Virus record (IMG/VR): IMGVR_UViG_3300021378_000024
Coordinates: 1-60,879 of that record
Source of the DNA: a virus
DNA: 60,879 nucleotides
Reading direction: 5' to 3' (one strand)
Numbering within the stretch: position 1 is the stretch's first letter; the number at the start of each line of letters is the position of its first letter. The notes under the pieces were generated by a model. It worked only from the letters and a program-made list of their open reading frames with translations, did not search any database and had not been told where the DNA came from. The position numbers and the translations under genes were made by a program. Below are positions 1 through 60,879 of the stretch, piece by piece.

Positions 1-760
1 CAAGTCCGATACAATGAACCGCGTGATCCTCAACGCCGCCGACATTGCCCGCACCTACTACGAAGGTGCCTTTGACGCCGAGAACCCGTCCGCACCGGCC
101 TGCTGGTCGCTGGACACCCGTGCCCCTGCACCGGAGGTGCCGGAGGAAAACCGCAAGGCCGCCCGCTGCGCGGACTGCCCAATGAACGTGAAGGGTTCCG
201 GCCAAGGAGAGTCGCGTGCATGTCGGTTCTCACAGCGGCTTGCTGTTGCGTTGGAGGGTGAGCTGGATACTGTCTATCAGTTGCAGCTGCCTGCGACGTC
301 GATCTTCGGCGAGGCCAAGGGTAACGTGATGGGCCTGCAGGCGTACATCAAGTTCCTGTCGGCTCACAAGACCCCGGCTATCGCGGTCTTGACCGAGATG
401 CGGTTCGATGAGGACGCCACGGCCCCGAAGCTGTACTTCCGCCCGGTACGTGGTCTGGACGAAGCCGAGCTGAGAGAGGCACTTGAGTCGCGTGACAGCG
501 AAGAGGCAACCAAGGCAATCACGTTCACCGTGTCGCAGGTTGATGGCGTGAAGCCCAAGGAGGAGGCCCCCAAGGCCAAAGCCAAGCCCGCGCCCAAAGT
601 CGAGCCCAAGGCCGCTGAGGCCGACGAGCCCGACGAGCCCGATGAGGGCGAAGCCGAGGACGACGAGCCCAAGAAGGTCTCCAAGACCAAAGCCGAACCC
701 AAGGTCGAACCCAAGACCGCAGACAAGCTGGCGTCCATCATCGACGGATGGGACGACTAA
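1..760 (+). CDS. Cys-rich phage protein, possible ssDNA-binding role (3' part of the junction-spanning gene)
   Basis: This is the downstream part of a gene that starts at 60561 and crosses the contig junction; joined, it encodes 309 aa. The middle holds four cysteines in a C-x2-C-x(n)-C arrangement (RCADCP near 170-180, then RACRF near 217-230), a likely zinc site. The C-terminus is a long low-complexity Lys/Glu/Pro/Ala tail (about 545-735) ending in the hydrophobic patch LASIIDGWDD. An acidic tail with a terminal aromatic resembles phage single-stranded DNA-binding proteins in design, and the primase-helicase gene follows directly. The binding role is inferred from architecture and position only; I do not recognise a named family. 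Confidence 0.75.
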   Translation, partial: KSDTMNRVILNAADIARTYYEGAFDAENPSAPACWSLDTRAPAPEVPEENRKAARCADCPMNVKGSGQGESRACRFSQRLAVALEGELDTVYQLQLPATSIFGEAKGNVMGLQAYIKFLSAHKTPAIAVLTEMRFDEDATAPKLYFRPVRGLDEAELREALESRDSEEATKAITFTVSQVDGVKPKEEAPKAKAKPAPKVEPKAAEADEPDEPDEGEAEDDEPKKVSKTKAEPKVEPKTADKLASIIDGWDD

Positions 761-780
761 TCCGCCCATAACCACAACAG

Positions 781-801
781 CAGCCCCGCACGTCGGGGCT
801 G
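781..801 (+). promoter_or_regulatory. Intergenic hairpin upstream of the primase-helicase
   Basis: Stem CAGCCCCG (781-788) pairs with CGGGGCTG (794-801) around a 5-base loop. No T-run follows, so it is not a classic terminator. It is followed at once by a half-copy (GCATAA, 803-808) of the palindrome family seen from 39.5 to 58.3 kb, 17 bases before the next ATG. Confidence 0.5.
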
Positions 802-825
802 CGCATAATATAAAAGTGGCGGACC

Positions 826-3672
826 ATGGAGACCAACTCATTCCTCAAGCAGGTGCTTGCGCAGGGCGACAGCTACTGCGTGTTCGCGGCTAAGCCCGAC
901 GGCGCCAAGACCCAGAAGTTCTACCCAACGATCGAGCGCCTTTTGGCCGCCGCCGATCAGTTTGACGACAGCGGTTACGACGTCTACTTCGGCCTCGCCA
1001 CGTTCGACGACACAGGCGAGCGCAAGGCAAAGTACGCCATGCACATGCGTTCTTTGTTCGTGGACTTGGACTGCGGCCCCACAAAGGATTACGACGACCA
1101 GAAACAAGCCCTTGATGCCCTGCAGAAGTTCTGCAAGTCCGTCGGTATGCCGAAACCCCTCATGGTATCGAGCGGCTACGGTATCCACGCATATTGGCCC
1201 CTGACCGACGATGTTGAGATTGCAGACTGGAAGCCGGTGGCCGAGGCGCTGAAGCGCACGTCAGTGGCCCGTGGCCTGTACATAGACACCAGCGTCACGG
1301 CCGATGCGGCTCGCATCCTGCGTATGCCGGGCACACGCAACCACAAGCGCGACACCCCCGTGCCGGTGGAGATGCTGGCCGGGGGCAAAGTTCAGGCCCA
1401 CCCGTTGTCGTTTTACGCAGACCTGCTGGCCGCCGAGGCCCCGGTGCCGAAACCGGCGGGGAAGCTGTTCGACAACATCACGATGAGTGCCGACGACGAC
1501 CCGGTGATGCAACGCCTGCTGCGGAACCGGGAGTCCTCGTTCAAGCAGATCATGGTCAAGACGGCAGCCGGGCACGGCTGTGCGCAGCTGGGCTATGCGG
1601 TGCAGAACCAAGCCGACGTCGACGAGCCGCTGTGGCGGGCGACGCTGTCCATCGCCAAGTTCTGCGCCGACGGCGACAAGGCTGCGCACAGGGTGTCGGC
1701 CGGGCACCCGGACTACAGCTCCGAGGCCACCGAGGCCAAGATGGTCGGCATCAAGGGGCCATACACCTGCGAGACGTTTGCCTCAACCCGCCCGGGTGGC
1801 TGTGACGACTGCCCACTGCGTGGCAAGATCACGTCGCCGATCCAGTTGGGCACGGTGATCCCCGAGGCCGAGACCGAGGAGGTCGAGGGCGCGGACGGCG
1901 AGCCGACAGTTGTGTATAAGGACACCGGCGGGCTGATCCCGCCGTATCCGCCCCCCTTCAAGCGGATGAGCTCCGGCGGCGTGGCCGTCAGGCAGAAGAA
2001 CGACGATGGGGACTACGAGGACGTCATGATCTACATGCACGACCTCTACTATACGAAGCGTGTGGTAGACCCAGAGGCAGGAGAGTGCATTATAGGTCGG
2101 CTTCACCTGCCCAACGACGGGGCACGTGAGTTCGCGGTTCCACTGGTTTCGGCGACGTCGAAAGAGGAACTTCGCAAGATACTATCGAAATACGGCGTCG
2201 CTGTTGGCGCAAAGAGATGGGAGCACATCATGGCATATACGCAAGCGTGGATTGAACAACTGCAGGTCACGACCATTGCAGACAACGCCCGGACGCAGTT
2301 CGGCTGGACTGACGACCAATTCACATCATACGTGGTTGGCGACCGCGAAATCTTCGCGGACCGTGTGGGCTATAACCCACCTTCGTCCAAGACGTCGTTC
2401 CTGTTCCCGGCATTCAAGCCGCGCGGCAGCCTTGAGGGCTGGGTTGAGCAGGCGAAGTTCTACAACCGGCCCGGGTTGGAGCCATATCAGTTTGTCGTCT
2501 GTCAGGCGCTTGCCGCCCCGCTCATGCGGTTCATGCCCGTGCATGCTGCGATCTTCGACTTCTACAGTGACGGGTCAGGTCATGGTAAATCTACCACCCA
2601 GAAGTTCGCCCTGACGGCCTACGGGGACCCGAGCGACCTCATTGTCGGGCCCAAGGACACGCTCAACGCCCGCATGAACCGCATGGAGCTTATGAAGGAC
2701 GTGGCGCTGCAGTTCGACGAGTTTACGGAGTTCCCGGCGGAGGACACCTCGGACCTCATATACGGCGCCACTGACGGCCGCCAGAAAGCCCGCATGGCTT
2801 CGGGGAGCAACGAAGAGCGGTACAGGGGTGACGCGTGGCACACGACGCTCACAGCCTCGTCGAACCACTCTATGCTGGCCAAGGTCTATGCCCGCAAGGC
2901 GACGCCGGAGGCGGAGGTGCAGCGGGTGCTGCGTTACCATGTACAGCCCCACAACTTCACGGACAAGCATGAGACGGACGTGTTCGCCAAGGGCGTCGGC
3001 AACAACTGCGGCCACGCCATCGAGGTGTTCGTGCAGCGCATCATGCAGGATGCGGAGACAACGCGGGAGCTGCTGAACACCATCCAAGCCAAGATCGACA
3101 GAGATTGCGACCTCACAATGAAGAACCGCTTCTGGTCCGTGCAGGGGGCTGTGGCTATGGCCGCACTCGTGCTGGCCCGGGACGCGGGACTGCTGACATA
3201 CGACCCGGCCGCGCTCTACAAGTGGATCATCGACCTCATCAAGGCGAACAAGGCGGACGCAAACAGCTCGGTGGTCTCGATCGACACCCTCGTCAACGAC
3301 TTCGTGCATGAAAACTACGGCAGCATCCTGTGGATCAAGAGCACCGAAGACCTGCGCGGTGGGAACAACGGCAACGGCCTAGACAGCCTCGTCGTCCCGG
3401 AGATGCAGCCCCGGGCCACGCTGGTGGCCCGCTATGAGACCGACATCAAGAAGCTCTACATCGCACTGAAGCCGCTCAAGTCGTGGTGTGTGAAGCAGCG
3501 GTTGAACTACGACTCGGTCGTGAAACAAATGGCGGAGAAATATGGTGCGCAGAAGATCAAGATACGCATGAGCAAGGGCACGAAGTTGAACCTGCCGACC
3601 GCCAGCGTCATCGCCATCGACTGCAGCGGTCTGGACCTACCGGAGGGGCCTGATGGAGGTGCTGAAACTTGA
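826..3672 (+). CDS. Primase-helicase (PrimPol-like N-terminus, DUF927-like helicase C-terminus)
   Basis: This 948-aa fusion probably both primes and unwinds at the phage fork. The N-terminal third has primase-like features: an acidic DLDCG strand near residue 83, SSGYGIHAYWPL, and TADAARILRMPGTRNHK, as in primase-polymerase proteins. A Cys segment (GGCDDCPLRGK) closes this part. The C-terminal half has a Walker A motif G583-S-G-H-G-K-S-T590 inside FYSDGSGHGKSTT, typical of DUF927-type phage helicases, followed by QFDEFTEF as the likely Walker B. The ATG at 826 lies 65 bases after the previous stop. The family assignment is from motifs; activity is inferred. Confidence 0.85.
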   Translation: METNSFLKQVLAQGDSYCVFAAKPDGAKTQKFYPTIERLLAAADQFDDSGYDVYFGLATFDDTGERKAKYAMHMRSLFVDLDCGPTKDYDDQKQALDALQKFCKSVGMPKPLMVSSGYGIHAYWPLTDDVEIADWKPVAEALKRTSVARGLYIDTSVTADAARILRMPGTRNHKRDTPVPVEMLAGGKVQAHPLSFYADLLAAEAPVPKPAGKLFDNITMSADDDPVMQRLLRNRESSFKQIMVKTAAGHGCAQLGYAVQNQADVDEPLWRATLSIAKFCADGDKAAHRVSAGHPDYSSEATEAKMVGIKGPYTCETFASTRPGGCDDCPLRGKITSPIQLGTVIPEAETEEVEGADGEPTVVYKDTGGLIPPYPPPFKRMSSGGVAVRQKNDDGDYEDVMIYMHDLYYTKRVVDPEAGECIIGRLHLPNDGAREFAVPLVSATSKEELRKILSKYGVAVGAKRWEHIMAYTQAWIEQLQVTTIADNARTQFGWTDDQFTSYVVGDREIFADRVGYNPPSSKTSFLFPAFKPRGSLEGWVEQAKFYNRPGLEPYQFVVCQALAAPLMRFMPVHAAIFDFYSDGSGHGKSTTQKFALTAYGDPSDLIVGPKDTLNARMNRMELMKDVALQFDEFTEFPAEDTSDLIYGATDGRQKARMASGSNEERYRGDAWHTTLTASSNHSMLAKVYARKATPEAEVQRVLRYHVQPHNFTDKHETDVFAKGVGNNCGHAIEVFVQRIMQDAETTRELLNTIQAKIDRDCDLTMKNRFWSVQGAVAMAALVLARDAGLLTYDPAALYKWIIDLIKANKADANSSVVSIDTLVNDFVHENYGSILWIKSTEDLRGGNNGNGLDSLVVPEMQPRATLVARYETDIKKLYIALKPLKSWCVKQRLNYDSVVKQMAEKYGAQKIKIRMSKGTKLNLPTASVIAIDCSGLDLPEGPDGGAET

Positions 3673-3874
3673 CGACGTCGGGCCCGACGGGGTCCGCTTC
3701 GTTATCGACTGGGACCGGTTTCGTGTCGGCGACTCCGTATTTATACCGTGCGTGAACGTGAAGCTGGCACACAAGCAGGTGGTGGGGATATTTGAGCGCC
3801 ACGGGTGGTCACTGCGTATTCACGTGAGCACCGAACACAACATTTTGGGGGTTCGCATCTGGCGGACAGCATGA
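3653..3874 (+). CDS. Small hypothetical protein
   Basis: A 73-aa protein whose start overlaps the end of the primase-helicase gene by 20 bases, the last gene before the operon terminator. It is predicted to be mostly beta strand (VRFVIDWDRFRVGDSVFIPCVNV, then HGWSLRIHVSTEHNILGVRIWR), so a small barrel-like fold is plausible. No motif or family is recognised. Translational coupling to the primase-helicase is likely from the overlap. Confidence 0.7.
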   Translation: MEVLKLDDVGPDGVRFVIDWDRFRVGDSVFIPCVNVKLAHKQVVGIFERHGWSLRIHVSTEHNILGVRIWRTA

Positions 3875-3924
3875 TATTGTGTGCTTGTCTGTGGGTGGTT
3901 CTCCACAACTTCACTGTCCAACTG

Positions 3925-3952
3925 GCCCCGCACGAAAGTGCGGGGCTTTTTT
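3925..3952 (+). terminator. Rho-independent terminator of the early/replication operon
   Basis: GCCCCGCAC (3925-3933), GAAA tetraloop, GTGCGGGGC (3938-3946), then six T. It closes the rightward operon exactly where the leftward late operon ends; its T-run overlaps the stop codon of the opposing gene. There is no T-run on the minus side, so it should act only on plus-strand transcripts. Confidence 0.9.
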
Positions 3953-6900
3953 ATTGGAAGATGGAGGGCGGCCCGAACTGCTCCGTGAGTGAGCGAATGT
4001 ACGCCTCATTGCGCGGGCTGTACGAAACGCCGTGGTGGGTCCGTGCGGTTGTACGCAGGTGGCTTGTGAGCGAGTCTCTCAACGTATCGCCCGTAATGGC
4101 GTTACCCGGGTGACGCTGGTTAAACTCTCGGATATCGGCGTCAATTTCCCGTACCCGTTCGAAGTCTCCTTGGCGCATCGCAACGTAGCGCTGCTTAAGA
4201 AGCCGTGTGCGCTTTCCGTCGATCGCGTTGTTGACCCTCGTCCCGAGCGTATTTATCGCCAGCTGCTGTGCGTACTGCGCCGGCATGAAGCCGAGCGCCT
4301 GTGCAGCCACACTGAATGGGCCGATGTCGTCTATGATCGGATCGTACCGCATGGTGCGAATACCTTCGTCCCCGAACCGAACTGCGCGTGCCACGTTGGC
4401 GGCAGCCGAGGGCAGCATCGCTTCGAGCGCTCTCTGGTACTCTCCATCCGACAACAGTGACGGCACCCGGTCAAAGTACTTGAGCCCAAGACCGAGGACA
4501 GGCCCGCCGACCCCCTCCAGCACTTGGTAGGGCAGTGGTAGCTGGTCGGAGGCAAACCCCGGGCGGTAGATAGCACCGCCGAGACCGATACGCTCGGAGA
4601 TGCGGGTGTTTGTCAGGAAGTCCACCAGACCGTATGACCCTGCTTCTCCGAGGGTGGTGCGCACCACGGTCTCGAAGTCTGGCTCATCGTCGTCGGCCAG
4701 CAGAAGGTCATACAGCCAGCCAATCTGCTGCATGAGCGGTAAGCCCATGGCGCCGGCCATGAGGCTCATCATGCCCATCATGCCGCCCAACTGCCGCTGG
4801 GCGATGCGGCGGTCTTCGGGGTTGTTTGTGCCGAACGGGTTGGCACGCAGGGCTGTCTGCCCCACCAAGTTTAGCATGGACAGCGGGTGCCGCTTGAACA
4901 GGTAGAGGATAGCGCCGATGTCACTCTGCGACGCCATCGGACCTGCCGCGGCGTAGATCGGACCGTTTGTCTTCTCCGACGTGTTTACGGCGCTCTCGGC
5001 GGCCGCGCTGGCTTGTGCGGGTGTCGGCTTCAGCGTGCCGTCGCGGAGCTGTGCGATAAAGTCGCCGATGTTTTCGGTGTTCCCCATCTGGGACTGCAGG
5101 TCGAGGTGGTATGCCGACAGCAGGGCTGTCTCCCGCGAATAGCGTTCCGCATGGTGCTGCATGATGCCGGTGGCCGCGGAGATACGCTGGAACCGCGTTG
5201 GCTGCTCGCCGAGCAGCTCGTCCTGCAAGAGAGACCGGTTGAACACGCCGTTGCGTTTGGCCGTCTCGTGCAGCTGGGCGAGGTAGGCGTTGGTGGGGTC
5301 GCTGAGGTCGAGGTTGTCGACCGAGTAGTCCCAAATACGCACTGGCACCCGGACAGTCTCGATCTGTCCGTTTTCTCCGACACGTTCGATAGTGCGCTCC
5401 CGGCCCGTAGCCGTAAGGATGCGCTGCGCTGCGCCGATCGCGCCGAGAGTGTTGCGCATGCCGTAACGACCCGACAGGAACGGTGCCACGAAGAGTGGCA
5501 CCTGCGACATGGTGATGAGCGCGGTCGACACGTTGAAGCCTAGCGTCAGCATATAGGTGCCGCCGGTCAGGGCGCGGGACCACCCAGCACGCTGCTTGAA
5601 CGGCACTGTGGTGTAGTCGGACAGGAGATCGTGGTACCGCGCCACCTCCGCCCGCCGACTTGCGAGCTGCGCCTGCGTCAATGTGCGGTCCGGCTTCGCT
5701 TGGAACTCGTTGTACTCTCGTTCCAACTGCGTGCGTAGCCCGGAGAACTCCGCGCCATACTTGAGGTCAGCGGTCTGCCGCGCGATGCGCATACTGCTTT
5801 CCCGCAGGTTCTTAACCGTGTCACCTGCGGTGAGGCCCTTGGTAATTGGGGTGAAGTCTGCGATGAACCCGCGGACATTTGCACGGCGCCGGAAGGAGTT
5901 GACGAACGAGGTCTCCGGCAGGGTGTCGAACATGAGCTCGATCACCTGCCCTTTTACGCTCTCGTCCATGGTGTCGGACCCATCAATGGTGTCGAGCACT
6001 CGAGCTACGAACTCCATAGGCACGCGGGCCCGGGCCTTCATGCTGCCGACGTTCTGGTAGGACTCGATGTTGCGAATCTGCTGGTCTGCCGGAGCGGACT
6101 CCAACATCCGCACCGCCGCTGCCCGCTGCAGCTCACTGTCGAACGAGTGCTTGAACACCTCAGTGCGGCCGGTTTCTGGGTCGATCGCCTCGTAGGCTAA
6201 CCAGTATTCACCTGCACGACGCAGTGGCTGGTAGGGGTCGATCAGCTGGCCCGCGAGGATCTTTTCGTAGACAATGCCATAGACTTTGTCCTGCAGGGCT
6301 TTTTGGTTCGGGAGCAGGGCCTCCAACCGCGCACGGATGGCTTCCGTGAGCTCCTTGCCGAGTGCCACGGGCATCTCGAACGAACGGCCGACGGCCGACT
6401 TCACGTCTGCGGGGAGCGTGTCGTATACGGCTCTCAGACGGTCGTAGGTCTGTAGCTGTTCCGGGTCCGCTTCGAACCCGCGACGCGCCCGTGCTCGCGG
6501 CGGGGCGTCCGCCGGCAGCTTGCTGTTGTATGCCTGAAGGGCCACGTTGCGGTCCACCTCGGTCTTATACCGCTTGGACTCTTTCGTGGCGATGCGGTTC
6601 CCATCCGCGTCAAGGATAGCGTAGCGGTACGAGTAGCCCTCGTATGCTGAGCGGGGTTTGCGCACGTCGACTTCGTTGAGCGTGCCTTGGAAGAGCACAC
6701 GGTTGAAGTTGTCTATGACGTCTTGCTTGGTGCGGTACCCGGCGAGGTTTTTGGCAATAACCTCCGTCGTTTGCATGACAAGACTGCTGACGCGCTGGAT
6801 CTCAGCCTGATGGCCCATGATGGCGTCGTGCACGCGGCGGGCACTGGGTAGATACCTTGCAGCTGCGTCGGCCACGTAGTCAAGCGGCATGAACATGCGC

Positions 6901-9900
6901 ATGAACGTGTCTTTCCAGCTTGATGGGATGTTGGTGTCTCGCAGCACCCGGCGCGTCTGTTCGAGGTCGGCCTTTGTCGGTACGCGTACTTGGTTCGCGG
7001 CGTTACGCAGGACTTCGCGGGCGCCGCCCGGTGCAAACGAAGCGCCAAGTATCTCGCCGCTCTGCATCTCGTTCGGGTTCGCTGCCAGCACGGCGTCTAG
7101 CGCACGGTCAAGCGTGGTGAGGACGGCGTCTGGCTTGATGGGCGAGCGGCCCACGATGCTACGCAGGAAGTTCCGCATGATGTACTTGAACTCTTGCCAC
7201 GCCGGGTAGGACTTGCCCTCGGTGTTTACGCTGCTCAGGTTCCGGCGGAACACGGGGTTCGTCATGCCTTCGGTCAGCAGTTCTCGCACGTTGCTCAGGC
7301 CATACTCGTTGGCCGGCATGAACTTCAGCAGGTTGACTCGCAGCTTGTCCAGCTGACGCGACAGCGGGTGCGACGGGTTAGCCAGCGTGGCGTCGGCCAC
7401 GCGGTGCACGGCCTCGTGTAGCACCAGTTCCGGCGATATGGGTGACGTCTCGTTGAACAATATCTGGCCGCCGTACTGCTCGATCAGATCGGCCGCGGCG
7501 TCGTGGCCTTCCCGACGCATCGCAGCGATCTGGGCCTCGTTGCGTGGATGCACGTAGACGCCGGCCGGCGTTTCGACCCCGAGAGACGGTGTCTCCGGCG
7601 AGATCTCCGCACGGATGCTGTTCATGACCTCCGGTGCAACGACTTGGACCCGCGTGTCCGCGATCCGAGACATCAGCTTGCCCGCCAGCTGGCGGAGGGT
7701 GGCCGACGGTGCTGTGATAGCCAGACCTTGCAAGGCGCCCTTGAGGTCGCCTGCACGGATGAGCGCTTCGACTCGTGGGTGGGCACGGCCCGGCCACTCC
7801 ATAACGCCGGCGAAACTCGACAGGTCGTAGGCCCGGAGGTCTTCGGATGCGAAACCGAGATCAGCTGCAGTATCGGCATCGGCGGTCGTGTCGCCGTAAG
7901 TCTCGCGGATGATCTCGTTGACCTCGGACTCGCGCATCCGGGCCCGCTGGCGTCTTACGTCACGTGCCTCGGAGGCAGCCTCGTAATCCACTGGGCGGTA
8001 GTCGTTGAACGTATAGTCCGCCACGGTCTTGCGTGTCTGCTCGGACAGGTTGTCCCTGATCCAGCGTGCCGCACGGAGCGCCGCCTCAGTGCCAGTGCCC
8101 TTGTAGAACTCCGCTTCATCCGCTGTCTCGAACTCAGTCTCGCGGCGGAACGCCGACTCCCGCTGGTTCTTGTCCGCAATCATGTTCTGCGCTTGGTCGT
8201 ATGCGATCGCACGCAGGGCAAAGTCCGTGTCTGGGGACATACTAAAGTAGACGAACGCCGCACGTTCCGGCGTAATCTTACCCTTCGCCCGCTGCTTCGG
8301 AGCCTTCTGCAGGAGTGCTGCCACCCGCTCCATGTCGACCGCGGGCATCGGTGACGGCTCGACGTCGGTGCCGGCAATGCGGGCCCGTCCGGCAGCTTTC
8401 TCTGGCGATGCGTTGGTCTCATACCACGCAGCTATGGCGTCCTGAGCAGCGGCCTTGTCCTGCGCCTCCTGTGCGGCGATGGCCTGCGCTACATCGGGGT
8501 CAACCTCAACGCCCTCCGGCGTGATGCGGGGTGCAGGGGCAACTGGGGCAGGGATAACCTGACCGGTGTCAGACACCGTCATGCCCGGCTGCAGCGTGGT
8601 CGTAATTGGCGCCGCCGTGGCGGGGCGCTTTGGAGTGGTGGTTGCCGGTGGCACCGCCTCCGGCGTGGGCACATCCTCCGGCGTGGGCACATCCTCCGGC
8701 GTTGCCGCAGTCTCGGGAGCAATACGCGCAACAGGACCTTCCGCCAACTTACGTTTGTCTGGGAGCGTCTGGTGCCTGCGTACAGATTCGCCACGTGGGT
8801 CTGGCACCCACTGGCCTTCGACCCGCTTCACCGGCTCTACGGTAACGGACCAATCGCCATTGGGATCGACGTCAAAGGACAGCACGCGGTCATTGCCACC
8901 ATAGGACTCGACGATATTGCCCGGAGCGAAGTAGTCGCGCAGTGGCTCTAGCTGGCGTTCACGCTTGGCCGGCAGTGGCGTTGGCGTCAGTGCATCGGGC
9001 TGTGCTCCCTCTGCCACGCTAGGCTCAGGTGCGCCCAGAACAGCTCCTCCCACTGGTCCGAGCTCAGGTGCTTCAGCAGGGGTGGGCTCAGGTTCTCCGG
9101 CGACAGGTTCAGTGCTAGGCTGTTCGCTACCACGCTCAAACCCATCTCCACCTCGCTGTTCGTCAGGCTCGACAGGTCCACTTGGCGTAACTTCGGCATC
9201 GGCAGTCTCCTGTGTTATGGGCAGGTCGGGCTCCGCTTCGACCGGCGCAGGTTCTGCTGCCCGCTGCAGGTACTCGTTCACCGGCGCTGCACGCTCGGAC
9301 GTCGTCGCAGCGGCGAACTTGGCGAGACGTGCACGGAACGCTTCGGCGTCTTTGACAGCACCGGACTTCACAGCTTTGCGCACGGCGGCCGTTCGAGGCA
9401 CGCCAAGTTCGTCGAGAACCGCAGCGTAATCGACAGCGGCTGCCTCTGGCTCTTTTGGCGTTTGAGGGACGGTCGGCGTAGCCACCGTAGCCGGCAGCTC
9501 AGGCTGCCGTAGGTCCACGCCCATGTCTTCTGCATAGGCTTCCAGTGGCGGTGTGGGCGGGCCCATGTCGACCTCAACCGCCGTGCGGTTGCGCAGCGCA
9601 CGCACCAGAGGCCGGAACTTCTGCTGGTCGGCCAGACCCTCAGCGGCAAGGTATGCCAACGTCTCTCGTGCCGCCTGCGCCTCGGCCTGCTCGCGGGGCA
9701 GCTGTGCGCCTTCTTCGATGACGGCGGCACGTTCATCGAAATACGCACGGGCGTCTGCAATGTCGGGGTCGACACGTATGCCGCCCGGGGCCGCAGGTGC
9801 CGGTTCTTCTACACTGGGTGCAGGGAGGGCTAGCCGCGGTGCCTCTGGTTCTGCCTCTGCCGCAGGTACCGGCGCAGAAGAACGCCTGCGGCCGATGGCG

Positions 9901-10736
9901 AGGTCAAGCAACCCCTGCACGATGCCACCAACGCCGGCGCCGTAGCCGAACGCCTCGCCGGTGCCGGTGAAGGCACCTTGATCTGGGTCATAGATACCCT
10001 GCTGGATCAGGTTCTGGGCCACCTCGGTTGCGGCCTCCTGCGCACCTTCGACTCCACCCTGAGCAGCAATGCGACGGATACGACTGAGCATGGTCCCGGT
10101 AAAATCGGCACCGAGCACGCGCTCAAGCCTCTTCAATGGGATCAGTTCGAAGGCCCCAACGGGGGCACCAAGCAGCGCAGCGGCACTGCGTTCGTCTGGC
10201 GTCGCCCCGGCGGCCCGAGCCCGTTCGCTGGCCTCACCACTGCCGGCGCCGATTGCTAGGCCGGGCGCGAGGAACGCACCGCCCGGGAGAACCGAAGTCA
10301 GCGCAAGCGCACCGAACGACCCGAGGCCTTCGCTCAGCGTGCCGATACCTTCGGCCACAGGCCGACCCTCAAACCCGATGTCCGGCTGTAGGTTAGATTG
10401 CAGATAGCGAGACGCCCCAAGGATACCTTCACGCACCGGGGTTTCAAACCGCTCTGGCAGCAACGCTGCAGCACCGAGCGCCGCTTGCTGGCCAAGGCCG
10501 GCGCCGCCTCGCAGAATCCCCTTCGGTATCTCCCCGAGGTAGTCAAGGAAGCCTGAACCTTCGGCACCGGGGGCTTCCCGGTCCAAGGTGGTGCGGTATT
10601 CCTGCGCGTAGCCTGCCTCGCGCTGGCGGATCAGCGCATCAATGCGCTGCTGTTCATCCGCCGTCGGTCGGTCTCCCGCAATACGAAATCCATATTGCCG
10701 ACCACTGATCGTGCCCGGGATTACAACTTCGGCCAT
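3951..10736 (-). CDS. Giant polyvalent internal virion protein with PLxRFG-like C-terminus and HExxH domain
   Basis: At 2261 aa this is the largest protein and the last gene of the late operon, where short-tailed phages keep ejected internal virion proteins. The N-terminus has hydrophobic Ala/Gly stretches (about 45-270). A Pro/Ala/Glu-rich linker follows (about 290-760), with TPEDVP repeats. LVLHEAVHRV places an HExxH motif at residues 1107-1111, with downstream glutamates in RELLTEGM (about 1152 and 1156), fitting a zinc metallopeptidase-like domain. The last 400 residues have GAILYLFKRHPLSMLNLVG and hydrophobic segments (MMGMMSLMAGAMGLPLM), the pattern annotated as PLxRFG in marine phages. 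An ejected, membrane-interacting effector is inferred. Protease activity is not shown. Confidence 0.8.
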   Translation of the reverse strand: MAEVVIPGTISGRQYGFRIAGDRPTADEQQRIDALIRQREAGYAQEYRTTLDREAPGAEGSGFLDYLGEIPKGILRGGAGLGQQAALGAAALLPERFETPVREGILGASRYLQSNLQPDIGFEGRPVAEGIGTLSEGLGSFGALALTSVLPGGAFLAPGLAIGAGSGEASERARAAGATPDERSAAALLGAPVGAFELIPLKRLERVLGADFTGTMLSRIRRIAAQGGVEGAQEAATEVAQNLIQQGIYDPDQGAFTGTGEAFGYGAGVGGIVQGLLDLAIGRRRSSAPVPAAEAEPEAPRLALPAPSVEEPAPAAPGGIRVDPDIADARAYFDERAAVIEEGAQLPREQAEAQAARETLAYLAAEGLADQQKFRPLVRALRNRTAVEVDMGPPTPPLEAYAEDMGVDLRQPELPATVATPTVPQTPKEPEAAAVDYAAVLDELGVPRTAAVRKAVKSGAVKDAEAFRARLAKFAAATTSERAAPVNEYLQRAAEPAPVEAEPDLPITQETADAEVTPSGPVEPDEQRGGDGFERGSEQPSTEPVAGEPEPTPAEAPELGPVGGAVLGAPEPSVAEGAQPDALTPTPLPAKRERQLEPLRDYFAPGNIVESYGGNDRVLSFDVDPNGDWSVTVEPVKRVEGQWVPDPRGESVRRHQTLPDKRKLAEGPVARIAPETAATPEDVPTPEDVPTPEAVPPATTTPKRPATAAPITTTLQPGMTVSDTGQVIPAPVAPAPRITPEGVEVDPDVAQAIAAQEAQDKAAAQDAIAAWYETNASPEKAAGRARIAGTDVEPSPMPAVDMERVAALLQKAPKQRAKGKITPERAAFVYFSMSPDTDFALRAIAYDQAQNMIADKNQRESAFRRETEFETADEAEFYKGTGTEAALRAARWIRDNLSEQTRKTVADYTFNDYRPVDYEAASEARDVRRQRARMRESEVNEIIRETYGDTTADADTAADLGFASEDLRAYDLSSFAGVMEWPGRAHPRVEALIRAGDLKGALQGLAITAPSATLRQLAGKLMSRIADTRVQVVAPEVMNSIRAEISPETPSLGVETPAGVYVHPRNEAQIAAMRREGHDAAADLIEQYGGQILFNETSPISPELVLHEAVHRVADATLANPSHPLSRQLDKLRVNLLKFMPANEYGLSNVRELLTEGMTNPVFRRNLSSVNTEGKSYPAWQEFKYIMRNFLRSIVGRSPIKPDAVLTTLDRALDAVLAANPNEMQSGEILGASFAPGGAREVLRNAANQVRVPTKADLEQTRRVLRDTNIPSSWKDTFMRMFMPLDYVADAAARYLPSARRVHDAIMGHQAEIQRVSSLVMQTTEVIAKNLAGYRTKQDVIDNFNRVLFQGTLNEVDVRKPRSAYEGYSYRYAILDADGNRIATKESKRYKTEVDRNVALQAYNSKLPADAPPRARARRGFEADPEQLQTYDRLRAVYDTLPADVKSAVGRSFEMPVALGKELTEAIRARLEALLPNQKALQDKVYGIVYEKILAGQLIDPYQPLRRAGEYWLAYEAIDPETGRTEVFKHSFDSELQRAAAVRMLESAPADQQIRNIESYQNVGSMKARARVPMEFVARVLDTIDGSDTMDESVKGQVIELMFDTLPETSFVNSFRRRANVRGFIADFTPITKGLTAGDTVKNLRESSMRIARQTADLKYGAEFSGLRTQLEREYNEFQAKPDRTLTQAQLASRRAEVARYHDLLSDYTTVPFKQRAGWSRALTGGTYMLTLGFNVSTALITMSQVPLFVAPFLSGRYGMRNTLGAIGAAQRILTATGRERTIERVGENGQIETVRVPVRIWDYSVDNLDLSDPTNAYLAQLHETAKRNGVFNRSLLQDELLGEQPTRFQRISAATGIMQHHAERYSRETALLSAYHLDLQSQMGNTENIGDFIAQLRDGTLKPTPAQASAAAESAVNTSEKTNGPIYAAAGPMASQSDIGAILYLFKRHPLSMLNLVGQTALRANPFGTNNPEDRRIAQRQLGGMMGMMSLMAGAMGLPLMQQIGWLYDLLLADDDEPDFETVVRTTLGEAGSYGLVDFLTNTRISERIGLGGAIYRPGFASDQLPLPYQVLEGVGGPVLGLGLKYFDRVPSLLSDGEYQRALEAMLPSAAANVARAVRFGDEGIRTMRYDPIIDDIGPFSVAAQALGFMPAQYAQQLAINTLGTRVNNAIDGKRTRLLKQRYVAMRQGDFERVREIDADIREFNQRHPGNAITGDTLRDSLTSHLRTTARTHHGVSYSPRNEAYIRSLTEQFGPPSIFQ

Positions 10737-10756
10737 AGCAGGCTACCTCATGGTGA

Positions 10757-13108
10757 TTAGCGGACGTCATCCATACTGTACACGCCCGACCCGCTCCCGG
10801 CAACTGACACCGGAGGCAGGCCGCTACTCATGCGGAACAGCGCGTCTCTTTGGGCCGCGATCGCATCGCGCTGCGCCTTGGCGTCCAGTGCGTTTATAGT
10901 GCCGGCCATCTCGTCGGCATTTACCGCATCAATTAGCCCCTGCAGGTACTCCAACGACCGTTGAGTGTCAGTGTCTATGCCACCACCCGGCGCTGCTGTG
11001 CCTGCGCCAGAGCTGGCTCCGCGAGCCGCCGCTGCTTGCCGCCGGAGCGCAAGTTCCTCACGGCCAATGCGACTCTGCTCGATCTGACCGAGCAGTGCGA
11101 CGCGGTCTGCTTCCGATGTGGACTGGCCTTCGCGCAGGGCCCCGAGCCCTGCCTGACCGGCCTCACCAAGTGCCCCACCAAACGTCGGCTGGTTCGACGA
11201 CATCAACGCCATGCCCGCCTGTGCCAGCGCCAGCCACTTGTCCTGCTCAGCGCGTTTCTCCCGCGCCTGCAGCATGTTCAACAGCTCTTGCTCGTAGTCG
11301 GACGTGGCGCCCGACGCCGCGGCAATGCCGCCACCGCCACCGCCACCGCCACCGCCACCGCCACCGCCACCGGAAGGCTGCGCAGATGGAGCGCCTGTAT
11401 CGGGCGTAACGTCAGGCCCCACGGGGGGTTCCTCTGGCACCACGTCCGCCGGCATCCCGGCAGGGCCGGGTTCCACTGCTTCGCGCTGCGGGCCAGTTGG
11501 CAACATCGCAGGGTTAACCCCCATGAGGTCCGACAAGTCGAACTCTGGCTCGGCGAAGGGTTCCGCTGGAACCGCGTCCCGGGGCATCCCGGCAGGCCCG
11601 CTGCCCGGACCCTCGCGCCGTGGCCTCGACATGATGGTCTCAAACGGCGAGAAGTCGATACCTGCAACTGACGTAGGGCCCGCGTCGTATGCCGGCACTG
11701 CGTCTACCTCGGGGGATGGTGAAATCCGCTGCGGGGTACGGCTTTGCGCCAAGATTCTCGCGAGGCGTGGGTCCATAACCCCGGCACCGACATTCACGGA
11801 GGGTGCAGCTTCCGTAGCGGGTGCAGTGGGTTGGTCGGGCCCAGCGGCGTACCCAAGATTTAGATAGGGGTCGACTCCGCCCCGCAGGGGGACTCGTGCC
11901 TCGTCGGCCATCTGCCCCACACCCCGCGGGATGCCGTCAGGCATAGAGAGGTCGAAGTACGGCAGGCCGGACGGGTCTGTGCGGTCCACATCCCCAGAAG
12001 TGTATCCCCCGGGCAGCTCTGCCCGGTTCACGGCGCCGCCGGATAGCGGTATCTCGGGCGCTGCTACAACGTCGGACACAGATGGAGGTGCGGGGCGGTT
12101 GGCCGTGATGTAATCCATGAGGTCGCCGACCTCACCGATGCTCTGCGGACCTCTCGCCTCATCGCGGAACGTCTCAGGCAGGGGGTTCCCCGCGAGGTCT
12201 GTAAGCTCCCCCGTCTCGGGGTCCTCTCTGTAGGCAATGCCGTTTCTCACGACGATACCGCCCGGTGCATACCGGTCGACTTTGCCGCCGGCGTTCAGTT
12301 TTACGAGTCCGCCCTCCGCCATGCCCGTGCGACCAGAAAAATACTCCTGATACGACCGCAAAAGCTCCGACTCCTTCGGAGACAACGGCTCGCCGCTCAT
12401 CTCCTTGCGAGACAAGGCCCGCATCTCGCCAGCCCAAAGCTCCAAAATCGAAGCATCCGGAACCGCAGCGGAGTCCCTCCGCGTATCCGTATATCCGAAA
12501 GTGTCGGGCCCACTCATGCGTAACGAACCGTCGTTATCATACACGGCATTGTACGGGCTGTTGTTGAAAAAACGATCCATGTACACCGCATCGTCACGCC
12601 CACGAACCCCCTGCGTCGGGTGCTGGAGCCGCTTAACCTGCGCATCCGTCGACGAATAATCCCCCTCACCGGAGTCCCGCATAGCAGGAATGTCCAGAAT
12701 GTCCGCGTAATACGCGTCAACATTATCCTTCACGTTTCGGTCGACTTTGCCGCCGTCCTGCAGGGCCACGATACCGCCGCCCGCCATCTTCTGCGTCGGG
12801 GCTGGCATTGCGCTTTGCTGCGGGGCTGCCCCGCTGTTCGTCGCCATGTTGGTCTGGGGGGCCATCGTCCCGGCCATCTGACCAGCAAACGCAGGGGGCA
12901 TGCCGGCAGCCGCGACGGCTTCCTGCGCCACCGTGGTGGTGTCCTCTTTGTTCTGCTCCTGTGCGAAGGCGTCGCGCATAGTCTTGCGGCGCGTGAGTTC
13001 ACCCAGCACCAGAAACTGCGGCATCTGGCCGGTCGGCATCTGCATCGCCTGCACGAGCTGCTGCTCGGAGAGGTTCTTCAGCTTGTCTTGCAGGTCTAGG
13101 ATGTTCAC
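10757..13108 (-). CDS. Internal virion/structural protein with GGGIVAL motif and poly-Gly run
   Basis: A 783-aa protein. The N-terminus (MNILDLQDKLKNLSEQQLVQAM, PQFLVLGELTRRKTMRDA) and the motif MAGGGIVALQDGG near residue 110 recur in structural proteins of marine short-tailed phages. A second GGLVKLNAGG-type motif follows at about residue 270. The middle is Pro/Gly-rich and disordered. A glycine run near residue 590 is encoded by a CCACCG hexamer repeat (about 11329-11372). The C-terminus is helical (ALREGQSTSEADRVALLGQIEQSRIG). It probably belongs to the internal or tail-associated complex with the flanking genes. Exact role unknown. Confidence 0.7.
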   Translation of the reverse strand: MNILDLQDKLKNLSEQQLVQAMQMPTGQMPQFLVLGELTRRKTMRDAFAQEQNKEDTTTVAQEAVAAAGMPPAFAGQMAGTMAPQTNMATNSGAAPQQSAMPAPTQKMAGGGIVALQDGGKVDRNVKDNVDAYYADILDIPAMRDSGEGDYSSTDAQVKRLQHPTQGVRGRDDAVYMDRFFNNSPYNAVYDNDGSLRMSGPDTFGYTDTRRDSAAVPDASILELWAGEMRALSRKEMSGEPLSPKESELLRSYQEYFSGRTGMAEGGLVKLNAGGKVDRYAPGGIVVRNGIAYREDPETGELTDLAGNPLPETFRDEARGPQSIGEVGDLMDYITANRPAPPSVSDVVAAPEIPLSGGAVNRAELPGGYTSGDVDRTDPSGLPYFDLSMPDGIPRGVGQMADEARVPLRGGVDPYLNLGYAAGPDQPTAPATEAAPSVNVGAGVMDPRLARILAQSRTPQRISPSPEVDAVPAYDAGPTSVAGIDFSPFETIMSRPRREGPGSGPAGMPRDAVPAEPFAEPEFDLSDLMGVNPAMLPTGPQREAVEPGPAGMPADVVPEEPPVGPDVTPDTGAPSAQPSGGGGGGGGGGGGGGGIAAASGATSDYEQELLNMLQAREKRAEQDKWLALAQAGMALMSSNQPTFGGALGEAGQAGLGALREGQSTSEADRVALLGQIEQSRIGREELALRRQAAAARGASSGAGTAAPGGGIDTDTQRSLEYLQGLIDAVNADEMAGTINALDAKAQRDAIAAQRDALFRMSSGLPPVSVAGSGSGVYSMDDVR
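11329..11372. repeat. CCACCG hexanucleotide tandem repeat
   Basis: About seven in-frame copies of a 6-bp unit inside the gene on 10757-13108, encoding a polyglycine linker on the minus strand. In-frame slippage would change linker length without a frameshift. Confidence 0.85.
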
Positions 13109-13110
13109 AG

Positions 13111-14745
13111 CTATCCCCTCATCGCGTTATAGAGGCCCGCCGCCGAGATCCCCGCACCCAGCGCTTGCTGCATCGGGTTGTACGGCTGCATTGTCGTTGT
13201 TGTGCCTGCGTCTCCGATCGGCAGCCCTTGCAGGATAGCGGCGTAGTCGGCGAGCTGCTGACGCGGGAAGTTCTGCTGCCGCAGGAAGTCCTCGTATCCG
13301 ACATCCAGTCCCGCCTGCTCGCGGGCCATGGCCCCCAATCCCTGCGCTTCTAGTAGCTGCGCTGCTTGGATATCCCCTGCACGGGCACGCTCGCCAAGGT
13401 TCGCGATTTCGCTGGCCATGTCGGCACTGAATCCCATGGTCTGCAGCTGGAACTCGCGCTGGCGCATCGCCTCGTCGGCCGTTGCTCCTTGCACTCGACC
13501 CTGCTCCGCAGCCTGTGCAGCCTGTACCCGTGCCGCTTCGTCGACGCTGATACCTTGAGTTCTTGCAAGCTCTGCAGCCCGGGCCTGTTGCACCCGCGCC
13601 GCCTCGTCGACGCTGATGCCTTGGGCCCGTGCGATCTCTGCCGCTTGAGCGGACTGCACTCGAGCAAATTCGTCTGCCGTCATGCCTTGCACTCGGGCCA
13701 GCTCCGCGGCCCGGGCCTCTTGTACCCTCGACGACTCGCCGATGTTGACGCCTTGGACCCTCGCGAGCTCCGCAGCTCGAGCCTGTTGCACTCTCGACGC
13801 CTCGTCGATACCAATCCCTTGGGTGCGGGCCAACTCTGCGGCTCGGGCCTCCTGCACTCGCCTAGCTTCGTCGATGCCGATACCTTGGACCCTTGCGAGC
13901 TCTTCGGCCTGCGCGGCCTGCTGCGACGTTTGCGCTGCACGATCCCGTTCAAACTGCTGCTGCGCCTGCTCAAAGGCACGTTGGGACCCGGTAGCCTGAA
14001 TGTCGCCGAGCTGGCGACCGAGGGCCTCTTCGGCAATGCCTTCTTGCACCGCTTGGCGGCTCCCACCAAACGCACCAGCCTGTACGGCGCCTGCGCTGCG
14101 TGCAGCTTGCTGCCGGCGAAACTGCTCTATGGCGTCTTCCTGCTGCCGGCCCACGACCGATTGCATGTACGGGTCCATATACTGCTGGGCCTCGGCCCCG
14201 CCGAACTGCCGCGCCGGATCGAACTGGAACGCATCCGCTTGACCTGCTTGGAACTCGGAGAAGGGCGTCGCCTGCCCGGCCGCAAATTCTGAAAACGGTA
14301 CCGCTTGGCCCTCGCGGAATCCGGTAAACACGTCCCCCACGTTGGCCTCAAACCCTGCGTAAGGCGTGGCGGCCGAGGCGTTAAACCCTGCATACGGTGC
14401 GGCCGCCGAGGCGTTAAACCCCGCATAGGGTTGGAACTGCCCTGCCTGTTGCTGACCCAGACCGCCAGCCATGGCGCCAAGGCCGCCCATGATACCCTGC
14501 GCCTGCCCGAGGCCGGGGATACCCTGCCCCGCTACGTTGCGGATCATCTGCTGCGACTGTGCGACGTCTCCCGTCTCACCTGCAACGCGTGGGAGATCGT
14601 ACGCCTTATACCCTTCTTGCGCGAGGCCTGCGGCAGCAGGCAGGAGGCCGAACGGGTCATCGGGAGTACCCGTATAGTATCCTTTCATCCACTCCGGGAC
14701 GTCTTGGATCGCCGTCTGCGTTGTCGTTTGGCCGCCTTTAGCCAT
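13111..14745 (-). CDS. Repetitive coiled-coil internal virion/tail protein
   Basis: A 544-aa protein with two repeat sets. Near residues 115-185 there are short PYAGFNASAA / PFSEF.AGQA units. From about 285 to 425 a 22-residue unit (AELARVQGIGIDEARRVQEA-type) recurs at least six times, giving a long amphipathic helix rich in Ala, Glu, Gln and Arg. The N-terminus (GYYTGTPDDPFGLLPAA) and C-terminus (PYNPMQQALGAGISAAGLYNAM) suggest membrane- or lumen-facing ends. The stop lies 2 bases from the next gene's start. A channel or core component ejected with DNA is plausible; no family is named with confidence. Confidence 0.7.
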   Translation of the reverse strand: MAKGGQTTTQTAIQDVPEWMKGYYTGTPDDPFGLLPAAAGLAQEGYKAYDLPRVAGETGDVAQSQQMIRNVAGQGIPGLGQAQGIMGGLGAMAGGLGQQQAGQFQPYAGFNASAAAPYAGFNASAATPYAGFEANVGDVFTGFREGQAVPFSEFAAGQATPFSEFQAGQADAFQFDPARQFGGAEAQQYMDPYMQSVVGRQQEDAIEQFRRQQAARSAGAVQAGAFGGSRQAVQEGIAEEALGRQLGDIQATGSQRAFEQAQQQFERDRAAQTSQQAAQAEELARVQGIGIDEARRVQEARAAELARTQGIGIDEASRVQQARAAELARVQGVNIGESSRVQEARAAELARVQGMTADEFARVQSAQAAEIARAQGISVDEAARVQQARAAELARTQGISVDEAARVQAAQAAEQGRVQGATADEAMRQREFQLQTMGFSADMASEIANLGERARAGDIQAAQLLEAQGLGAMAREQAGLDVGYEDFLRQQNFPRQQLADYAAILQGLPIGDAGTTTTMQPYNPMQQALGAGISAAGLYNAMRG

Positions 14746-15169
14746 CGCTCAGTTCCTTTCTGTACGCAACGTATTCGGCGTTCCAGCCGCGCCGCGCCAA
14801 CACCGTCTTCCAGCCAAACCTACCACAAAACTCCAAGTGTTCGCACCTGTTCGTTTTTGCGTGGTCTTCCATCGTTTCCACTACCGCGTCCAGCCATGCT
14901 TCCATGTCGGACCCGCCGAGCCAGTCTATAACCATCGCGCGGCGGCTGGGGTAGTCGCTTATCCGAGTGGTGTAAAACGCTATCGGCGTTTTGTCCGACA
15001 GGACCATCCACAATACGAGCTCGCCCCGAAGAATCTCACCTTGCACATTATCTAACGTAAATCGTCCGTTGGACCGTTTAACCGCTGGCCCCAGCATCCG
15101 CACCACTTCCGGCCACACCACACCTATGAACTCAGGGCGGATCGGCGATATGCGGACGCCTGCCGTCAT
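14738..15169 (-). CDS. GNAT-like acetyltransferase-fold protein (T7 gp13-like context)
   Basis: A 143-aa protein with a GNAT-like pattern: GELVLWMVLSDKTPIAFYTTRISDYP as beta2-beta4, then MVIDWLGGSDMEAWLDAVVETMEDHAKTNRCEHLEFCGRFGWKTVLARRGWNAEYVAYRKEL. Proteins of this type sit among internal virion genes of T7-like phages, where the fold is kept for structural or assembly use and catalysis is uncertain. The start overlaps the upstream gene's stop (ATGA) and the 3' end overlaps the downstream gene by 8 bases, so translation is coupled. Confidence 0.7.
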   Translation of the reverse strand: MTAGVRISPIRPEFIGVVWPEVVRMLGPAVKRSNGRFTLDNVQGEILRGELVLWMVLSDKTPIAFYTTRISDYPSRRAMVIDWLGGSDMEAWLDAVVETMEDHAKTNRCEHLEFCGRFGWKTVLARRGWNAEYVAYRKELSDG

Positions 15170-16320
15170 GCGGGCATCATCTTATCCTGCGGCACCGCGG
15201 GGGCCTGCTGCTTTTGACCGGTGCGTGCCATACGCACCTTGTCGCGCATGGCGTCAAGGGCCTTTGCACCTGCATCGCTGGAGCCATTCCCTAAGCCACT
15301 GACGACGTCGGCGGGCACAATATACTCGCCGTCGCTGAGCAAGACGTCCTGTTGTCCGTCAATCGACGCAGGGATCATGTCGTTCATGCCGTCGCCGGGC
15401 CCGGCGACCTTACCCTCGCTCTCAGCCGCCGACTGGTCCATCTCACCAGACTGCACGCGGTCGACAAGGTCACGCAGGGCTTCCTCGCCGTATTGGGCCA
15501 AGAACGCGCCGAGCGCGACTTCGGGCTTGGGGTGCGAACCTTTGATGGCGGCCACGGCCGCCGAGATGATCTCACGTTCGTTGGGCTTCGCCGCGGCTGG
15601 CTCAGCGGACATCGCTCCGATGTTTGCGATACCACCCTCCTGCATCATGAGCGGCCCATGGTATGGATCGTTCCGCTGCATAACCATGCCACCGCGGGCC
15701 ATAGGCTGCGCTGCGTACTTCTTTGCATACTCCGCTGTGTAGGGCGTGCTGATGCCATAGTCGAACTCAGGCGATTGCCCGGGGACGTAGTCTGGGCCCG
15801 GCGTGCGGACTTGGCGTTGCATCGGGGGAATACGCGGGCCGGGTGCCGTGGTGCCCCCAGCGGGCGCAGTCGGTGCCGTCATACCCGCACCAATCGAACT
15901 GCCCAGCATCGAGCCGATACCTTGCGCAGACGAACCGAACTGCATGCCAGCACGGGCAACGTCTCTTATCCCGCCAGTGACCGCGGGTGGCATTAGCCCA
16001 GCCATATTCGGTGTGGCCTGCAGCGGGGTTCCCGTTGTCATCGCACCTGCGCCGGTGCCGACCGTGCTCTGCCCTGCGAGGGGGGCTCCCATGGCCCCGC
16101 CTGCTCCGCCCATCATGCCCCCAAGGAGCCGACCGCCAGCGAACGACCCGAGCCCGGCACCGATGCCCTTCTTGATATCGCCCGTCTCGATCGCGGTGCC
16201 GAGGCCAGAGCCGATAGCGCCCATAATAAGGGGGTTCGATAGGAACGACCCAGCAGCCCCAAGGACGCCAGCTTTTGCCAGCCCGGAGCCGAGGAAGCTG
16301 AGAAGAAGGGGTAAGGCCAT
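15166..16320 (-). CDS. Gly-rich internal virion/tail protein
   Basis: A 384-aa protein. The first 120 residues are Gly/Ala/Leu-rich with membrane-like stretches (LLLSFLGSGLAKAGVLGAAGSFL, LGSFAGGRLLGGMMGG). The C-terminal 60 residues hold LSDGEYIVPADVVSGLGNGSSDAGAKALDAMRDKVR, a segment seen in many marine podovirus-type structural proteins. Position between the GNAT-like gene and the tail genes supports a virion role. Function not known. Confidence 0.7.
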   Translation of the reverse strand: MALPLLLSFLGSGLAKAGVLGAAGSFLSNPLIMGAIGSGLGTAIETGDIKKGIGAGLGSFAGGRLLGGMMGGAGGAMGAPLAGQSTVGTGAGAMTTGTPLQATPNMAGLMPPAVTGGIRDVARAGMQFGSSAQGIGSMLGSSIGAGMTAPTAPAGGTTAPGPRIPPMQRQVRTPGPDYVPGQSPEFDYGISTPYTAEYAKKYAAQPMARGGMVMQRNDPYHGPLMMQEGGIANIGAMSAEPAAAKPNEREIISAAVAAIKGSHPKPEVALGAFLAQYGEEALRDLVDRVQSGEMDQSAAESEGKVAGPGDGMNDMIPASIDGQQDVLLSDGEYIVPADVVSGLGNGSSDAGAKALDAMRDKVRMARTGQKQQAPAVPQDKMMPA

Positions 16321-16371
16321 GGTCGTCTCCCGTGTCTACGCTGTAGTAATACCAAACTATGCCACAAATAG

Positions 16372-17472
16372 CTAGAGTTGAAGCTGTGTGACTGACACCA
16401 GAACCGCTGGCGCTGCAGGTGCGAAGTCCAAGGCGGCGATAGCATCGAGGGTCACGTTCGTATCGTTCGCCGCCCAGCACAGCTCGACGTAGTTGGACGC
16501 CTGCAGGGATATCGTATAGTTGAGTGCGATGAACCGGAGCCCGCCGTTGATGTCAACCGTCACGGCCCGGGTGGTTTCGGCCACGTTGGCTCCGTTCTTG
16601 CGCAGCCAAAAGTAGACGTTCTTGGCGCTGCTACTTCCCGACGTCAACTGCAGATTTGCGTTGATCTGATAGAACCCCGCCTGCGCCACCACCATCCGCG
16701 ATGTCGGTGTGCCCCGCGTCACGCCGTTAGACGACAGCGTGTTGTCCAGAGTAATCGGCGTGGCTGTATTTATCGCCGACAGCGTGCGGTCGGTTGTTGC
16801 ATCAAACGCGCCGTAGTCCAACCCTATGGGGATTGTCGGCCGCACCATGATCTCGCCGGCCGTGGCGTCGACGGAGAGCACCACGGCCACGGCAACCACC
16901 GTGCTCGGCGCGGTGGGGCGGACCTTCGTGAACGCACCTGCCGTACTGGGCGACGCATAGAGGGTATCGCCCACGGCCCATGTCTCCCCGACCGGGGTGC
17001 CCGTCGTGTTCATGCCGCGCACTTTGCCGTACAGCGTCACCGGCCCGGTATCGCCGTCGGCCATCTCGAAAGTGGTAACGCCGACAAAGTAGAGCTCCGG
17101 CACAGTGCCGTCTGCGATGTAGGGAGAGACCTTGATCTCGCCATTCACCCCGGCAAAGCCGACAACGCTGCCGTTGGGGATGGTCGCGCCGGTGTCGTTC
17201 GTGACCCGCATGTAGGTCTCGAACCCTATCTGCTGCACGACGCCGTTCAGGTGCTGCAGGTCAAACGTATCCTCGGCGTCGTTGTAGGACAGGATGCCGG
17301 TTTCGACATTCCCCGAGCTGGTGGTCAGCGTCAGACTTGTGGCCTGCTGTGGCCCGGGGACCTGACTCTGCTGAGCAAACACCGCAAAGGCCTGCACGAG
17401 CTGTGACATGTACGCCCGGTTGTAGGTCGCCGGCGGGTTCGGAAAATACGGGATGTTGAGGCCGCGGCTCAC
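16372..17472 (-). CDS. Tail-associated protein with C-terminal beta-sandwich
   Basis: A 366-aa, strongly beta-strand protein. The N-terminus (MSRGLNIPYFPNPPATYNRAYMSQLVQAFAVFAQQ) is a short helical anchor. The middle repeats strand-turn units about capsid-associated 'tail spike' style domains (GFETYMRVTNDTGATIPNGSVV, DGTVPELYFVGVTTFEM). The last 130 residues (AGFYQINANLQLTSGSSSAKNVYFWLRKNGANVAETTRAV) resemble a C1q/TNF-like jelly roll, common at receptor-binding tips. It overlaps the upstream tail-hub gene by 4 bases. A fibre or hub-accessory role is inferred. Confidence 0.65.
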   Translation of the reverse strand: MSRGLNIPYFPNPPATYNRAYMSQLVQAFAVFAQQSQVPGPQQATSLTLTTSSGNVETGILSYNDAEDTFDLQHLNGVVQQIGFETYMRVTNDTGATIPNGSVVGFAGVNGEIKVSPYIADGTVPELYFVGVTTFEMADGDTGPVTLYGKVRGMNTTGTPVGETWAVGDTLYASPSTAGAFTKVRPTAPSTVVAVAVVLSVDATAGEIMVRPTIPIGLDYGAFDATTDRTLSAINTATPITLDNTLSSNGVTRGTPTSRMVVAQAGFYQINANLQLTSGSSSAKNVYFWLRKNGANVAETTRAVTVDINGGLRFIALNYTISLQASNYVELCWAANDTNVTLDAIAALDFAPAAPAVLVSVTQLQL

Positions 17473-19337
17473 GCTTTCCTCCCATCGGCCCGCAGATCAA
17501 TGCGCGGGCTCCCAAGGCGCCAAGCCGTGCACGTGCAGTTTGACTCGACGCGGAGCGACATGGCCCGGCCCCGCAGGCGCAAGTACACCTGATCGGTAAA
17601 CTGCTCGATCGGCACCGTCGCACTCTGCACGACAGAGCGCTCGTTTGTGCCGACATAGTCTCCCCCGGAGGAGTTCTGCATCTTGATCGTCATGGTGGCA
17701 TTGGGGGGCACCAGCCCGTTCGACCGCGCAAACGTCATGTCCGGTAGCATGCGGGAGATGAACATGAACCGTTCGCCGTCAGCGATGTCCACGGGGCTTG
17801 ACTCGATGTAGGCGCCGAGGGCCGCAGCAGGGTTGGACTCGCCATCAGTGATGCCTGTCTCGTGGTAGTATAGGTACCCGTCGGGCGCCGCCGCGATCGG
17901 CGTCGAGTAGATGCCCCGGTCTATCCACGCGGTGCGGGACATGGCACCATAGTACCACGCATCTTGCAGGTAGTTGTACACCACATACCGGTCGTTGCTC
18001 TGCGAGCCGGCGGAGGGGTAGAACCACCAGACCTCACCAAACGCACCGTTGTGGCCGCCATAGACCTTGGCGTACTGGGCGGCGTTGATGTTGTCGAAGA
18101 CATAGGCCTTCACGTCGCAGGGGATCTGCTGCACGATGCCGTTGAATCGGTAGAACTCTCCCTTGCCCATCCACAGGACGTCGTCGCCAATTGATACCGC
18201 CGCCTTGGGCCCTGCGATCGTGGTGCCGTAAGACACCTCATTCAGGCCGAAGGTAAATGGCGGGCCGATGAACTGCACGGAGTGCACTGAGACGTCCGTG
18301 ATGACCAGCGTCAACTGCTTTGTGGCCACGGCGGCGACGATCTCGCTCCCGGAGCTGATGCGCAGACTGCCCGCGGTGTTGTTGGGCCGCGTCTCCCAGT
18401 CAATAAGACTCTCTTGCGCCGAGAACCGAATGAGCAGGGGGTCGAGCACGCCGACGTTGAACTCGTCGTCGGTGCCAAAAACCAGAAGGTGCCGGTCGCG
18501 GTCGGACAAGAGCACGATGTTCGCGACGGTCGGCGCAGAGTTGGCACCCGAGAGAGCGGTGATGTTTACGCCCCGAGTCGCGAAGCCGGACGTCCGGTCC
18601 CAATAGTAGATAGCGCCGCCGCGCGGCGCAAAGACGAGATCTTCGCCGTAGTTCGTGTGGCTCCAGACACGCAGCTGGGCACCGGAGATCGACGTGTCCA
18701 CCGCTTCCCCCCAGCCGCCGACGCCCCAGCCACCGGCACCCCAGCCGTTACCTTCTACAGAAGTGTCGAGGCCGGTGTTGATCTGGTATGCGCCTACCAC
18801 TGACGCTCCGCCGTTGCCGGTGTCGCTCGCGTTTGCCGCGGTCGCCAGCACAATCTCGTAGGTGTCCGTGTCTAGGACGTTGGCGATCTGGTGCTCGGCG
18901 TTCAGTACCGGGGCCGTGACGGTCCCGCCAAGGGAAACAGCGCCAGAGAACGTGACAAAATCGTTGGCCAATGCGCCGTGGGACGTGTGCGTAACCGTGA
19001 GCGTCGTGCTGCCGTCGGTGGCAGCGAAAGTCACGGCCCCGGCAGTGGTCGTCAGACGCAGGGGGGTGAGGTCGACATATGCGCCACCTCGGTTGAGGTA
19101 GTACTTAAGCTCCGTCCCGACCCCGAGAAGCTGACCGCCGTCCAGTGTTCGCCACCCAATCAATGCACGGCATACCCCGAGAAACTGGGTCGTCGACGTC
19201 TTGGCCCAACCCCCGATCGTCTCGGGAGCACCCTCGCGAAACCGTATGCGATTGCAGTCAAACCAGCCTCCCTCATTCGAGTAGGCCGTGACCTCCCGGT
19301 TGATGCCGGGCCGGAACTGCATTTTGGTTAGCGCCAT
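17469..19337 (-). CDS. Tail hub / packaged-DNA stabilisation-type protein
   Basis: A 622-aa protein opening with MALTKMQFRPGINREVTAYSNEGGWFDCNRIRFREG.PE.IGGW, the signature start of a tail protein widespread in marine short-tailed phages and functionally likened to P22 gp10 or T7 gp12. WGAGGWGVGGWGEA near residue 205 is another hallmark. The rest is beta-rich and fits a propeller-like nozzle subunit. It probably forms the tail tube or hub below the adaptors. The family is recognised from the N-terminus; the exact equivalence is inferred. Confidence 0.8.
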   Translation of the reverse strand: MALTKMQFRPGINREVTAYSNEGGWFDCNRIRFREGAPETIGGWAKTSTTQFLGVCRALIGWRTLDGGQLLGVGTELKYYLNRGGAYVDLTPLRLTTTAGAVTFAATDGSTTLTVTHTSHGALANDFVTFSGAVSLGGTVTAPVLNAEHQIANVLDTDTYEIVLATAANASDTGNGGASVVGAYQINTGLDTSVEGNGWGAGGWGVGGWGEAVDTSISGAQLRVWSHTNYGEDLVFAPRGGAIYYWDRTSGFATRGVNITALSGANSAPTVANIVLLSDRDRHLLVFGTDDEFNVGVLDPLLIRFSAQESLIDWETRPNNTAGSLRISSGSEIVAAVATKQLTLVITDVSVHSVQFIGPPFTFGLNEVSYGTTIAGPKAAVSIGDDVLWMGKGEFYRFNGIVQQIPCDVKAYVFDNINAAQYAKVYGGHNGAFGEVWWFYPSAGSQSNDRYVVYNYLQDAWYYGAMSRTAWIDRGIYSTPIAAAPDGYLYYHETGITDGESNPAAALGAYIESSPVDIADGERFMFISRMLPDMTFARSNGLVPPNATMTIKMQNSSGGDYVGTNERSVVQSATVPIEQFTDQVYLRLRGRAMSLRVESNCTCTAWRLGSPRIDLRADGRKA

Positions 19338-19359
19338 TTGCTACTCGCTCCGTTGACCG

Positions 19360-20387
19360 CTACCTCAGCACATTCCGGCGTGAGACCGTCCAAGCACCCA
19401 CAACCCTCCAGCGATGTCCTGCGGGGACAATGAAGCTTGCGTTCGCGTCACTGTCGTCGCCGTCATTGTCTAGGTTCAGGGTTTCTATCCAAGTAGTCCC
19501 GTTGGTCGAAAAGCCGATTGTTTTGGCGCCAGACCCGTTGAAGGATACCATGACTTGTATGGACCTGCCTGTGGTGTTTTGGTATACTGTACCAGACGCG
19601 ATGGCCCCGTCATTATACCATTGCTGGCCGTCACCAATGGCCCGGCTCTCAACTGCCGCCCGCACATTCGCAGGGCTGACGATTGTAGCGGTCGTGTTTG
19701 TCCCCGCTTCCCACACCGATGTCGCATGTGACGCTGTCGAGGCTTTGCCGTTCAACTGCGTCTGGATGTTACTGGTGACGCCGTCGGTGTAGTTCAGCTC
19801 GGCAGTGGTCGCTGTGAGGCCATCCAGTTTATCGAACTCGGCCGTCGTGACACCCGTCGCCCGCAGGTCCTTTGCGTAGTTCAGGTCCGCCACTACACCG
19901 GTGAATCCGTCGAGCTTGTTGAGCTCCGCCGCAGTGGACGTAACACCAAAAGTGCCCAAACTGAGCGTCGTAGACCCAAGGGCAGTGACGTGCCCGTAGG
20001 TGTCCAAGGTTACACCTTGGATGACCGTGGCACCGGAGTTGTTCACGGACCCCTGTGAGCTTGTATCCGCGTGGCTGATCGTGCGGTTAGCGGCGAGGCT
20101 GCCACCACCCGTAAGTCCTGCACCAGCAGATATGGTCGTCGCGGTGGCAGCCTTGCCGTTCAACTGCGTCTGGATATTACTGGTGACGCCGCCGGTGTAG
20201 TTCAGTTCGGCGGTAGTCGCTGTGACGCCGTCGAGGATGTTCAGCTCTGCCGCAGTGGCAGTGACGCCGTCGAGGATGTTGAGTTCCGCTGTCGTGGCCG
20301 TGACGCCGTCGAGGATGTTGAGTTCCGCTGTCGTAGCCGTGACGCCGTCGAGGATGTTCAGCTCTGCCGCAGTGGCAGTGACGCCGT
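19360..20387 (-). pseudogene. Tail fibre, C-terminal part (out of frame with its N-terminus)
   Basis: This frame continues the fibre begun on 20358-21089 but is shifted by one base at about 20383-20388. It opens with four 13-residue units (TATTAELNILDGV-type), then ELNYTGGVTSNIQTQLNGKA, a second ELN.LDG/ELNYTDG series, and a C-terminal beta domain ending in a Trp-rich strand (HRWRVVGAWTVSRRNVLR). An internal ATG at 20163 could give a 267-aa fragment, but no clear independent gene start is visible. The repeats and domain style are typical of trimeric phage fibres. It is either genuinely broken or carries an assembly or sequencing error. Confidence 0.7.
20222..20377. repeat. 39-bp tandem repeat (four copies) in the tail-fibre gene
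   Basis: Units begin with GTGACGCCGTCGAGGATGTT at 20222, 20261, 20300 and 20339; a broken fifth start lies at 20378. Each unit encodes 13 residues (ELNILDGVTATTA on the minus strand). The frameshift lies exactly at the 20378 edge. Confidence 0.9.
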
Positions 20388-21089
20388 ACCACCGAGGCTT
20401 AGGTCAGCCGCACTAACGGTGCCGCTAAACGTGCCGGTCGTCCCGCTAATCGCCGCCGGGGTCGTCCCGCCGATCACAGCACCGTCGACGGTCCCGCCAT
20501 TGACGTCTGGGGACGTGAGGGTCTTGTTGGTCAGCGTCTGAGTGTTGCTGGCAGTGGTGATCGCCGCACCGCCAACCGTACCGGAAGTGGCCGTGATTGC
20601 ACCTGCCGAGAAGCCCCCGGAGCCGTCCCGCTGCACCACGGCGTTGGCCGTGTTCGCGCTGGTCGCGGTGTTCATGACAGCGGTGACGTCGAAGACAGCC
20701 GAGCTCGCACCCACGCCGGTGCAGACCACGACAGCGCTGCGCCCCGCAGCAATCGTCGCGTTGCCCCCGGACCCCTGCGTAATGACGACAGACTGGTCAG
20801 TAGAGTTCCGGATGAAGTAGGTCTTCTGCGCCGTGCTAGGGGCCACCGTCACCGTAGCGGTGCCGCCCGGGGTGCCCGTGAAAGTGACGGCCGCATACTG
20901 ACCCTCCGACAGCGTGCCGCCGGCCGTAGTGAGGGTATAGCTTGTCGACGTCAAGGCGATCGACGTGCTGCCGTTGAGGGCGCGGTCGATGATATCAGAG
21001 CTCAGGTTTACGGTATCGCCCCAAAGACCCGCCTGCTCGCCGTCACCGGGCTTCTCGATACCTGTATTCTGGGTAAACGTACTGGGCAT
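20358..21089 (-). CDS. Tail fibre, N-terminal part
   Basis: The 243-aa N-terminal part starts MPSTFTQNTGIEKPGDGEQAGLWGDTVN, a widespread fibre N-terminus thought to attach to the tail. Beta-rich repeats follow (TYFIRNSTDQSVVITQG, NTQTLTNKTLTSPDVNGGTV). The reading frame runs off as LGGTASLPLRQS-stop. Adding one G near 20384 would give LGGTAVTATAAELNILDGV, a sequence style common in intact fibres. The start overlaps the preceding gene's stop (TGATG). Confidence 0.8.
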   Translation of the reverse strand: MPSTFTQNTGIEKPGDGEQAGLWGDTVNLSSDIIDRALNGSTSIALTSTSYTLTTAGGTLSEGQYAAVTFTGTPGGTATVTVAPSTAQKTYFIRNSTDQSVVITQGSGGNATIAAGRSAVVVCTGVGASSAVFDVTAVMNTATSANTANAVVQRDGSGGFSAGAITATSGTVGGAAITTASNTQTLTNKTLTSPDVNGGTVDGAVIGGTTPAAISGTTGTFSGTVSAADLSLGGTASLPLRQS

Positions 21090-21508
21090 CAGACGATCCT
21101 CACGATTGCGGATGCTGCCGTTGCAGCAGGAAATTGCACGGTAAATGTAGCGCCAACGGCAGAGCGATCAGCGCCGAAGTCCAGCACCGCCACGGCACGG
21201 TCCGACGACGAGCTGTTGTATATGAGCGCCCCGCGAGCCGTGAGCGTCGCCGCAGGCCACGCCGCGTCGGCGAAGTCAACAAGCGCGACCGTCCCGTCTA
21301 GGCTAGGTGCCACGGCAGACAGCGCCACACCCCCTGCGGTGTATCCGGTGCCGACAACCTCACCGGATGCCGTATACGCCGTCGTAGCCGGGCTCAAGTC
21401 AGCCGTGCTGGTATACAGCGCCAGCTTGAATGTGGCCGTATCGAAGTCATGCAGGGCCAGCATGAGCTCCCGCTTGAACGATGTGCACATCCCCTGAATG
21501 ATCGCCAT
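21089..21508 (-). CDS. Beta-rich structural protein, 139 aa
   Basis: The start at 21508 (MAIIQGMCTSFKRELMLALHDF) is chosen over the longer frame because bases upstream of it encode the adaptor gene in another frame and because it starts just after that gene's stop. The pattern TFKLALYTSTADLSPATTAYTASGEVVGTGYTAGG is characteristic of a small phage protein usually found beside fibres. Later ARGALIYNSSSSDRAVAVLDFGADRSA gives strong beta strands. Probably a virion protein; function unknown. Confidence 0.75.
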   Translation of the reverse strand: MAIIQGMCTSFKRELMLALHDFDTATFKLALYTSTADLSPATTAYTASGEVVGTGYTAGGVALSAVAPSLDGTVALVDFADAAWPAATLTARGALIYNSSSSDRAVAVLDFGADRSAVGATFTVQFPAATAASAIVRIV

Positions 21509-21509
21509 A

Positions 21510-22154
21510 TCAACCCCTCGCCCGGATCTGGCCGTCGCGGTAGTCGTCGCGCTTGGCACGCACGTCGATGCCGACCAGCTGCCGCATCGCTTCCTCGTAC
21601 TGCTGCCGGTACTGCGCCATGACGTCCGTCTCGCCCTTGAGGTAGGTGTAGGCCTCCACCAGAGAACCGTAGAGCAGAACGGTTTCGGCGTTGTCCCCAA
21701 GCCACGACGTGCTCGCGTCCACGATCGACGGCGGGTCGTAGTAATACTGGATCTCCACACTGTATATGGCGTCCGGCGTCGGCCCCAGAAGGAAGTTGCC
21801 TGTGCTGGCCGACACATCGCCGTCGAGCTGCGCGTAGAACCTCGGCAGTCCCTCGGTGCCGCTGGGATAGGCCTCGCGGATAAAGCTGGGGTCCTTGTCG
21901 TAGAGGAAGTGGTAGTCCCCGTAGCCGTCGATGACGGCAAGGGAGAACACCGCCAGCATGTCTGCCGGGCGGGCCAGTGTGGCAGTGGACGCAGTTGTGG
22001 CCAGCGTAGCGACCTTGCGGAGCTCGGGGAGCATGACAGTGCGATACACCCGCTGCTCCGTCTGGCGAACGAAGCGCGGAATGTTGGCCACGAACGTCGG
22101 TTCGCGGCTTTCGGTGTAGTCCTGTATCAGCTCCACGAGCTCGGCGTAGTTCAT
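21510..22154 (-). CDS. Head-tail adaptor-like protein
   Basis: A 214-aa protein beginning MNYAELVELIQDYTESREPTFVANIPRFVRQTEQRVYR, typical of phage adaptor proteins (gp6 / tail tubular A-like helical bundle). The middle holds PSGTEGLPRFYAQLDG and IQYYYDPPSIV, also typical. It probably forms a ring between portal and tail hub. It ends 2 bases from the next gene. Confidence 0.75.
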   Translation of the reverse strand: MNYAELVELIQDYTESREPTFVANIPRFVRQTEQRVYRTVMLPELRKVATLATTASTATLARPADMLAVFSLAVIDGYGDYHFLYDKDPSFIREAYPSGTEGLPRFYAQLDGDVSASTGNFLLGPTPDAIYSVEIQYYYDPPSIVDASTSWLGDNAETVLLYGSLVEAYTYLKGETDVMAQYRQQYEEAMRQLVGIDVRAKRDDYRDGQIRARG

Positions 22155-22157
22155 GGC

Positions 22158-22367
22158 TTACATTGCCTTGTATTTGCCGCCGCGAGTGGCCGCGCCCATG
22201 CCGCGGCACATGCCGCCCTTGGCCATCTTCTTTGGTGCAACAGCGTCACCGCGCTCGGCTTCAGGTGTCAAGTCCACCGGGCGGGCCCGGGGGCGCAGCG
22301 ACGTGAGTGGGGCTGAGGTGGGACGCGCACGAGGACGAGTCCGCTTCTTCGTTGTCTCTTTGGCCAT
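22158..22367 (-). CDS. Small basic protein with MAKGG-C-RGMGAATRGGKY tail
   Basis: A 69-aa, Arg/Lys/Pro-rich protein. The C-terminal motif KMAKGGMCRGMGAATRGGKYK recurs in tiny proteins encoded between adaptor and tail genes of marine phages. Probably virion-associated or DNA-interacting; unknown. Confidence 0.65.
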   Translation of the reverse strand: MAKETTKKRTRPRARPTSAPLTSLRPRARPVDLTPEAERGDAVAPKKMAKGGMCRGMGAATRGGKYKAM

Positions 22368-22368
22368 G

Positions 22369-22689
22369 TCAGTCTCCTGTGGCGACGGTTACGGTGCCGA
22401 CGGCACCAGTGAGGTGAGTGAGCGGGTGGCCCACGGGGTTCCACCCGAAAAGGCCTGTAACCTGAGCTTGGTCTGTCTCCGGGCGCGGGTCCCGCAGAGA
22501 CCGCGGATCAACGATACGCAGTCGACCCAAGAAGTTCTGGGGGTGGTCCGGATCAGCGACGTCGCGCCCGACACGCAGGCCGGTGCGGCGGCCGTTCTTG
22601 TACTCATAGACAAGGTCGGAGAGCTTGTAGCGGAACCCCGTCCTGTCGCAGATGCCAAGCGCTTTGGTACCTTTTGCGTACTGGGACAT
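22369..22689 (-). CDS. Conserved small phage structural protein, 106 aa
   Basis: MSQYAKGTKALGICDRTGFRYKLSDLVYEYKNGRRTGLRVGRDVADPDHPQNFLGR is a pattern I recognise from many adaptor-region genes. The conserved Cys and Arg-rich strand-turn core suggest a compact metal or nucleic-acid binding fold, but nothing is established here. Its start overlaps the upstream gene's stop by one base (TGATG). Confidence 0.75.
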   Translation of the reverse strand: MSQYAKGTKALGICDRTGFRYKLSDLVYEYKNGRRTGLRVGRDVADPDHPQNFLGRLRIVDPRSLRDPRPETDQAQVTGLFGWNPVGHPLTHLTGAVGTVTVATGD

Positions 22690-23363
22690 CAGAAGCCCCC
22701 CGGGTAGAACGGTGCGAAGAAGGTCGACGACTTATCGCGGTCCTCGTCAGCAGCCCGCTGGAACTGCTCCTCGTAAATCTGCTTGAGCACCAACGCACGG
22801 TTGGCCGCCTCGGGCCGCTTCGACGCGATCTCATATGCAAGCCCCGCGACAAGCGCCGGGATAAACCGGGGTGGGATCGCCGCGGAGCCACCGGCGCCAG
22901 AAGCCACACCGTCGATACCCCGCAACCGGTAAAAGAACAGCGTGTAGCTCTGGGCCGCGTCGGGCACCGGCCACAGCGTAGCGGTAACGCTAGACGCACC
23001 GCGCGTGACGTAAACCTGCGTCGGGCGCCCCTGCAGTGCCTTGTTGGTCTGCGTGGCGTAAGTGGAGACACTGATGCGCTCCAGCGCCGTGTCGAGCTGG
23101 GCCTGCCCAGTGCCGGTGCGCAGTTGGTGCTCAATGAGGTCGATCGTGTCGTCAGGCATGGTGTATTCGGCCTGACCTGCGACCAGCGGCGTGGTGCCCG
23201 ACGCAATCGTGAAGAGATTCAGGCCGCGGTTCTGCCATTCCAGCGCCAGCAGGTTGAGACTGCGCCGCGCTGTGCGCATGTCATAGCCCGAACGCATCTC
23301 GAGGCCGGCACGTTCATATGCCTCCTCGAAAAGTTCAGCGATGTCGGGTACGACGACGGCCAT
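22689..23363 (-). CDS. Second head-tail adaptor (P22 gp4-like)
   Basis: A 224-aa helical protein: IAELFEEAYERAGLEMRSGYDMRTARRSLNLLALEWQNRGLNLFTI at the N-terminus, a beta-strand middle with GRPTQVYVTRGASSVTATLWPVPD, and a C-terminal helix with YEEQFQRAADEDRDKSS. This is a common marine-phage protein assigned to head completion or tail gp4-like adaptors. It likely binds below the portal ring. Confidence 0.75.
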   Translation of the reverse strand: MAVVVPDIAELFEEAYERAGLEMRSGYDMRTARRSLNLLALEWQNRGLNLFTIASGTTPLVAGQAEYTMPDDTIDLIEHQLRTGTGQAQLDTALERISVSTYATQTNKALQGRPTQVYVTRGASSVTATLWPVPDAAQSYTLFFYRLRGIDGVASGAGGSAAIPPRFIPALVAGLAYEIASKRPEAANRALVLKQIYEEQFQRAADEDRDKSSTFFAPFYPGGF

Positions 23364-23366
23364 GTG

Positions 23367-23660
23367 TTATACCATCCTGCCCTTGGTACGGCCCTTGATG
23401 CACTTGCCGTCGCCACGCCCAACCTTCCCGCCTTCTTTCATGCGGGTGACGCCGGTTGGCGCAGACGGTCCGCTGGGGCCACCGGCATCGCTCGCGCGGC
23501 GCTTCTTCGCCCGGTTGGCTAGGGCCAAGACTGGGGAGATGCCAAACTCTAGGATGCCTTCCGGCTTGCCTGACTTCAGGCTCTGGGCGATAGCCACGGC
23601 CGGGCTGAGCATACCGAGTATCTCTCCGCCACCCTTACGTTTCTGCACTGGCTTTTTCAT
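23367..23660 (-). CDS. Small basic protein with MKEGGKVGRGDGKCIKG tail
   Basis: A 97-aa protein with a hydrophobic middle (MLSPAVAIAQSLKSG, ILEFGISPVLALANRAKKRRA) and a C-terminal RMKEGGKVGRGDGKCIKGRTKGRMV segment found in many phage adaptor regions. Its start overlaps the stop of the 42-aa gene upstream (ATGA). Function unknown. Confidence 0.7.
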   Translation of the reverse strand: MKKPVQKRKGGGEILGMLSPAVAIAQSLKSGKPEGILEFGISPVLALANRAKKRRASDAGGPSGPSAPTGVTRMKEGGKVGRGDGKCIKGRTKGRMV

Positions 23661-23785
23661 GCTCTACTCCTCGCCGTCTTCTTCGGTTGTGCCACAAATT
23701 GCTTGCCTTTGCGAGTCCCTTCTCGCTTGGCACGTGTTGTAGCGGCGTATTCGGCAGGGCTCAGCGCCTCTCGGGCCTTGGCCAT
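23657..23785 (-). CDS. Tiny basic protein, 42 aa
   Basis: Reads MAKAREALSPAEYAATTRAK then a Lys/Arg-rich tail to the TGA at 23657. It fits the ATGA-coupled chain: its stop overlaps the next gene's ATG. Tightly packed coding supports a real gene despite its length. Confidence 0.6.
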   Translation of the reverse strand: MAKAREALSPAEYAATTRAKREGTRKGKQFVAQPKKTARSRA

Positions 23786-23788
23786 GGG

Positions 23789-23938
23789 TTACTTCTTTCC
23801 GGACTTCTTCATGCATTTGCCCATGGCGCGGCACTTGGTGGGGTTCGGGCAGGATGCACAGGGCTTGAACTTCGGTGCAGGCTTCTTCATCGTGTTGCCT
23901 TTCAGCTGGCGGCCCATCTGGGCGCGGGAGATGGTCAC
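23789..23938 (-). CDS. Tiny Cys-rich basic protein, 49 aa, GTG start
   Basis: Begins with GTG at 23938 (MTISRAQMGRQLKGNTMKKP), the GTG overlapping the previous stop as GTGA. An ATG at 23890 is an alternative. The second half has four cysteines in CASCP, KCRAMGKC, a likely zinc knuckle surrounded by lysines. The MTISRAQMGRQL opening recurs in similar phage peptides, which supports the GTG. Confidence 0.6.
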   Translation of the reverse strand: MTISRAQMGRQLKGNTMKKPAPKFKPCASCPNPTKCRAMGKCMKKSGKK

Positions 23939-24087
23939 TTCGTCCTCTTGGCGGGTTTGCGCTTACGCGCCACGCCCCGGAGCGTGCCTTTGTTCTCTGC
24001 GGCGTAGAATACACGTTCTCCGCGATCTTTGCCATACTGGCGTTTCATGGCGGCTTTGATCTTCTTACCTTTGGCTGTCAGGGGCAT
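23935..24087 (-). CDS. Tiny basic protein, 50 aa
   Basis: MPLTAKGKKIKAAMKRQYGK then DRGERVFYAAENKGTLRGV and a Lys/Arg tail. This resembles a widespread phage peptide annotated only as hypothetical. Its start overlaps the stop of the 83-aa gene (TGATG) and its end overlaps the next GTG. Confidence 0.65.
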   Translation of the reverse strand: MPLTAKGKKIKAAMKRQYGKDRGERVFYAAENKGTLRGVARKRKPAKRTK

Positions 24088-24338
24088 CAGCAGTTCCACG
24101 CACGTAGTGACAGCGCTTTGCGCGTCGGTTTGCCTTTTTTGTCCTTCATCGGGCCGGGCATACCGCCCATGCGGGCACAGAAACTCTTGCGGCGTGCCGC
24201 GTCTTTTTTGGTCTTCGGGTTCGGTGCCGGGGGCTTCAGGTTCATACCCTGCTTCTTGGCCGAGGCCCGCCCCTTGGCGTTCAATCCGCCCTTGGGGTTC
24301 TTGCCTTCCTTGCGCTGCCACGCTGGCGATTTAGCCAT
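24087..24338 (-). CDS. Conserved basic phage protein (SFCARMGGM motif), 83 aa
   Basis: Opens MAKSPAWQRKEGKNPKGGLN and carries RRKSFCARMGGMPGP and ends RKALSLRAWNC. These three blocks are shared by a well-spread phage family that often lies near tail or lysis genes. Its basic composition suggests DNA or virion interior binding. The function is not known. It overlaps the spanin lipoprotein gene by 8 bases. Confidence 0.75.
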   Translation of the reverse strand: MAKSPAWQRKEGKNPKGGLNAKGRASAKKQGMNLKPPAPNPKTKKDAARRKSFCARMGGMPGPMKDKKGKPTRKALSLRAWNC

Positions 24339-24579
24339 TGCACCCAGCCTCCAGAGCCGTCAGCAGTTTGTCCCCTTTGATGAGCGCATTGTCGTCGGGG
24401 GTGACGGCCAGCGCCCGGGCGAGGTCCTGCCGCAGCAGTGCGGTGCCATCGCAGATCGCTAGGCTACTTGAGCCCGGCCCGGTCACGCATCCGCTGACGA
24501 GCAGCATCGAGGTCAGTAGCAGCGTTGGCGGCTTGAGCCTCGCGCATCCGCTTGAAAGTCTCGGCGTATTCCTGTGCAT
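24331..24579 (-). CDS. Outer-membrane lipoprotein, Rz1-like spanin subunit
   Basis: An 82-aa protein in a different frame from, and largely within, the Rz-like gene. Signal sequence then lipobox LLLTSMLLVSGC with Cys31 as the lipidation site. The mature part is short (about 50 residues) with two further Cys. An embedded lipoprotein beside endolysin and holin is the classic Rz/Rz1 arrangement. It lacks the usual proline-rich segment, so the spanin call rests on context and lipobox. Confidence 0.6.
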   Translation of the reverse strand: MHRNTPRLSSGCARLKPPTLLLTSMLLVSGCVTGPGSSSLAICDGTALLRQDLARALAVTPDDNALIKGDKLLTALEAGCNG

Positions 24580-24697
24580 CGTCTGCCTCCTGTTCCTTGC
24601 GGGCATCCTTCTTTGCGTCGTACCGGAACCACACAGTCGCGAGGCTAACGATCGCGGCCAACGCGATACCGATGATGGTCTCAATCCGCTTCAGCAT
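24464..24697 (-). CDS. Inner-membrane coiled-coil protein, Rz-like i-spanin
   Basis: A 77-aa protein with one N-terminal membrane segment (IIGIALAAIVSLATVWF, residues 8-24) and a charged coiled coil to the C-terminus (AQEYAETFKRMREAQAANAATD). This is the topology of a small Rz-type inner spanin. Its start overlaps the holin stop by one base, and the candidate o-spanin starts inside it, so the lysis genes are translationally coupled. Confidence 0.65.
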   Translation of the reverse strand: MLKRIETIIGIALAAIVSLATVWFRYDAKKDARKEQEADDAQEYAETFKRMREAQAANAATDLDAARQRMRDRAGLK

Positions 24698-24894
24698 CAG
24701 GTCATCCCACCCTTTGCCTTGGCGGCGCGGCTGGCCAAGAACGTGCCGAAGTACCCAGCCAACGCAGTGCCGATCACCAAAACGTCGTCTATCTGGAACG
24801 AGACCGTCCCGGTGCTGGCGTCAAAGAGGACCAGCCCCTGACCGGCCAGAACGCCGAACGCGAGGTACAGCCCCATGCGGATATACAAGCTCAT
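24697..24894 (-). CDS. Holin-like protein, 65 aa
   Basis: Starts at 24894 (MSLYIRMGLYLAFGVLAGQG), 2 bases after the endolysin stop. It has two hydrophobic segments (about 7-24 and 36-55) separated by a short polar turn and ends with a Lys-rich tail (ASRAAKAKGGMT), as expected of a class II holin. It would make the inner-membrane lesion that times lysis. Confidence 0.7.
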   Translation of the reverse strand: MSLYIRMGLYLAFGVLAGQGLVLFDASTGTVSFQIDDVLVIGTALAGYFGTFLASRAAKAKGGMT

Positions 24895-24896
24895 GT

Positions 24897-25454
24897 CTAC
24901 GCCTCCGTAGCCGATGTTGCGCCCTCGATGGTCTGGGGCAGGGGGATACTTGTCTTGGGCACACCAGCGGGCCAGCGGAACGCGGTAAACTCCGACCGCT
25001 TGAACGCCGCGATACTGACTTTGTCGTTCTGGTTGCCGCCCAGCAGAAAGACCTGCGTGGCGTTTGCGCCAACCACAAAGCCGACATGCCCCTGCCAGCC
25101 CTTGCCGCCGGCCCGCTTCTTGACTCCGATGCATCCGTAGAGGGGCTCAGGCAGGCCGACGCCGTATCCCTCGAACGACCGGGCCGCTAGGTTGACGCCG
25201 TCGCGCCGGCCAACGCCCGCAAGGTACAGGACCGCCCCGACGAAGGCAGCGCACCACGGCGTCTCGTCATCCTTGATGCCAGAGAACCCCGACAGGGCAA
25301 ACATCTCGACGATATCCGGGTTGTGCTTTGCACCCTTGACCTCGGAAACGCCCCGGTAGGCCTCTGCCACCGCCATCCATGGGAGCTTTGTGACAGGCTG
25401 AGCCTTGGGGCGGAACAGGGCGGCGAGCGTTCCAAAGACAGGTGCAGTGCTCAT
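24897..25454 (-). CDS. Endolysin, TIGR02594/CHAP-like cysteine peptidase or amidase
   Basis: A 185-aa protein with WMAVAEAYRGVSEVKGAKHNPDIVEMF, then DDETPWCAAFVGAVLYLAG (Cys68 as likely nucleophile), ARSFEGYG, and GHVGFVVG (His123), and LLGGNQNDKVSI. This order of motifs matches the TIGR02594 family of NlpC/P60-type cell-wall hydrolases. No signal peptide is apparent, so export through the adjacent holin is expected. Confidence 0.85.
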   Translation of the reverse strand: MSTAPVFGTLAALFRPKAQPVTKLPWMAVAEAYRGVSEVKGAKHNPDIVEMFALSGFSGIKDDETPWCAAFVGAVLYLAGVGRRDGVNLAARSFEGYGVGLPEPLYGCIGVKKRAGGKGWQGHVGFVVGANATQVFLLGGNQNDKVSIAAFKRSEFTAFRWPAGVPKTSIPLPQTIEGATSATEA

Positions 25455-25687
25455 TTGCCTCCGACCTTTGCGATCAGAGCCTTGATGTCGTCGCGGATCT
25501 CTTTCAGCATCTGGTTGGTATCCTCACGCGCCTGCTTCGACGCATCGAGATCCTCCTTGCGCTGGTTCCACAGACGTTTGATCTCCTTCGTGTTATCCAC
25601 GCTCCTGCCCTCCAGACGGACCAGCCACACGATCAGCGAGATGAACCCGAGGACAACGGGCCAAAAGTTAAGCAGAATCTCGGTCAC
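25451..25687 (-). CDS. Membrane-anchored coiled-coil protein of the lysis cassette
   Basis: A 78-aa protein with an N-terminal membrane segment (LLNFWPVVLGFISLIVWLV, 5-23) and a long coiled coil (DNTKEIKRLWNQRKEDLDASKQAREDTNQMLKEIRDDIKALI). It overlaps the endolysin start by 4 bases. It could be an accessory holin or an alternative i-spanin; two such candidates exist in this cassette. Confidence 0.65.
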   Translation of the reverse strand: MTEILLNFWPVVLGFISLIVWLVRLEGRSVDNTKEIKRLWNQRKEDLDASKQAREDTNQMLKEIRDDIKALIAKVGGK

Positions 25688-25716
25688 GTCCTAAATCTCC
25701 TTCGGCGCTCGGATCG

Positions 25717-26232
25717 TTACAGCAATACGTTTGACGGCGATGATACCGTCAACGGGTCGATCAGCTCAATGCCGCCGTACGCCACACCTTCTTCGGCGTT
25801 GTTCGGGTTCACCGGCTGGCCGTTCTGGGTCCAAGCAATACCCCACTGCTTCCACGCACCACGCTCCACACCGGCAGGGCCGATCCAGAAGTTTGCATGG
25901 TAGCGGTTGTCCATGACCGGCGGTGTGATCTCGGTGCCGTCCTCGGCGTATGTACCGGGCGTCAGGACCAGTGGACCGATCTCAGTGATGGTAACGCCGG
26001 GTGCAGGGATAAGCGGCCCAGAGGCTGGCACAGCGGGTGTCACCACGTTGCCCTCTTCGTCCAGCACCTCGTCCTGTGCGGGGTTGGTGTAGACCTTGAG
26101 TTTTACCGCGAGTGCCTGCGCGTCAAAGGTGGCCTGATCGGTAGCCCTGACCATGCAGGCCAGTACACCGCCGTTCAGCGCAGCGTAGACGCGGACGCCA
26201 TCAACTTCGAGGTGTTCCGGTTGTTCAGTCAT
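25717..26232 (-). CDS. Tail-associated hypothetical protein, 171 aa
   Basis: Contains VYAALNGGVLACMVRATDQATFDAQALAVKL, PAPGVTITEIGPLVLTPGTYAEDGTEITPPVMDNRYHANFWIG and WKQWGIAWTQNGQ. Such proteins occur next to fibre genes in alphaproteobacterial phages and prophages. The sequence is beta-rich with proline linkers. Overlaps the upstream fibre gene by 4 bases (ATGA). Function unknown; a fibre accessory or chaperone is possible. Confidence 0.65.
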   Translation of the reverse strand: MTEQPEHLEVDGVRVYAALNGGVLACMVRATDQATFDAQALAVKLKVYTNPAQDEVLDEEGNVVTPAVPASGPLIPAPGVTITEIGPLVLTPGTYAEDGTEITPPVMDNRYHANFWIGPAGVERGAWKQWGIAWTQNGQPVNPNNAEEGVAYGGIELIDPLTVSSPSNVLL

Positions 26233-27902
26233 GTTGTCAACTCCTGTAGTTGGGCGTTAGAGAGGCGGCGAGGGTAGTACTGGATGGACTTGATGTGGCC
26301 GTTGAGATAATTGTTTGCAAAGTTGCTTTGCGTGCCAATAGCAAGATGGTTTGCGGCTGCTGGCATGTCACCAGACGTATCTGTTTGAGTAGCCGCACCA
26401 GAAAGACTTGCCGCAAAACTATCTTTTTTAATAGCCACGGCGACTGTCTCGACTACATTCTCACTGATTGATCCAGACCAACCTGTCAAAGCAACGCCAG
26501 ACCCAGATTTGATTACTGCAACAGTTGTTGTGTTTGTTGGGTTGATTAAGAACCTTGTTAAGTCGGTTCCAGAAGTGTTCGAAAGGGCAAAAACTCTTGG
26601 GTAATCAGCCCCAGCAGACCCGTTACTATCAAACTCCACCACCACAGTCCCAGCCTTCTGGTTATACCCGAAGTCAGTCACAGGGATGGATGCAATGTCT
26701 GCGGCCCGTGTGACCGTGGAGCCAGACGTGGGGATGTAAGACGTCGGGAAGGAGCCAGCTTCGACTTGTGCGCCCCAAAAGTATACATCCTCATTTCCGT
26801 CTGGGTAAGGATCAAAGCTAATTTGGGAGCTGGAGCGGTTCGAAAAATTTATAAAATGATTGTTGACTGGATCAGACGCGGCACACGTGTAGGATATTGA
26901 GAACCTGTACCACCCACTTCCTTCGTCAGTCACTAGCGCCGTGTGATCCGCGTCGGCAGTTACTTCTAGCGTGTTTAGGTTTAGAAATGAGGCGCCTTGT
27001 GACTGGTCAGCGTAAAGGACTAAATAAACGTCTCTAGGCCCCTCAAGGTTGCTCGTTGCCACAATAGGCTTCACGTATACACTAAACGAAACCACGTCAC
27101 CGATAGTGGAGTTCACACCGGTATACAGCCTAAAAGTTTTAGCTGCGCCTCCGGGGTCTGGCTCAAAGATAGGGTTAAATCTTGTAGCCGTAAGCGCCCC
27201 GTCTGGCGCTGTCGCAAAGTTATAGGTGAAGGCGTCACCGTTTGTCTTAAGCCAACTCGCATCAGTGAAGTCCTGCGAATACGTCAGCAAATTCGTCCGC
27301 GCTTCTTCGATCAACAGACCCTTCACTGCACCGGCGGCATCATACTCAATGCGTGGGATTTCAGCAGGATGGTTGAACAACACAAGCGGGTCAGTAGCCC
27401 GGTCGAAGATGACTTCCTTGACGGAGATGTTGTCGAACTCTGCGTAACCACCTACATTATTATACGCCAAAAGCGTAATCCGTATAGAGTTTGTTGTGGC
27501 AGCATAAGTGATTGTTTTAGTTGTATTGGCATGACCTGAAATCACATCCTGCCGTGTTCCACCACTAGCGCTCCATGTAAAACCGCCTTTGTTGGCAATA
27601 ACAAATGAAGACGCTAAATTGGAAGAAAGAGCAGTTGCTGTAATTTCATAAAAAGCCCCAATCTCTGTTGGAAACTCCTGATACAATGATTGGGTAATGT
27701 AAGAAGAGTTTGTAACGGTTACGATGCCACTAGAGACTGACGCCGTTGCGTCTGCACCAAGCGTCCACCCACTAATATCAGTATCAAACGTCCCATTCGT
27801 CACCAACTCATCGCCATACCCAACCCTGCGAAGGGCAGTCCCCCTGCTTGTACGGGAGAACGTAATCAGGTCCAAAGCGTTGTCGAAGTTCTTGGTGCCC
27901 AT
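26229..27902 (-). CDS. Tail fibre/adhesin with carbohydrate-binding-type beta-sandwich domains
   Basis: The start at 27902 (MGTKNFDNALDLITFSRTS, TAATG overlap with the upstream stop) is preferred to the ATG at 27914; 557 aa. The first domain reads DELVTNGTFDTDISGWT...EFDNISVKEV, a CBM-like jelly roll. The second begins EARTNLLTYSQDFTDASW and ends EAGSFPTSYIPTSGSTVTRAAD. A LamG-like C-terminus follows. It would bind host surface glycans. The DNA is visibly AT-richer than its neighbours and shares domain sequence with the next gene, so recent acquisition or domain swapping is likely. Confidence 0.75.
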   Translation of the reverse strand: MGTKNFDNALDLITFSRTSRGTALRRVGYGDELVTNGTFDTDISGWTLGADATASVSSGIVTVTNSSYITQSLYQEFPTEIGAFYEITATALSSNLASSFVIANKGGFTWSASGGTRQDVISGHANTTKTITYAATTNSIRITLLAYNNVGGYAEFDNISVKEVIFDRATDPLVLFNHPAEIPRIEYDAAGAVKGLLIEEARTNLLTYSQDFTDASWLKTNGDAFTYNFATAPDGALTATRFNPIFEPDPGGAAKTFRLYTGVNSTIGDVVSFSVYVKPIVATSNLEGPRDVYLVLYADQSQGASFLNLNTLEVTADADHTALVTDEGSGWYRFSISYTCAASDPVNNHFINFSNRSSSQISFDPYPDGNEDVYFWGAQVEAGSFPTSYIPTSGSTVTRAADIASIPVTDFGYNQKAGTVVVEFDSNGSAGADYPRVFALSNTSGTDLTRFLINPTNTTTVAVIKSGSGVALTGWSGSISENVVETVAVAIKKDSFAASLSGAATQTDTSGDMPAAANHLAIGTQSNFANNYLNGHIKSIQYYPRRLSNAQLQELTT

Positions 27903-30205
27903 TATTCGCTCCAATCGCTGACGGTAAAGCTGCCTTCTGAACCGTCAAAGGTCAGGGACAGGCTAGGCTCAAGGCTAGGAGCAGTGGCAGTGACAAGCCC
28001 CGCGTCACCTAAGTCATCAGCCCAGATGCGGACCTGCCCGATGTTGCCCATGTAGGTAGACGCAATGCTCAAGTCAGTTGCTGACAGGTCAGGCAGTGCA
28101 GTGGGGGTTGTGTTGGCTGTGAGTGCCGTTCCGTCCACCGCGCCGTTGATGAAGGTAGAGCCGTGGCGTGATGCGATGTTGAATGGGACGTTGATGCCGG
28201 GGGAGTAGGAGCCGGGGGAAGGCTGCACCACTTGGTCACCTACACCAGAAGATGCCTGCCTAAACTCAACCGCACCTGTGCGCGCTGACCCCGTGTTGAG
28301 CCATGTATAAATTCTGTTTTGGTCATCAACACGCCAAGTGCCAAAGATAACCTCTTGTCCCGAGAACGTTTTCGCATAAGTCATCGTGCCATCCATCTGG
28401 ATGCTCACGGCGAGGGGGTTGATCTCGCGGACGGAGATGTTGTCGTATTCAGAGGTAAAGTTTGCTTGGTAAAACGTAACCCATGTTGTGGTAGAAGTCG
28501 CAACAAATCTTTTTGTTGTATTAGAGGAAGCGCCGCCACTGAAAATAGAAAAGCTGGCTACGGATGTTCCAATTCGCAACAAAGAGTTGCTAGTATTTCC
28601 AGACACAAAGTCGAAGTTTAACTCATATACCTTGCCAGCTTCTGTTGGGAAGCTTTGAGCGATATAGTCTCCGCCAGTGAGGTTCTTAGCTGTGCCAGAA
28701 GATATCTCTGCGGTGCCGTTCAGCGTCCAATCGCCATTGTCACCAAGTTCGAAATCCCCATTCGTCACCAACTCCTCGCCAATGACCACAGGCGAAGGCC
28801 ACGGCAGGTTAGCCGATGCGGCTGTCAGCGTATCCGCAGCGCGGGTGACTGTAGAGCCAGACGTGGGGATGTAGCTGGAGGGTGTGGAGCCTGCTTCTAG
28901 CTGGGGGGCCATAAAATACAGAGTGTCACCAACCGAAGCAGCTAAAGGTATAACGTACCCAACATGATTGGTTGCCGGACATACGGCTGTAACACTCGCC
29001 CGCACCCAGCCACTAGGATACACCTCTATGGTCGATGCAACAGCAGTAAAAGAGCCACTTTTGAGTGCAGCCGAAGTGATCGTTCCGGCCCCCATGTCAA
29101 CATCAGCGTATACGCCTGTGCCTGTCGATCCTGCCCCTATCTGAATCCTTGCGCCAGAAATTGTGCCAGACTTCAACCAGACCGAAAATGTTTTTGTACC
29201 CGCGTCAGAAAGAGTAACGCCGTAGGAATACACGGTGCCACCACCCGTCTTTGTAAGCAAACCCATTTGGTCAAAATCAGAACGGTCAGCGCCTTCTGCA
29301 ACAACAGTGCAGCCGGCTTCTCCGATAGTATAGTTCGACAAACTTTGTGATTGGGTCTCAAGATTCACCCGCGCAGGTGTCTCACTCTCGTGCAGATACC
29401 CCTCGTTGACCCAAGCGGACCCGTTCCACACATGGTTTCCACGCCGGGGCAAATACCGGGCGGCTGATGTCGTCGGGACGTAGCTGTCGCCTCGGTCTGG
29501 GTTGTCCACCATGCCGCCAAGGTCGGAGCGGTAGACGCGAGGTGCATATAAGTGTAACGTCCCTACATCGCTGCCTGAAATTCCGCGGGAGTCTGCAAAA
29601 AAGACTGCTCTACTAGTAGCAGTTGGTATTACTGTCCACCTAACAATCTTCCAACCGTCATCGTTATAATCTTCAACAGAAACTGAGTATCCCGGGGCTT
29701 CTGACACAACAGTATTTGTTTCAAGGTCCACTACATTGTAAAGATTGGACCCTGTTATATTGCCTCCCACTGTAATAGTAGAGGCAGTGCCTGCCTTTAA
29801 GATAGATACACAAGTATGTGGAACCCCCACAGTGAACAATGCAATACCTTCTTGTACTAGGCTGCTATTTGATGTGACCGCGTTGTTTCCTCCGTCTGGG
29901 TCTGGATACCCAGTTGTAAAGGTCCCTGAAAACCCAACAAAAGTAGTACTGTCTGGCACCAAGTTATGCGGTGCCCACTTCAGCAGCCCATCGCTGTCCA
30001 CCATCGTGGCATTGCCAGAACGGGCATGGGTCACAGCATCGTCAAACGTAGAGACAGAGCCGCCAGTGCGGTAGTAGTCGCCCGTGAAGTCAGCGACGAA
30101 GTCAGGGCTGAACCCTGCGACCGCATAGGCGTCAATGACGGCGACGCTGCCCATCAGCTCGTGCCAACGGGACAGGCCGGACCGGATGCCAAACGGGCTG
30201 CGCAT
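27902..30205 (-). CDS. Large tail fibre/adhesin with repeated beta-sandwich domains
   Basis: A 767-aa protein. N-terminus MRSPFGIRSGLSRWHELMGS then FSPDFVADFTGDYYRTGG. Middle domains repeat the VNLETQSQSLSNYTIGEAGC...EAGSTPSSYIPTSGSTVTRAAD unit and EELVTNGDFELGDNGDWTLNG...EYDNISVREI, both closely related to units in the adjacent fibre. The C-terminus (MAFNIASRHGSTFINGAVDG-type, then DLSIASTYMGNIGQVRIWADDL) is LamG/concanavalin-like. Probably the main host-range adhesin with its neighbour. AT-richer codon use supports horizontal exchange. Confidence 0.75.
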   Translation of the reverse strand: MRSPFGIRSGLSRWHELMGSVAVIDAYAVAGFSPDFVADFTGDYYRTGGSVSTFDDAVTHARSGNATMVDSDGLLKWAPHNLVPDSTTFVGFSGTFTTGYPDPDGGNNAVTSNSSLVQEGIALFTVGVPHTCVSILKAGTASTITVGGNITGSNLYNVVDLETNTVVSEAPGYSVSVEDYNDDGWKIVRWTVIPTATSRAVFFADSRGISGSDVGTLHLYAPRVYRSDLGGMVDNPDRGDSYVPTTSAARYLPRRGNHVWNGSAWVNEGYLHESETPARVNLETQSQSLSNYTIGEAGCTVVAEGADRSDFDQMGLLTKTGGGTVYSYGVTLSDAGTKTFSVWLKSGTISGARIQIGAGSTGTGVYADVDMGAGTITSAALKSGSFTAVASTIEVYPSGWVRASVTAVCPATNHVGYVIPLAASVGDTLYFMAPQLEAGSTPSSYIPTSGSTVTRAADTLTAASANLPWPSPVVIGEELVTNGDFELGDNGDWTLNGTAEISSGTAKNLTGGDYIAQSFPTEAGKVYELNFDFVSGNTSNSLLRIGTSVASFSIFSGGASSNTTKRFVATSTTTWVTFYQANFTSEYDNISVREINPLAVSIQMDGTMTYAKTFSGQEVIFGTWRVDDQNRIYTWLNTGSARTGAVEFRQASSGVGDQVVQPSPGSYSPGINVPFNIASRHGSTFINGAVDGTALTANTTPTALPDLSATDLSIASTYMGNIGQVRIWADDLGDAGLVTATAPSLEPSLSLTFDGSEGSFTVSDWSE

Positions 30206-30510
30206 CAGGCGTGGTCCACCGTAACCAGCGCCTTGCGGCCGTTCAGAGGTGTGGCGAAGACGCGATCGGCGCCCGACTCGGACGACAGGCTCGCGACCGC
30301 GATCCGGATCTCACCGTAGTTGTTCTCGCCGTCCGGCGTCGAGTGATACTCGTAGCCGCCGTCCGACAGCGCCGACGGAGCAGAGCCCGTCGTGCAACGC
30401 ACCTTGATGGCACCCGTGCGGACCTGAAACGTGATGCTTGTCGCGTCGCTGTTGGTCAGCTCCGTCCACACGCCGGGTGGGCACGTGATGGTTTCCTGAT
30501 TGCGGGCCAT
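30205..30510 (-). CDS. Small beta-rich virion protein, 101 aa
   Basis: MARNQETITCPPGVWTELTNSDATSITFQVRTGAIKVRCTTGSAPSALSDGGYEYHSTPDGENNYGEI is recognisable from many phage structural regions. One beta-sandwich domain is expected. It overlaps the downstream fibre by one base. Probably a tail-tip or decoration component. Confidence 0.7.
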   Translation of the reverse strand: MARNQETITCPPGVWTELTNSDATSITFQVRTGAIKVRCTTGSAPSALSDGGYEYHSTPDGENNYGEIRIAVASLSSESGADRVFATPLNGRKALVTVDHA

Positions 30511-30513
30511 GGC

Positions 30514-30639
30514 TTAGTCCTTCTTGCGCTTGCGCTTGGGCTTGGGGGCCTCCTGCGCCTCCTCGGCGGCAGGCTCCTCCGCCACGGGCGTTATGCCGCG
30601 GCGTGCCAGCTCTTCCTCACTGGGCGGTTTCCATTTCAT
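30514..30639 (-). CDS. Small charged protein, 41 aa
   Basis: MKWKPPSEEELARRGITPVA, then an EEPAAEEAQE stretch and a Lys/Arg C-terminus. A GAGGTGAG Shine-Dalgarno-like sequence lies just before the ATG, and the gene exactly fills the gap between its neighbours. The acidic-then-basic composition is unusual; function unknown. Confidence 0.6.
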   Translation of the reverse strand: MKWKPPSEEELARRGITPVAEEPAAEEAQEAPKPKRKRKKD

Positions 30640-30647
30640 AGCTCACC

Positions 30648-30866
30648 TCACGAGTCTGCAATGGCGGTGCCGGCGGCAGAAATCCAGTCCGTACCGTCCG
30701 AGACAGCGACCGTGGGGGCGCCGGCCAGTCCGTTAGACACGTAGATGAGAGTGCCGGTCAAACCTGCCGCGGAGGGGGCAGTAGCGACCGTATAGGTGGG
30801 GAGCTTGATATCGCCAACAAAGCCGTTTGTCGACGTTACGGGCCCGGAAAAGGTGGTCGAAGCCAT
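30648..30866 (-). CDS. Small structural protein, 72 aa
   Basis: FVGDIKLPTYTVATAPSAAGLTGTLIYVSNGLAGAPTVAVSDGTDWISA matches a common short beta protein found near capsid or fibre genes. An AAGGAC ribosome site precedes the ATG. It is the first gene after the capsid-block terminator. Confidence 0.7.
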   Translation of the reverse strand: MASTTFSGPVTSTNGFVGDIKLPTYTVATAPSAAGLTGTLIYVSNGLAGAPTVAVSDGTDWISAAGTAIADS

Positions 30867-30977
30867 CGCTTAAGTCCTTCTACACAAGGTTTCGCCGTGC
30901 AGTCTGTGTAGCGTCAGGTAGGCGTCCTGTCTGCATGGCTAGATGTTGCCTGCGGCAAAGATAGCATGGTGCCGGAC

Positions 30978-31006
30978 AAAAAGAAAGGCCCGCCGAAGCG
31001 GGCCTT
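30978..31006 (-). terminator. Rho-independent terminator after the major capsid gene
   Basis: On the minus strand AAGGCCCGC (31006-30998), TTCG loop, GCGGGCCTT (30993-30985), then TCTTTTTG. It lies 23 bases after the capsid stop and would make capsid genes the most abundant late mRNA, with readthrough to tail genes. Confidence 0.85.
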
Positions 31007-31028
31007 CCGTCTGTGGAGCCTGCGCAGA

Positions 31029-31937
31029 TTAGGCGCCCGGGCTGCCGTACATGCCCAGCGGATCAGAGGTCCCGAAGCTGTAACGCTCGCGAGCCTTGTA
31101 TCTGACGTTTCCGCTGTCGAAATCGCCTTCCATGGCAGTCTGCATTGCCACGCGGACAAAGTGCTTCATACCATTTGGAACGTCCGTCTTGATGAACCAT
31201 GCATCATTATCAGTCAGATAATGGTTCACGCTGTAGCCTTCCGGGATTGCCCCCATGACGCGCAGTGCGTTGGTGTCATTGTCGGCGGTGCCGGTCCGCA
31301 GCTGGGTCTCCAGCAGGCGGGTGGCCACAAACATCAGTGCCGGAGGCACGATCAGCTTGCGAGGACGTGCGGCGATCAGCAGGCCACGCTCGTCGGTGTG
31401 TGCCGCGATGTCAATGACAGACTGCTCGAGAGAGGTCTCGTTTAGGTCAGCATCAACAGCAGGGCGGTTCGAGTTCACGTTACCCGAGACCGTGGGGTGC
31501 GCAGTGCTAAACAGAGTCACGCCGTCACCAGAGGTGAACGTAATGAAACCTGTGTTCAGCAGCGACGCCGCCTTGACCTGCTTGGTGTACGCCATGGCAC
31601 GTGCGAGCGCCTTGGTGTAGCGGGCCGACAGAGAGTCGTAGAGGTTGTCCTCCATCGCCTCCTCGGTGATGGAGAAGCCCATGGCCACCGTCTCGTGGTT
31701 GTAACGAGCGGTGAAGGCTTCCTGAGCAGTGTCGTACTGAATGCTTGCGCCTTCAGACTTCACAGGTGCCGCGCCGAAGCCCGACAGCTTGACTTCCTCC
31801 TCGAAGCTGCGCTCCGAGTTCTCAGTGTCGTAGATTTCCGCGTGCTCGTCTTCGTACTTGTCGTACTCAAGGCCGAACAGCGCGTTGAGACCCGGCAGGA
31901 GTTCCTTGAGGGCCTGTGCGCGTGAAATAGTAGCCAT
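31029..31937 (-). CDS. Major capsid protein (HK97-fold)
   Basis: A 302-aa protein. ISRAQALKELLPGLNALFGLEYDKYEDEHAEIYDTENSERSFEEEVKLSGFG starts like an N-arm and E-loop; NHETVAMGFSITEEAMEDNLYDSLSARYTKALARAMAYTKQ gives the spine helix; AHTDERGLLIAARPRKLIVPPAL is the typical A-domain strand. This pattern is common in marine phage major capsid proteins. Position after scaffold and decoration genes, and its own terminator, fit. Confidence 0.9.
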   Translation of the reverse strand: MATISRAQALKELLPGLNALFGLEYDKYEDEHAEIYDTENSERSFEEEVKLSGFGAAPVKSEGASIQYDTAQEAFTARYNHETVAMGFSITEEAMEDNLYDSLSARYTKALARAMAYTKQVKAASLLNTGFITFTSGDGVTLFSTAHPTVSGNVNSNRPAVDADLNETSLEQSVIDIAAHTDERGLLIAARPRKLIVPPALMFVATRLLETQLRTGTADNDTNALRVMGAIPEGYSVNHYLTDNDAWFIKTDVPNGMKHFVRVAMQTAMEGDFDSGNVRYKARERYSFGTSDPLGMYGSPGA

Positions 31938-31949
31938 TGCTAGCCCTCC

Positions 31950-32612
31950 TTATACACCAAGCGAGTTGTCGTAGGCGTGAACCCCGACGTTTAGCTTGAC
32001 AATGAACTCCGGATACGTGTCGGACTCGGTGCCCTTCACAATATCGACGATGCGAACGGCCAACGTGGCCGTCGCCGCGAGGCTTGCACCATCGGTGCCG
32101 ACCACGAGGTTCACGCCAGAGTTACCGGTCGAGGTGCTGCCTGCAGTACCAAAGCCCAGAGCGGCGTTTTTGCCGATGGCGCCCGGCCAGCCAGAGCCAG
32201 CAGTGCCCGAGTTGAACGTGCCCAGCGCAGCGGTGCCCTTGACTTGGAACAGAGCTGCAGGGTCGTCCATCACCTTGACCCACACTTCGGTGGCGCCGCC
32301 GGTGACGAGGTTGGCCGGCAGGAAGTGATTTTCCGTGGGCTGACCTTCAGCGTTTACGTAGCGAGCGCCAACGCAAACACCTACGATACCCGGAGTCGCA
32401 TCCGCGGACGTGGTCGGGATTTTGATAGCGACGGGGGTTGTGCCGACAGCCGCAGGCTGCCCGGCAGAGCTAAGAACGACGAGATCACCGTTGAAAATGG
32501 CGGCGGAGTTGTTGGCCGACACCTTATATTCACGGATGGTTCCGCCGCTGAACGGACGGCCGCCGATCGCTTGGATCGCGCGGAGGCCGTAGGGAGTGGC
32601 AACAGTGGCCAT
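31950..32612 (-). CDS. Head decoration-like protein
   Basis: A 220-aa Gly/Thr/Ala-rich beta protein beginning MATVATPYGLRAIQAIGGRPFSGGTIREYKVSANNSAAIFNGDLVVLSSAG. This N-terminus is shared by proteins encoded directly upstream of many marine-phage capsid genes. It likely coats the capsid or aids stability; inferred from position. Confidence 0.7.
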   Translation of the reverse strand: MATVATPYGLRAIQAIGGRPFSGGTIREYKVSANNSAAIFNGDLVVLSSAGQPAAVGTTPVAIKIPTTSADATPGIVGVCVGARYVNAEGQPTENHFLPANLVTGGATEVWVKVMDDPAALFQVKGTAALGTFNSGTAGSGWPGAIGKNAALGFGTAGSTSTGNSGVNLVVGTDGASLAATATLAVRIVDIVKGTESDTYPEFIVKLNVGVHAYDNSLGV

Positions 32613-32649
32613 GTCTCTCTCCTAAGAACGGGTTTCAGGGTAGCAAGGG

Positions 32650-33096
32650 TTACTTGCCGAAGTTGGTCTGGCGAGTGGACCGCTCAGGACGGAGAACAGG
32701 CATGCGAGGGTCGGATTCACGCAGATAGTTGTTGTCCACGGCTTCCATCTGGGCTTGCGCCTCTTGGAGCTGACCTTGGATACGGTCATCTGCTACGTCC
32801 TCGGGGATACTGCACAGCAGCAAGCCCCCAACCTCGATGTTCCCCTTGAAGCGAGAACCCACATCGGAAAGAACTTTGAGCTCAGGAAACTCCTCGGCCT
32901 TGACCGGAACATACCCCTCGCGGAACCGCCGGGAGACGTTCATGTTATCCAAATTGCCCAGAGATGAGGTGCGAACCCAACGGAACTTGAGTCCATTGCG
33001 GGGTTCGGGGGCGGGGATAACGGATTGACGTTTCCACGTGGACTTGCGTTGCGCTGCCTCGCGCGTCGTTTGGGTGCGTGGAGTCCGATCAACCAT
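32650..33096 (-). CDS. Conserved head-region hypothetical protein, 148 aa
   Basis: Basic N-terminus (RTPRTQTTREAAQRKSTWKRQ), then RNGLKFRWVRTSSLGNLDNMNVSRRFREGYVPVKAEEFPEL, and GNIEVGGLLLCSIPEDVADDRIQGQLQEAQAQMEAVDNNYLRESDPRMPVL. It overlaps the scaffold gene's end by 8 bases. I know such proteins from podovirus-type head clusters, but no role is established. Confidence 0.7.
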   Translation of the reverse strand: MVDRTPRTQTTREAAQRKSTWKRQSVIPAPEPRNGLKFRWVRTSSLGNLDNMNVSRRFREGYVPVKAEEFPELKVLSDVGSRFKGNIEVGGLLLCSIPEDVADDRIQGQLQEAQAQMEAVDNNYLRESDPRMPVLRPERSTRQTNFGK

Positions 33097-34015
33097 TGGT
33101 CTTTTCCTTCATGAGCTGCGCCGCGTATTGTTCGGGGGTCAGTCCAAGGCGCTTGGCGAGAGCCACCGCGGACTGGGTGAGGACAACCTTGCGTGGCGAT
33201 TTCGACGAACGTGCCGCCGAGGCTACCACGGAGCCAGTCTGACGTGCCTGTGTCTTCACCTCTTGGTCAGGCTCGTCAAACTTATTTGGAAACACACGCC
33301 GCATGGCTGTGTCTATCTCGTTATAGTACGTTTCACTGTTTGGATCAACGCCGCTCTTTACGAGCCGTTCATGCACGCCAAACGCGTAGCCCGTCATCTC
33401 TTCGTCTTTCTGGAACCACGTGTTCTTTTGTGCCCAGTCCAGCGCACGCTGAGGTGGCCGCGGAACCTGCTGGGAGGTAGCAGGGGCAGTCGCCTGCGGC
33501 GCTGGACTGGACGCCGGTGCAGGCTGGGGCTTGTAGCTGGCCAGCCTGTACATCTCGTTTTGGAGCTCGGTGAGCTTTGTTTGGGCATCGAGCATGGCAT
33601 CGGCGTCGCCGGCCTCGTATGCCTGCTTGAACTTGGCCTTGGCGCTCTCCAGCTGCGTCTCGACCCGGGCCTTGGCCTGTGTGACCACGGCCCCCTGACC
33701 TTCGCTCAGGCGTTTGCGCAGGTCTTCGGCCTCGCGTTTCTGCGCCTGAGCGAACCGGATAGCCTCCTCACGGATGCGCTCTGCCTCTTCCTTGGCCCGG
33801 CGCTCCTCGTGGAACTCGTACTTGAGCTTGCTGATGCGCTTCTTTACGCCCTCGCTATAGCCCTCCAGCTCATCTTCGTTTGGGACGTCAGGCTCCGCGC
33901 CTTCAGGGCGCCGCGGCTTGCCGCGGTCCTCGGGTGGCGTATCGTCTTCGACCTCGATCTCGAACTTATCGTCGTCGACCTCGACTTCAAACTCGTCGTT
34001 TTGTGCTTTGTTCAT
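33089..34015 (-). CDS. Scaffolding protein
   Basis: A 308-aa acidic-then-helical protein. N-terminal 50 residues are Asp/Glu-rich (EFEVEVDDDKFEIEVEDDTPPEDRGKP), followed by a long coiled coil (KKRISKLKYEFHEERRAKEEAERIREEAIRFAQAQKREAEDL) and a C-terminal basic helix (LTPEQYAAQLMKEKTNG). Composition, length and place between portal and capsid genes are typical of internal scaffolds. Confidence 0.8.
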   Translation of the reverse strand: MNKAQNDEFEVEVDDDKFEIEVEDDTPPEDRGKPRRPEGAEPDVPNEDELEGYSEGVKKRISKLKYEFHEERRAKEEAERIREEAIRFAQAQKREAEDLRKRLSEGQGAVVTQAKARVETQLESAKAKFKQAYEAGDADAMLDAQTKLTELQNEMYRLASYKPQPAPASSPAPQATAPATSQQVPRPPQRALDWAQKNTWFQKDEEMTGYAFGVHERLVKSGVDPNSETYYNEIDTAMRRVFPNKFDEPDQEVKTQARQTGSVVASAARSSKSPRKVVLTQSAVALAKRLGLTPEQYAAQLMKEKTNG

Positions 34016-34380
34016 GCCCGGCTATACCCTCTCGGGTCCTCCACTACTGCTTCGACGGTGTCGTCATTGATGATGCGGAACTCTTTGCCCATGACCTTGA
34101 ACCGAGTGCCCGAGTACGACCTGAAGACCACGAAGTCGCCCTCCTTGCACCACGCGCCGTCGGGGAACCGTTCCGGGTCAGAGTAGGCAGTGGTGCCCAC
34201 CTTTATGACGTACCCGATGATCGACGCGGTCTCTTCCGCGGATTTCAGGTTCTCTGGCATGAATACGCCGCCGTCTGTCTTCTCGCTGACCTCCGGAACG
34301 GCGATCAGGAGCTTGTACCCGACAGGCTCCGGTAGTTTGGCTTTGAGGACCTCGTCCTCAACCTTGTTCGCTGTGTACAT
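34012..34380 (-). CDS. GroES-like co-chaperonin
   Basis: A 122-aa protein with the cpn10 pattern: PEPVGYKLLIAVPEVSEKTDGGVFMPE (roof strand and mobile-loop region), IIGYVIKVGTTAYSDPERFPDGAWCKEGDFVVFRSYSGTRFKVMGKEFRIINDDTVEAVVEDP. It is slightly longer than the usual 95-100 residues. It sits between the scaffold and portal, overlapping scaffold by 4 bases, so it probably retunes host GroEL for capsid folding, as T4 gp31 does. The partner is inferred. Confidence 0.85.
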   Translation of the reverse strand: MYTANKVEDEVLKAKLPEPVGYKLLIAVPEVSEKTDGGVFMPENLKSAEETASIIGYVIKVGTTAYSDPERFPDGAWCKEGDFVVFRSYSGTRFKVMGKEFRIINDDTVEAVVEDPRGYSRA

Positions 34381-34446
34381 CTATACCTCTGCAGTGATGT
34401 GCGGCCCACCGATGCCGTGCGCGGACTATCCGCGATGTCGAGCAGC

Positions 34447-34638
34447 TTACTGATCCATAAACCGCTTTTCCAGCTCCTTTATGTCTTCCTCGACCGTAAG
34501 ATACGCTTCGTGTTGCGCCGCCGCCCGTGCGTATGCCACATAATCTGGGGCCCCGCCCTGCACCATGTAAGACGCTAGGTCCTCGCGACGCTCGGCAATA
34601 CGGCGGTACAGGACGCCAAAGACTGACTCTTCCATCAC
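34447..34638 (-). CDS. Small head-region protein, 63 aa
   Basis: EESVFGVLYRRIAERREDLASYMVQGGAPDYVAYARAAAQHEAYLTVEEDIKELEKRF is a short helical protein seen after the portal gene in many marine phages. It overlaps the portal stop by 4 bases. Role unknown. Confidence 0.7.
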   Translation of the reverse strand: MMEESVFGVLYRRIAERREDLASYMVQGGAPDYVAYARAAAQHEAYLTVEEDIKELEKRFMDQ

Positions 34639-37148
34639 TCACCCTGCCTGTTGTCTGTGCGTGTGGTCAGCCCCTGCACCGCGGCCTTGCTGAGTTCGGT
34701 GCCGGCCTTGATGGCCTCGCGGGTCTCTGCACTGTTGTTTGCCGCGATCTGTGTGGCGAGGCGCACGCCCACGCGGGCCCCTTCGCGCTCATCTTCCGAG
34801 GCGATGCGCTCGCGATCGACCTCGATCCGAGCGGTCTTGTCCGCCATGTCGATCTCGAGCTTGGCTTTGTCGAGCATCTTCTGGTGCTCCAGCTCCGCCT
34901 CCTTGAGCGCTTGTGCCCGCTCCTTGATCTCCAGCTCCTTCAGCTGAATCTGCGTCAGCGGGTTCTGCATCTCCTGCTGGGCTTGCTGCTGCGCCGCCTC
35001 GGCCTGATTGCGCTGTAGGAGTTTTCCGGCGGCCATGGCCGTCGCCTGCGACAGCTGCACCTCGATGTCCTCTGGCAGGGGCTCATTCTCCGGCGGCAGC
35101 GGCACGCCGAGCTGCTTCTCCAGCTCCTTGCGGTACTGGAACGCAACGTGCTCCGTGATGTGGGCTGCCATGGCGTTCTGGATAGCCGCGGCAAACGGTG
35201 ACTGGCCGACGATCTGCTGCAGTTTCGGGTCCTGCGCCGCCGCCATATGGACGGCAATGTGTGCATCGTGGTCCTGATACAGGAACGCTTTGATCGGCTC
35301 CTGCTTGAGCATCGCCATGTTCTCGCTGACGGGGTCTTTCGGCCCTATGTCGTCGGGGAGCTTGATGATCTCGTCCGCATCTTGGATGCCCATCACCTCC
35401 AGCATCTGCCGGTGGAGCTTGCCCATGTCGTATAGCTGGGGCGCCTGTTGAGCGAGCTGCAGGGCCGCCTGATACTGCACGATGCGCTGGGCCATGGTGG
35501 CCGCGTTGGGGTCCGACACCGGGATGACGTCGACCTTGGAGACGTCAAAATCATCCGTCCGGCTGAACTCCCCGCCCACCTCGTACTGATATTCCCCCGG
35601 CATGAAGTCGTGCACCACCCGGGCAAGGATGCGGAGCTCCTTGTGCATCGCGGCGTGCATGCGGGCTTGGACGCCCGACATGACCTTCATCGACCGCTCC
35701 ATCAGCGCCAGAGTGGTGCCCACGGGCGCGTTTGCGCTCATGTCGCCCACCTGAATGTCAGCCACGGAGCCGATGCGCCGACCCTCCTCGACGATATTTC
35801 CGAGCAGCTGGTAGAGCACGCTCGACGGCTCTTTGAACGGCAGGGGGAAGATATTGTCCCGGATCGTCCCGCCCGGGATGTCCACATCCCGGAACTCGCC
35901 CGGCGTGAGCGGGCCATTGTCGCCCTTGATACGCATCCCGCGAGCCTTGAGACCGGCTGGCAGGTTAGACAGCGTCCCGGCGTCCACCAGCTGACGCATG
36001 ATGGAGGTGGCCGACTTGGCCAGACCGCCGATCAGGTGGATGAGCCCCGTGCCGTAGAACCCGAGGCCCGGCAGGTAGGGGTAGTGCACGAAGTGCATGC
36101 GCTTGCGTTTCTTCGGGTCGTCATCGTACCAATTGCGGCGGATGGCCAAGATCGTGCGCGACGTGAGGTCGATTGTCACCACGTATGGCCGTGCGATGCC
36201 GTCTGCGTCTTCGAACGGCTCCGGCAGGTCGATGTCCACGTGCATCTCGATAAGCGTATGGCGGTCGTCGTCGGACAGCGCCACGTCGTTGCCTTCCAGC
36301 TCGTCGTACTTCTCCTGAATGTCACTGCGCTCGGCGGCTGGGGCTGGCAGCTCGACGTCTCGGTAGAAGCCAGACACCTGCAGTTTGCGGACCTCATTTG
36401 GGTCCTTCTTCATAACATGGCTATAGCGCGGGCAGGCCTCGATGCTCGACGCCCCGTAGGCGATGACGAAGTCCTCGGCCGGCACGAATACTGCGACCGG
36501 GCGCTCCATGAGCGGGTCATAGTAGATCTTCTTAAACGCAGAGCCCGCCAGCGGCAGCCGGAACGTCATCTGCTCCATTTCGTCGCGATACTCGACCATC
36601 TCCTCGGTGATGAGGTAGTTGAGCTCGCTCTTGACCCGCACAGACTGCTCGAACTTCTCGCGCGTCATCTTGCCGATGCTCTTCGTGTTGACCGGCCCGG
36701 CGGCTGGCAGCAGCTCGCTCATGGCCTGCGCTTGGAATCTCACCACGCTCTCGGCCAGCATCGGGTGGAACACCCCGGACGCCCCTTGCCACGGCTCTGC
36801 GCGGTCCTCGATCTTCATGCCCAGCAGGTCGAGGCCTTTTATATAAGTCTGCGCCCACTCCTTGCGGCTGCCGCGGTCCGTCATGAATGCGTCCACGAGG
36901 TCGGCAGCCAACGACTCCAGCTCGCCATCTTCGAGAATTTCGGCGAAATTCGTGTCGTGCTCGATATCGAGCGTTTCGACATCGTCGTCATTGGACAAGT
37001 TGTCGCCGAACTCGATGATGACTTCACCGTCCTCCGTGGCCATTGTGGTCACGTCGTCCATGTCCGGCATCTCGATTTCGAGCTCCATAAGGTCAGGATT
37101 CTCGCCAACGGCGAAATCTGACGGGGTCATGGTCTTGGTTACAGCCAT
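34635..37148 (-). CDS. Portal protein
   Basis: An 837-aa protein encoded right after large terminase. It has acidic N-terminal residues, a core with PWQGASGVFHPMLAESVVRFQAQAMSELLPAAGPV and FRLPLAGSAFKKIYYDPLMERPVAVFVPAEDFVIAYGASSIEACPRYSHV, and a Gln/Ala/Glu coiled coil near the C-terminus (about 700-800), as in long P22-type portals with a barrel. It forms the DNA entry channel and terminase dock. Confidence 0.88.
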   Translation of the reverse strand: MAVTKTMTPSDFAVGENPDLMELEIEMPDMDDVTTMATEDGEVIIEFGDNLSNDDDVETLDIEHDTNFAEILEDGELESLAADLVDAFMTDRGSRKEWAQTYIKGLDLLGMKIEDRAEPWQGASGVFHPMLAESVVRFQAQAMSELLPAAGPVNTKSIGKMTREKFEQSVRVKSELNYLITEEMVEYRDEMEQMTFRLPLAGSAFKKIYYDPLMERPVAVFVPAEDFVIAYGASSIEACPRYSHVMKKDPNEVRKLQVSGFYRDVELPAPAAERSDIQEKYDELEGNDVALSDDDRHTLIEMHVDIDLPEPFEDADGIARPYVVTIDLTSRTILAIRRNWYDDDPKKRKRMHFVHYPYLPGLGFYGTGLIHLIGGLAKSATSIMRQLVDAGTLSNLPAGLKARGMRIKGDNGPLTPGEFRDVDIPGGTIRDNIFPLPFKEPSSVLYQLLGNIVEEGRRIGSVADIQVGDMSANAPVGTTLALMERSMKVMSGVQARMHAAMHKELRILARVVHDFMPGEYQYEVGGEFSRTDDFDVSKVDVIPVSDPNAATMAQRIVQYQAALQLAQQAPQLYDMGKLHRQMLEVMGIQDADEIIKLPDDIGPKDPVSENMAMLKQEPIKAFLYQDHDAHIAVHMAAAQDPKLQQIVGQSPFAAAIQNAMAAHITEHVAFQYRKELEKQLGVPLPPENEPLPEDIEVQLSQATAMAAGKLLQRNQAEAAQQQAQQEMQNPLTQIQLKELEIKERAQALKEAELEHQKMLDKAKLEIDMADKTARIEVDRERIASEDEREGARVGVRLATQIAANNSAETREAIKAGTELSKAAVQGLTTRTDNRQGE

Positions 37149-37197
37149 TTCTGGGCCTCCTGTGCCGCGGTGGCGGCACTATAGCAGCGGTCAGGTG

Positions 37198-38763
37198 TCA
37201 ATAATAGCCCTCGCGCGGCGGGGCGTAGTCTGCGGAGTCATCTATCTCATCTGTGGGCAGCGCAAGGAAGCCGCCTTGGCGAAACCGCAGCAAGGCCTGC
37301 ACCGTCGAGTCGACGTGGTCGTCGTGGGGCCCGAACGGGAACGCAGCGATCTCCTCCACAACCTCTTCCGCCCAGCGCCGGTCCGGCACCCAGACAAGAC
37401 CAGAGGCGATTATGTCCGCCACGCTGTTGAGGCGGGCCATCTTGTCGCCCGTGCCCCGGTGGGGCGTATACTCCTGCACGGGGAGGCCCGTGCGTCGCAG
37501 TTCTTGGTACAGCGCCACGCCGGCAGACTTCTTCTCCACGATAAACCCGTCGGGCTCCCACCGGGCGTATTCCTCCAGCGCCATGCGCTTTAGCTCCGGG
37601 AACTCGAACCGATCCTTGACGGCATGCAGGAGGATCAGGTTGTGCGTGTCGTCCTCCTCGTTGAGGAACACCCCCCACACAGTGAGGGACGTGTAGTCCG
37701 CACGGTTGTGCGTTTCTGCGGCGGCGTCCAGTGACATAAGTATATAGTCGCACGGTGGGGGTTGGTCCCGCTCCCACTGACGCCACCATTCCCGCTTCAC
37801 GATCGCCGCTTCCTCAGCCGTGGGCTGCTGCTGGTACTGCGCATTCCACTGGAACACGGGCATGCTGGCCTTGGTGCGCAGCAGGGCGGGCACATCGAAG
37901 AACTCCGGCCACAGCGCCTTCTGTATGGGCTCCCCGGTGTCCGGGTCGTTTGCGTCGAGGAGAGCCGGGAACTCGAAGACCTCGTACTGGTCCGCACCCT
38001 CGTTCTTGGCCATGTCGCCGACCACGCGGCCGATCAGGTCCTGTGGTGCCCACCGGGTGTGCACGATCGCCACGGCCCCGTAGGGCATAAGGCGGGTCCG
38101 GGCGCCGAAGGTGAACCACTCGTAGGCTTTGTCAAACACGCCATAGTTGCCGTTCAGGATGTCCTGCTCGGAGTGCGGGTCGTCCACCAGCAGCAGGTGG
38201 GCACCACGGCCGGCCAAGGCCGAGCCCACACCCGCGGCGAAGAACTCTCCCCCTTGGTTTGTGTTCCACCGCCCGGCACTCTTGCTGTCGCTGGCCAGCT
38301 GCACGCCCGGGAAAACCTCTTGGTACGCAGTGGTGGAGATCAAGTTCCTGATTTTACGGCCAAAATCCACGGCGAGGTCCGTGGTGTGCGACACCAACAT
38401 CACCTTGTGGGACGGGTTCCTGCCCATATACCACGCAGCGTAGTAGATCGACACGAGCTGGGACTTGCCGTGCCGCGGCGGCACCGACACGCAAATGCGG
38501 TCTTTGCGCCGGGCCTCAATATCCTCGAGCAGGGCGGCCAGCCGCTTGTGGTGGGCACCGACCTTGTAATCCCCCTGTATATGGCAGCAGAAGGCGATGA
38601 GATCGTCACGTAGGGTTTGCACCCTCTGGCGCTCCGCCAGATCGCTGACGATTCCTTCGAGCTCCGTGAGCTCCTCCTCGTCAAGCTGGTCAATGTTCGA
38701 CAGGAGCAGGTTGATGTCCTCCGCCGAGAACCCAGAGTCAAGCATCAGAAGACTCAGCGTCAA
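37198..38763 (-). CDS. terL: Terminase large subunit
   Basis: A 521-aa packaging ATPase-nuclease. Walker A VPPRHGKSQ (95-102), coupling region, Walker B LLLVDDPHSE (D194, D195), and a C-terminal RNase H-type nuclease beginning ILMSLDAAAETHNRADYTSLTVWGV. The annotated ATG overlaps the upstream gene by 26 bases; an in-frame ATG at 38745 (MLDSGFSAED) is an alternative start. It would cut concatemers and drive DNA into the head. Circular closure of the contig fits headful packaging. Confidence 0.92.
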   Translation of the reverse strand: MTLSLLMLDSGFSAEDINLLLSNIDQLDEEELTELEGIVSDLAERQRVQTLRDDLIAFCCHIQGDYKVGAHHKRLAALLEDIEARRKDRICVSVPPRHGKSQLVSIYYAAWYMGRNPSHKVMLVSHTTDLAVDFGRKIRNLISTTAYQEVFPGVQLASDSKSAGRWNTNQGGEFFAAGVGSALAGRGAHLLLVDDPHSEQDILNGNYGVFDKAYEWFTFGARTRLMPYGAVAIVHTRWAPQDLIGRVVGDMAKNEGADQYEVFEFPALLDANDPDTGEPIQKALWPEFFDVPALLRTKASMPVFQWNAQYQQQPTAEEAAIVKREWWRQWERDQPPPCDYILMSLDAAAETHNRADYTSLTVWGVFLNEEDDTHNLILLHAVKDRFEFPELKRMALEEYARWEPDGFIVEKKSAGVALYQELRRTGLPVQEYTPHRGTGDKMARLNSVADIIASGLVWVPDRRWAEEVVEEIAAFPFGPHDDHVDSTVQALLRFRQGGFLALPTDEIDDSADYAPPREGYY

Positions 38764-39313
38764 TAATGTCGTCCCCCGCAGGGGGTGGTGTCACATCACG
38801 GAGCCGTGATAGCTTCTCGCGCAGCTTGGCACGCAGGTCGTCTGTGGTCTGGTGTGTTACCGTGACCTCGCTGCGCTCCGTGAAGAGCCCCACGTCCGTT
38901 ATTTTGCCCAAGAGTTCTAACGCTCTGATCCTGATGCGCGGGTCCGGGTTGTCCGTCTCCTGCACCAGCTTGTTCATCACCAAATGGCGCACCTGAACGG
39001 CGTCCTTTACGATCTCGTGGCCGAAATCGCTGAGAATCTCCGCCGTGAGCAGCACCGCGGCCGGTGGCATGGCGCCGAGACGGGCGGGCGTGGCCGCCGC
39101 CGACGCCAATAATGGGTCCGTTGCGTAAGCAGTGGCCAGCGAAGCGGCCATTCTCTTATCTTCGGGGGTGGGGTCTAGCTCCAACCCATGCTCCGCCAGC
39201 AGGCGTGCGGCGTTCGCAGCAGCCTTTGCATTGCGGATGAGGTCCTCGTGGCCCGCAAGATCGTCTTTGGCGGGCACTGGGACGCCGGAATCTATGTCTA
39301 GGTGCAGTGCCAT
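38738..39313 (-). CDS. Terminase small subunit-like protein
   Basis: A 191-aa helical protein, first of the late operon and overlapping terL. RMAASLATAYATDPLLASAAATPARLGAMPPAAVLLTAEILSDFGHEIVKDAVQVRHLV and the C-terminal RSEVTVTHQTTDDLRAKLREKLSRLRDV match small-terminase candidates of marine podoviruses. DNA recognition at packaging start is inferred. Confidence 0.65.
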   Translation of the reverse strand: MALHLDIDSGVPVPAKDDLAGHEDLIRNAKAAANAARLLAEHGLELDPTPEDKRMAASLATAYATDPLLASAAATPARLGAMPPAAVLLTAEILSDFGHEIVKDAVQVRHLVMNKLVQETDNPDPRIRIRALELLGKITDVGLFTERSEVTVTHQTTDDLRAKLREKLSRLRDVTPPPAGDDIIDAESSDA

Positions 39314-39402
39314 AGCTACATGGTAACATGCAGTGCAGTGGCGCGCAATATACTACCCATATAGGCAGTTCTGGGTCCCATATGCCCTATTTTGCATATT
39401 TG

Positions 39403-39451
39403 AGGGGGTGGGGGGACCCCCCGGGGGGTCTTTTTATCGAAGGGGGTGGGG
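39403..39451. promoter_or_regulatory. G-tract region with perfect GC palindrome
   Basis: GGGGGTGGGGGG leads into GACCCCCCGGGGGGTC (39415-39430) and TTTTT, then GGGGGTGGGG (about 39442-39451). It could be a rightward terminator-like hairpin or a G-quadruplex-forming tract. No upstream rightward gene needs termination here. Confidence 0.4.
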
Positions 39452-39577
39452 CTATGCCCGACCGAAATAGTCGGAAATGTGGCGTTGTTTGGCTGGGTTA
39501 ATATGTATACAGAGCGCGGGGCCGCCGGTCGTCTGCGGGGGTACCCCTCCGGTGGGGTCTGGCCAGACTGGGTTTCG

Positions 39578-39594
39578 TTATGCGTGGCGCATAA
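39578..39594. repeat. TTATGC palindrome, copy 1
   Basis: TTATGC-GTGGC-GCATAA, about 100 bases before the first rightward gene. Leftmost full copy of the family. Confidence 0.85.
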
Positions 39595-39632
39595 TCGCGC
39601 GCCAATATGCGGCCATGCGCTGACAGACACGT

Positions 39633-39659
39633 TTGACCGTGATATAAGTGTCTTATCGA
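39633..39659 (+). promoter_or_regulatory. Weak promoter/operator candidate before the first early gene
   Basis: TTGACC at 39633-39638 and TATCGA at 39654-39659, spacing 15, flanked by inverted AGACAC (39625-39630) and GTGTCT (39648-39653). The -10 match is poor, so this is only a candidate for the promoter of the 39698 gene. Confidence 0.25.
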
Positions 39660-39697
39660 ATCAGCAATAACGCTGACGATGTAACCGGAGCACTATC

Positions 39698-40219
39698 ATG
39701 ACTAACTCAATCGCTAATAACCCCGCAATCGCTGACGCAATCATTGCCACCGGCAAGGCTGAGGGCGGCGCCACCAAGGCCCACGCCGCTTTCTATGACA
39801 CGTGCGAGACATTGCACGGCCTCAATGTTATGGCCGACGACCTCAAGAGCGGCGGCCGTTACTATCAAATGGCATATGACCTGCTAGCAGAGTCGCGTTT
39901 GAACAAGACTGAGCTGGACACGTTGCGCGCTGAAGGCCCGATGAAGGCTGGCACGCCTAAGCACAAGATCGGCAACAAGATCGGCGCCGTTATGCGTAAC
40001 ATACGCAACAACCTGCGCAAGATCGAGGGAGCCGTCGCGGGCAAGCCAAAAGGCGAACCGGCCGGTTTCGTGGATCTTTGCATGAAGGACCTACAGGCGT
40101 CCTATGCTAGGGCCATGAAGGACCGGACAGGCGAACCGGCCGCAATCGACCATGCCGCCTTCATGGCGCACATCCAAGCCGCTGCCGACGTTCTGGGCAA
40201 GGCGCTTAAGGACAAGTAA
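39698..40219 (+). CDS. Early hypothetical protein, 173 aa
   Basis: The first rightward gene and a single-gene transcription unit with its own terminator. It is helical and basic in the middle (KHKIGNKIGAVMRNIRNNLRKIEGAVAGKPK), with an Ala/Asn-rich N-terminus. Isolation next to the control region and the strong terminator suggest an abundant early product such as a DNA-binding or host-takeover protein, but no family is recognised. Confidence 0.75.
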   Translation: MTNSIANNPAIADAIIATGKAEGGATKAHAAFYDTCETLHGLNVMADDLKSGGRYYQMAYDLLAESRLNKTELDTLRAEGPMKAGTPKHKIGNKIGAVMRNIRNNLRKIEGAVAGKPKGEPAGFVDLCMKDLQASYARAMKDRTGEPAAIDHAAFMAHIQAAADVLGKALKDK

Positions 40220-40226
40220 CGACACT

Positions 40227-40257
40227 GGGCGGCACCTTCGGGTGCCGCCCTTTTTTT
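40227..40257 (+). terminator. Rho-independent terminator after the 39698 gene
   Basis: GGGCGGCACC (40227-40236), TTCG, GGTGCCGCCC (40241-40250), then seven T. A very strong hairpin 7 bases after the stop codon. Confidence 0.93.
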
Positions 40258-40320
40258 GTGCCTTGGCGCGTCGCACCAGTTCCCCAGCATCAGGCACAGC
40301 GTGCGGCACGGGGCCGGTCT

Positions 40321-40350
40321 GACCAGTTCCATCCACAGCATGAGGCACGT
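40321..40350. repeat. 30-bp direct repeat, copy A
   Basis: Starts GACCAGTTCCATCCACAGCA and ends TGAGGCACGT. A degenerate, shorter relative lies at 40274-40300. Confidence 0.85.
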
Positions 40351-40401
40351 CGCACGGCCCGAAATCGGCCACAACCACAGCGCGAATCGCGTCTGGCGGC
40401 G

Positions 40402-40418
40402 TTATGCGCGGCGCATAA
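40402..40418. repeat. TTATGC palindrome, copy 2
   Basis: TTATGC-GCGGC-GCATAA in non-coding DNA, flanked by G and C so that the arms extend to 7 bp. Confidence 0.85.
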
Positions 40419-40452
40419 CGAAAAAATTCCGGAAAAAATGTCGCCGCAAAAC

Positions 40453-40508
40453 TAAGCTCCCTGCGCTTGCTAACGCTGCTTTGCTGCGTAGCGACGCTTA
40501 GGAGCTTA
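40453..40508. other. Imperfect long hairpin or cruciform
   Basis: TAAGCTCC (40453-40460) pairs with GGAGCTTA (40501-40508); the enclosed sequence (TGCGCTTGCTAACGC / GCGTAGCGACGC) is itself partly self-complementary. No T-run. It could be a structured RNA or DNA cruciform. Confidence 0.35.
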
Positions 40509-40550
40509 CCAAGATTTTCAAATCTGTCAACCCCCCAAACCGCAAAATCT

Positions 40551-40580
40551 CACCAGTTCCATCCACAGCATGAGGCACGT
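40551..40580. repeat. 30-bp direct repeat, copy B
   Basis: Differs from copy A only at its first base (C for G); the next 29 bases are identical. A TTATGC palindrome follows 6 bases later. Confidence 0.85.
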
Positions 40581-40586
40581 TGACTG

Positions 40587-40603
40587 TTATGCGCCGCGCA
40601 TAA
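40587..40603. repeat. TTATGC palindrome, copy 3
   Basis: TTATGC-GCCGC-GCATAA, with flanking G/C extending the arms to 7 bp; directly after 30-bp repeat B. Confidence 0.85.
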
Positions 40604-40653
40604 CGACGGGAACATCCTAACCCATTGTATCTACGTAATGTTCTCAGATCCAT

Positions 40654-40683
40654 GACCAGTTCCAGCCACAGCGTGAGGCCCGT
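40654..40683. repeat. 30-bp direct repeat, copy C
   Basis: GACCAGTTCCAGCCACAGCG then TGAGGCCCGT: three substitutions from copy A. Confidence 0.8.
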
Positions 40684-40699
40684 AAGCCGTTGATACTAA

Positions 40700-41080
40700 A
40701 CGAAAGTTCCCGAGTTTGCCCGAATGTTCTCGGCTCGGGAACATTTAAGTTATTGAAATCATTGGGAACAATAGCAATTGTTCCAATGTTCCCGGATTCC
40801 GAAGGTATACCCCAAGAAAAGTAAAAACGGAGTTCTGTATAAATGGTTATACACAGACGTTCGAAGCAAAAAAAGTCCGGATAACTTCGGAAAATGGGTA
40901 TTTTTGGAACAAAAGAACATTATGCAATATCAAGGACTTAGCATGACTCTATTATTATTATTATTATTCAAATACTTAACTACTACTACTACCATAACGT
41001 GCATAAAAAATCCTTTGTTTTCAATGCCCCCCAAATGTTCCCGGCCCCAAGAACAATCAGAACAATGCCCGGAACAATGC
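40700..41080. promoter_or_regulatory. AT-rich stretch dense in GGAACA/TGTTCC motifs
   Basis: About a dozen GAACA or TGTTC motifs in both orientations lie here, for example near 40705, 40725, 40738, 40765, 40779, 40787, 40906, 41036, 41050 and 41071. ATTGGGAACAAT (40761-40772) and AATTGTTCCAAT (40776-40787) form an imperfect dyad. Microsatellites ATT (40950-40967) and TAC (about 40979-40992) are present. Confidence 0.5.
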
Positions 41081-41084
41081 CATA

Positions 41085-41101
41085 TTATGCGCCGAGCATA
41101 A
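41085..41101. repeat. TTATGC palindrome, copy 4
   Basis: TTATGC-GCCGA-GCATAA, about 50 bases before the promoter at 41153. Confidence 0.85.
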
Positions 41102-41152
41102 TGTTACCACGTAAAATCTCACTTCCTATGTCAAATATCCTCCAGCTACATC

Positions 41153-41181
41153 TTGACATATAACGTGTTATATGATACACT
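41153..41181 (+). promoter_or_regulatory. Strong sigma-70-type promoter with embedded 18-bp dyad
   Basis: TTGACA (41153-41158), 17-base spacer, TACACT (41176-41181). Inside lies CATATAAC-GT-GTTATATG (41157-41174), a perfect dyad with 8-bp arms lying between the -35 and -10 boxes. A repressor bound here would block polymerase. It points at the rightward accessory genes that begin at 41833. Confidence 0.6.
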
Positions 41182-41295
41182 CGAAGAGTGTTGTGTTTGA
41201 TGGGCTTGGTCGCCCGTGCTATTTGACATTGCTGCTCGCATTCTGCCTTGTCCGCCTCGCGCGGCATCGCGGTTTGCCCCTCTGCTAGGCTTCCA

Positions 41296-41312
41296 TTATG
41301 CGTCCCGCATAA
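41296..41312. repeat. TTATGC palindrome, copy 5
   Basis: TTATGC-GTCCC-GCATAA in the transcribed leader downstream of the 41153 promoter; no adjacent start codon with a ribosome site. Confidence 0.85.
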
Positions 41313-41452
41313 CCCCGCCGATCATGCTAGACGACCTGCCGACCTATTGCCTCGGGGTGACGAAAAAATCCCGCTGCGTTGTGCGTCACGTCTCACAAGA
41401 TGAGCCCCCTGCTTCCTTGCCGCCTTCCACAAGCGGCCCGGTTCACCACCTA

Positions 41453-41469
41453 TTATGCTCCGTGCATAA
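41453..41469. repeat. TTATGC palindrome, copy 6
   Basis: TTATGC-TCCGT-GCATAA, flanked by A and T (8-bp total arms with partial match); leader region. Confidence 0.85.
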
Positions 41470-41756
41470 TGGTTGGCTTACGCCGAGCACAATGCCCGGC
41501 GCCGCACCGGTGCGAAGTAAGCGCCAGACTTGCCTAAGAAGCTGTGTGTCCCCAAGGACAAAGACGTGCCGCCCCCAACCCGCGCCATGCGCGGGACGGA
41601 CAACCGACAAGATGCAAGACGGACCCGAAACACGGGCACGGACCCTCGCGATGCGAGGCCCGAACGAACATACAAAGCAGGCGTTCAACGAAACACTGCA
41701 CCATGCGGACTGACAACCCGCGCGGTGCTCGGGACAACACAACCCAACGCCGAGCA

Positions 41757-41826
41757 TTATGCTCGCCCCTGCATAGCAGGGGACAACCACACCACGCCGA
41801 GCATTATGCTCAGCGCATAATAGGAG
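41757..41826. repeat. Composite element: half palindrome, CCCCTGC hairpin, full palindrome (copy 7)
   Basis: TTATGC (41757-41762) with degenerate partner GCATAG, overlapping a perfect hairpin CCCCTGC-ATA-GCAGGGG (41766-41782), then CCACACCACGCCGAG and the full palindrome TTATGC-TCAGC-GCATAA (41804-41820) and AGGAG. Twelve bases separate the palindrome from the ATG at 41833. The same order recurs at 42645-42711. Confidence 0.8.
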
Positions 41827-41832
41827 ACCACC

Positions 41833-42129
41833 ATGACTACATTTGAAACGATCACCCTTTCCCTGCCTGCACACTGGCTTTGCCCTATCCTTTACGGCGA
41901 CACCAGCGGCCTTGACGAGGCCGAGGATCGTGCCTTTTCACGATGGCTGGACGACACCATCCGCGACATTGGTCACGGCACCCTGCCGACGATCGGCACC
42001 ATCAAGGACGACCCCTACTTCGCCCGGTATCACGACGCTGCCGAATACGGTGTGCTGGCGTGTGACTGCTACGACGTCGAGCTGTGTGTGCCTGCAACAC
42101 CAACGCCGATCGTTATGCGCGACGCATAA
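41833..42129 (+). CDS. Small conserved accessory protein, 98 aa
   Basis: TITLSLPAHWLCPILYGDTSGLDEAEDRAFSRWLDDTIRDIG then YFARYHDAAEYGVLACDCYDVELCV. This compact layout is typical of small proteins spread on plasmids and phages of proteobacteria, with no proven function. AGGAG precedes the start. Its stop codon TAA is part of the next palindrome (42113-42129), so element and gene end are interlocked. Confidence 0.75.
   Translation: MTTFETITLSLPAHWLCPILYGDTSGLDEAEDRAFSRWLDDTIRDIGHGTLPTIGTIKDDPYFARYHDAAEYGVLACDCYDVELCVPATPTPIVMRDA
42113..42129. repeat. TTATGC palindrome, copy 8
   Basis: TTATGC-GCGAC-GCATAA, overlapping the last codons and stop of the preceding gene; 13 bases before the ATG at 42143, with AGGAG between. 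Confidence 0.85.
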
Positions 42130-42142
42130 TAGGAGACTGACC

Positions 42143-42448
42143 ATGACGACCACTATAACAACTGCGGACGAGTTCTTTGATACCTACGTGCGCGACGGCG
42201 CATATGACCGCGAGGGCGGCCATGCCGCCCTGCAAAAGCTGCACAACACCGACCGCGGGGCGTTCTACCGCCTGATGACAAGCCCTGAATTTGTAGCGCG
42301 GGCTGTCGCAAACGCCCATGCCTTCGGCATTGTCGATGAGGTGCATGACAACGACGCGGAGATCGACGAGCTCATTGCCGAGGCCGAAGAGCTCGAAGAG
42401 CGTGCCGCCCACCTTCGTGCCTCCGCGGACGCGCTACGCGATGCGTAG
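42143..42448 (+). CDS. Hypothetical protein with C-terminal coiled coil, 101 aa
   Basis: Starts at 42143 behind AGGAG, although the frame is open further upstream. N-terminal half TADEFFDTYVRDGAYDREGGHAALQKLHNTDRGAFYRLM; the C-terminal half is an acidic coiled coil (DNDAEIDELIAEAEELEERAAHLRASADAL). Probably oligomeric. Not recognised. Confidence 0.75.
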   Translation: MTTTITTADEFFDTYVRDGAYDREGGHAALQKLHNTDRGAFYRLMTSPEFVARAVANAHAFGIVDEVHDNDAEIDELIAEAEELEERAAHLRASADALRDA

Positions 42449-42644
42449 GGCCACATGCGTCGACTGCGGCGATACATTCCCCCGGCGCCGTGCGGCGCTG
42501 GGCTACACCACATGCCTGTCGTGCGGCGATGCCGAAGCCGTTGCAGCCCGTGCGACATGGGCTGTCGTTCCCCTGCCCAAGCAGGGTTACACGCGCATCA
42601 CGCGCAAAGAAGAACTGCACCACCTCAACCAGAAGCCGCGCTGA
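42441..42644 (+). CDS. Zinc-ribbon small protein, 67 aa
   Basis: CVDCGDTFPRRRAALGYTTCLSCGDAEAVAAR gives two CxxC knuckles; WAVVPLPKQGYTRITRKEELHHLNQK is a conserved tail known from many phage proteins of this type. Overlaps the previous gene by 8 bases. Function unknown; nucleic-acid binding is plausible. Confidence 0.75.
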   Translation: MRRATCVDCGDTFPRRRAALGYTTCLSCGDAEAVAARATWAVVPLPKQGYTRITRKEELHHLNQKPR

Positions 42645-42711
42645 TTATGCGCCCCCCTGCATAGCAGGGGACACCACCACGCCGGGCATTATGCGCGGCG
42701 TATAATAGGAG
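42645..42711. repeat. Composite element, second copy, with palindrome copy 9
   Basis: TTATGC (42645), hairpin CCCCTGC-ATA-GCAGGGG (42654-42670), CCACCACGCCGGG, then TTATGC-GCGGC-GTATAA (42689-42705, one mismatch) and AGGAG. Twelve bases to the ATG at 42718. Parallel to 41757-41826, so this is a duplicated regulatory cassette. Confidence 0.8.
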
Positions 42712-42717
42712 CCCAAC

Positions 42718-43029
42718 ATGACTACACCATCCCACGTCCGCAAGTTTCTGGACATATCGACCGCACACATCACCGAAAACACTGCGGGGATGCTTGACGA
42801 CTCCGTGCATCAGTTCCTCGGGACTGCGCCGTGCATAGCCTACCCCCTAGGGGACACAGGCTGGCTTGTGTATGTGCCGTCTGATGACAGCCCGAACACC
42901 AATACACTCGCTGAGTTTCACCCAGACCTGCTGACCTGCATGGAATACGCCCGCCAGCACAACTGCGACTACATCATGTTCGATCAGGACGGCACCGTGA
43001 TCGACGACCTCCCTGCATATGATTGGTAA
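42718..43029 (+). CDS. DUF5983-like protein, 103 aa
   Basis: LDISTAHITENTAGMLDD, IAYPLGDTGWLVYVPSDD and ARQHNCDYIMFDQDGTVIDDLPAYDW match the DUF5983 layout, a small accessory protein of plasmids and phages with unknown function. It follows a composite palindrome element. Confidence 0.75.
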   Translation: MTTPSHVRKFLDISTAHITENTAGMLDDSVHQFLGTAPCIAYPLGDTGWLVYVPSDDSPNTNTLAEFHPDLLTCMEYARQHNCDYIMFDQDGTVIDDLPAYDW

Positions 43030-43072
43030 CGGCACTGATGAGACAGGCCAACCTTCAAGAAGGACTGAGAGA

Positions 43073-43315
43073 ATGGAATGGGATTTCCGCTTTGTGAACA
43101 TGCCGTCCGGCAACGGCGGTGATGACTGGATCGAACTGCGTGAGGTCTACTACAGCGACGACGGTAGCCTCATGGGTCACTCTAACCCATGCCCCGGCAG
43201 CGAGACTGTCGAGGGCATCAAGCAACTGGCGCAGTGGTGGCTGCGGGCAAGTGAGTTGCCCGTGCTGCACGAGAAGGACTTCCCGTCCGACTTTGAACCT
43301 GAAGCCAATTACTGA
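43073..43315 (+). CDS. Hypothetical protein, 80 aa
   Basis: Starts at MEWDFRFVNMPSGNGGDDWI behind AAGGACTGAGAG. The frame is open upstream, but the ribosome site supports 43073. Acidic, with a central DDWIELREVYYSDDG strand and GIKQLAQWWLRA helix. Not recognised. Confidence 0.65.
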   Translation: MEWDFRFVNMPSGNGGDDWIELREVYYSDDGSLMGHSNPCPGSETVEGIKQLAQWWLRASELPVLHEKDFPSDFEPEANY

Positions 43316-43328
43316 AAGGACTGAGAGC

Positions 43329-43541
43329 ATGAGCAAGTTTATTCTGTTTAGCCACCATACCTACTACCCCTACGGAGGGATGGGCGACTGCGAGGGTGTG
43401 TTCGACACCCTGCAAGATGCGCTGGCAGCGCCTCGTTTCGGGCCCAACTTCGAGGTGCTGCAAGTGCCTGAAATGATCGTCCACGAGCAAGACGGGCGAG
43501 CGATACCCATAACCGATTACATCAAACGCGAGGAGGAGTAA
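43329..43541 (+). CDS. Hypothetical protein, 70 aa
   Basis: Start at 43329 (MSKFILFSHHTYYPYGGMGD) preceded by AAAGGACTGAGAG, almost the same leader as the gene before. FDTLQDALAAPRFGPNFEVLQV follows a small alpha/beta layout. The reading frame extends upstream only because the neighbouring gene blocks stops. Function unknown. Confidence 0.65.
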   Translation: MSKFILFSHHTYYPYGGMGDCEGVFDTLQDALAAPRFGPNFEVLQVPEMIVHEQDGRAIPITDYIKREEE

Positions 43542-43545
43542 CACC

Positions 43546-43914
43546 ATGAGCACCAAACGTATCACTCACGCCGACATCGTTGCCGACGATGCATTCCGCA
43601 AGGCCTTCTCGGCTATATGCCGACGCGCCCTGCCTTACATGGCTGAGGATGCCTACCACATGGACCTGATATTCGACGCCGAACAAGCCACACGGCTCAA
43701 CCCCGGCGACCGCTTCTACCTGCTGGTGCGTAAGCTGGGGACCAACAACTTCGGATACCCGGACGACGCCGTGCGGCACTGCGACCCGGCTATGAGTGAC
43801 GGGCAGGCTGTCCTGCGTGTCATGCGTGGCTCATACGACACCTTCACCGTCACCGTGCACTACGACAGGAAGCGCGGGCATTATGCTCAGCGCATAACAG
43901 GAGAACCGCTATGA
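43546..43914 (+). CDS. Hypothetical protein, 122 aa
   Basis: THADIVADDAFRKAFSAICRRALPYMAEDAYHMDLIFDAEQATRLNPGDRFYLLVRKLGTNNFG. The last codons (HYAQRITGEPL) are encoded by the palindrome element at 43881-43897 and the ribosome site of the next gene, so the C-terminus is probably a by-product of element insertion. Not recognised. Confidence 0.65.
   Translation: MSTKRITHADIVADDAFRKAFSAICRRALPYMAEDAYHMDLIFDAEQATRLNPGDRFYLLVRKLGTNNFGYPDDAVRHCDPAMSDGQAVLRVMRGSYDTFTVTVHYDRKRGHYAQRITGEPL
43881..43897. repeat. TTATGC palindrome, copy 10
   Basis: TTATGC-TCAGC-GCATAA, 13 bases before the ATG at 43911, with AGGAG; it lies inside the 3' end of the preceding coding frame. Confidence 0.85.
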
Positions 43915-44135
43915 TCGGCCACGACGTTGGCCATGGCCGTGCCAGCGGCGCTGGCCGTGGCAACGGCAACGGCAACGGCTTCGGCAAAGGTGCCGGAGAC
44001 GGCGACGGCTATGGCGTTGGCATCGGTAACGACAGCGGCTTCGGCAACGGCAGCGGCCGTGGCGATGGCAACGGCTCCGGTGACGGCATGGCCCCCGGCT
44101 ATGGCGACGGCGCCGGATACGGAGAAGCACTATGA
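43911..44135 (+). CDS. Glycine-rich low-complexity protein A, 74 aa
   Basis: Nearly every second residue is Gly (GRGNGNGNGFGKGAGDGDGY then GVGIGNDSGFGNGSGRGDGN). The DNA is made of GGCAAC/GGCGAC/GGCAGC-type hexamers. A ribosome site and palindrome precede it. The stop overlaps the next start (ATGA). The pattern is not the RTX nonapeptide. Perhaps a disordered, phase-separating or surface-coating peptide; unknown. Confidence 0.65.
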   Translation: MIGHDVGHGRASGAGRGNGNGNGFGKGAGDGDGYGVGIGNDSGFGNGSGRGDGNGSGDGMAPGYGDGAGYGEAL

Positions 44136-44359
44136 TCGACAACGGCGACGGCAGCGGCAAAGGCACCGCCAACGGCGCTGGCGACGGATACGGCGGCGGG
44201 TATGGCACCGGCAGTGCCAGCGGCTATGGCGATGGATACCACCGATGCGGTCGCGGCACCGGCTACGGCCACGAAGAAACAGCATTACACATACGCATGA
44301 AGGAGACACAGCGTGTTCGACACACTCATAAACACCCCAGTAATCATCCGTTCAAATGA
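44132..44359 (+). CDS. Glycine-rich low-complexity protein B, 75 aa
   Basis: The first 47 residues are of the same X-Gly type (NGDGSGKGTANGAGDGYGGG), then a basic His-rich tail (HIRMKETQRVRHTHKHPSNHPFK). It is a tandem paralogue of the gene before it. The last 47 bases overlap the next gene's start, so the tail may be incidental. Confidence 0.55.
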   Translation: MIDNGDGSGKGTANGAGDGYGGGYGTGSASGYGDGYHRCGRGTGYGHEETALHIRMKETQRVRHTHKHPSNHPFK

Positions 44360-44621
44360 CAGTGGGGTGCATTACGGCTACCTCGCCGAAGTCATCGACA
44401 GCGGGCGGACTGTCCGGCTCACCAACAGCCGTCGCTTGTGGAAGTGGAAGGTTGCCGGAAACGGCATATCCCTGAGCGAGGTTGCTATCACAGGAATCGA
44501 CCACAGCGAGTCGCGCATCACCATGCCGCTGCCCAACCTTGTGGTTGTGGGCGTGTGCGAGATCATCCCCGCGCACGGCATGGCGACAGCCACAATCGAA
44601 GGTGCCCCCGTGGCATCATAA
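44313..44621 (+). CDS. DUF6948-like protein, 102 aa
   Basis: NTPVIIRSNDSGVHYGYLAEVIDSGRTVRLTNSRRLWKWKVAGNGISLSEVAITGIDHSESRITM is the layout of a small conserved phage/plasmid protein (DUF6948-like) of unknown role. It starts inside the preceding Gly-rich frame after AGGAGACACAGC. Confidence 0.75.
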   Translation: MFDTLINTPVIIRSNDSGVHYGYLAEVIDSGRTVRLTNSRRLWKWKVAGNGISLSEVAITGIDHSESRITMPLPNLVVVGVCEIIPAHGMATATIEGAPVAS

Positions 44622-44640
44622 GCTACACCAATGCCGGGCA

Positions 44641-44657
44641 TTATGCTCGGCGCATAA
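44641..44657. repeat. TTATGC palindrome, copy 11
   Basis: TTATGC-TCGGC-GCATAA; upstream GCCGGGCA (44633-44640) can pair with TGCTCGGC (44644-44651) as an alternative hairpin. Fifteen bases to the MoxR ATPase start. Confidence 0.85.
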
Positions 44658-44672
44658 CTACGGAGAACCACT

Positions 44673-45767
44673 ATGACTAACCAAGCACATGCAATGTATA
44701 ACGTCGACCTCGATCAGGCGACGCAGATGATCGCCACCATGGGCCACAAGCGCACCATTCTGGTGCAGGGCCACATGGGCACCGGCAAGTCCAGCATGCT
44801 CAAGACGCTGGCGGATATGTTTCCCAACCATATCCCCTGCTACTTCGACGCCACGACCAAGGACCTCGGCGACCTGATGCTGCCGCGCATCGCCGAACTC
44901 GATGCAGGTGCAAGCTATGTCAGCTACGCACCCAACGAAGAGCTGGGCATCCACCACAGTCGGCCTGTGATCGTCATGCTGGACGAGTATGGCAAGGCCA
45001 ACCCCGCCGTGAAGCAGGGTCTAACTGCCTTCATGCTGGAGCGTCGCATGGGCAACCTCAAGCTGCACCCGGACAGCATTGTGTTTGCCACGACAAACCT
45101 CGGCGGCGAGGGCGTGGGCGACATGCTGGTGGCGCACCAGCGCAACCGCATCACCGTGGTGACGCTGAAGAAGCCCGACTATATGAACTACATCGAGTGG
45201 GGTATCAACAACGGCATCGACCACACCCTGCTCGGATGGGTCAAGGACAACCCCCATGTGTTCCAGTCCTTCGAGGATGTGCAGAACCCCGAAGACAACC
45301 CCTACATCTTCCACCCTCGCTCGCAGCGGGCGGCCTTCGTCACGCCACGGTCGCTCGAAGCTGCATCGGACTGGCTAAAGGTAAGGGACCGCCTCGACGA
45401 CATGAGCCTCACCGCGGCGCTGATCGGCACGGTGGGCGACCGGGCGGCCATGGACCTCATGGCCTTCGTGCGTCTGTCCAACGACCTGCCGACACTCAAG
45501 TCGATCAAGGAGACCCCCGAGACGGCCAAGGTGCCAGAGTCCGCCGCAGCCGTGTGCATGGTGGTCTATCGCACACTGGCCAGCATCGAGGCCGATTGGC
45601 TTGACGCGTGGATGACATACCTAAACCGGCTGCCTGCCGAGGCGCAGGGCCTGTTCGCTAACGGCGTGCGGGCACCGAAGTATGCCAAGCAGGGCCTTGT
45701 CATGACAAACAAGGCCTTCACTCAGTGGGCTCGGGCAAAAAGTCACTTGTTCGCCGCGGATGTGTAA
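44673..45767 (+). CDS. MoxR-type AAA+ ATPase
   Basis: A 364-aa ATPase. Walker A GHMGTGKSS (33-41), Walker B VIVMLDEYGKA (D104, E105), sensor 1 IVFATTNLGG, and an arginine-finger-type HQRNRITVVTL. The C-terminal helical part suits the MoxR clade. It leads a three-gene module with a helical protein and a VWA metallopeptidase, the same pairing logic as RavA-ViaA and MoxR-VWA systems, which remodel or activate protein complexes. The target here is unknown. Confidence 0.85.
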   Translation: MTNQAHAMYNVDLDQATQMIATMGHKRTILVQGHMGTGKSSMLKTLADMFPNHIPCYFDATTKDLGDLMLPRIAELDAGASYVSYAPNEELGIHHSRPVIVMLDEYGKANPAVKQGLTAFMLERRMGNLKLHPDSIVFATTNLGGEGVGDMLVAHQRNRITVVTLKKPDYMNYIEWGINNGIDHTLLGWVKDNPHVFQSFEDVQNPEDNPYIFHPRSQRAAFVTPRSLEAASDWLKVRDRLDDMSLTAALIGTVGDRAAMDLMAFVRLSNDLPTLKSIKETPETAKVPESAAAVCMVVYRTLASIEADWLDAWMTYLNRLPAEAQGLFANGVRAPKYAKQGLVMTNKAFTQWARAKSHLFAADV

Positions 45768-45775
45768 CTGGTCAT

Positions 45776-45802
45776 AAATCGCCAAAATTTTTACGGCGAT
45801 TT
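45776..45802. promoter_or_regulatory. AT-rich hairpin after the MoxR gene
   Basis: AAATCGCC (45776-45783) can pair with GGCGATTT at 45795-45802, or with either of two more copies further on. No clear T-run; it may be a weak attenuator or just slippage-derived. Confidence 0.4.
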
Positions 45803-45827
45803 AACGGCGATTTAACGGCGATTTAAC
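45795..45827. repeat. Three GGCGATTTAAC repeats forming CtrA-box-like TTAA-N7-TTAA-N7-TTAAC
   Basis: Three exact 11-bp copies. Read from 45801 they give TTAA-CGGCGAT-TTAA-CGGCGAT-TTAAC, two overlapping matches to the TTAA-N7-TTAA consensus of the alphaproteobacterial cell-cycle regulator CtrA. They lie about 50 bases before the second gene of the MoxR module. Confidence 0.6.
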
Positions 45828-45839
45828 CCGCCCGGCGCC

Positions 45840-45856
45840 TTATGCGCCGGGCATAA
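45840..45856. repeat. TTATGC palindrome, copy 12
   Basis: TTATGC-GCCGG-GCATAA; upstream CCCGGCGC (45831-45838) pairs perfectly with GCGCCGGG (45844-45851), so two exclusive hairpins are possible. Nineteen bases to the ATG at 45876. Confidence 0.85.
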
Positions 45857-45875
45857 CAACCTGAAAGGTAATACA

Positions 45876-46772
45876 ATGGACTTTATCAACAACACCCCCA
45901 ACGTCTCGGCCCCGTCGATCTCTTCGGCATCCATGCTGGTGGAGCTCGGCATCAGCATCTGGACCGGGCGCAAGAAGGACAAGGCAGCCTCGGCCGACGT
46001 CACCGCCCTGAACGCCGCACACACCGGCGTGGCATCGGTGAACAAGAAGCTGTTGGGTGACTGCGAGGAGCTGACCGCACTGCAGAAGTTCGCTGGCAAC
46101 GTGCGGACCATGCACTACAGCATGACAATGCCGTGGTCAGACAGTGGCATGCGCTTGCTGCCGACGTCGGTGTATTTCAAGTATCACCAGCAGATGACTT
46201 CCCTGCAGCAAGAGTTTGACCGGCTCGTGCAGGTGTTCCTCGACGCCTACGACTGGGAGGTCGTGCAAGCACAGGTCAAGCTGGGCAACCTGTTTCACCG
46301 TGACGAGTATCCAACTGTGGACAGCCTGCGTGACAAGTTTGGGTTCCGCATGTCCTACATCCCCCTGCCCGACGCCGGTGACTGGCGTGTGGACATGGAG
46401 CGGGACGCTCAGAACACCCTGCGCGATCAGTACGCGGACTTCTACCGCAAGCAGGTGGAGGGTGCGATGCGTGACGTATGGGAGCGGCTGCATACCGAGA
46501 TCACCCGGTTCATCAAGCAGCTGGACGTCGACGCCGAAGGCCGCAAGGGTAAGATCTACGACAGCACCATGGAGCACGTGCTGCACCTGACGGACATGAT
46601 GGAGGCAGCCAACTTCACCAACGACCCCAACCTGCAGCTGGCGCAGCACAAGATCCGCGCAGCGCTGGAGGGCGTCGAGCGCATGGACCTCGTGCGTAAC
46701 GACAACTTCCGGTCCAACACCAAGCGAGCCATGGAGGAAGCCATCGCAGCCCTGCCCGGTCTGGGGATGTGA
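45876..46772 (+). CDS. Helical middle protein of the MoxR-VWA module, 298 aa
   Basis: No catalytic motif is seen. Long helices (LGNLFHRDEYPTVDSLRDKFGFRMSYIPLP, QVEGAMRDVWERLHTEITRFIKQLDVDAEGRKGKIYDSTMEHVLHLTDMMEAAN). It is bracketed by the ATPase and the VWA metallopeptidase, which suggests an adaptor or substrate. It carries its own palindrome and the CtrA-like boxes. It resembles the mid-gene of similar phage modules, but I cannot name a family with confidence. Confidence 0.8.
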   Translation: MDFINNTPNVSAPSISSASMLVELGISIWTGRKKDKAASADVTALNAAHTGVASVNKKLLGDCEELTALQKFAGNVRTMHYSMTMPWSDSGMRLLPTSVYFKYHQQMTSLQQEFDRLVQVFLDAYDWEVVQAQVKLGNLFHRDEYPTVDSLRDKFGFRMSYIPLPDAGDWRVDMERDAQNTLRDQYADFYRKQVEGAMRDVWERLHTEITRFIKQLDVDAEGRKGKIYDSTMEHVLHLTDMMEAANFTNDPNLQLAQHKIRAALEGVERMDLVRNDNFRSNTKRAMEEAIAALPGLGM

Positions 46773-46802
46773 CCAAACGCAGACACCAACCAGCGGGGCG
46801 CA

Positions 46803-46819
46803 TTATGCGCCCCGCATAA
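46803..46819. repeat. TTATGC palindrome, copy 13
   Basis: TTATGC-GCCCC-GCATAA; upstream GGGGCGCA (46795-46802) pairs with TGCGCCCC (46806-46813) as a competing stem. Fifteen bases to the ATG at 46835. Confidence 0.85.
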
Positions 46820-46834
46820 TTACAGGAGAACAAC

Positions 46835-48043
46835 ATGTTACACGTTAAACTTTCAGCCGAACAACGGCTTGAGAAAGCCGTGATCGCAATCATGGCGGAG
46901 CCCAAGTATGTCGCCCTCGCCGGTGTCTTGATGATCGGCAAGCGCACAGTGTCCGACACAGTGCCGACTGCCTGCACCAACGGGCGCGACGAGTTCTATG
47001 GGCGGGCCTTCGTCGACAGCCTCAACGACAAGCAGCTGCGGTTCCTCGTGCTGCACGAGGTGTATCACAAGCTGTATCGCCACCTGACCACGTGGCGCTG
47101 GATGTATGACGAGAACCCGCAGCTGGCCAACATGGCGTGCGACTATGTCATCAACACTCAGCTGGTCGCCGACAACAAGGACAAGTTCGCCACGATGGAC
47201 GGTCCCCTGTCCGCCGGGTGCTACGACGACAAGTATATCGGCTGGGACAGTGCCATGGTCTTCGCCGACCTCAAGAAGCGGGGGAAGGGCCAGCAGAGCG
47301 GACAGGGCCAGCCCGGCGACGGGCAGGGTAACGAGCAGGGCTTCGACGAGCACGACTGGGATGGCGCCAAGGAGATGTCGGAGTCCGAGAAGCAGGCGCT
47401 TGCGCGGGATATCGACGAGGCGGTGCGCCAAGGTGCCTTGGCTGCGGGCAAGATGGGGTCGGGCGGGGCCCGGACATTCGCCGAGCTGCTGCAACCACAA
47501 CAGGACTGGCGGGCTGCCCTGCGTGACTTTGTTACGGCAACCTGTGCCGGCCGCGACTATTCCACGTGGAAGAAGCCAAACCGCCGCTACATCGGCGCGG
47601 GTATCTACATGCCGTCCGGCATCAGCGAGCAGATCGGTGAGATCGTCATCGCCCCGGACATGTCTGGGTCGATCGGAGCAACAGAGATCCAGCGCATGCT
47701 GTCCGAGGTCAAAGGCATCGCCGATACCGTTCATCCCGAGGCGGTGCGGTTGCTATACTGGGACACCAAGGTCTGTGCCGACGAGCGGTATGAATCGCAT
47801 GAGCTTGACACGCTGACGCAGACAACCAAACCTGCGGGGGGTGGAGGCACAATGGTGGAGTGCGTGCCCGCACATATGGGCGAGCATGGCATCAAGGCCC
47901 AGTGCGCGGTTGTGTTTACCGATGGCTGGCTTGGCGGCACGTGGGGTGAGTGGCCCTGCCCGGTGCTCTGGGTCATCGTCGACAACAAGGGCTGCAACCC
48001 GCCGTTCGGCACCACGGTGCACGTGACGGCACGTGATCTGTAA
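46835..48043 (+). CDS. VWA-like putative metallopeptidase (DUF2201-type)
   Basis: A 402-aa protein. HEVYHKLYRH (H74-E75-x2-H78) is a metallopeptidase-type HExxH near the N-terminus, followed by NMACDYVINTQL, a Gly/Gln linker (GQQSGQGQPGDGQGNEQG) and a C-terminal VWA domain with MIDAS D275-M-S-G-S279 in IAPDMSGSIGATE. This combination is the DUF2201/VWA-like family usually paired with a MoxR ATPase. It probably acts with the two upstream genes on a protein complex. Confidence 0.85.
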   Translation: MLHVKLSAEQRLEKAVIAIMAEPKYVALAGVLMIGKRTVSDTVPTACTNGRDEFYGRAFVDSLNDKQLRFLVLHEVYHKLYRHLTTWRWMYDENPQLANMACDYVINTQLVADNKDKFATMDGPLSAGCYDDKYIGWDSAMVFADLKKRGKGQQSGQGQPGDGQGNEQGFDEHDWDGAKEMSESEKQALARDIDEAVRQGALAAGKMGSGGARTFAELLQPQQDWRAALRDFVTATCAGRDYSTWKKPNRRYIGAGIYMPSGISEQIGEIVIAPDMSGSIGATEIQRMLSEVKGIADTVHPEAVRLLYWDTKVCADERYESHELDTLTQTTKPAGGGGTMVECVPAHMGEHGIKAQCAVVFTDGWLGGTWGEWPCPVLWVIVDNKGCNPPFGTTVHVTARDL

Positions 48044-48055
48044 CGACGCCGGGCG

Positions 48056-48072
48056 TTATGCCCGGCACATAA
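48056..48072. repeat. TTATGC palindrome, copy 14
   Basis: TTATGC-CCGGC-ACATAA (one mismatch); upstream GCCGGGC pairs with GCCCGGC across the centre (about 48048-48066). Thirteen bases to the ATG at 48086. Confidence 0.8.
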
Positions 48073-48085
48073 TAGGAGAGAAGAT

Positions 48086-48499
48086 ATGGGATATAGAAGT
48101 GACGTGGTTCTGGTGGCGGTGTTCGCCAACGCAGAGCAGCATGACGAGGTGATGTCTGTCTACCGCATGGACCCCAACGTGCAGAAGCACGGCCTTGAGG
48201 CGGCGTGGCGACGTGTCGACTTCAACAAGGGCGAGGTGGCCCGCATCTACGAGGGCAACAACGTCAAGTGGTATGAGTCATACGAAGACGTGCAGGCCCT
48301 ATGCCGCTTGGCCAGCCTGTTGGCTGACTTCCACGAGGACCGCAAGTTTGACTACGCGTGGGGTGAAGGCCGCGTCGGCGAAGAAGAGGCCGATATTGTT
48401 TACGACGTGACCAGCGGGTCGACAGACAGGTCAGAAGACCTACGCGACATTATCTACGACGGGCTTCGAATCGAACGCCGCGTCTACGTTGGATTTTAA
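48086..48499 (+). CDS. MGYRSDV-type small phage protein, 137 aa
   Basis: Begins with the distinctive MGYRSDVVLVAVFANAEQHDEVMSVY, known from other phage accessory regions, and continues VKWYESYEDVQALCRLASLLADFHEDRKFDYAWGEGRVGEEEADIVYD. Probably a soluble alpha/beta protein. Function not known. Confidence 0.75.
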   Translation: MGYRSDVVLVAVFANAEQHDEVMSVYRMDPNVQKHGLEAAWRRVDFNKGEVARIYEGNNVKWYESYEDVQALCRLASLLADFHEDRKFDYAWGEGRVGEEEADIVYDVTSGSTDRSEDLRDIIYDGLRIERRVYVGF

Positions 48500-48510
48500 G
48501 GAGAGAAGAT

Positions 48511-49122
48511 ATGGCACAGAAATACAGCGCGGCGTTCATCGAAGCGCATCGTGACTTCAACGTCGACCACCGGTGGTGGGAGAGCATATACGAAGACTTC
48601 TATCGCATCTGCACGATCCTCGGCATCGAGCTGAACAAGAACGAGCCGAACTTCTCGGGCTTCTGGTCGCAGGGTGACGGCGCCTCGTGGGCCGGGCGAT
48701 ACAGGTCCCGTGCGCTTAGTCTTAATACGCGAAGCGGATATGCCCCAACATACGACCTAGCACCTGCACAGATACGCGAGCACGCGCCGCAGGACGAAGA
48801 ACTCCACCGTATCGCAGATGAGCTGTGCTTGCTGGCCCGCATCTACGGGCCGACCTACGCCGTCGTGGGTCGCAGCTCCAGCCACTACGTGCACTCAAAC
48901 ACCATGTGCATCAACGAGTGGGAGTATGACGACGACCGGGACAGTGATGACGTCGACGGGGTGATCCTCGACCACATCGAAGAGGCCCTGCTTGCTACGT
49001 TTACGGCGCTGGCAGAGTGGCTCTACACGTCGCTGGATGCAGAATACGAGTACCTGATAAGTGACGAAGCCGTGATCGAGACACTGGAAGCTAACGATAT
49101 TGAAGAGGAAGCGGTTGCGTAA
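48511..49122 (+). CDS. Conserved phage accessory protein, 203 aa
   Basis: YEDFYRICTILGIELNKNEPNFSGFWSQGDGASWAGRYRSRAL is the core of a phage-spread family sometimes labelled as an antitoxin relative; I see no partner toxin here, so that label is not supported. Later APQDEELHRIADELCLLARIYGP and an acidic C-terminus with LAEWLYTSLDAEYEYLISDEAV. Preceded by AAGGAGAG. Confidence 0.75.
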   Translation: MAQKYSAAFIEAHRDFNVDHRWWESIYEDFYRICTILGIELNKNEPNFSGFWSQGDGASWAGRYRSRALSLNTRSGYAPTYDLAPAQIREHAPQDEELHRIADELCLLARIYGPTYAVVGRSSSHYVHSNTMCINEWEYDDDRDSDDVDGVILDHIEEALLATFTALAEWLYTSLDAEYEYLISDEAVIETLEANDIEEEAVA

Positions 49123-49139
49123 TTATGCGCCCCGCATAA
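49123..49139. repeat. TTATGC palindrome, copy 15
   Basis: TTATGC-GCCCC-GCATAA immediately after the stop codon of the previous gene; fifteen bases to the ATG at 49155. Confidence 0.85.
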
Positions 49140-49154
49140 CAGGAGAGAAGTGAA

Positions 49155-49910
49155 ATGGGTTTTGTATTGAATATGTATGATGTCCCGTATGTAACGTCCT
49201 ACGCGGAAGCTGTGGCGTTCTATGAGCGCAGCGTGCCGTGGCGCAACGGCGGAGAGGATCGCCCGCTGGTGAACAAGCGCCACCGTGGTATGGGCGTGCG
49301 GCTCGTCGGGGACGCCGTTGTGTTCCGCTACCACACCACTGACGTGGTTAGCTGGGGGCCAGACGGCTCCTACGAGATCGACAACGGTCGCTACTACAGC
49401 AGGTCCACCTGCGAGTTTGCGAACAACTTCATGCCGCGCATGCACTGGCTCATGAGCGAGACGAAGCACCTGCGTATTAATGACCACATCCACCCCATAT
49501 GGGACTGCCGTCGGTTGCTGGTGTCCGCCGATGGCGTTGTATCTGGGCCCGGCCTCGGGCGCTTCATGAAGCGCACCGTCAACCGCAAGCAGGCTCGCAC
49601 CCTGCTCAAGGCACTGGGCTACTACGAGTATCTCGACTGGCACAAGGCGATGTATCCCATGGTGCAGGACACCATGCCACCCCGCTGGAAACGTGAGCAT
49701 GTGCGCGTCGACCAGATTGTCGAACTCTTAGCGCAGGGTGTCTACGCATACTACCAGCTCATGATGTCAAACGGGGGCGAGCCCGATACGGTCCGCGAGG
49801 TGCTGTATGCGGCCTTCGGCGATGCACGCAATGTGTGGGATGCAGCATACCACGACCGACTGCCAAGCGCCACTAACCTCCGTGGCTACGACGTTGTTAT
49901 GAAAGGATAA
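49155..49910 (+). CDS. Conserved phage hypothetical protein, 251 aa
   Basis: GVRLVGDAVVFRYHTTDVVSWGPDGSYEIDNGRYYSRSTCEFANNFMP is a beta-rich core known from several phage proteins without function; the C-terminal half is helical (RKQARTLLKALGYYEYLDWHKAM). It follows a palindrome and AGGAGAG. Confidence 0.75.
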   Translation: MGFVLNMYDVPYVTSYAEAVAFYERSVPWRNGGEDRPLVNKRHRGMGVRLVGDAVVFRYHTTDVVSWGPDGSYEIDNGRYYSRSTCEFANNFMPRMHWLMSETKHLRINDHIHPIWDCRRLLVSADGVVSGPGLGRFMKRTVNRKQARTLLKALGYYEYLDWHKAMYPMVQDTMPPRWKREHVRVDQIVELLAQGVYAYYQLMMSNGGEPDTVREVLYAAFGDARNVWDAAYHDRLPSATNLRGYDVVMKG

Positions 49911-49913
49911 CTT

Positions 49914-50372
49914 ATGAGTAAACCAAGCCGACCCTGCTCGACACCCGAGCAGCTTCCACAACAAGAAGGAGACCAACTGATGGACCTGAAGACCAAAGCA
50001 ATAGAGAAGATCGCCCGCCAGCTCAAGATCTTGGGCTGTGATTACATGATCGTGCCAGACGGTGACGCCGACAAGGCGATCATCAACGGCAACTTCACGC
50101 ACCACAAGCGGACGAAGCGTGGTGAGTGCACCAAGCACATAGCCAGCTATGCCGCCAACCTACAGCCGGGTGAGAGCGTCACCATACCTGTCGGCGAGTT
50201 CTCACTGGATACCCTCCAGAGTGCGGTGTCGGCCTATGCCTTCCGCACCTTCGGTAAGGGTAACTACATGTCCGGCAGGACGCCGGATGAGACCGGTGTC
50301 GAGCTCCTCTGCCTCGGCCAGCCCGAGGACACAGACGAGCCAACAGACGAACACGTTATGCGGGAGGAATAA
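49914..50372 (+). CDS. Small DNA- or RNA-binding-type hypothetical protein, 152 aa
   Basis: Two starts are possible: 49914 behind AAAGGA, or 49981 (MDLKTKAIEKIARQLKILGC) behind AAGGAG, which would give 130 aa. DYMIVPDGDADKAIINGNFTHHKRTKRGECTKHIASYAANLQPGESVTIPVGEFSLDTLQSAVSAYAFRTFGKGNYMS suggests a compact basic domain. Not assigned. Its stop region (TTATGC-GGGAG-GAATAA, 50356-50372) resembles a decayed palindrome. Confidence 0.65.
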   Translation: MSKPSRPCSTPEQLPQQEGDQLMDLKTKAIEKIARQLKILGCDYMIVPDGDADKAIINGNFTHHKRTKRGECTKHIASYAANLQPGESVTIPVGEFSLDTLQSAVSAYAFRTFGKGNYMSGRTPDETGVELLCLGQPEDTDEPTDEHVMREE

Positions 50373-50740
50373 TGGATGTAACCGTGGACTGTAGCTACCT
50401 CGCCTGCGACCTCGAGATGGTGATTTCACTACTTCGGGGCGTCGCGCCATACGCGCTGACTGCCGAGATGGTGTTGGACATGACCAAGTCGGACACCGAT
50501 GCAGTGTGGCGCGTCGAAGAACTCCACGATGGGCGAGTCGAAACCACATACATCGGCTTTTATCCCATTGACTATGACCGCGTAATATACTACGAAGACA
50601 GTTCAAAGCTACCCGAGTGGATTAACGATCGTGTAGCTGTATTACGTATGATGCCGTGTAATCCAACCACAAGTATAGTGTTTGGTGTCGGCAGGCGGAT
50701 ATCAGAGTCCGTCTTTTGGGTAGTTAAGGGGGATAACTAA
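50372..50740 (+). CDS. Hypothetical protein, 122 aa
   Basis: Start overlaps the previous stop (TAATG) and its stop overlaps the next start. LEMVISLLRGVAPYALTAEMVLDMT then WRVEELHDGRVETTYIGFYPIDYDR. Codon use is slightly less GC-rich than neighbours (ATA, AGT, TTA). Not recognised. Confidence 0.6.
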   Translation: MDVTVDCSYLACDLEMVISLLRGVAPYALTAEMVLDMTKSDTDAVWRVEELHDGRVETTYIGFYPIDYDRVIYYEDSSKLPEWINDRVAVLRMMPCNPTTSIVFGVGRRISESVFWVVKGDN

Positions 50741-51024
50741 TGGCAATGACTCCGGAGGCAAAAGTAAAGAAGCGTGTGGTCGCCTTACTCAAGGCGGCCG
50801 GTGCCTACTACTTCTACCCAGTGACGGGCGGCTTCGGCGCCTCCGGGGTTCCAGACATCATCGTGTGTCACAAGGGCAGGTTCATCGGCATCGAGTGCAA
50901 GGCCGGCAAGAACAAGCCCACAAAACTACAGCAGAAAAACCTCGCCGATATCGCCGCAGCTGGCGGTATCTCGCTCGTTGTAAACGAGCTTAACATTCAC
51001 GAGGTCGAAGACCTCATTACCTGA
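50740..51024 (+). CDS. VRR-NUC-domain nuclease
   Basis: A 94-aa single-domain nuclease: EAKVKKRVVALLKAAGAYYFYPVTGGFGASGVPDIIVCHKGRFIGIECKAGKNKPTKLQQKNLADIAAAGG. PD...ECKAGK is the PD-(D/E)XK core and Q in KLQQ the following conserved residue. Such phage VRR-NUC proteins are thought to resolve branched DNA, like Holliday-junction nucleases. Confidence 0.85.
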   Translation: MAMTPEAKVKKRVVALLKAAGAYYFYPVTGGFGASGVPDIIVCHKGRFIGIECKAGKNKPTKLQQKNLADIAAAGGISLVVNELNIHEVEDLIT

Positions 51025-51036
51025 AAGGATAATAAA

Positions 51037-51279
51037 ATGACTGACTATCAACCGACATTCGGACCGGTAGTGATCGAATGGGACGACAACCCCGGAACGC
51101 TGGTGGCCAAGTGCCAGAGCGGACGGTTTGATTGCAGAGGGCGCATCGGTGGGGCGTGCGTTTGGCATGAGCACGAAGACGGCGAGGCGAGAAAACTGCC
51201 CGACGACATGCTGACACCTAACTGGTGCGAATATAAGGCCGCCGCGCTGGCTGACGCCGAGGAGATGAACAATGGCTAA
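51037..51279 (+). CDS. Hypothetical protein, 80 aa
   Basis: FGPVVIEWDDNPGTLVAKCQSGRFDCRGRIGGACVWHEHEDGEA has three Cys and His residues that could bind metal. Preceded by AAAGGA and overlapping the next gene by 8 bases. Unknown. Confidence 0.65.
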   Translation: MTDYQPTFGPVVIEWDDNPGTLVAKCQSGRFDCRGRIGGACVWHEHEDGEARKLPDDMLTPNWCEYKAAALADAEEMNNG

Positions 51280-51547
51280 TTGGTCAGACTTTGAAGTGCA
51301 CCCGATTGGGACAAGCGACCGGATCATGCAAGGGGCGCGTGGGCCGGGAGTCGGCCTCAATGATGACCCGCAAGCAGGGCTCCGTCGTGGGTACTGGATG
51401 GCCCACGACGGACCGATACACATGTCCAACATGTGCGACGAGCATGTCCTGAATGCGTACCGGACGTGCATTTGGCACGGCAACGACACCAAGGCAGACG
51501 AGCTACTGACTGAGCTCGAACACCGAGACCTAGACTGGAGAGTATGA
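51272..51547 (+). CDS. Hypothetical protein, 91 aa
   Basis: N-terminus WSDFEVHPIGTSDRI resembles that of the protein at 52071 (TDFETNPVGTGERI), suggesting a shared small module. The rest (MSNMCDEHVLNAYRTCIWHGNDTKADELLTEL) is helical with two Cys. Not recognised. Confidence 0.65.
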   Translation: MANWSDFEVHPIGTSDRIMQGARGPGVGLNDDPQAGLRRGYWMAHDGPIHMSNMCDEHVLNAYRTCIWHGNDTKADELLTELEHRDLDWRV

Positions 51548-52068
51548 TGCCCGAGCACGAAGAACTTAGCGATATGGATGATATCGACGACGCGATTGCT
51601 GCGGTGACGCTAGGTATGGCGCTTATCGTCGCCGTGTTTGTCGCCGCTCTTTTTGTCCTCACCATGTTGACACCAACCGCAGCCACCGCCGGTCCTGACC
51701 GGGCTTATATCCTCGCAGGCTCAAAGCACCTTGGCACGGACCACGAGTTCAACGAGATCAACCCCGGTTTGTTCCTGACATGGGAACTGGATCGCTTCGA
51801 CGTCACCGTGGGGGCATATCACAACAGCTACGGCAGCGGGTCTCTTGCTGCCAGCGTGGCCTATCCCCTTGTCAGGGGCGAGGACTGGTCCGTGGACGCC
51901 TTCGCAGGGCTGGCGACATACTTCGGCACCACCAACCCCAACATCGTTCCTATGGCCGGTCTACAGGCCCGCTATGGGCCTGCGTTCGTCCAGTATGTCC
52001 CGGTGCCGGGTGGTCAGTATATGGACGGTCTTGTTTCGTTTGGCCTGACCTTTGAGGTTGGAGACTGA
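51544..52068 (+). CDS. Outer-membrane beta-barrel-like protein with N-terminal membrane/signal segment
   Basis: A 174-aa protein. Residues about 20-43 (VTLGMALIVAVFVAALFVLTML) form a signal anchor, followed by TPTAATAGPDRA, a plausible cleavage region. The rest is alternating beta strands (INPGLFLTWELDRFDVTVGAYHNSYGSGSLAASVAYPL, VDAFAGLATYFG, MAGLQARYGPAFVQYVPV) ending FGLTFEV, with a C-terminal aromatic-rich strand as in small barrels. This resembles small LPS-modifying or PagP/PagL-like barrels in layout. A role in superinfection exclusion or envelope change is a hypothesis. Confidence 0.65.
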   Translation: MMPEHEELSDMDDIDDAIAAVTLGMALIVAVFVAALFVLTMLTPTAATAGPDRAYILAGSKHLGTDHEFNEINPGLFLTWELDRFDVTVGAYHNSYGSGSLAASVAYPLVRGEDWSVDAFAGLATYFGTTNPNIVPMAGLQARYGPAFVQYVPVPGGQYMDGLVSFGLTFEVGD

Positions 52069-52070
52069 CA

Positions 52071-52343
52071 ATGACCGACTTTGAAACCAACCCCGTTGGC
52101 ACAGGGGAGCGGATCGAGGAACTTGAGGCGAAGTTGGCGAAGGCGATTGCAGAAATGGAAAAGGCTGATGGATACCTTACACGCCTACAAACTCGTAACT
52201 CCGAACCTCTCAATAGTGTAAATGGCTGCGGCAGCAAAAAGGGACGCAGCCAATATACTGCAATGGTAAGAAACGAAGCCAGAGAATATTGGGCATCGTT
52301 AGGGAACACCCTCGCAGAACTGAAAGGACAAGACGATGAGTGA
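52071..52343 (+). CDS. Small coiled-coil protein, 90 aa
   Basis: TDFETNPVGTGERIEELEAKLAKAIAEMEKADGYL is a short module plus coiled coil; the C-terminus LAELKGQDDE is encoded by a 28-bp repeat (52311-52338) shared with the gene at 52859. The middle (NSEPLNSVNGCGSKKGRSQYTAMVRNEARE) is less GC-rich. Not recognised. Confidence 0.65.
   Translation: MTDFETNPVGTGERIEELEAKLAKAIAEMEKADGYLTRLQTRNSEPLNSVNGCGSKKGRSQYTAMVRNEAREYWASLGNTLAELKGQDDE
52311..52338. repeat. 28-bp direct repeat at a gene junction, copy 1
   Basis: CTCGCAGAACTGAAAGGACA then AGACGATG; encodes a C-terminus, supplies the ribosome site AAAGGA and the start of the next gene. Identical to 53120-53147. Confidence 0.9.
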
Positions 52344-52616
52344 CAATCTCATAAACTTAGATGAACACCGCCCGCATATCACAGCATACGTCGCCTGCAT
52401 TGACTGCGCTAAGGACTGGATAGCTGTCGCACCCGCAGACACGCTTCACTTTAACTGCCCGGAGTGCGACAAACTTTCCGGTGTGGTTGTTGATCCTGCC
52501 AACCCTGAGTTTATCAACGACTTCATGCGGCCAGCCAAAAAGAAGGCAGAGAAACAGCGCCGCACAATGGTGATGCTAAACGCGGCCCGCATGATTGACG
52601 AGGGGGCTTTTGACTG

Positions 52617-52617
<1 letters not shown>
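52336..52617 (+). CDS. CxxC zinc-finger-type small protein, 93 aa
   Basis: YVACIDCAKDWIAVAPADTLHFNCPECDKLSG gives two CxxC pairs about 18 residues apart, a zinc-ribbon layout. The C-terminus is basic helix (KKKAEKQRRTMVMLNAARMI). Probably nucleic-acid or protein binding; unknown. Confidence 0.7.
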
Positions 52618-52858
<241 letters not shown>

Positions 52859-52862
<4 letters not shown>

Positions 52863-53158
52863 TGACTAAGTGGACACTACCAGAGGGGCGCAAGCCCCTC
52901 ACCGACGCCGACATTGCAGCACTGACGCGCCGTCTCGCTGGCACGGCTGTTGACTACAAGGAGCTGTATCAGGCTGCCAAGCGTGACGCAGAAGAGGCCG
53001 AGGCCTATGTCGCGGAACTGGAAGCCAAGCTGAAAGCCTCAGAGGACTTCGGTCTGCGTCTGGAGCGCTTTGCGGATCAAGCCGGAGATACATTTTTGTT
53101 GCAGAGGGCGCGTGAGTTCCTCGCAGAACTGAAAGGACAAGACGATGGAAGAAATTGA
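52859..53158 (+). CDS. Small coiled-coil protein, 99 aa
   Basis: LTDADIAALTRRLAGTAVDYKELYQAAKRDAEEAEAYVAELEAKLKASEDFGLRLERFADQAGD is a coiled coil; the C-terminus LAELKGQDDG repeats that of the 52071 protein. Not recognised. Confidence 0.65.
53120..53147. repeat. 28-bp direct repeat at a gene junction, copy 2
   Basis: Identical to 52311-52338; again spans a C-terminus, an AAAGGA ribosome site and the next ATG. Confidence 0.9.
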
Positions 53159-53618
53159 AGTGATGTGCACAACCGTGCTCGCCACAAACACGGCGTTTGC
53201 GGTGCGGGCCGACACAGGGGAGCAAGTGTTTGTCCCCTCTGCGGTAGCCCATGCCGCTCAGCTACAAGTCGGTGACATCGTGCGGGCGACCGTTGTGCCT
53301 AATACACACTACCCGGAAAAGACACCGTGGTTCGCCATTCGCGTCGAGCGGGACGCCCCCGTGCCAGCTTTGATCGCGCAGGATAGCCTCGACCAGCGCA
53401 TTGTCGAATACCTCGACGTACAACCGGCCTATGCCACCACGTCAGAGGTTGCAGAGGAGTTCAACGTAGACACGACGATCGCGGGCAATGCACTGAACCG
53501 CGTGTTCCGTCGGGGTCAAGCCGTGAGAGCCGATGTGTATTCCAAGCCGGATCAACAGCGGGCTTCGTTCTGTTTGTGGGCCGCCAACACAAGCAGGTTT
53601 GTGGAGGTCGATCTGTGA
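53145..53618 (+). CDS. OB-fold/cold-shock-like plus winged-helix-like protein, 157 aa
   Basis: N-terminal 80 residues (TTVLATNTAFAVRADTGEQVFVPSAVAHAAQLQVGDIVRATVVPN) follow the strand order of a cold-shock or S1-like OB fold. The C-terminal half (DQRIVEYLDVQPAYATTSEVAEEFNVDTTIAGNALNRVFRRGQAVRADVY) looks like a winged helix. The pair suggests an RNA/DNA-binding regulator. Its start lies in the 28-bp repeat. Confidence 0.65.
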   Translation: MEEIEVMCTTVLATNTAFAVRADTGEQVFVPSAVAHAAQLQVGDIVRATVVPNTHYPEKTPWFAIRVERDAPVPALIAQDSLDQRIVEYLDVQPAYATTSEVAEEFNVDTTIAGNALNRVFRRGQAVRADVYSKPDQQRASFCLWAANTSRFVEVDL

Positions 53619-53842
53619 CCCCTGCAGCCAAGAGAGCCAAGGAGGCCAAGGACGAGTTCGACGCCATGGTCAAAGCAGCCGCCCCCGGAGAACGCATAAC
53701 CTACCACACAGGGGACCGCGCGGGGGGCCCGTACAAGTATGCGGCATACGCAGCATACGAGAGGGGCGACGTGTTGCTGGTGCAGCGTAGGGTCGGGGTA
53801 GCACTGTTCGACTACCTCGCTGTTCGGGTGAAGAAGAAATGA
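53615..53842 (+). CDS. Hypothetical basic protein, 75 aa, GTG start
   Basis: GTG at 53615 overlaps the previous stop (GTGA) and is preferred to an upstream ATG at 53576, which would overlap by 43 bases. TPAAKRAKEAKDEFDAMVKAAAPGERITYHTGDRAGGPYKYAAYAAYERGDVLLVQRRVG. Unknown. Confidence 0.6.
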   Translation: MTPAAKRAKEAKDEFDAMVKAAAPGERITYHTGDRAGGPYKYAAYAAYERGDVLLVQRRVGVALFDYLAVRVKKK

Positions 53843-54099
53843 GGCGGCGTCCGATACCGCGCCGGAAACCGGCAACGAAGGCGACCGAGCGGCAGCGCGA
53901 CGAGCAGCTGGCCATGGTCATGCACCTGCGAGAGAACGAGGGGATGACGTTCGGGCAGATGGCCCCCCATGTGCACATGACACGGCACGCGTGCATCGGT
54001 GCCTACCATCGCCTGCGTGATGCCTATGAGGCGAGTTGCGAGTGCACTAAACCCGAAAACAAAGATGGCGGCATGGAGCCCCTATGGTGGAGGACCTGA
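53839..54099 (+). CDS. GcrA-like helix-turn-helix regulator
   Basis: An 86-aa basic protein. ENEGMTFGQMAPHVHMTRHACIGAYHRLRD is a helix-turn-helix whose second helix TR-x-A-x-IG-x2-HRL follows the TRNAVIGKVHRL motif of GcrA, a cell-cycle regulator of Alphaproteobacteria that recognises GANTC-methylated promoters. A Cys pair follows (CECTK). It may redirect host transcription. The link to GcrA rests on this motif only. Confidence 0.6.
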   Translation: MRRRPIPRRKPATKATERQRDEQLAMVMHLRENEGMTFGQMAPHVHMTRHACIGAYHRLRDAYEASCECTKPENKDGGMEPLWWRT

Positions 54100-54100
54100 C

Positions 54101-54487
54101 ATGACACAGACTGAAGAAAGATGCTGGCAATACCTGCTGGCAAACCGGGATGCCACGACCGAAGACGTGGTGCTCAACTGCGATGTATCGCTGGGCTATG
54201 CCGAGGAGCTCATGGCTCGGATCAGCAGTCCCAACTGGCGTGAACCTGTCAGTGCCCTCGAAGGGCAGGTCGGCGGGTCCCACTACAAGGATATGGAGGT
54301 CCAGCCTTGGCAGGCCATGGAAGCGTGGCTCACTCCCGAAGAGTACCGAGGCTATCATAAGGGTGTAGCCATTGGCTACCTCGCACGGGAACGGCAAAAA
54401 GGGGGACTGCAGGATATCGAGAAGGCCATCCACCACCTGAACAGGCTTGTGGAGGTAGAACGTGACAGACCTACCAAAGCAGATTGA
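54101..54487 (+). CDS. DUF3310-domain protein, 128 aa
   Basis: Start at 54101 (MTQTEERCWQYLLANRDATT) just after the previous stop. The C-terminal half carries VGGSHYKDMEVQPWQAMEAWLTPEEYRGYHKGVAIGYLARERQKGGLQDIEKAIHHLNRLVE, the DUF3310 domain of many phage nucleotide-kinase-like proteins. The N-terminal half looks like a small HTH (TTEDVVLNCDVSLGYAEELM). Confidence 0.8.
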   Translation: MTQTEERCWQYLLANRDATTEDVVLNCDVSLGYAEELMARISSPNWREPVSALEGQVGGSHYKDMEVQPWQAMEAWLTPEEYRGYHKGVAIGYLARERQKGGLQDIEKAIHHLNRLVEVERDRPTKAD

Positions 54488-54496
54488 AGGCAGCGC

Positions 54497-54513
54497 TTAT
54501 GCGCGGCGCATAA
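54497..54513. repeat. TTATGC palindrome, copy 16
   Basis: TTATGC-GCGGC-GCATAA; fifteen bases to the ATG at 54529, with AAAGGAGA. It is the only full copy between 49.2 and 58.2 kb and marks the start of the replication block. Confidence 0.85.
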
Positions 54514-54528
54514 CAAAGGAGAACCAAC

Positions 54529-55065
54529 ATGCACATCATGATCGACATTGAGACTATGGGCACGCGCCCAACTGCACCTATCGTATCGTTCGGGGCCGTG
54601 GCGTTCGACGCCGACGGCATCCACCATAAGTTCTACCGCGCGGTGGACCTCAACTCTGCCGTTGTCAGCGGTGCCGTCATCGAGCCCGGCACTGTACTGT
54701 GGTGGTTGGACCAGAGCGACGACGCCCGGGCAGCCCTGACTACCGACATCGTCGAGCCCATTGGCGACGTACTGGTGGCATTCCAAGAGTTTGTTGCAGG
54801 TCTACCGGGCGGGGTCGGCGCCCTGCGTGGCGTCTGGGGCAACGGTGCGACATTCGACAACGTGCTGGTTGCCGAGGCGTACAAGCGGTTGGACATGCTG
54901 GTGCCATGGCCATTCTGGAAGGACCGTTGCTATCGCACCGTGAGGACCATGTTTCCGGCGGTGGAACTGGTCAGAAATGGAACGCACCACCATGCGCTAG
55001 CCGACGCCGAGACGCAAGCGCAGCACCTGATCGCGATCAGCGAGAGTGCGGGCGGCCTGCTATGA
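54529..55065 (+). CDS. DEDDh 3'-5' exonuclease (DexA/RNase T-like)
   Basis: A 178-aa nuclease. Exo I IMIDIETMGTRPTAPIVSFGAV (D-x-E), Exo II WGNGATFDNVLV (N...FD), Exo III HHHALADAETQAQHL (H...D). Layout matches the phage exonuclease A-type family. It probably degrades host or processing intermediates. Confidence 0.85.
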   Translation: MHIMIDIETMGTRPTAPIVSFGAVAFDADGIHHKFYRAVDLNSAVVSGAVIEPGTVLWWLDQSDDARAALTTDIVEPIGDVLVAFQEFVAGLPGGVGALRGVWGNGATFDNVLVAEAYKRLDMLVPWPFWKDRCYRTVRTMFPAVELVRNGTHHHALADAETQAQHLIAISESAGGLL

Positions 55066-55505
55066 ACCCGATAGATACACCCCGACTGCAAGAGTGGGCC
55101 ATCGACATGGCCAAGCACGTGGCCAAGTTGAGCAAGGACCCCTCCACGAAAGTGGGGGCGGTCATCTTCGACCCGAAGAGACGCATCGTCAGTGCGGGCT
55201 ACAACGGTTTCGCCCGAGGTGTGGATGACACGGCGGAGCGACTGACCAACCGCGACGCCAAGTTGAAGATGACACTGCACGCCGAGAAGAACGCCATCCT
55301 GTTCGCCACAGCTCCTCTGGACGGCTGCACAATGGCGGTCACTCACCCCTGTTGCGCGCAGTGTGCCGCGCAGGCTATTCAAGCGGGCATCAAGCACGTC
55401 GTGTGGCCGCGCCCCGCGCCAGAGTTCATGGCGCGTTGGGCCGAAGACTACAAGCTGAGCAAGGCGCAGTTCGCAGAGGTGGGCGTTACCGTGGAGGAAG
55501 TGTGA
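55062..55505 (+). CDS. dCMP/cytidine-type deaminase
   Basis: Start at 55062 overlaps the previous stop (ATGA); 147 aa. HAEKNAIL (H73, E75) and PCCAQC (C98, C101) are the zinc and catalytic motifs; DPSTKVGAVIFDP is the family start. It converts dCMP to dUMP for dTMP synthesis. No thymidylate synthase is seen nearby. It ends on the polymerase start. Confidence 0.88.
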   Translation: MNPIDTPRLQEWAIDMAKHVAKLSKDPSTKVGAVIFDPKRRIVSAGYNGFARGVDDTAERLTNRDAKLKMTLHAEKNAILFATAPLDGCTMAVTHPCCAQCAAQAIQAGIKHVVWPRPAPEFMARWAEDYKLSKAQFAEVGVTVEEV

Positions 55506-57340
55506 TGGACACTATCGCATGCGACTTTGAGACGTTCTACTCCCGCGAGTATTCACTATCCAAGATGACCACCGAAGAGTATATCCGCGACCCGCGGTTT
55601 CAGGTGATCGGCGTCTCGGTAAAGGTCAATGAGGGCGATACCGGGTGGTTCTCCGGCACGGCCAAGGAGACCTTGGCATTCCTGCGCCAGTACGACTGGG
55701 AAAACAGCGCTATGATTGCGCACAACACGCTGTTCGACGGTGCGATCATGTCTTGGCGGTGCGGTATCAGGCCGAAAGTGCTGATCGACACACTGTCCAT
55801 GTCTCGGGCCATGTTTGGCGTCGACGCCGGGCACAGCCTCAAGGCACTGGCGGGTCGACTGGGCCTGCCGGCCAAAGGCGACGAAGTAACTCGCGCAATC
55901 GGCAAGCGCCGCGCCGATTTCACCGCGAGGGAGATGCACGACTACGGCGAATACTGCCGCCTCGACGTGCACCTGACATACGAAGCGTTCCGCAAGATGA
56001 CGCTCATGGGGTTCCCCAAGAGCGAGCTGAAGCTGATCGACCTTACGCTGAAGATGTTCACCGACCCTGCGCTGGAGCTCGACGTGCCGCACCTGCAGGG
56101 GCACCTGATACGGACGCAACGAGAGAAAGAGCAGATGCTCGCTGATGCGGGTATAGCCGACCGCAGGGACCTGCTGTCAAACCAGAAGTTCGCTGACCTG
56201 CTACGCGGCCTTGGTGTCGAGCCGCCGATGAAGACCAGCCCGGCAACGGGTAAGCCAACGTATGCATTTGCCAAGAACGACGAGAGCTTTCAGGCGTTGG
56301 CAGAGCACGACGACTTGCGGGTACAGACGCTTGTATCGGCGCGGCTGGGCACCAAGAGCACGCTAGAGGAAACGCGCACCGAACGGTTCATCTCCATCGG
56401 ACAGCGGGGCAAGTTCCCAGTGCCGCTGCGCTACTACGCCGCCCACACCGGGCGGTGGGGCGGCACTGACAAGATCAACATGCAGAACCTGCCGTCGCGT
56501 GGACCGAACGCCAAGCAGCTCAAGAAGGCCATCCGGGCCCCGGAGGGCTACATGCTGGTGGACTGCGACTCATCGCAGATCGAGGCCCGCGTGCTGGCAT
56601 GGCTGGCGGAGCAGGAAGATCTGGTGGCGGCGTTCGCCCGGGGCGAGGACGTCTACAAGATCATGGCGTCCAAAATATACGGCGTCGACGTCGCCGATAT
56701 CGACAAAGGCCAGAGGCAGGTGGGCAAGACCGTCATCCTCGGTGCCGGGTACGGCGTCGGCCACAACAAGCTGCAGCTATTCCTCAAGACGCAGGCGGGG
56801 GTAGACGTGGACCTCGACGAGGCCAAGCGCATCATCGACATTTACCGCCACTTAAACGCTCGCATCAGTGGGCTGTGGAAGTCAGCGCAACGCACCGTAG
56901 AATACCTCGAACGCGGTGACGCACTCGCTTTCGGCCGGCCCGGCGTGCTCGGCGTCGACGTTGACGACACAGCCATCGTACTGCCAAACGGATTACCTAT
57001 CCGATACGACGGACTGTTTGCTGAACAGGGGGAGAAGGGGTACGAGTATCAGTACAAAACGCGTCGCGGACCGAAGCGGCTATATGGTGGCGCGTGCGTC
57101 GAGAATGTAACCCAAGCACTTGCACGTATCGTGGTTGGCGAACAGATGCTTAAAATAGCGAAACGGTATCGCGTGGTGTTGACTGTGCATGACAGCGTGG
57201 TATCCTGTGTACCCGAGGCCGAGGTAGGCGAGGCGCGGGAGTATATCGAAACCTGCATGCGCTGGACCCCGGACTGGGCCGAAGGGCTACCCGTCAACTG
57301 CGAGTCTGGTGTTGGCGAGAGCTATGGAGATTGCGAATGA
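55505..57340 (+). CDS. Family A DNA polymerase with 3'-5' exonuclease
   Basis: 611 aa from the TGATG-coupled ATG at 55505. Exo motifs: CDFETFYS, HNTLFDGAI, YGEYCRLDVHLTYE. Polymerase motif A LVDCDSSQIEARVLAWLAEQ, motif B RQVGKTVILGAGYG, motif C LTVHDSVV. In motif B the position equivalent to E. coli Phe762 is Leu412. It replicates the phage genome with the primase-helicase. In published surveys Leu at this site is associated with slower, often temperate phages, though no integrase is present here. Confidence 0.95.
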   Translation: MDTIACDFETFYSREYSLSKMTTEEYIRDPRFQVIGVSVKVNEGDTGWFSGTAKETLAFLRQYDWENSAMIAHNTLFDGAIMSWRCGIRPKVLIDTLSMSRAMFGVDAGHSLKALAGRLGLPAKGDEVTRAIGKRRADFTAREMHDYGEYCRLDVHLTYEAFRKMTLMGFPKSELKLIDLTLKMFTDPALELDVPHLQGHLIRTQREKEQMLADAGIADRRDLLSNQKFADLLRGLGVEPPMKTSPATGKPTYAFAKNDESFQALAEHDDLRVQTLVSARLGTKSTLEETRTERFISIGQRGKFPVPLRYYAAHTGRWGGTDKINMQNLPSRGPNAKQLKKAIRAPEGYMLVDCDSSQIEARVLAWLAEQEDLVAAFARGEDVYKIMASKIYGVDVADIDKGQRQVGKTVILGAGYGVGHNKLQLFLKTQAGVDVDLDEAKRIIDIYRHLNARISGLWKSAQRTVEYLERGDALAFGRPGVLGVDVDDTAIVLPNGLPIRYDGLFAEQGEKGYEYQYKTRRGPKRLYGGACVENVTQALARIVVGEQMLKIAKRYRVVLTVHDSVVSCVPEAEVGEAREYIETCMRWTPDWAEGLPVNCESGVGESYGDCE

Positions 57341-58014
57341 GCAAGCCAGCATCCCCCGCACCGTGGTCGTTCAGCCGGATAAAGGCCTTTGAGACCTGCC
57401 CAAAGCAGTTCTATCACACAACAGTGCTCAAGCAGTTTCCCTATCAGGAAACAGAGGCGATGCGCTACGGCACCGAGTTTCACAAGGCGGCGGAAGACTT
57501 CATCCGTGACGGCACCCCGGTGCCTGAGCGGTTCGCCTTCGCCAAGCCCGCGCTTGATGCGCTGGCGGCCAAGCCGGGCGAGAAACTCTGTGAGCAAAAG
57601 CTGGGCATCACTGCCGGGCTCGAACCCTGCGGCTTCTTCGATAACGACGTCTGGTTCCGTGGCATCGTGGACTTGCTCATCATCGACGGCGACGAAGCGA
57701 CCATAGTAGATTATAAGACCGGCAAGTCCGCTCGCTACGCCGAAAAGGGCCAACTCGAGCTCATGGCGCTATCAGTGCTCCGCCACTTTCCGCAGGTGCA
57801 GAAAATCCGTGCTGGTCTGATCTTTGTCATCGCCAACGACTTCGTGAAGGCCAGCTATGAACGCACAGGACAGAAAGAACTGTGGAGGAAATGGCTCTCG
57901 AACTATGCTAGTATGGAGACGGCGTTCGAGAAGGGTGTGTGGAACCCCAAGCCGAGCGGACTGTGCAAACGGCACTGCCCCGTGCAGGAGTGCCCCCACA
58001 ATGGACTATACTGA
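57337..58014 (+). CDS. Cas4/RecB-like PD-(D/E)XK nuclease with Fe-S-type cysteines
   Basis: 225 aa from the ATGA-coupled ATG at 57337. GTEFHKAAEDF (His), RGIVDLLIIDGDEATIVDYKTGK (D...D-x-K), and KGQLELMAL are the nuclease motifs. Cys21 (FETCPK) and a C-terminal CKRHCPVQEC cluster fit a Cas4/AddB-type iron-sulphur site. It probably processes DNA ends in recombination or packaging-linked replication. Confidence 0.82.
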   Translation: MSKPASPAPWSFSRIKAFETCPKQFYHTTVLKQFPYQETEAMRYGTEFHKAAEDFIRDGTPVPERFAFAKPALDALAAKPGEKLCEQKLGITAGLEPCGFFDNDVWFRGIVDLLIIDGDEATIVDYKTGKSARYAEKGQLELMALSVLRHFPQVQKIRAGLIFVIANDFVKASYERTGQKELWRKWLSNYASMETAFEKGVWNPKPSGLCKRHCPVQECPHNGLY

Positions 58015-58280
58015 TGCCATACAAGAACAACGCAGACCGGCCATACGGTCGTGAATACCAGCTCCAGAAAGCTCGCGGTGAGCAAGAGGCCCGCAACGAG
58101 CGGGCCCGGGCCCGCTATGCGTTCGACAAGAAGAACGGCAAGGCAGCCCGCAAGGGCAAAGACCTTGCCCACAGCAAGCCACTGTCCCGGGGCGGGTCTA
58201 ACAAAGACGGCGTAAAGCTGCAGAGCCCAAGCAAGAACCGTGCCGGCGGAGGTCGCATCAGCAAGCCGCCCAAGAAATAA
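58014..58280 (+). CDS. HNH-like small protein, 88 aa
   Basis: NADRPYGREYQLQKARGEQEARNERARARYAFDKKNGKAARKGKDLAHSKPLSRGGSNKDGVKLQSPSKNRAGGG. H-S-K-P-L-S-R-G-G-S-N...N-R is the core of HNH-type phage proteins, but the Cys pairs and full HNH triad are not complete. TGATG-coupled to the nuclease. DNA binding or nicking is possible. Confidence 0.7.
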   Translation: MPYKNNADRPYGREYQLQKARGEQEARNERARARYAFDKKNGKAARKGKDLAHSKPLSRGGSNKDGVKLQSPSKNRAGGGRISKPPKK

Positions 58281-58281
58281 A

Positions 58282-58298
58282 TTATGCGCCACGCATAA
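58282..58298. repeat. TTATGC palindrome, copy 17
   Basis: TTATGC-GCCAC-GCATAA, immediately after the previous stop; eleven bases to the helicase ATG at 58310. Last full copy. Confidence 0.85.
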
Positions 58299-58309
58299 TA
58301 GGAGAACCC

Positions 58310-59845
58310 ATGAAGATCATCGACAACAAGGCGCTCGTACTGCGCCTGAAGAACCCTGCACCCGTGCTGACCGCGGCGCCCGACGCGCGCTCCATCGACG
58401 CCAACACCGTCGCCGTCAAGTGGGACATAGCCAACGTGCACGCCCTACGCGACCTCGGGCTCAACCCGCCCTCGCCGATCGAGCGGCGCTATGACTGGCC
58501 GGGCAAATTCAAACCTATGTCGCACCAACGCGAAACGGCAGCGTTCTTGACGATGCACCGTAAGGCGTTTTGTTTCAGTGACCCCGGCACCGGCAAGACT
58601 GCCAGTGCCATATGGGCCGCCGACTTCCTCATGAAGCAAGGTCTGGTCCGGCGCGTGCTGGTTGTCTGTCCAGTGTCGATCATGGACGCCGCGTGGCGCA
58701 ACGACCTGTTCACTTTTGCCATGCACCGCCGGGTCGACGTGGCATATGGCTCCGCTGCAAAACGCCGCAAGGTCATCGAGAGCGATGCCGAGTTCGTAAT
58801 CATTAACTTCGACGGCGTGAAGGTGATGGCGGACGACATCGCCGCTGGCGGCTTCGACCTGATCGTTGTCGACGAAGCGTCAAGCTACCAGAACGCGCAG
58901 ACCGCCCGGTGGAAGACGCTGAACAAGTTGGTCGGCCCCGACACGTGGCTCTGGATGATGACCGGCACCCCTGCAGCGCAAGGGCCGGACTACGCCTACG
59001 GCCTCGCCAAGCTGGTAAATCCGAATTCTGTCCCACGCCATTTCGGTGCATTCCGGGATATGGTGATGTACAAGATAACGCAATTCAAGTGGGCTGCCAA
59101 AGACACCGCGCCGGAGACTGTGCACCGAGTGCTCCAGCCCGCGGTACGCCACTCCAAGGAAGAGTGTCTCGACCTACCAGACCTCGTCTATGTATCGCGC
59201 ATGGTGGAGATGACCCCACAACAAAAGAAGTTCTATGAGCGGATGCGCAAGGACTTGCTGCTGCAGGCCGCAGGTGAGAACGTCACCGCCGGAACGGCCG
59301 CTGTCGCCATGACGAAGCTCCTGCAAATCAGCAGCGGATCAGTCTACACCGACGACCAGAACGCCTTGGTGTTCGACATAAGCAGCCGCTACCGCGTGCT
59401 CATGGAGGTGCTGGCCGAGACATCGAGCAAGGTGCTCGTGTTCGTACCGTTCCGCAACTCCATTGAACACCTGTCTGAGAAGCTGCGTGCCGACAAAGTC
59501 AGCTGTGAGGTTATCGACGGTGGGGTGCCTGCCGGCCAACGCACAGACATCTTCAACGCGTTCCAGAACCAGCCGGACCCACGTGTGCTGATTATCCAGC
59601 CACAGGCCGCTGCCCATGGTGTGACGCTGACCGCGGCCGCTACCGTCGTCTGGTGGGGCCCCACGGCGTCGCTGGAGATATACGAGCAGGCCAACGCGCG
59701 TATTCACCGCAAAGGGCAGACAAAGAAGTGCACGATCGTGCAGCTGGTCGGGTCGCCCGTGGAGCAGCGCGTCTACAAGATGCTTGACGACAAGATAGAC
59801 CTACACAGACAAGTAATTGATCTATACAAGAATGCGCTTGACTAA
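58310..59845 (+). CDS. SNF2/DEAD-type DNA helicase or translocase
   Basis: A 511-aa protein. Walker A SDPGTGKTASA (K96, T97), motif II VVDEASSYQN (D188, E189), motif III MTGTPAAQGP, motif V PQAAAHGVTLTAAATVVWW and motif VI QANARIHRKGQ. These match phage SNF2-like helicases. Likely remodels DNA during replication or recombination next to the polymerase. Confidence 0.88.
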   Translation: MKIIDNKALVLRLKNPAPVLTAAPDARSIDANTVAVKWDIANVHALRDLGLNPPSPIERRYDWPGKFKPMSHQRETAAFLTMHRKAFCFSDPGTGKTASAIWAADFLMKQGLVRRVLVVCPVSIMDAAWRNDLFTFAMHRRVDVAYGSAAKRRKVIESDAEFVIINFDGVKVMADDIAAGGFDLIVVDEASSYQNAQTARWKTLNKLVGPDTWLWMMTGTPAAQGPDYAYGLAKLVNPNSVPRHFGAFRDMVMYKITQFKWAAKDTAPETVHRVLQPAVRHSKEECLDLPDLVYVSRMVEMTPQQKKFYERMRKDLLLQAAGENVTAGTAAVAMTKLLQISSGSVYTDDQNALVFDISSRYRVLMEVLAETSSKVLVFVPFRNSIEHLSEKLRADKVSCEVIDGGVPAGQRTDIFNAFQNQPDPRVLIIQPQAAAHGVTLTAAATVVWWGPTASLEIYEQANARIHRKGQTKKCTIVQLVGSPVEQRVYKMLDDKIDLHRQVIDLYKNALD

Positions 59846-59895
59846 ACGAGCGTGGTGACGTAAGAGTTCACTCAATAACACAAAAGGAGAACCAA

Positions 59896-60291
59896 ATGAC
59901 CACAGATGCACCGATCGAAAAGCTCACCCGGGTCTACATCAAGATCAGGGACACCAAAGCCAAGCTGTCTGCCGAGTTCAAGAAGAAGGACGACGAGCTC
60001 GCCGACCATCTGACCCAGATCAAGTCTGCCATCTTGGACTACTGCAAAGAGCAGGATGTCGAGAGTGTACGCACGGCCTCTGGGTTGGTATATCGCACAA
60101 TGAAGACGCGGTATTGGACGAGTGATTGGGAAGCGATGCACCGGTTTGTTGTCGAGCACAACGTGCCGGAGTTCCTCGAAAAGCGTCTGAACCAGACGGT
60201 CGTGAAGTCGTTCCTCGAGGAGAACCCCGAAACCGTACCTCCGGGCATCAACGCCGATTCGGAGTACACCGTCACCGTGAGGAAATCATGA
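59896..60291 (+). CDS. Gp157-like helical phage protein, 131 aa
   Basis: DTKAKLSAEFKKKDDELADHLTQIKSAILDYCKEQDVESVRTASGLVYRTMKTRYWTSDWEAM has the coiled-coil then ESVRT-G-YRT strand order of siphovirus Gp157-like proteins, whose role is uncertain (linked to phage resistance or recombination factors). Preceded by AAAGGAGA. Confidence 0.65.
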   Translation: MTTDAPIEKLTRVYIKIRDTKAKLSAEFKKKDDELADHLTQIKSAILDYCKEQDVESVRTASGLVYRTMKTRYWTSDWEAMHRFVVEHNVPEFLEKRLNQTVVKSFLEENPETVPPGINADSEYTVTVRKS

Positions 60292-60548
60292 CCACCAAAT
60301 ATGTCACCACTGGCGAACTAGCCGCCCACTTCAACGTCGCAAACGCGACGATCATGGCGATGTTGAAGTCCGGTGAAATCCCCGCCGGCACCTACATGCG
60401 GCTCGGCCGCGTCTTCCGCTTCGACCTCGAGAAGATCGAAGAGGCCCTCTTGACTCGTGCGGGTGCCACGGACGAAGCTGAACCCCCTGCCGAACCCGTG
60501 CAGTACGAGTTCGATTTTAACGACGAAGACGACACAGCCTACACATAA
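60288..60548 (+). CDS. Excisionase/MerR-type helix-turn-helix protein, 86 aa
   Basis: Start at 60288 overlaps the previous stop (ATGA). YVTTGELAAHFNVANATIMAMLKSGEIPAGTYMRLGRVFRFDLEKIEEALL is an HTH_17/excisionase-like winged helix; the C-terminus is acidic. It is a plausible phage transcription regulator and one candidate for binding the palindromes or the 41157 dyad. No integrase is seen, so recombination directionality is unlikely. Confidence 0.75.
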   Translation: MTTKYVTTGELAAHFNVANATIMAMLKSGEIPAGTYMRLGRVFRFDLEKIEEALLTRAGATDEAEPPAEPVQYEFDFNDEDDTAYT

Positions 60549-60560
60549 GGAGAACCACCA

Positions 60561-60879
60561 ATGAGCGACCTCGACATCTTTAAGGGCAACGCACTCGTGA
60601 ACAGCGACCTGTTCCAGTCTCTGCTGGACATGAACAAGAAAATGGCCGGCGGAACGGCAAATGGCCGGCGGATCAGCATCCGCGGCAGCAAGTTCCGCAT
60701 GCTGGTTGGCGGCGAGCAGGTTTCGGTCAGCAAGTCCGATACAATGAACCTCGTGATCCTCAACGCCGCCGACATTGCCCGCACCTACTACGAAGGTGCC
60801 TTTGACGCCGAGAACCCGTCCGCACCGGCCTGCTGGTCGCTGGACACCCGTGCCCCTGCACCGGAGGTGCCGGAGGACA
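60561..60879 (+). CDS. Cys-rich phage protein, possible ssDNA-binding role (5' part of the junction-spanning gene)
   Basis: The real start of the gene continued at 1-760. ATG at 60561 follows AAGGAGA. The N-terminus is DIFKGNALVNSDLFQSLLDMNKKMAGG then RRISIRGSKFRMLVGGEQV, a basic strand pattern. The last 149 bases are the terminal overlap. Confidence 0.8.
   Translation, partial: MSDLDIFKGNALVNSDLFQSLLDMNKKMAGGTANGRRISIRGSKFRMLVGGEQVSVSKSDTMNLVILNAADIARTYYEGAFDAENPSAPACWSLDTRAPAPEVPED
60731..60879. repeat. Terminal overlap with bases 1-149
   Basis: Identical to 1-149 except at 60751 (T against G at base 21) and 60878 (C against A at base 148). It marks circular closure of the contig rather than two different loci. 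Confidence 0.9.

What the first reader, a model, noticed from the sequence alone, without database searches (positions are those of the whole stretch)
39578..58298. Seventeen TTATGC-N5-GCATAA palindromes, eleven of them set just before ribosome sites
Full copies start at 39578, 40402, 40587, 41085, 41296, 41453, 41804, 42113, 42689, 43881, 44641, 45840, 46803, 48056, 49123, 54497 and 58282; two (42689 and 48056) carry one mismatch. I saw none in the leftward late operon. The arms are nearly fixed, while the 5-base centre varies but stays GC-rich. Eleven end 11-19 bases before an ATG with AGGAG between. The first six lie in the non-coding control region. Near-fixed arms across unrelated genes, plus copies that overlap stop codons (42113) or the end of a coding frame (43881), suggest an element that is selected or spread as a unit. 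It could be an operator for a phage regulator, an mRNA 5' hairpin that sets stability or translation, or a recombination seam between small gene cassettes. Start-associated sequences of cluster K mycobacteriophages and T4 promoter/stem-loop cassettes are analogies in placement only.
Basis: seen in the sequence. Interest (0 to 1): 0.88.

Follow-up and report, generated by a model that had tools for sequence, protein, structure and literature searches.

The report
Phage-private operator palindromes at gene starts
This phage stamps the same 17-letter DNA palindrome in front of many of its early genes, and its relatives do the same with a different palindrome each, which points to a little-known, fast-changing phage switch protein that recognises only its own genome.

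Summary
In detail: 17 TTATGC-N5-GCATAA sites (15 exact, 2 with one mismatch), all between 39578 and 58298, none in the 39.6 kb to the left. Relatives change the picture. In 61 of 80 related loci (found by the VWA-like protein) one palindrome word recurs at least 3 times; shuffles never reach 3. The word is private to a phage or small group: TTATGC-N5, GTTAGGG-N4, GTTAGTC-N4, GTTAGTG-N3, GTTACC-N6, TACTGT-N3 and others. Sites often sit at the same gene starts while their sequence switches. Arm mismatches are one-sided (44 plus 16 uncompensated, 1 compensated) and half-sites lie about one helical turn apart: DNA operators for a dimer, rather than RNA hairpins. The array usually starts just upstream of one fast-evolving gene (here 39698-40219) with no convincing Pfam, PHROG or PDB relative: the best regulator candidate. 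In 25 of 28 phages a near-consensus promoter follows it, with a site at +18 to +131: a roadblock position. Best reading: a stoperator-like shut-off of early transcription by a phage-private protein, in phages where no integrase family was found. Binding, regulator identity and direction of control are inferred, not shown.

The parts
39578..39594 (.). leftmost palindrome, upstream of the candidate regulator gene; centre about -70 from the start expected for a CTGACA-17-TATAAG promoter-like site
39698..40219 (+). candidate regulator gene, 173 aa; all-helical model of modest confidence; member of a fast-evolving family (31 ORFs in the loci, this one included)
40227..40250 (+). terminator-like stem-loop plus T-run directly after the candidate regulator gene
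40402..40418 (.). palindrome, control region
40587..40603 (.). palindrome, control region
41085..41101 (.). palindrome, control region, centre at -96 from the expected early promoter start
41153..41181 (+). main early promoter-like site TTGACA-17-TACACT (10 of 12)
41296..41312 (.). palindrome, control region, centre at +116 from the expected early promoter start
41453..41469 (.). palindrome, control region
41804..41820 (.). palindrome, 12 nt before ATG 41833, AGGAG between
42113..42129 (.). palindrome, 13 nt before ATG 42143; its last bases are the stop of the frame 41833-42129
42689..42705 (.). palindrome, one mismatch, 12 nt before ATG 42718
43881..43897 (.). palindrome, 13 nt before ATG 43911, inside the end of frame 43546-43914
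44641..44657 (.). palindrome, 15 nt before ATG 44673 (ATPase)
45840..45856 (.). palindrome, 19 nt before ATG 45876 (DUF3150)
46803..46819 (.). palindrome, 15 nt before ATG 46835 (metallopeptidase/VWA-like)
48056..48072 (.). palindrome, one mismatch, 13 nt before ATG 48086
49123..49139 (.). palindrome, 15 nt before ATG 49155
54497..54513 (.). palindrome, 15 nt before ATG 54529 (exonuclease-like)
58282..58298 (.). palindrome, 11 nt before ATG 58310 (SNF2-like helicase)

Best explanation
The palindromes are DNA operators, bound by a dimeric protein that the phage itself encodes, most likely the 173-aa product of 39698-40219. The protein accumulates from its own promoter at the late/early junction, binds its private word just downstream of the main early promoter and at many gene starts along the early operon, and blocks passing RNA polymerase there, shutting early transcription down much as stoperators do. 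Shown by computation: the array, its privacy to a phage or small group, one-armed mismatches, helical spacing, and the recurrent layout site - candidate gene - promoter - site - genes. Inferred: that the candidate protein binds, that it represses by roadblock, and that this times the early-to-late switch.
For: 61 of 80 VWA-found loci have at least 3 copies of one word; with six other loci 65 of 86, against 0 of 86 in shuffles, 5 per locus. In 10 records x 5 words, 7 records carry one word only, 1 its own 12 plus 1 of another, 1 two words (4 and 3), 1 none of the five. Same gene starts, different words: 34 of 45 ATPase, 23 of 35 DUF3150, 18 of 45 VWA and 5 of 13 helicase orthologues have their locus's word within 90 bp upstream. 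A palindrome with 6-bp arms lies in the 75 nt before the helicase gene in 36 of 61 distinct upstream stretches, 2.6 expected from shuffles. In 28 chosen loci: 232 perfect sites, 44 with a one-arm mismatch, 16 with two uncompensated, 1 compensated. Half-site centres 8-13 bp apart, 26 of 28 within 9-12. A site lies within 250 bp upstream of the candidate gene in 25 of 31 family ORFs and 9 of 10 position-equivalent ORFs; none lies farther left in 40 of 41 (several loci hold little DNA to the left). In 25 of 28 phages a 10-12/12 promoter after that gene has a site at +18 to +131; 32 such promoters against 6.6 expected; 28 of 100 control-region sites have one upstream against 8% of random positions. 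The candidate is less conserved than the median neighbour in 14 of 15 phage pairs.
Against: No binding data. No convincing DNA-binding family or fold was recognised in the candidate; the nearest hints are weak (one of 24 members to an Rv0623-like transcription factor, E 0.0017; low-Z TetR-family rows). Word distance follows the candidate (partial r 0.42, p 0.003) but also the VWA protein (partial r 0.34, p 0.001), so co-variation is not decisive. Where the candidate's own promoter scores 10/12 or more, the site sits at -56 to -74 in 6 of 7, an activator-like or looping place; four of the six share one word. Only some word groups have recognisable homologues; others have unrelated-looking proteins in that place. 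The VWA gene lacks the word in 27 of 45; orthologues of 48086 have it in 1 of 8, of 49155 and 54529 in 0 of 2 each. 38 of 80 helicase loci show no such palindrome before the gene. In RHph_TM3_14A 3 of 15 exact sites lie at 5.8-10.7 kb, outside the stretch I looked at. Sites were found by their arms, so constancy of arms is partly built in, and double compensated changes are rare events anyway. Near-identical contigs inflate several counts.
Confidence: 0.55

Rival explanations
1. Same operators and regulator, but the protein is an activator or a looping protein: it stimulates its own promoter from a site near -60 to -70 and organises early DNA, without blocking elongation.
For: Site centred at -56 to -74 of the candidate's promoter in 6 of 7 recognisable cases and about -70 in the window.
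Against: Start-associated sites in the window leave 11-19 nt before the ATG, no room for a downstream promoter; at the main early promoter the site lies downstream of the start in 25 of 28.
Confidence: 0.2
2. The palindromes act as mRNA hairpins before the ribosome site, setting stability or translation, perhaps with an RNA-binding protein.
For: Place 11-19 nt before ATG at 11 window sites; a further GC-rich hairpin, made of upstream flank plus left arm and centre, co-varies at start-associated sites (0 of 300 permutations reach it in the window and in L105; L110 p=0.007).
Against: Mismatches one-armed; sites in non-coding control regions and inside genes; no such co-variation at the window's control-region sites (p=0.76), in L106 (p=0.23) or upstream in the ten sets of other words (lowest p 0.067, L118).
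Confidence: 0.1
3. The sites serve replication, partition or packaging (an origin or centromere-like array), not transcription.
For: Dense sites in a non-coding region that also holds four iteron-like repeats (window), with similar repeats in many relatives; arrays near the late/early junction.
Against: Most sites spread over 10-20 kb, many at gene starts; promoter-linked geometry.
Confidence: 0.1
4. A host transcription factor binds the sites.
For: Host regulators such as CtrA act on alphaproteobacterial phages (PMC9437464, seen in a search listing only).
Against: Many unlike words among phages that share early genes; link of the array to one phage gene position. Hosts are unknown, so this was not tested directly.
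Confidence: 0.05

Closest known systems
Stoperators of cluster A mycobacteriophages (L5, Bxb1)
   Same: many dispersed sites, most not at promoters, consensus differing between phage groups, cognate phage protein (PMC6550527, passages read)
   Different: stoperators are 13-bp sites (asymmetric by PMC9283540, title and abstract start in a listing), mostly in one orientation, 20-30 per genome, in phages with a known repressor; here symmetric 15-25 bp sites, no integrase family found, protein of unknown fold
Extended start-associated sequences (ESAS) of cluster K mycobacteriophages
   Same: inverted repeats just before ribosome sites of non-structural genes; consensus differs by subcluster; authors favour a DNA-binding protein (PMC3203893, passages read)
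   Different: ESAS are 17-bp imperfect repeats with a variable spacer, mostly 4-13 bp, tied to the 13-bp SAS; SAS is not enriched here (17 hits at up to 3 mismatches, 17.7 expected)
SPBRE / MrpR of Bacillus phage SPbeta
   Same: repeated intergenic element later shown to be the site of one phage repressor (PMC10516654, passages read)
   Different: 15-bp motif in promoter regions; tyrosine-recombinase-like protein; prophage

Membership tests
cluster A stoperator system | many dispersed sites across early genes with a consensus private to the phage group | tested here: met
cluster A stoperator system | asymmetric 13-bp site in one orientation | tested here: not met
   sites are symmetric palindromes
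cluster A stoperator system | cognate repressor blocks elongation at the sites | not testable with these tools
   only site position downstream of promoters is suggestive
cluster A stoperator system | temperate phage | tested here: inconclusive
   no PF00589 or PF00239 match in the window or 8 related records, though the RHph_TM3_14A record annotates a 'putative integrase protein' and att sites; no relative of two query proteins in genome contigs
cluster K SAS/ESAS | 13-bp GGGATAGGAGCCC at gene starts | tested here: not met
cluster K SAS/ESAS | inverted repeat before ribosome sites of a subset of non-structural genes | tested here: met
SPBRE/MrpR | tyrosine-recombinase-fold repressor | tested here: inconclusive
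   no PF00589 match in the window; candidate models match no known fold confidently
structural mRNA hairpin | compensatory changes in the arms | tested here: not met
   1 compensated against 60 uncompensated within phages; between phages both arms do change together, as for any palindrome

The most novel reading that the evidence does not exclude
A large group of phages without detectable integrases carries a word-coded self-recognition system: each phage's regulator shuts down early transcription only on genomes bearing its own palindrome, so it times its own cycle and excludes close kin that co-infect the cell, and selection to escape a rival's shut-off drives words and regulators apart.
Probability: 0.2. 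Interest if true: 0.87.

Novelty: new variant of a known kind. Interest (0 to 1): 0.74.

Why it matters
Dispersed operators whose sequence differs between phage groups are described in temperate mycobacteriophages. Finding the same logic, with palindromes and a protein family that has no convincing match in Pfam, PHROGs or the PDB, across many uncultivated phages in which no integrase family was found, raises the question of what such a system does outside lysogeny. Dozens of natural word-protein pairs make it directly testable how a DNA-binding specificity changes together with 10-20 sites at once.

Tried and rejected
Megablast of 39000-58800 against named phages: no match. Candidate regulator against 50,697 phage records: no match for the window, L125, L175 and L164 versions; the RHph_TM3_14A version only in 4 Rhizobium phages, itself included. 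A viral-contig scan with the window candidate found none. Rollin (at most 1 copy of any word) and Xp15 (2) show no repeated palindrome; YuA has one word 3 times in 50 kb and so counts among the 65, but without the start-associated pattern; YuA's annotated 28-bp repeats look unrelated. HTH-like proteins 53839 and 60288 rejected as specificity proteins. Fold searches of two models gave nothing usable: best TetR-family row Z 5.0 for the window protein; for the L125 relative (pLDDT 88.5) best Z 5.8, on 46 residues of Lamassu LmuACB; best viral match E 0.014, an uncharacterised protein. Mantel test supportive but not decisive. Rfam: 0 matches in 39000-60879. Prophage search with helicase and VWA proteins: no relative; these scans find close relatives only. 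Literature searches for this element outside mycobacteriophages found nothing; I saw listings with abstract starts only, so absence from print is not established.

Selections made: the related loci are the best 80 of 598 (helicase) and the best 80 of 122 (VWA). The 28 loci and the 21 were chosen by me from those with a clear word; near-identical contigs were only partly removed, and kept. One search used 68 loci with a word, after dropping near-duplicate upstream stretches; the five window genes without a site, meant as controls, gave no orthologue rows there, so that control failed. The start-associated set includes 50356. Of the 6 family misses, 2 ORFs start near the edge of a locus, L131 has its site inside an over-long frame start, the second paralogue in L121 has a word with a 5-nt spacer beside it (L122 holds the corresponding ORF, not re-checked), and the first L121 paralogue has none.
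Full report
CHECK. The 17 sites are real and far beyond chance. They start at 39578 and none lies in the 39.6 kb to the left. Eleven end 11-19 nt before an ATG, with AGGAG in 9 of 11. The window is a virus record; the early genes include an ATPase, DUF3150, a metallopeptidase/VWA-like protein, an exonuclease-like protein, a family A DNA polymerase and a SNF2-like helicase.

RELATIVES. The pattern plus AGGAG hit 25 stretches in viral contigs. At least 13 of the 25 are the site before the helicase gene, by contig name, with fixed arms and a varying centre; L023 has 7 copies in 3.9 kb. Searching by protein instead (helicase, VWA; the best 80 kept each time) showed that the same place often holds a different palindrome: TTATAC-N5-GTATAA, GTTAGGG-N4-CCCTAAC, GTTAGTG-N3-CACTAAC and so on. 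A palindrome with 6-bp arms is present there in 42 of 80 helicase loci (36 of 61 distinct stretches, 2.6 expected), 16 of the TTATGC type; 38 of 80 have none. Of 86 loci examined for repeated words (80 VWA loci, the window, L023 and four named phages) 65 have at least 3 copies of one word, 61 of the 80 VWA loci among them; in 5 shuffles per locus the maximum was 2. Ten records scanned for five words gave 11 and 8 (TTATGC), 9, 6 and 20 (GTTAGG), 12 (GTTAGT, with 1 GTTAGG), 12 (TACTGT) and 15 (GTTACC). One record had 4 GTTAGT plus 3 GTTAGG, and one (L135) had none of the five, its own word being ATGACC. The reversed control pattern matched once in all. The Rhizobium isolate RHph_TM3_14A carries GTTACC-N6-GGTAAC; 3 of its 15 exact copies lie at 5.8-10.7 kb, outside the stretch I looked at.

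SAME GENES, OTHER WORDS. Orthologues with their locus's own word within 90 bp upstream: ATPase 34 of 45, DUF3150 23 of 35, VWA 18 of 45, helicase 5 of 13, 41833 2 of 4, 48086 1 of 8, 49155 0 of 2, 54529 0 of 2. So placement is kept for some genes and lost for others. Five site-free window genes meant as controls yielded no rows.

DNA OR RNA. Within 28 chosen loci, departures hit one arm: 232 perfect, 44 single, 16 double uncompensated, 1 compensated. Sites were found by their arms, so arm constancy itself is partly built in. Half-site centres lie 8-13 bp apart, 26 of 28 within 9-12, as for a dimer on one face of the helix (inference). The centre is free in many words but fixed in some (L128, L137). 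One result goes the other way: at start-associated TTATGC sites the upstream flank pairs with left arm plus centre better than permuted flanks do (window and L105, 0 of 300 permutations; L110 p=0.007). This is absent at the window's control-region sites (p=0.76), in L106 (p=0.23) and upstream in ten sets of other words (lowest p 0.067); three related GTTAGTC sets show a weaker downstream signal (p 0.007-0.043). I read it as a second, overlapping RNA hairpin in the GC-rich TTATGC group.

THE CANDIDATE REGULATOR. ORF 39698-40219 lies at the left end of the rightward genes, beside the leftward operon. It is followed by a terminator-like stem-loop and flanked by sites. Iterated profile searches in the loci gave 31 ORFs, this one included, of low identity (12-27% to the window protein in alignment A1). 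None of 24 members scanned matches Pfam or PHROGs convincingly, nor does the profile match PDB sequences. A site lies within 250 bp upstream of the gene in 25 of 31, and in 9 of 10 position-equivalent ORFs of other word groups; no site lies farther left in 40 of 41, though several loci hold little DNA there. In G002, which shares the TTATGC word, the gene in that place shows weak similarity to the window protein (24% over 100 aa, E 5e-5 for one comparison); a site lies beside it, and genes of the opposite direction follow, one of which reads like a large terminase (my recall of the motif, no call; for the frames). L121 has two paralogues, and a second word with a 5-nt spacer beside one of them. 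The gene is less conserved than the median neighbour in 14 of 15 pairs. Word distance tracks it, but also tracks the VWA protein. Two structure models are all-helical (pLDDT 72 and 88.5) with no confident fold match. So the link is strong by position and untested by biochemistry.

GEOMETRY AND MECHANISM. In 25 of 28 phages a promoter-like site of 10-12/12 after the candidate gene has a palindrome centred at +18 to +131; the exceptions are L164 (+177), L129 and L113. Such promoters number 32 against 6.6 expected in shuffles. A promoter 15-135 bp upstream is found for 28 of 100 control-region sites, 15 of 112 operon sites and 1 of 28 leftmost sites, against 8% of random control-region positions. 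At the candidate's own promoter the site lies at -56 to -74 in 6 of 7 cases; four of the six share one word. Downstream placement plus sites along the operon fits a block to elongation; the upstream placement could mean activation, looping or a role for the leftward operon. I therefore put the roadblock at moderate confidence.

LIFESTYLE. No match to the integrase (PF00589) or resolvase (PF00239) family was found in the window or in 8 related records, and no close relative of the helicase or VWA protein in genome contigs. Against this, the RHph_TM3_14A record annotates a 'putative integrase protein' and att sites, which those two models do not confirm. Records may be incomplete, and the scans find close relatives only.

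KNOWN SYSTEMS. In logic it resembles cluster A stoperators (PMC6550527), in placement cluster K ESAS (PMC3203893), and in history SPBRE/MrpR (PMC10516654); passages of each were read. It fails the asymmetric-site feature of stoperators and the SAS feature of cluster K. I file it as a new variant of dispersed phage operators.

Noticed in passing
window 40275, 40322, 40552, 40655; L118, L124, L125, L128, L129, L131, L135 and others: A second non-coding repeat, about RCCAGTTCY-n8-10-GCG..G.GCC, 2-4 copies near the control region in many word groups (one or none in L119, L137, L145, L154, L158, L160, L164, L169 and the TACTGT loci looked at), similar where the palindrome changes; iteron-like, possibly an origin.
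   Followed up: partly
window 39402-39455; upstream of the leftmost site in many relatives: G-rich tract such as GGGGGTGGGGGG left of the array, recurring by eye in relatives; possible quadruplex or terminator element.
   Followed up: no
window 41739-41826 and about 42640-42715: Duplicated leader cassette: stem-loop CCCCTGCATAGCAGGGG (41766, 42654) followed by the palindrome and the ribosome site.
   Followed up: partly
window 43911-44359: Two overlapping small genes coding for Gly/Asn/Asp repeat proteins right after a palindrome; the end of G001 (L190) also has repetitive frames near its sites.
   Followed up: no
L121 4063, 4210, 6773: Second word GTTAGGG-N5-CCCTAAC, two copies beside a second paralogue of the candidate regulator: a natural test of word-protein pairing.
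   Followed up: partly
L160 v L154: Candidate regulators 70% identical while 5 other shared ORFs are at least 95% identical (median 99) and the word is the same: very fast change or replacement of this gene.
   Followed up: partly
L113 record G006: Carries two words: 4 GTTAGT sites at 53-57 kb and 3 GTTAGG sites at 1.5, 5.1 and 11.3 kb.
   Followed up: no

What the first reader, a model, noticed from the sequence alone, without database searches (positions are those of the whole stretch)
44673..48043. Phage-borne MoxR ATPase / helical protein / VWA-metallopeptidase module
Three consecutive genes encode an intact MoxR-type AAA+ ATPase, a 298-aa helical protein and a protein with both HExxH (74-78) and a MIDAS DxSxS (275-279). 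Each has its own palindrome, so they are separately adjustable rather than one tight operon. Cellular MoxR-VWA pairs remodel complexes (RavA-ViaA, metal-chelatase relatives). In a phage this could dismantle a host complex, protect virion assembly, or act in phage-phage or host defence conflict.
Basis: partly seen in the sequence, partly recalled or inferred. Interest (0 to 1): 0.72.

Follow-up and report, generated by a model that had tools for sequence, protein, structure and literature searches.

The report
Phage AAA+/DUF3150/metalloprotease-VWA gene trio
Three neighbouring genes in this uncultured phage encode an ATP-driven protein-remodelling motor, a helical partner and a VWA protein with a zinc-protease motif; the same trio recurs in many related phages and in conjugative plasmids, where it sits beside DNA-recombination genes, but what it acts on is unknown.

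Summary
Three intact + strand genes encode an AAA+ ATPase (44673-45767), a mostly helical DUF3150 protein (45876-46772) and a DUF2201 protein with HEVYH (74-78) and DMSGS MIDAS (275-279). The trio also occurs in a cyanophage and in plasmids; DUF3150 homologues occur in 1,118 plasmids, 969 of them typed conjugative.

The MoxR-VWA-metallopeptidase pair in phages is published (jumbo phages) and present in N4 as gp24/gp25. What seems undescribed in the searched literature is DUF3150 as a constant third part shared by phages and conjugative plasmids. In nine of nine further gammaproteobacterial plasmids sampled, the trio lies beside a lambda-type exonuclease gene, usually with bet/recT.

Best reading: an AAA+ remodelling machine of the MoxR/midasin kind, part of a mobile-element DNA-metabolism toolkit. 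The machine is well supported; the DNA-complex target is inference. Virion assembly, metal chelation and a stand-alone defence system fit less well.

The 'own palindromes' are real but belong to a 17-site, phage-specific family upstream of many genes, not to the trio: an interesting side finding.

The parts
44673..45767 (+). AAA+ ATPase of the MoxR/midasin type (364 aa), Walker A/B intact
45876..46772 (+). DUF3150 protein (298 aa), mostly helical; third part of the trio
46835..48043 (+). DUF2201 protein (402 aa): N-terminal zincin-like metallopeptidase domain (HEVYH 74-78) and C-terminal VWA domain with MIDAS
44641..44657 (.). palindrome TTATGCTCGGCGCATAA before the ATPase gene (one of 17 such sites)
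45840..45856 (.). palindrome TTATGCGCCGGGCATAA before the DUF3150 gene (one of 17 such sites)
46803..46819 (.). palindrome TTATGCGCCCCGCATAA before the VWA gene (one of 17 such sites)

Best explanation
The three genes encode one ATP-driven protein-remodelling machine. The AAA+ protein should form a ring. The VWA protein should dock on it through its MIDAS metal site, as ViaA, CbbO, NorD and the midasin MIDAS domain do, and carries a zinc-peptidase domain that may cut or bind the delivered substrate. The DUF3150 protein is a dedicated third part, most likely an adaptor or scaffold that selects the target. The machine is encoded in the early/replication arm of the phage. It most likely acts on a DNA-metabolism complex (replication, recombination or DNA establishment) of the phage or host, because plasmid-borne versions sit with ssb, bet/recT and lambda-type exonuclease genes. 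Shown here: the genes, their motifs, their conserved association in phages and plasmids, and the plasmid neighbourhood. Inferred: the physical complex, ring formation, proteolysis, the adaptor role and the target.
For: Intact motifs in all three parts. Co-occurrence in 36 of 36 complete viral contigs with orders D-A-V, A-D-V and A-V-D and gaps up to about 2 kb, so linkage survives rearrangement. Same trio in cyanophage MinM2, a Methylophilaceae MAG contig, Burkholderiales plasmids, pCAR1 and nine more gammaproteobacterial plasmids; in all nine a lambda-exonuclease-type gene is within a few kb, in eight an annotated bet/recT. DUF3150 homologues in 1,118 plasmids, 969 conjugative. The very different CobT-like plasmid VWA proteins still keep an N-terminal HExxH and a MIDAS. 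Midasin is the nearest solved relative by profile for the ATPase; MDN1/Rea1 MIDAS and NorD are among the VWA fold hits. The trio lies in the early/replication arm, with VRR-NUC/Hjc-like (50740), RNase T-like exonuclease (54529), DNA polymerase A (55352), PD-(D/E)XK nuclease (57331) and helicase (58310) genes downstream.
Against: No direct evidence of a complex, activity or target. The recombination-gene association is strong only in gammaproteobacterial plasmids, several of them related (IncC-like); it is not seen within 6 kb in the Burkholderiales plasmids. N4-like phages carry only the ATPase and VWA genes, so DUF3150 is not universally needed. Some relatives have HEDEGH instead of HExxH and one plasmid copy lacks the motif, so proteolysis may not be obligatory. 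Published SXT deletions of bet, exo, s067, s068 and s070 reduced transfer tenfold or less (PMC2791158); that s067/s068 are the DUF3150 and VWA genes is my inference from gene order.
Confidence: 0.5

Rival explanations
1. Virion-assembly chaperone: the ATPase-VWA pair helps fold, assemble or proteolytically process structural proteins, as proposed for group 2.2 jumbo phages and reported for the tail of an Acidianus virus.
For: Published proposal for the homologous jumbo-phage MoxR-vWA-metallopeptidase pair (PMC7824862). The zincin motif would suit processing of virion proteins.
Against: The same trio is in conjugative plasmids, which make no virions. The genes lie in the early/replication arm with the other orientation than the structural genes; timing of expression itself was not measured.
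Confidence: 0.15
2. Host takeover or counter-defence: the machine dismantles or cleaves a host complex that would harm incoming DNA, in phages and in conjugative plasmids alike.
For: Carriage by both phages and conjugative plasmids; position 4-8 kb into the early arm; remodelling motor plus protease motif.
Against: No known anti-defence gene or PADLOC match; no conserved neighbour of that kind seen. Not separable from the best explanation by sequence alone.
Confidence: 0.2
3. Metal-chelatase or cofactor-insertion system, as the plasmid annotations CobS/CobT suggest.
For: Plasmid VWA partners match CobT weakly (2.6e-6), and the pAQU1 ATPase is annotated as cobaltochelatase CobS (PMC4036041).
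Against: CobS model 14.3 bits against 558.55; no chelatase large subunit in the neighbourhoods viewed.
Confidence: 0.03
4. Stand-alone defence or superinfection-exclusion system related to MoxR-vWA ternary conflict systems.
For: MoxR-vWA ternary conflict systems are described in bacteria (PMC7159879); weak bpMoxR matches of plasmid ATPases.
Against: PADLOC: nothing for genes 2 and 3. No separate effector gene seen. Part of the phage early arm across the lineage rather than a variable island.
Confidence: 0.08

Closest known systems
N4 gp24/gp25 and other Schitoviridae (phrog_1297 / phrog_1314)
   Same: ATPase followed by a DUF2201 zincin-VWA protein, upstream of the helicase and DNA polymerase genes
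   Different: no DUF3150 gene between or beside them in N4; about 22-32% identity
MoxR-vWA(metallopeptidase) pair of group 2.2 jumbo phages (PMC7824862)
   Same: MoxR AAA+ with a vWA protein fused to an N-terminal metallopeptidase domain
   Different: described as a pair with a proposed role in virion assembly; the passages read do not mention DUF3150
pCAR1 ORF101-103 (PMC2642839) and the IncC / MOBH-plasmid AAA-DUF3150-VWA cluster
   Same: same three parts; VWA protein with HExxH and MIDAS
   Different: pCAR1 ATPase has a CbbQ_C domain; VWA protein is the larger CobT-like type (about 600 aa); beside ssb-bet/recT-exo in most plasmids viewed
Synechococcus phage MinM2 / Planktothrix phage Pag-Yong1
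   Same: MoxR ATPase, DUF3150 and VWA-like DUF2201 genes within 4.5 kb, same order
   Different: small genes inserted between them; about 27% identity
RavA-ViaA, CbbQ-CbbO, NorQ-NorD, midasin/Rea1
   Same: AAA+ ring plus MIDAS/VWA partner (own knowledge; fold and profile hits)
   Different: two-part or single-chain; no DUF3150 and no zincin domain known to me in these VWA partners

Membership tests
MoxR-type AAA+ ATPase | Pfam AAA_5 model above its cut-off | tested here: not met
   15.2 bits against 22; the MinM2 and pCAR1 ATPases do reach it
MoxR-type AAA+ ATPase | Walker A, Walker B, sensor-1 Asn | tested here: met
MoxR-type AAA+ ATPase | MoxR helix-2 insert and hexamer formation | not tested
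DUF2201 metallopeptidase-VWA family | PF13203 and PF09967 both above cut-off | tested here: met
   96.0 and 52.6 bits against 23.2 and 26.4
DUF2201 metallopeptidase-VWA family | peptidase activity | not testable with these tools
   motif only
DUF3150 (PF11348) | model above cut-off | tested here: met
   28.1 bits against 24.9; profile comparison with the pCAR1 protein is weak (E 0.0014, probability 17%)
Cobaltochelatase CobNST | CobS model above cut-off | tested here: not met
   14.3 bits against 558.55
Known anti-phage defence system | PADLOC component match | tested here: not met
   no match for genes 2 and 3; gene 1 only weak P-loop matches, best E 0.0019
AAA+/VWA pair of the RavA-ViaA kind | AAA+ gene linked to a VWA gene | tested here: met
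AAA+/VWA pair of the RavA-ViaA kind | physical interaction of ATPase and VWA protein | not testable with these tools
   no complex prediction available

The most novel reading that the evidence does not exclude
AAA+/DUF3150/zincin-VWA is a distinct three-part, protease-armed remodelling machine, shared by a large uncultured phage lineage and by conjugative plasmids, that works on recombination or replication complexes, or removes a host factor from them, so that incoming DNA can establish itself.
Probability: 0.25. Interest if true: 0.7.

Novelty: new variant of a known kind. Interest (0 to 1): 0.48.

Why it matters
If the trio is one machine, it is a conserved tool of unknown purpose carried by more than a thousand sequenced plasmids, mostly conjugative and including IncC plasmids, and by a phage lineage recovered from many metagenomes. 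Its link to lambda-Red-like recombination genes gives a testable role, and DUF3150, which no paper in the searched library mentions, would gain a context.

Tried and rejected
The PHROG label 'HNH endonuclease' for gene 3 was rejected: Pfam gives metallopeptidase + VWA. Structural neighbours of DUF3150: Foldseek found nothing below E 0.001 in the PDB, and VIA-align showed only common helical bundles over residues 184-298; BFVD gave other uncharacterised DUF3150-like phage proteins and, more weakly, one of Mycobacterium phage Dylan. Corndog was not in the collection, so a trio in Cluster O phages could not be checked. A phylum-wide family search needs a genome handle that I did not have. The papers on SXT/R391 and IncA/C read here did not discuss the ATPase, DUF3150 and VWA genes as a unit. 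s063 of SXT, whose loss cuts transfer about 100-fold, is not a trio part by homology: in pAQU1 its homologue (CDS 091) is distinct from CobS (096) and VWA (102). A regulator for the palindromes was only hinted at (53145-53618, weak MarR-like match). A first attempt to hand in this report was mis-formatted.

Full report
WHAT IS THERE. The window is a whole IMG/VR virus record of 60,879 bases. Leftward genes include portal, terminase, tail and a 2,261-aa virion-type protein. Rightward genes from about 39.7 kb on form what I call the early/replication arm, by gene content and not by measured timing: VRR-NUC/Hjc-like, RNase T-like exonuclease, DNA polymerase A, PD-(D/E)XK nuclease, helicase and, at the other end of the record, a primase/helicase-like protein. 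Their coordinates and lengths, the HExxH at 74-78 and the MIDAS DxSxS at 275-279 are as described.

IDENTITY. Gene 1 is an AAA+ ATPase by motifs and by phrog_1297 (4e-45). It stays below the Pfam AAA_5 cut-off, so 'MoxR-type' is a fair description but not a model-based assignment. With a 21-sequence profile its best solved relative is midasin (5.5e-8). Gene 2 is DUF3150. Its model (mean pLDDT 77, pTM 0.49) is mostly helical with a few strands and has no informative fold match. Gene 3 is DUF2201_N + DUF2201: a zincin-like peptidase domain and a VWA domain with the MIDAS residues D275, S277, S279, T339 and D363. Its model matches VWA domains, including MDN1/Rea1 MIDAS and NorD of NorQD.

CO-OCCURRENCE. 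A scan of 2.9 million viral contigs with the DUF3150 protein gave 44 loci, 43-85% identical. Thirty-six carry all three genes on the same strand. In the other eight, the contig ends at or near the DUF3150 gene, so a missing partner could lie beyond the end. Some contigs are near-duplicates, so the independent number is smaller. Three gene orders occur in the viral loci: DUF3150-ATPase-VWA 28, ATPase-DUF3150-VWA 5, ATPase-VWA-DUF3150 3. The genes stay together although their order changes, which is better evidence of joint function than a fixed order would be. The trio is also in cyanophage MinM2, in a Methylophilaceae MAG contig and in Burkholderiales plasmids. N4 has only the ATPase and VWA genes (gp24, gp25), so the pair also exists without DUF3150.

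PLASMIDS AND THE CLUE TO FUNCTION. The pCAR1 cluster noted in 2009 (PMC2642839) is AAA ATPase - DUF3150 - VWA. Its DUF3150 protein finds homologues in 1,118 plasmids, 969 typed conjugative. Nine further plasmids taken from a spread listing were opened. All nine have the ATPase, DUF3150 and VWA genes close together and a lambda-exonuclease-type gene within a few kb; eight also have an annotated bet or recT, several an ssb. In pCAR1 the recT and exonuclease genes are about 13-19 kb away. Several of the nine are relatives of IncC, so this is not nine independent events, and I have no background rate for the exonuclease in such plasmids. The VWA proteins of these plasmids belong to a different, CobT-like class, yet all ten gammaproteobacterial copies keep an N-terminal HExxH and a DxSxS. 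Over all 18 VWA proteins checked there, 17 keep the zinc motif. This points to a conserved zincin site, though a structural zinc is not excluded. Homology between the phage and the gammaproteobacterial plasmid proteins is remote: DUF3150 is linked through Pfam, while direct profile comparisons are weak for DUF3150 and VWA and better for the ATPase.

MECHANISM. Shown: the genes, motifs, linkage and neighbourhoods. Inferred: a ring-forming AAA+ motor, a VWA partner docking through its MIDAS and carrying a zinc-peptidase domain, and DUF3150 as adaptor. The position among replication genes and the recombination neighbours in plasmids make a DNA-metabolism complex the likeliest client. Virion assembly, proposed for the jumbo-phage pair (PMC7824862), is hard to reconcile with carriage by plasmids. 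Published SXT deletions of bet, exo, s067, s068 and s070 reduced transfer tenfold or less (PMC2791158). If s067 and s068 are DUF3150 and VWA, as gene order suggests but I could not verify, the trio is not essential for transfer itself.

THE PALINDROMES. Each trio gene is preceded by TTATGC-N5-GCATAA, but so are other genes. There are 17 sites, all between 39578 and 58298. Eleven lie 11-19 nt before the start codon of a plausible gene and just before its Shine-Dalgarno sequence; six lie in the poorly coding stretch 39.5-41.5 kb. Shuffled window sequence gives at most two sites of any such family. Relatives have palindromes in the same kind of place but with their own sequence, for example GTATGC-N5-GCATAC, CTTAGTC-N5-GACTAAG, ATATCACG-N3-CGTGATAT, GTTAGGG-N4-CCCTAAC, TGTATACATATGTATACA; MinM2 has GGTTCA-N3-TGAACC 18 times. 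The stretches read from N4, two other N4-like phages and the trio plasmids have no comparable family. The half-site letters are nearly invariant within a genome, which fits a protein that reads DNA sequence better than a mere RNA hairpin. The nearest described cases are the 17-bp dyad repeats of Cluster O mycobacteriophages, of unknown function and not start-linked, and the SAS/ESAS of Cluster K (PMC4351075, PMC3203893). This is a lineage trait separate from the trio.

VERDICT. A real, conserved gene trio. The pair within it is known; the three-part form shared by phages and conjugative plasmids appears undescribed in the library searched (no paper mentions DUF3150; the library lacks most subscription journals). 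New variant of a known kind, with a target still to be found.

Noticed in passing
39578-58298 (17 sites): Phage-specific start-associated palindromes TTATGC-N5-GCATAA; related phages carry different palindromes at the same kind of position. Looks like dispersed operators of a fast-changing regulator.
   Followed up: partly
46835-48043; phrog_1314: PHROG and RefSeq records name this family 'HNH endonuclease' (N4 gp25, KPP21, Vibrio phages); Pfam and motifs say metallopeptidase + VWA. Likely a propagated annotation error.
   Followed up: yes
43911-44359; L006, L008, L011, L017, L044, L055: Small Gly-rich low-complexity ORFs (GDGYGNGYG...) near the trio in several of these phages.
   Followed up: partly
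42718-43029; L061:5473-5790: DUF5983 gene upstream of the phage trio (E 1e-23) and, in a Pseudomonas aeruginosa plasmid, a DUF5983 family gene between the ATPase and DUF3150 genes.
   Followed up: partly
53145-53618: 157-aa protein with a weak MarR/winged-helix match and relatives in several phages of the lineage: a candidate binder of the palindromes.
   Followed up: partly
39698-40219; L012-L048 (24 loci): First gene of the rightward arm: in 24 relatives a fast-changing family without database match; the window gene's kinship to it is by position only.
   Followed up: partly
51544-52068: PHROG match to a PagP-like lipid A acylation protein (6e-16).
   Followed up: no
3951-10736 (-): 2,261-aa protein with a DarB-like antirestriction match (7e-40) and a weak virion RNA polymerase match.
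   Followed up: no
45790-45828: Direct repeats of CGGCGATTTAA just upstream of the palindrome of the DUF3150 gene.
   Followed up: no
L015, L016, L020, L024, L026, L041 (VWA genes): HEDEGH (HExxxH) instead of HExxH, a spacing known from dipeptidyl peptidase III (own knowledge).
   Followed up: no
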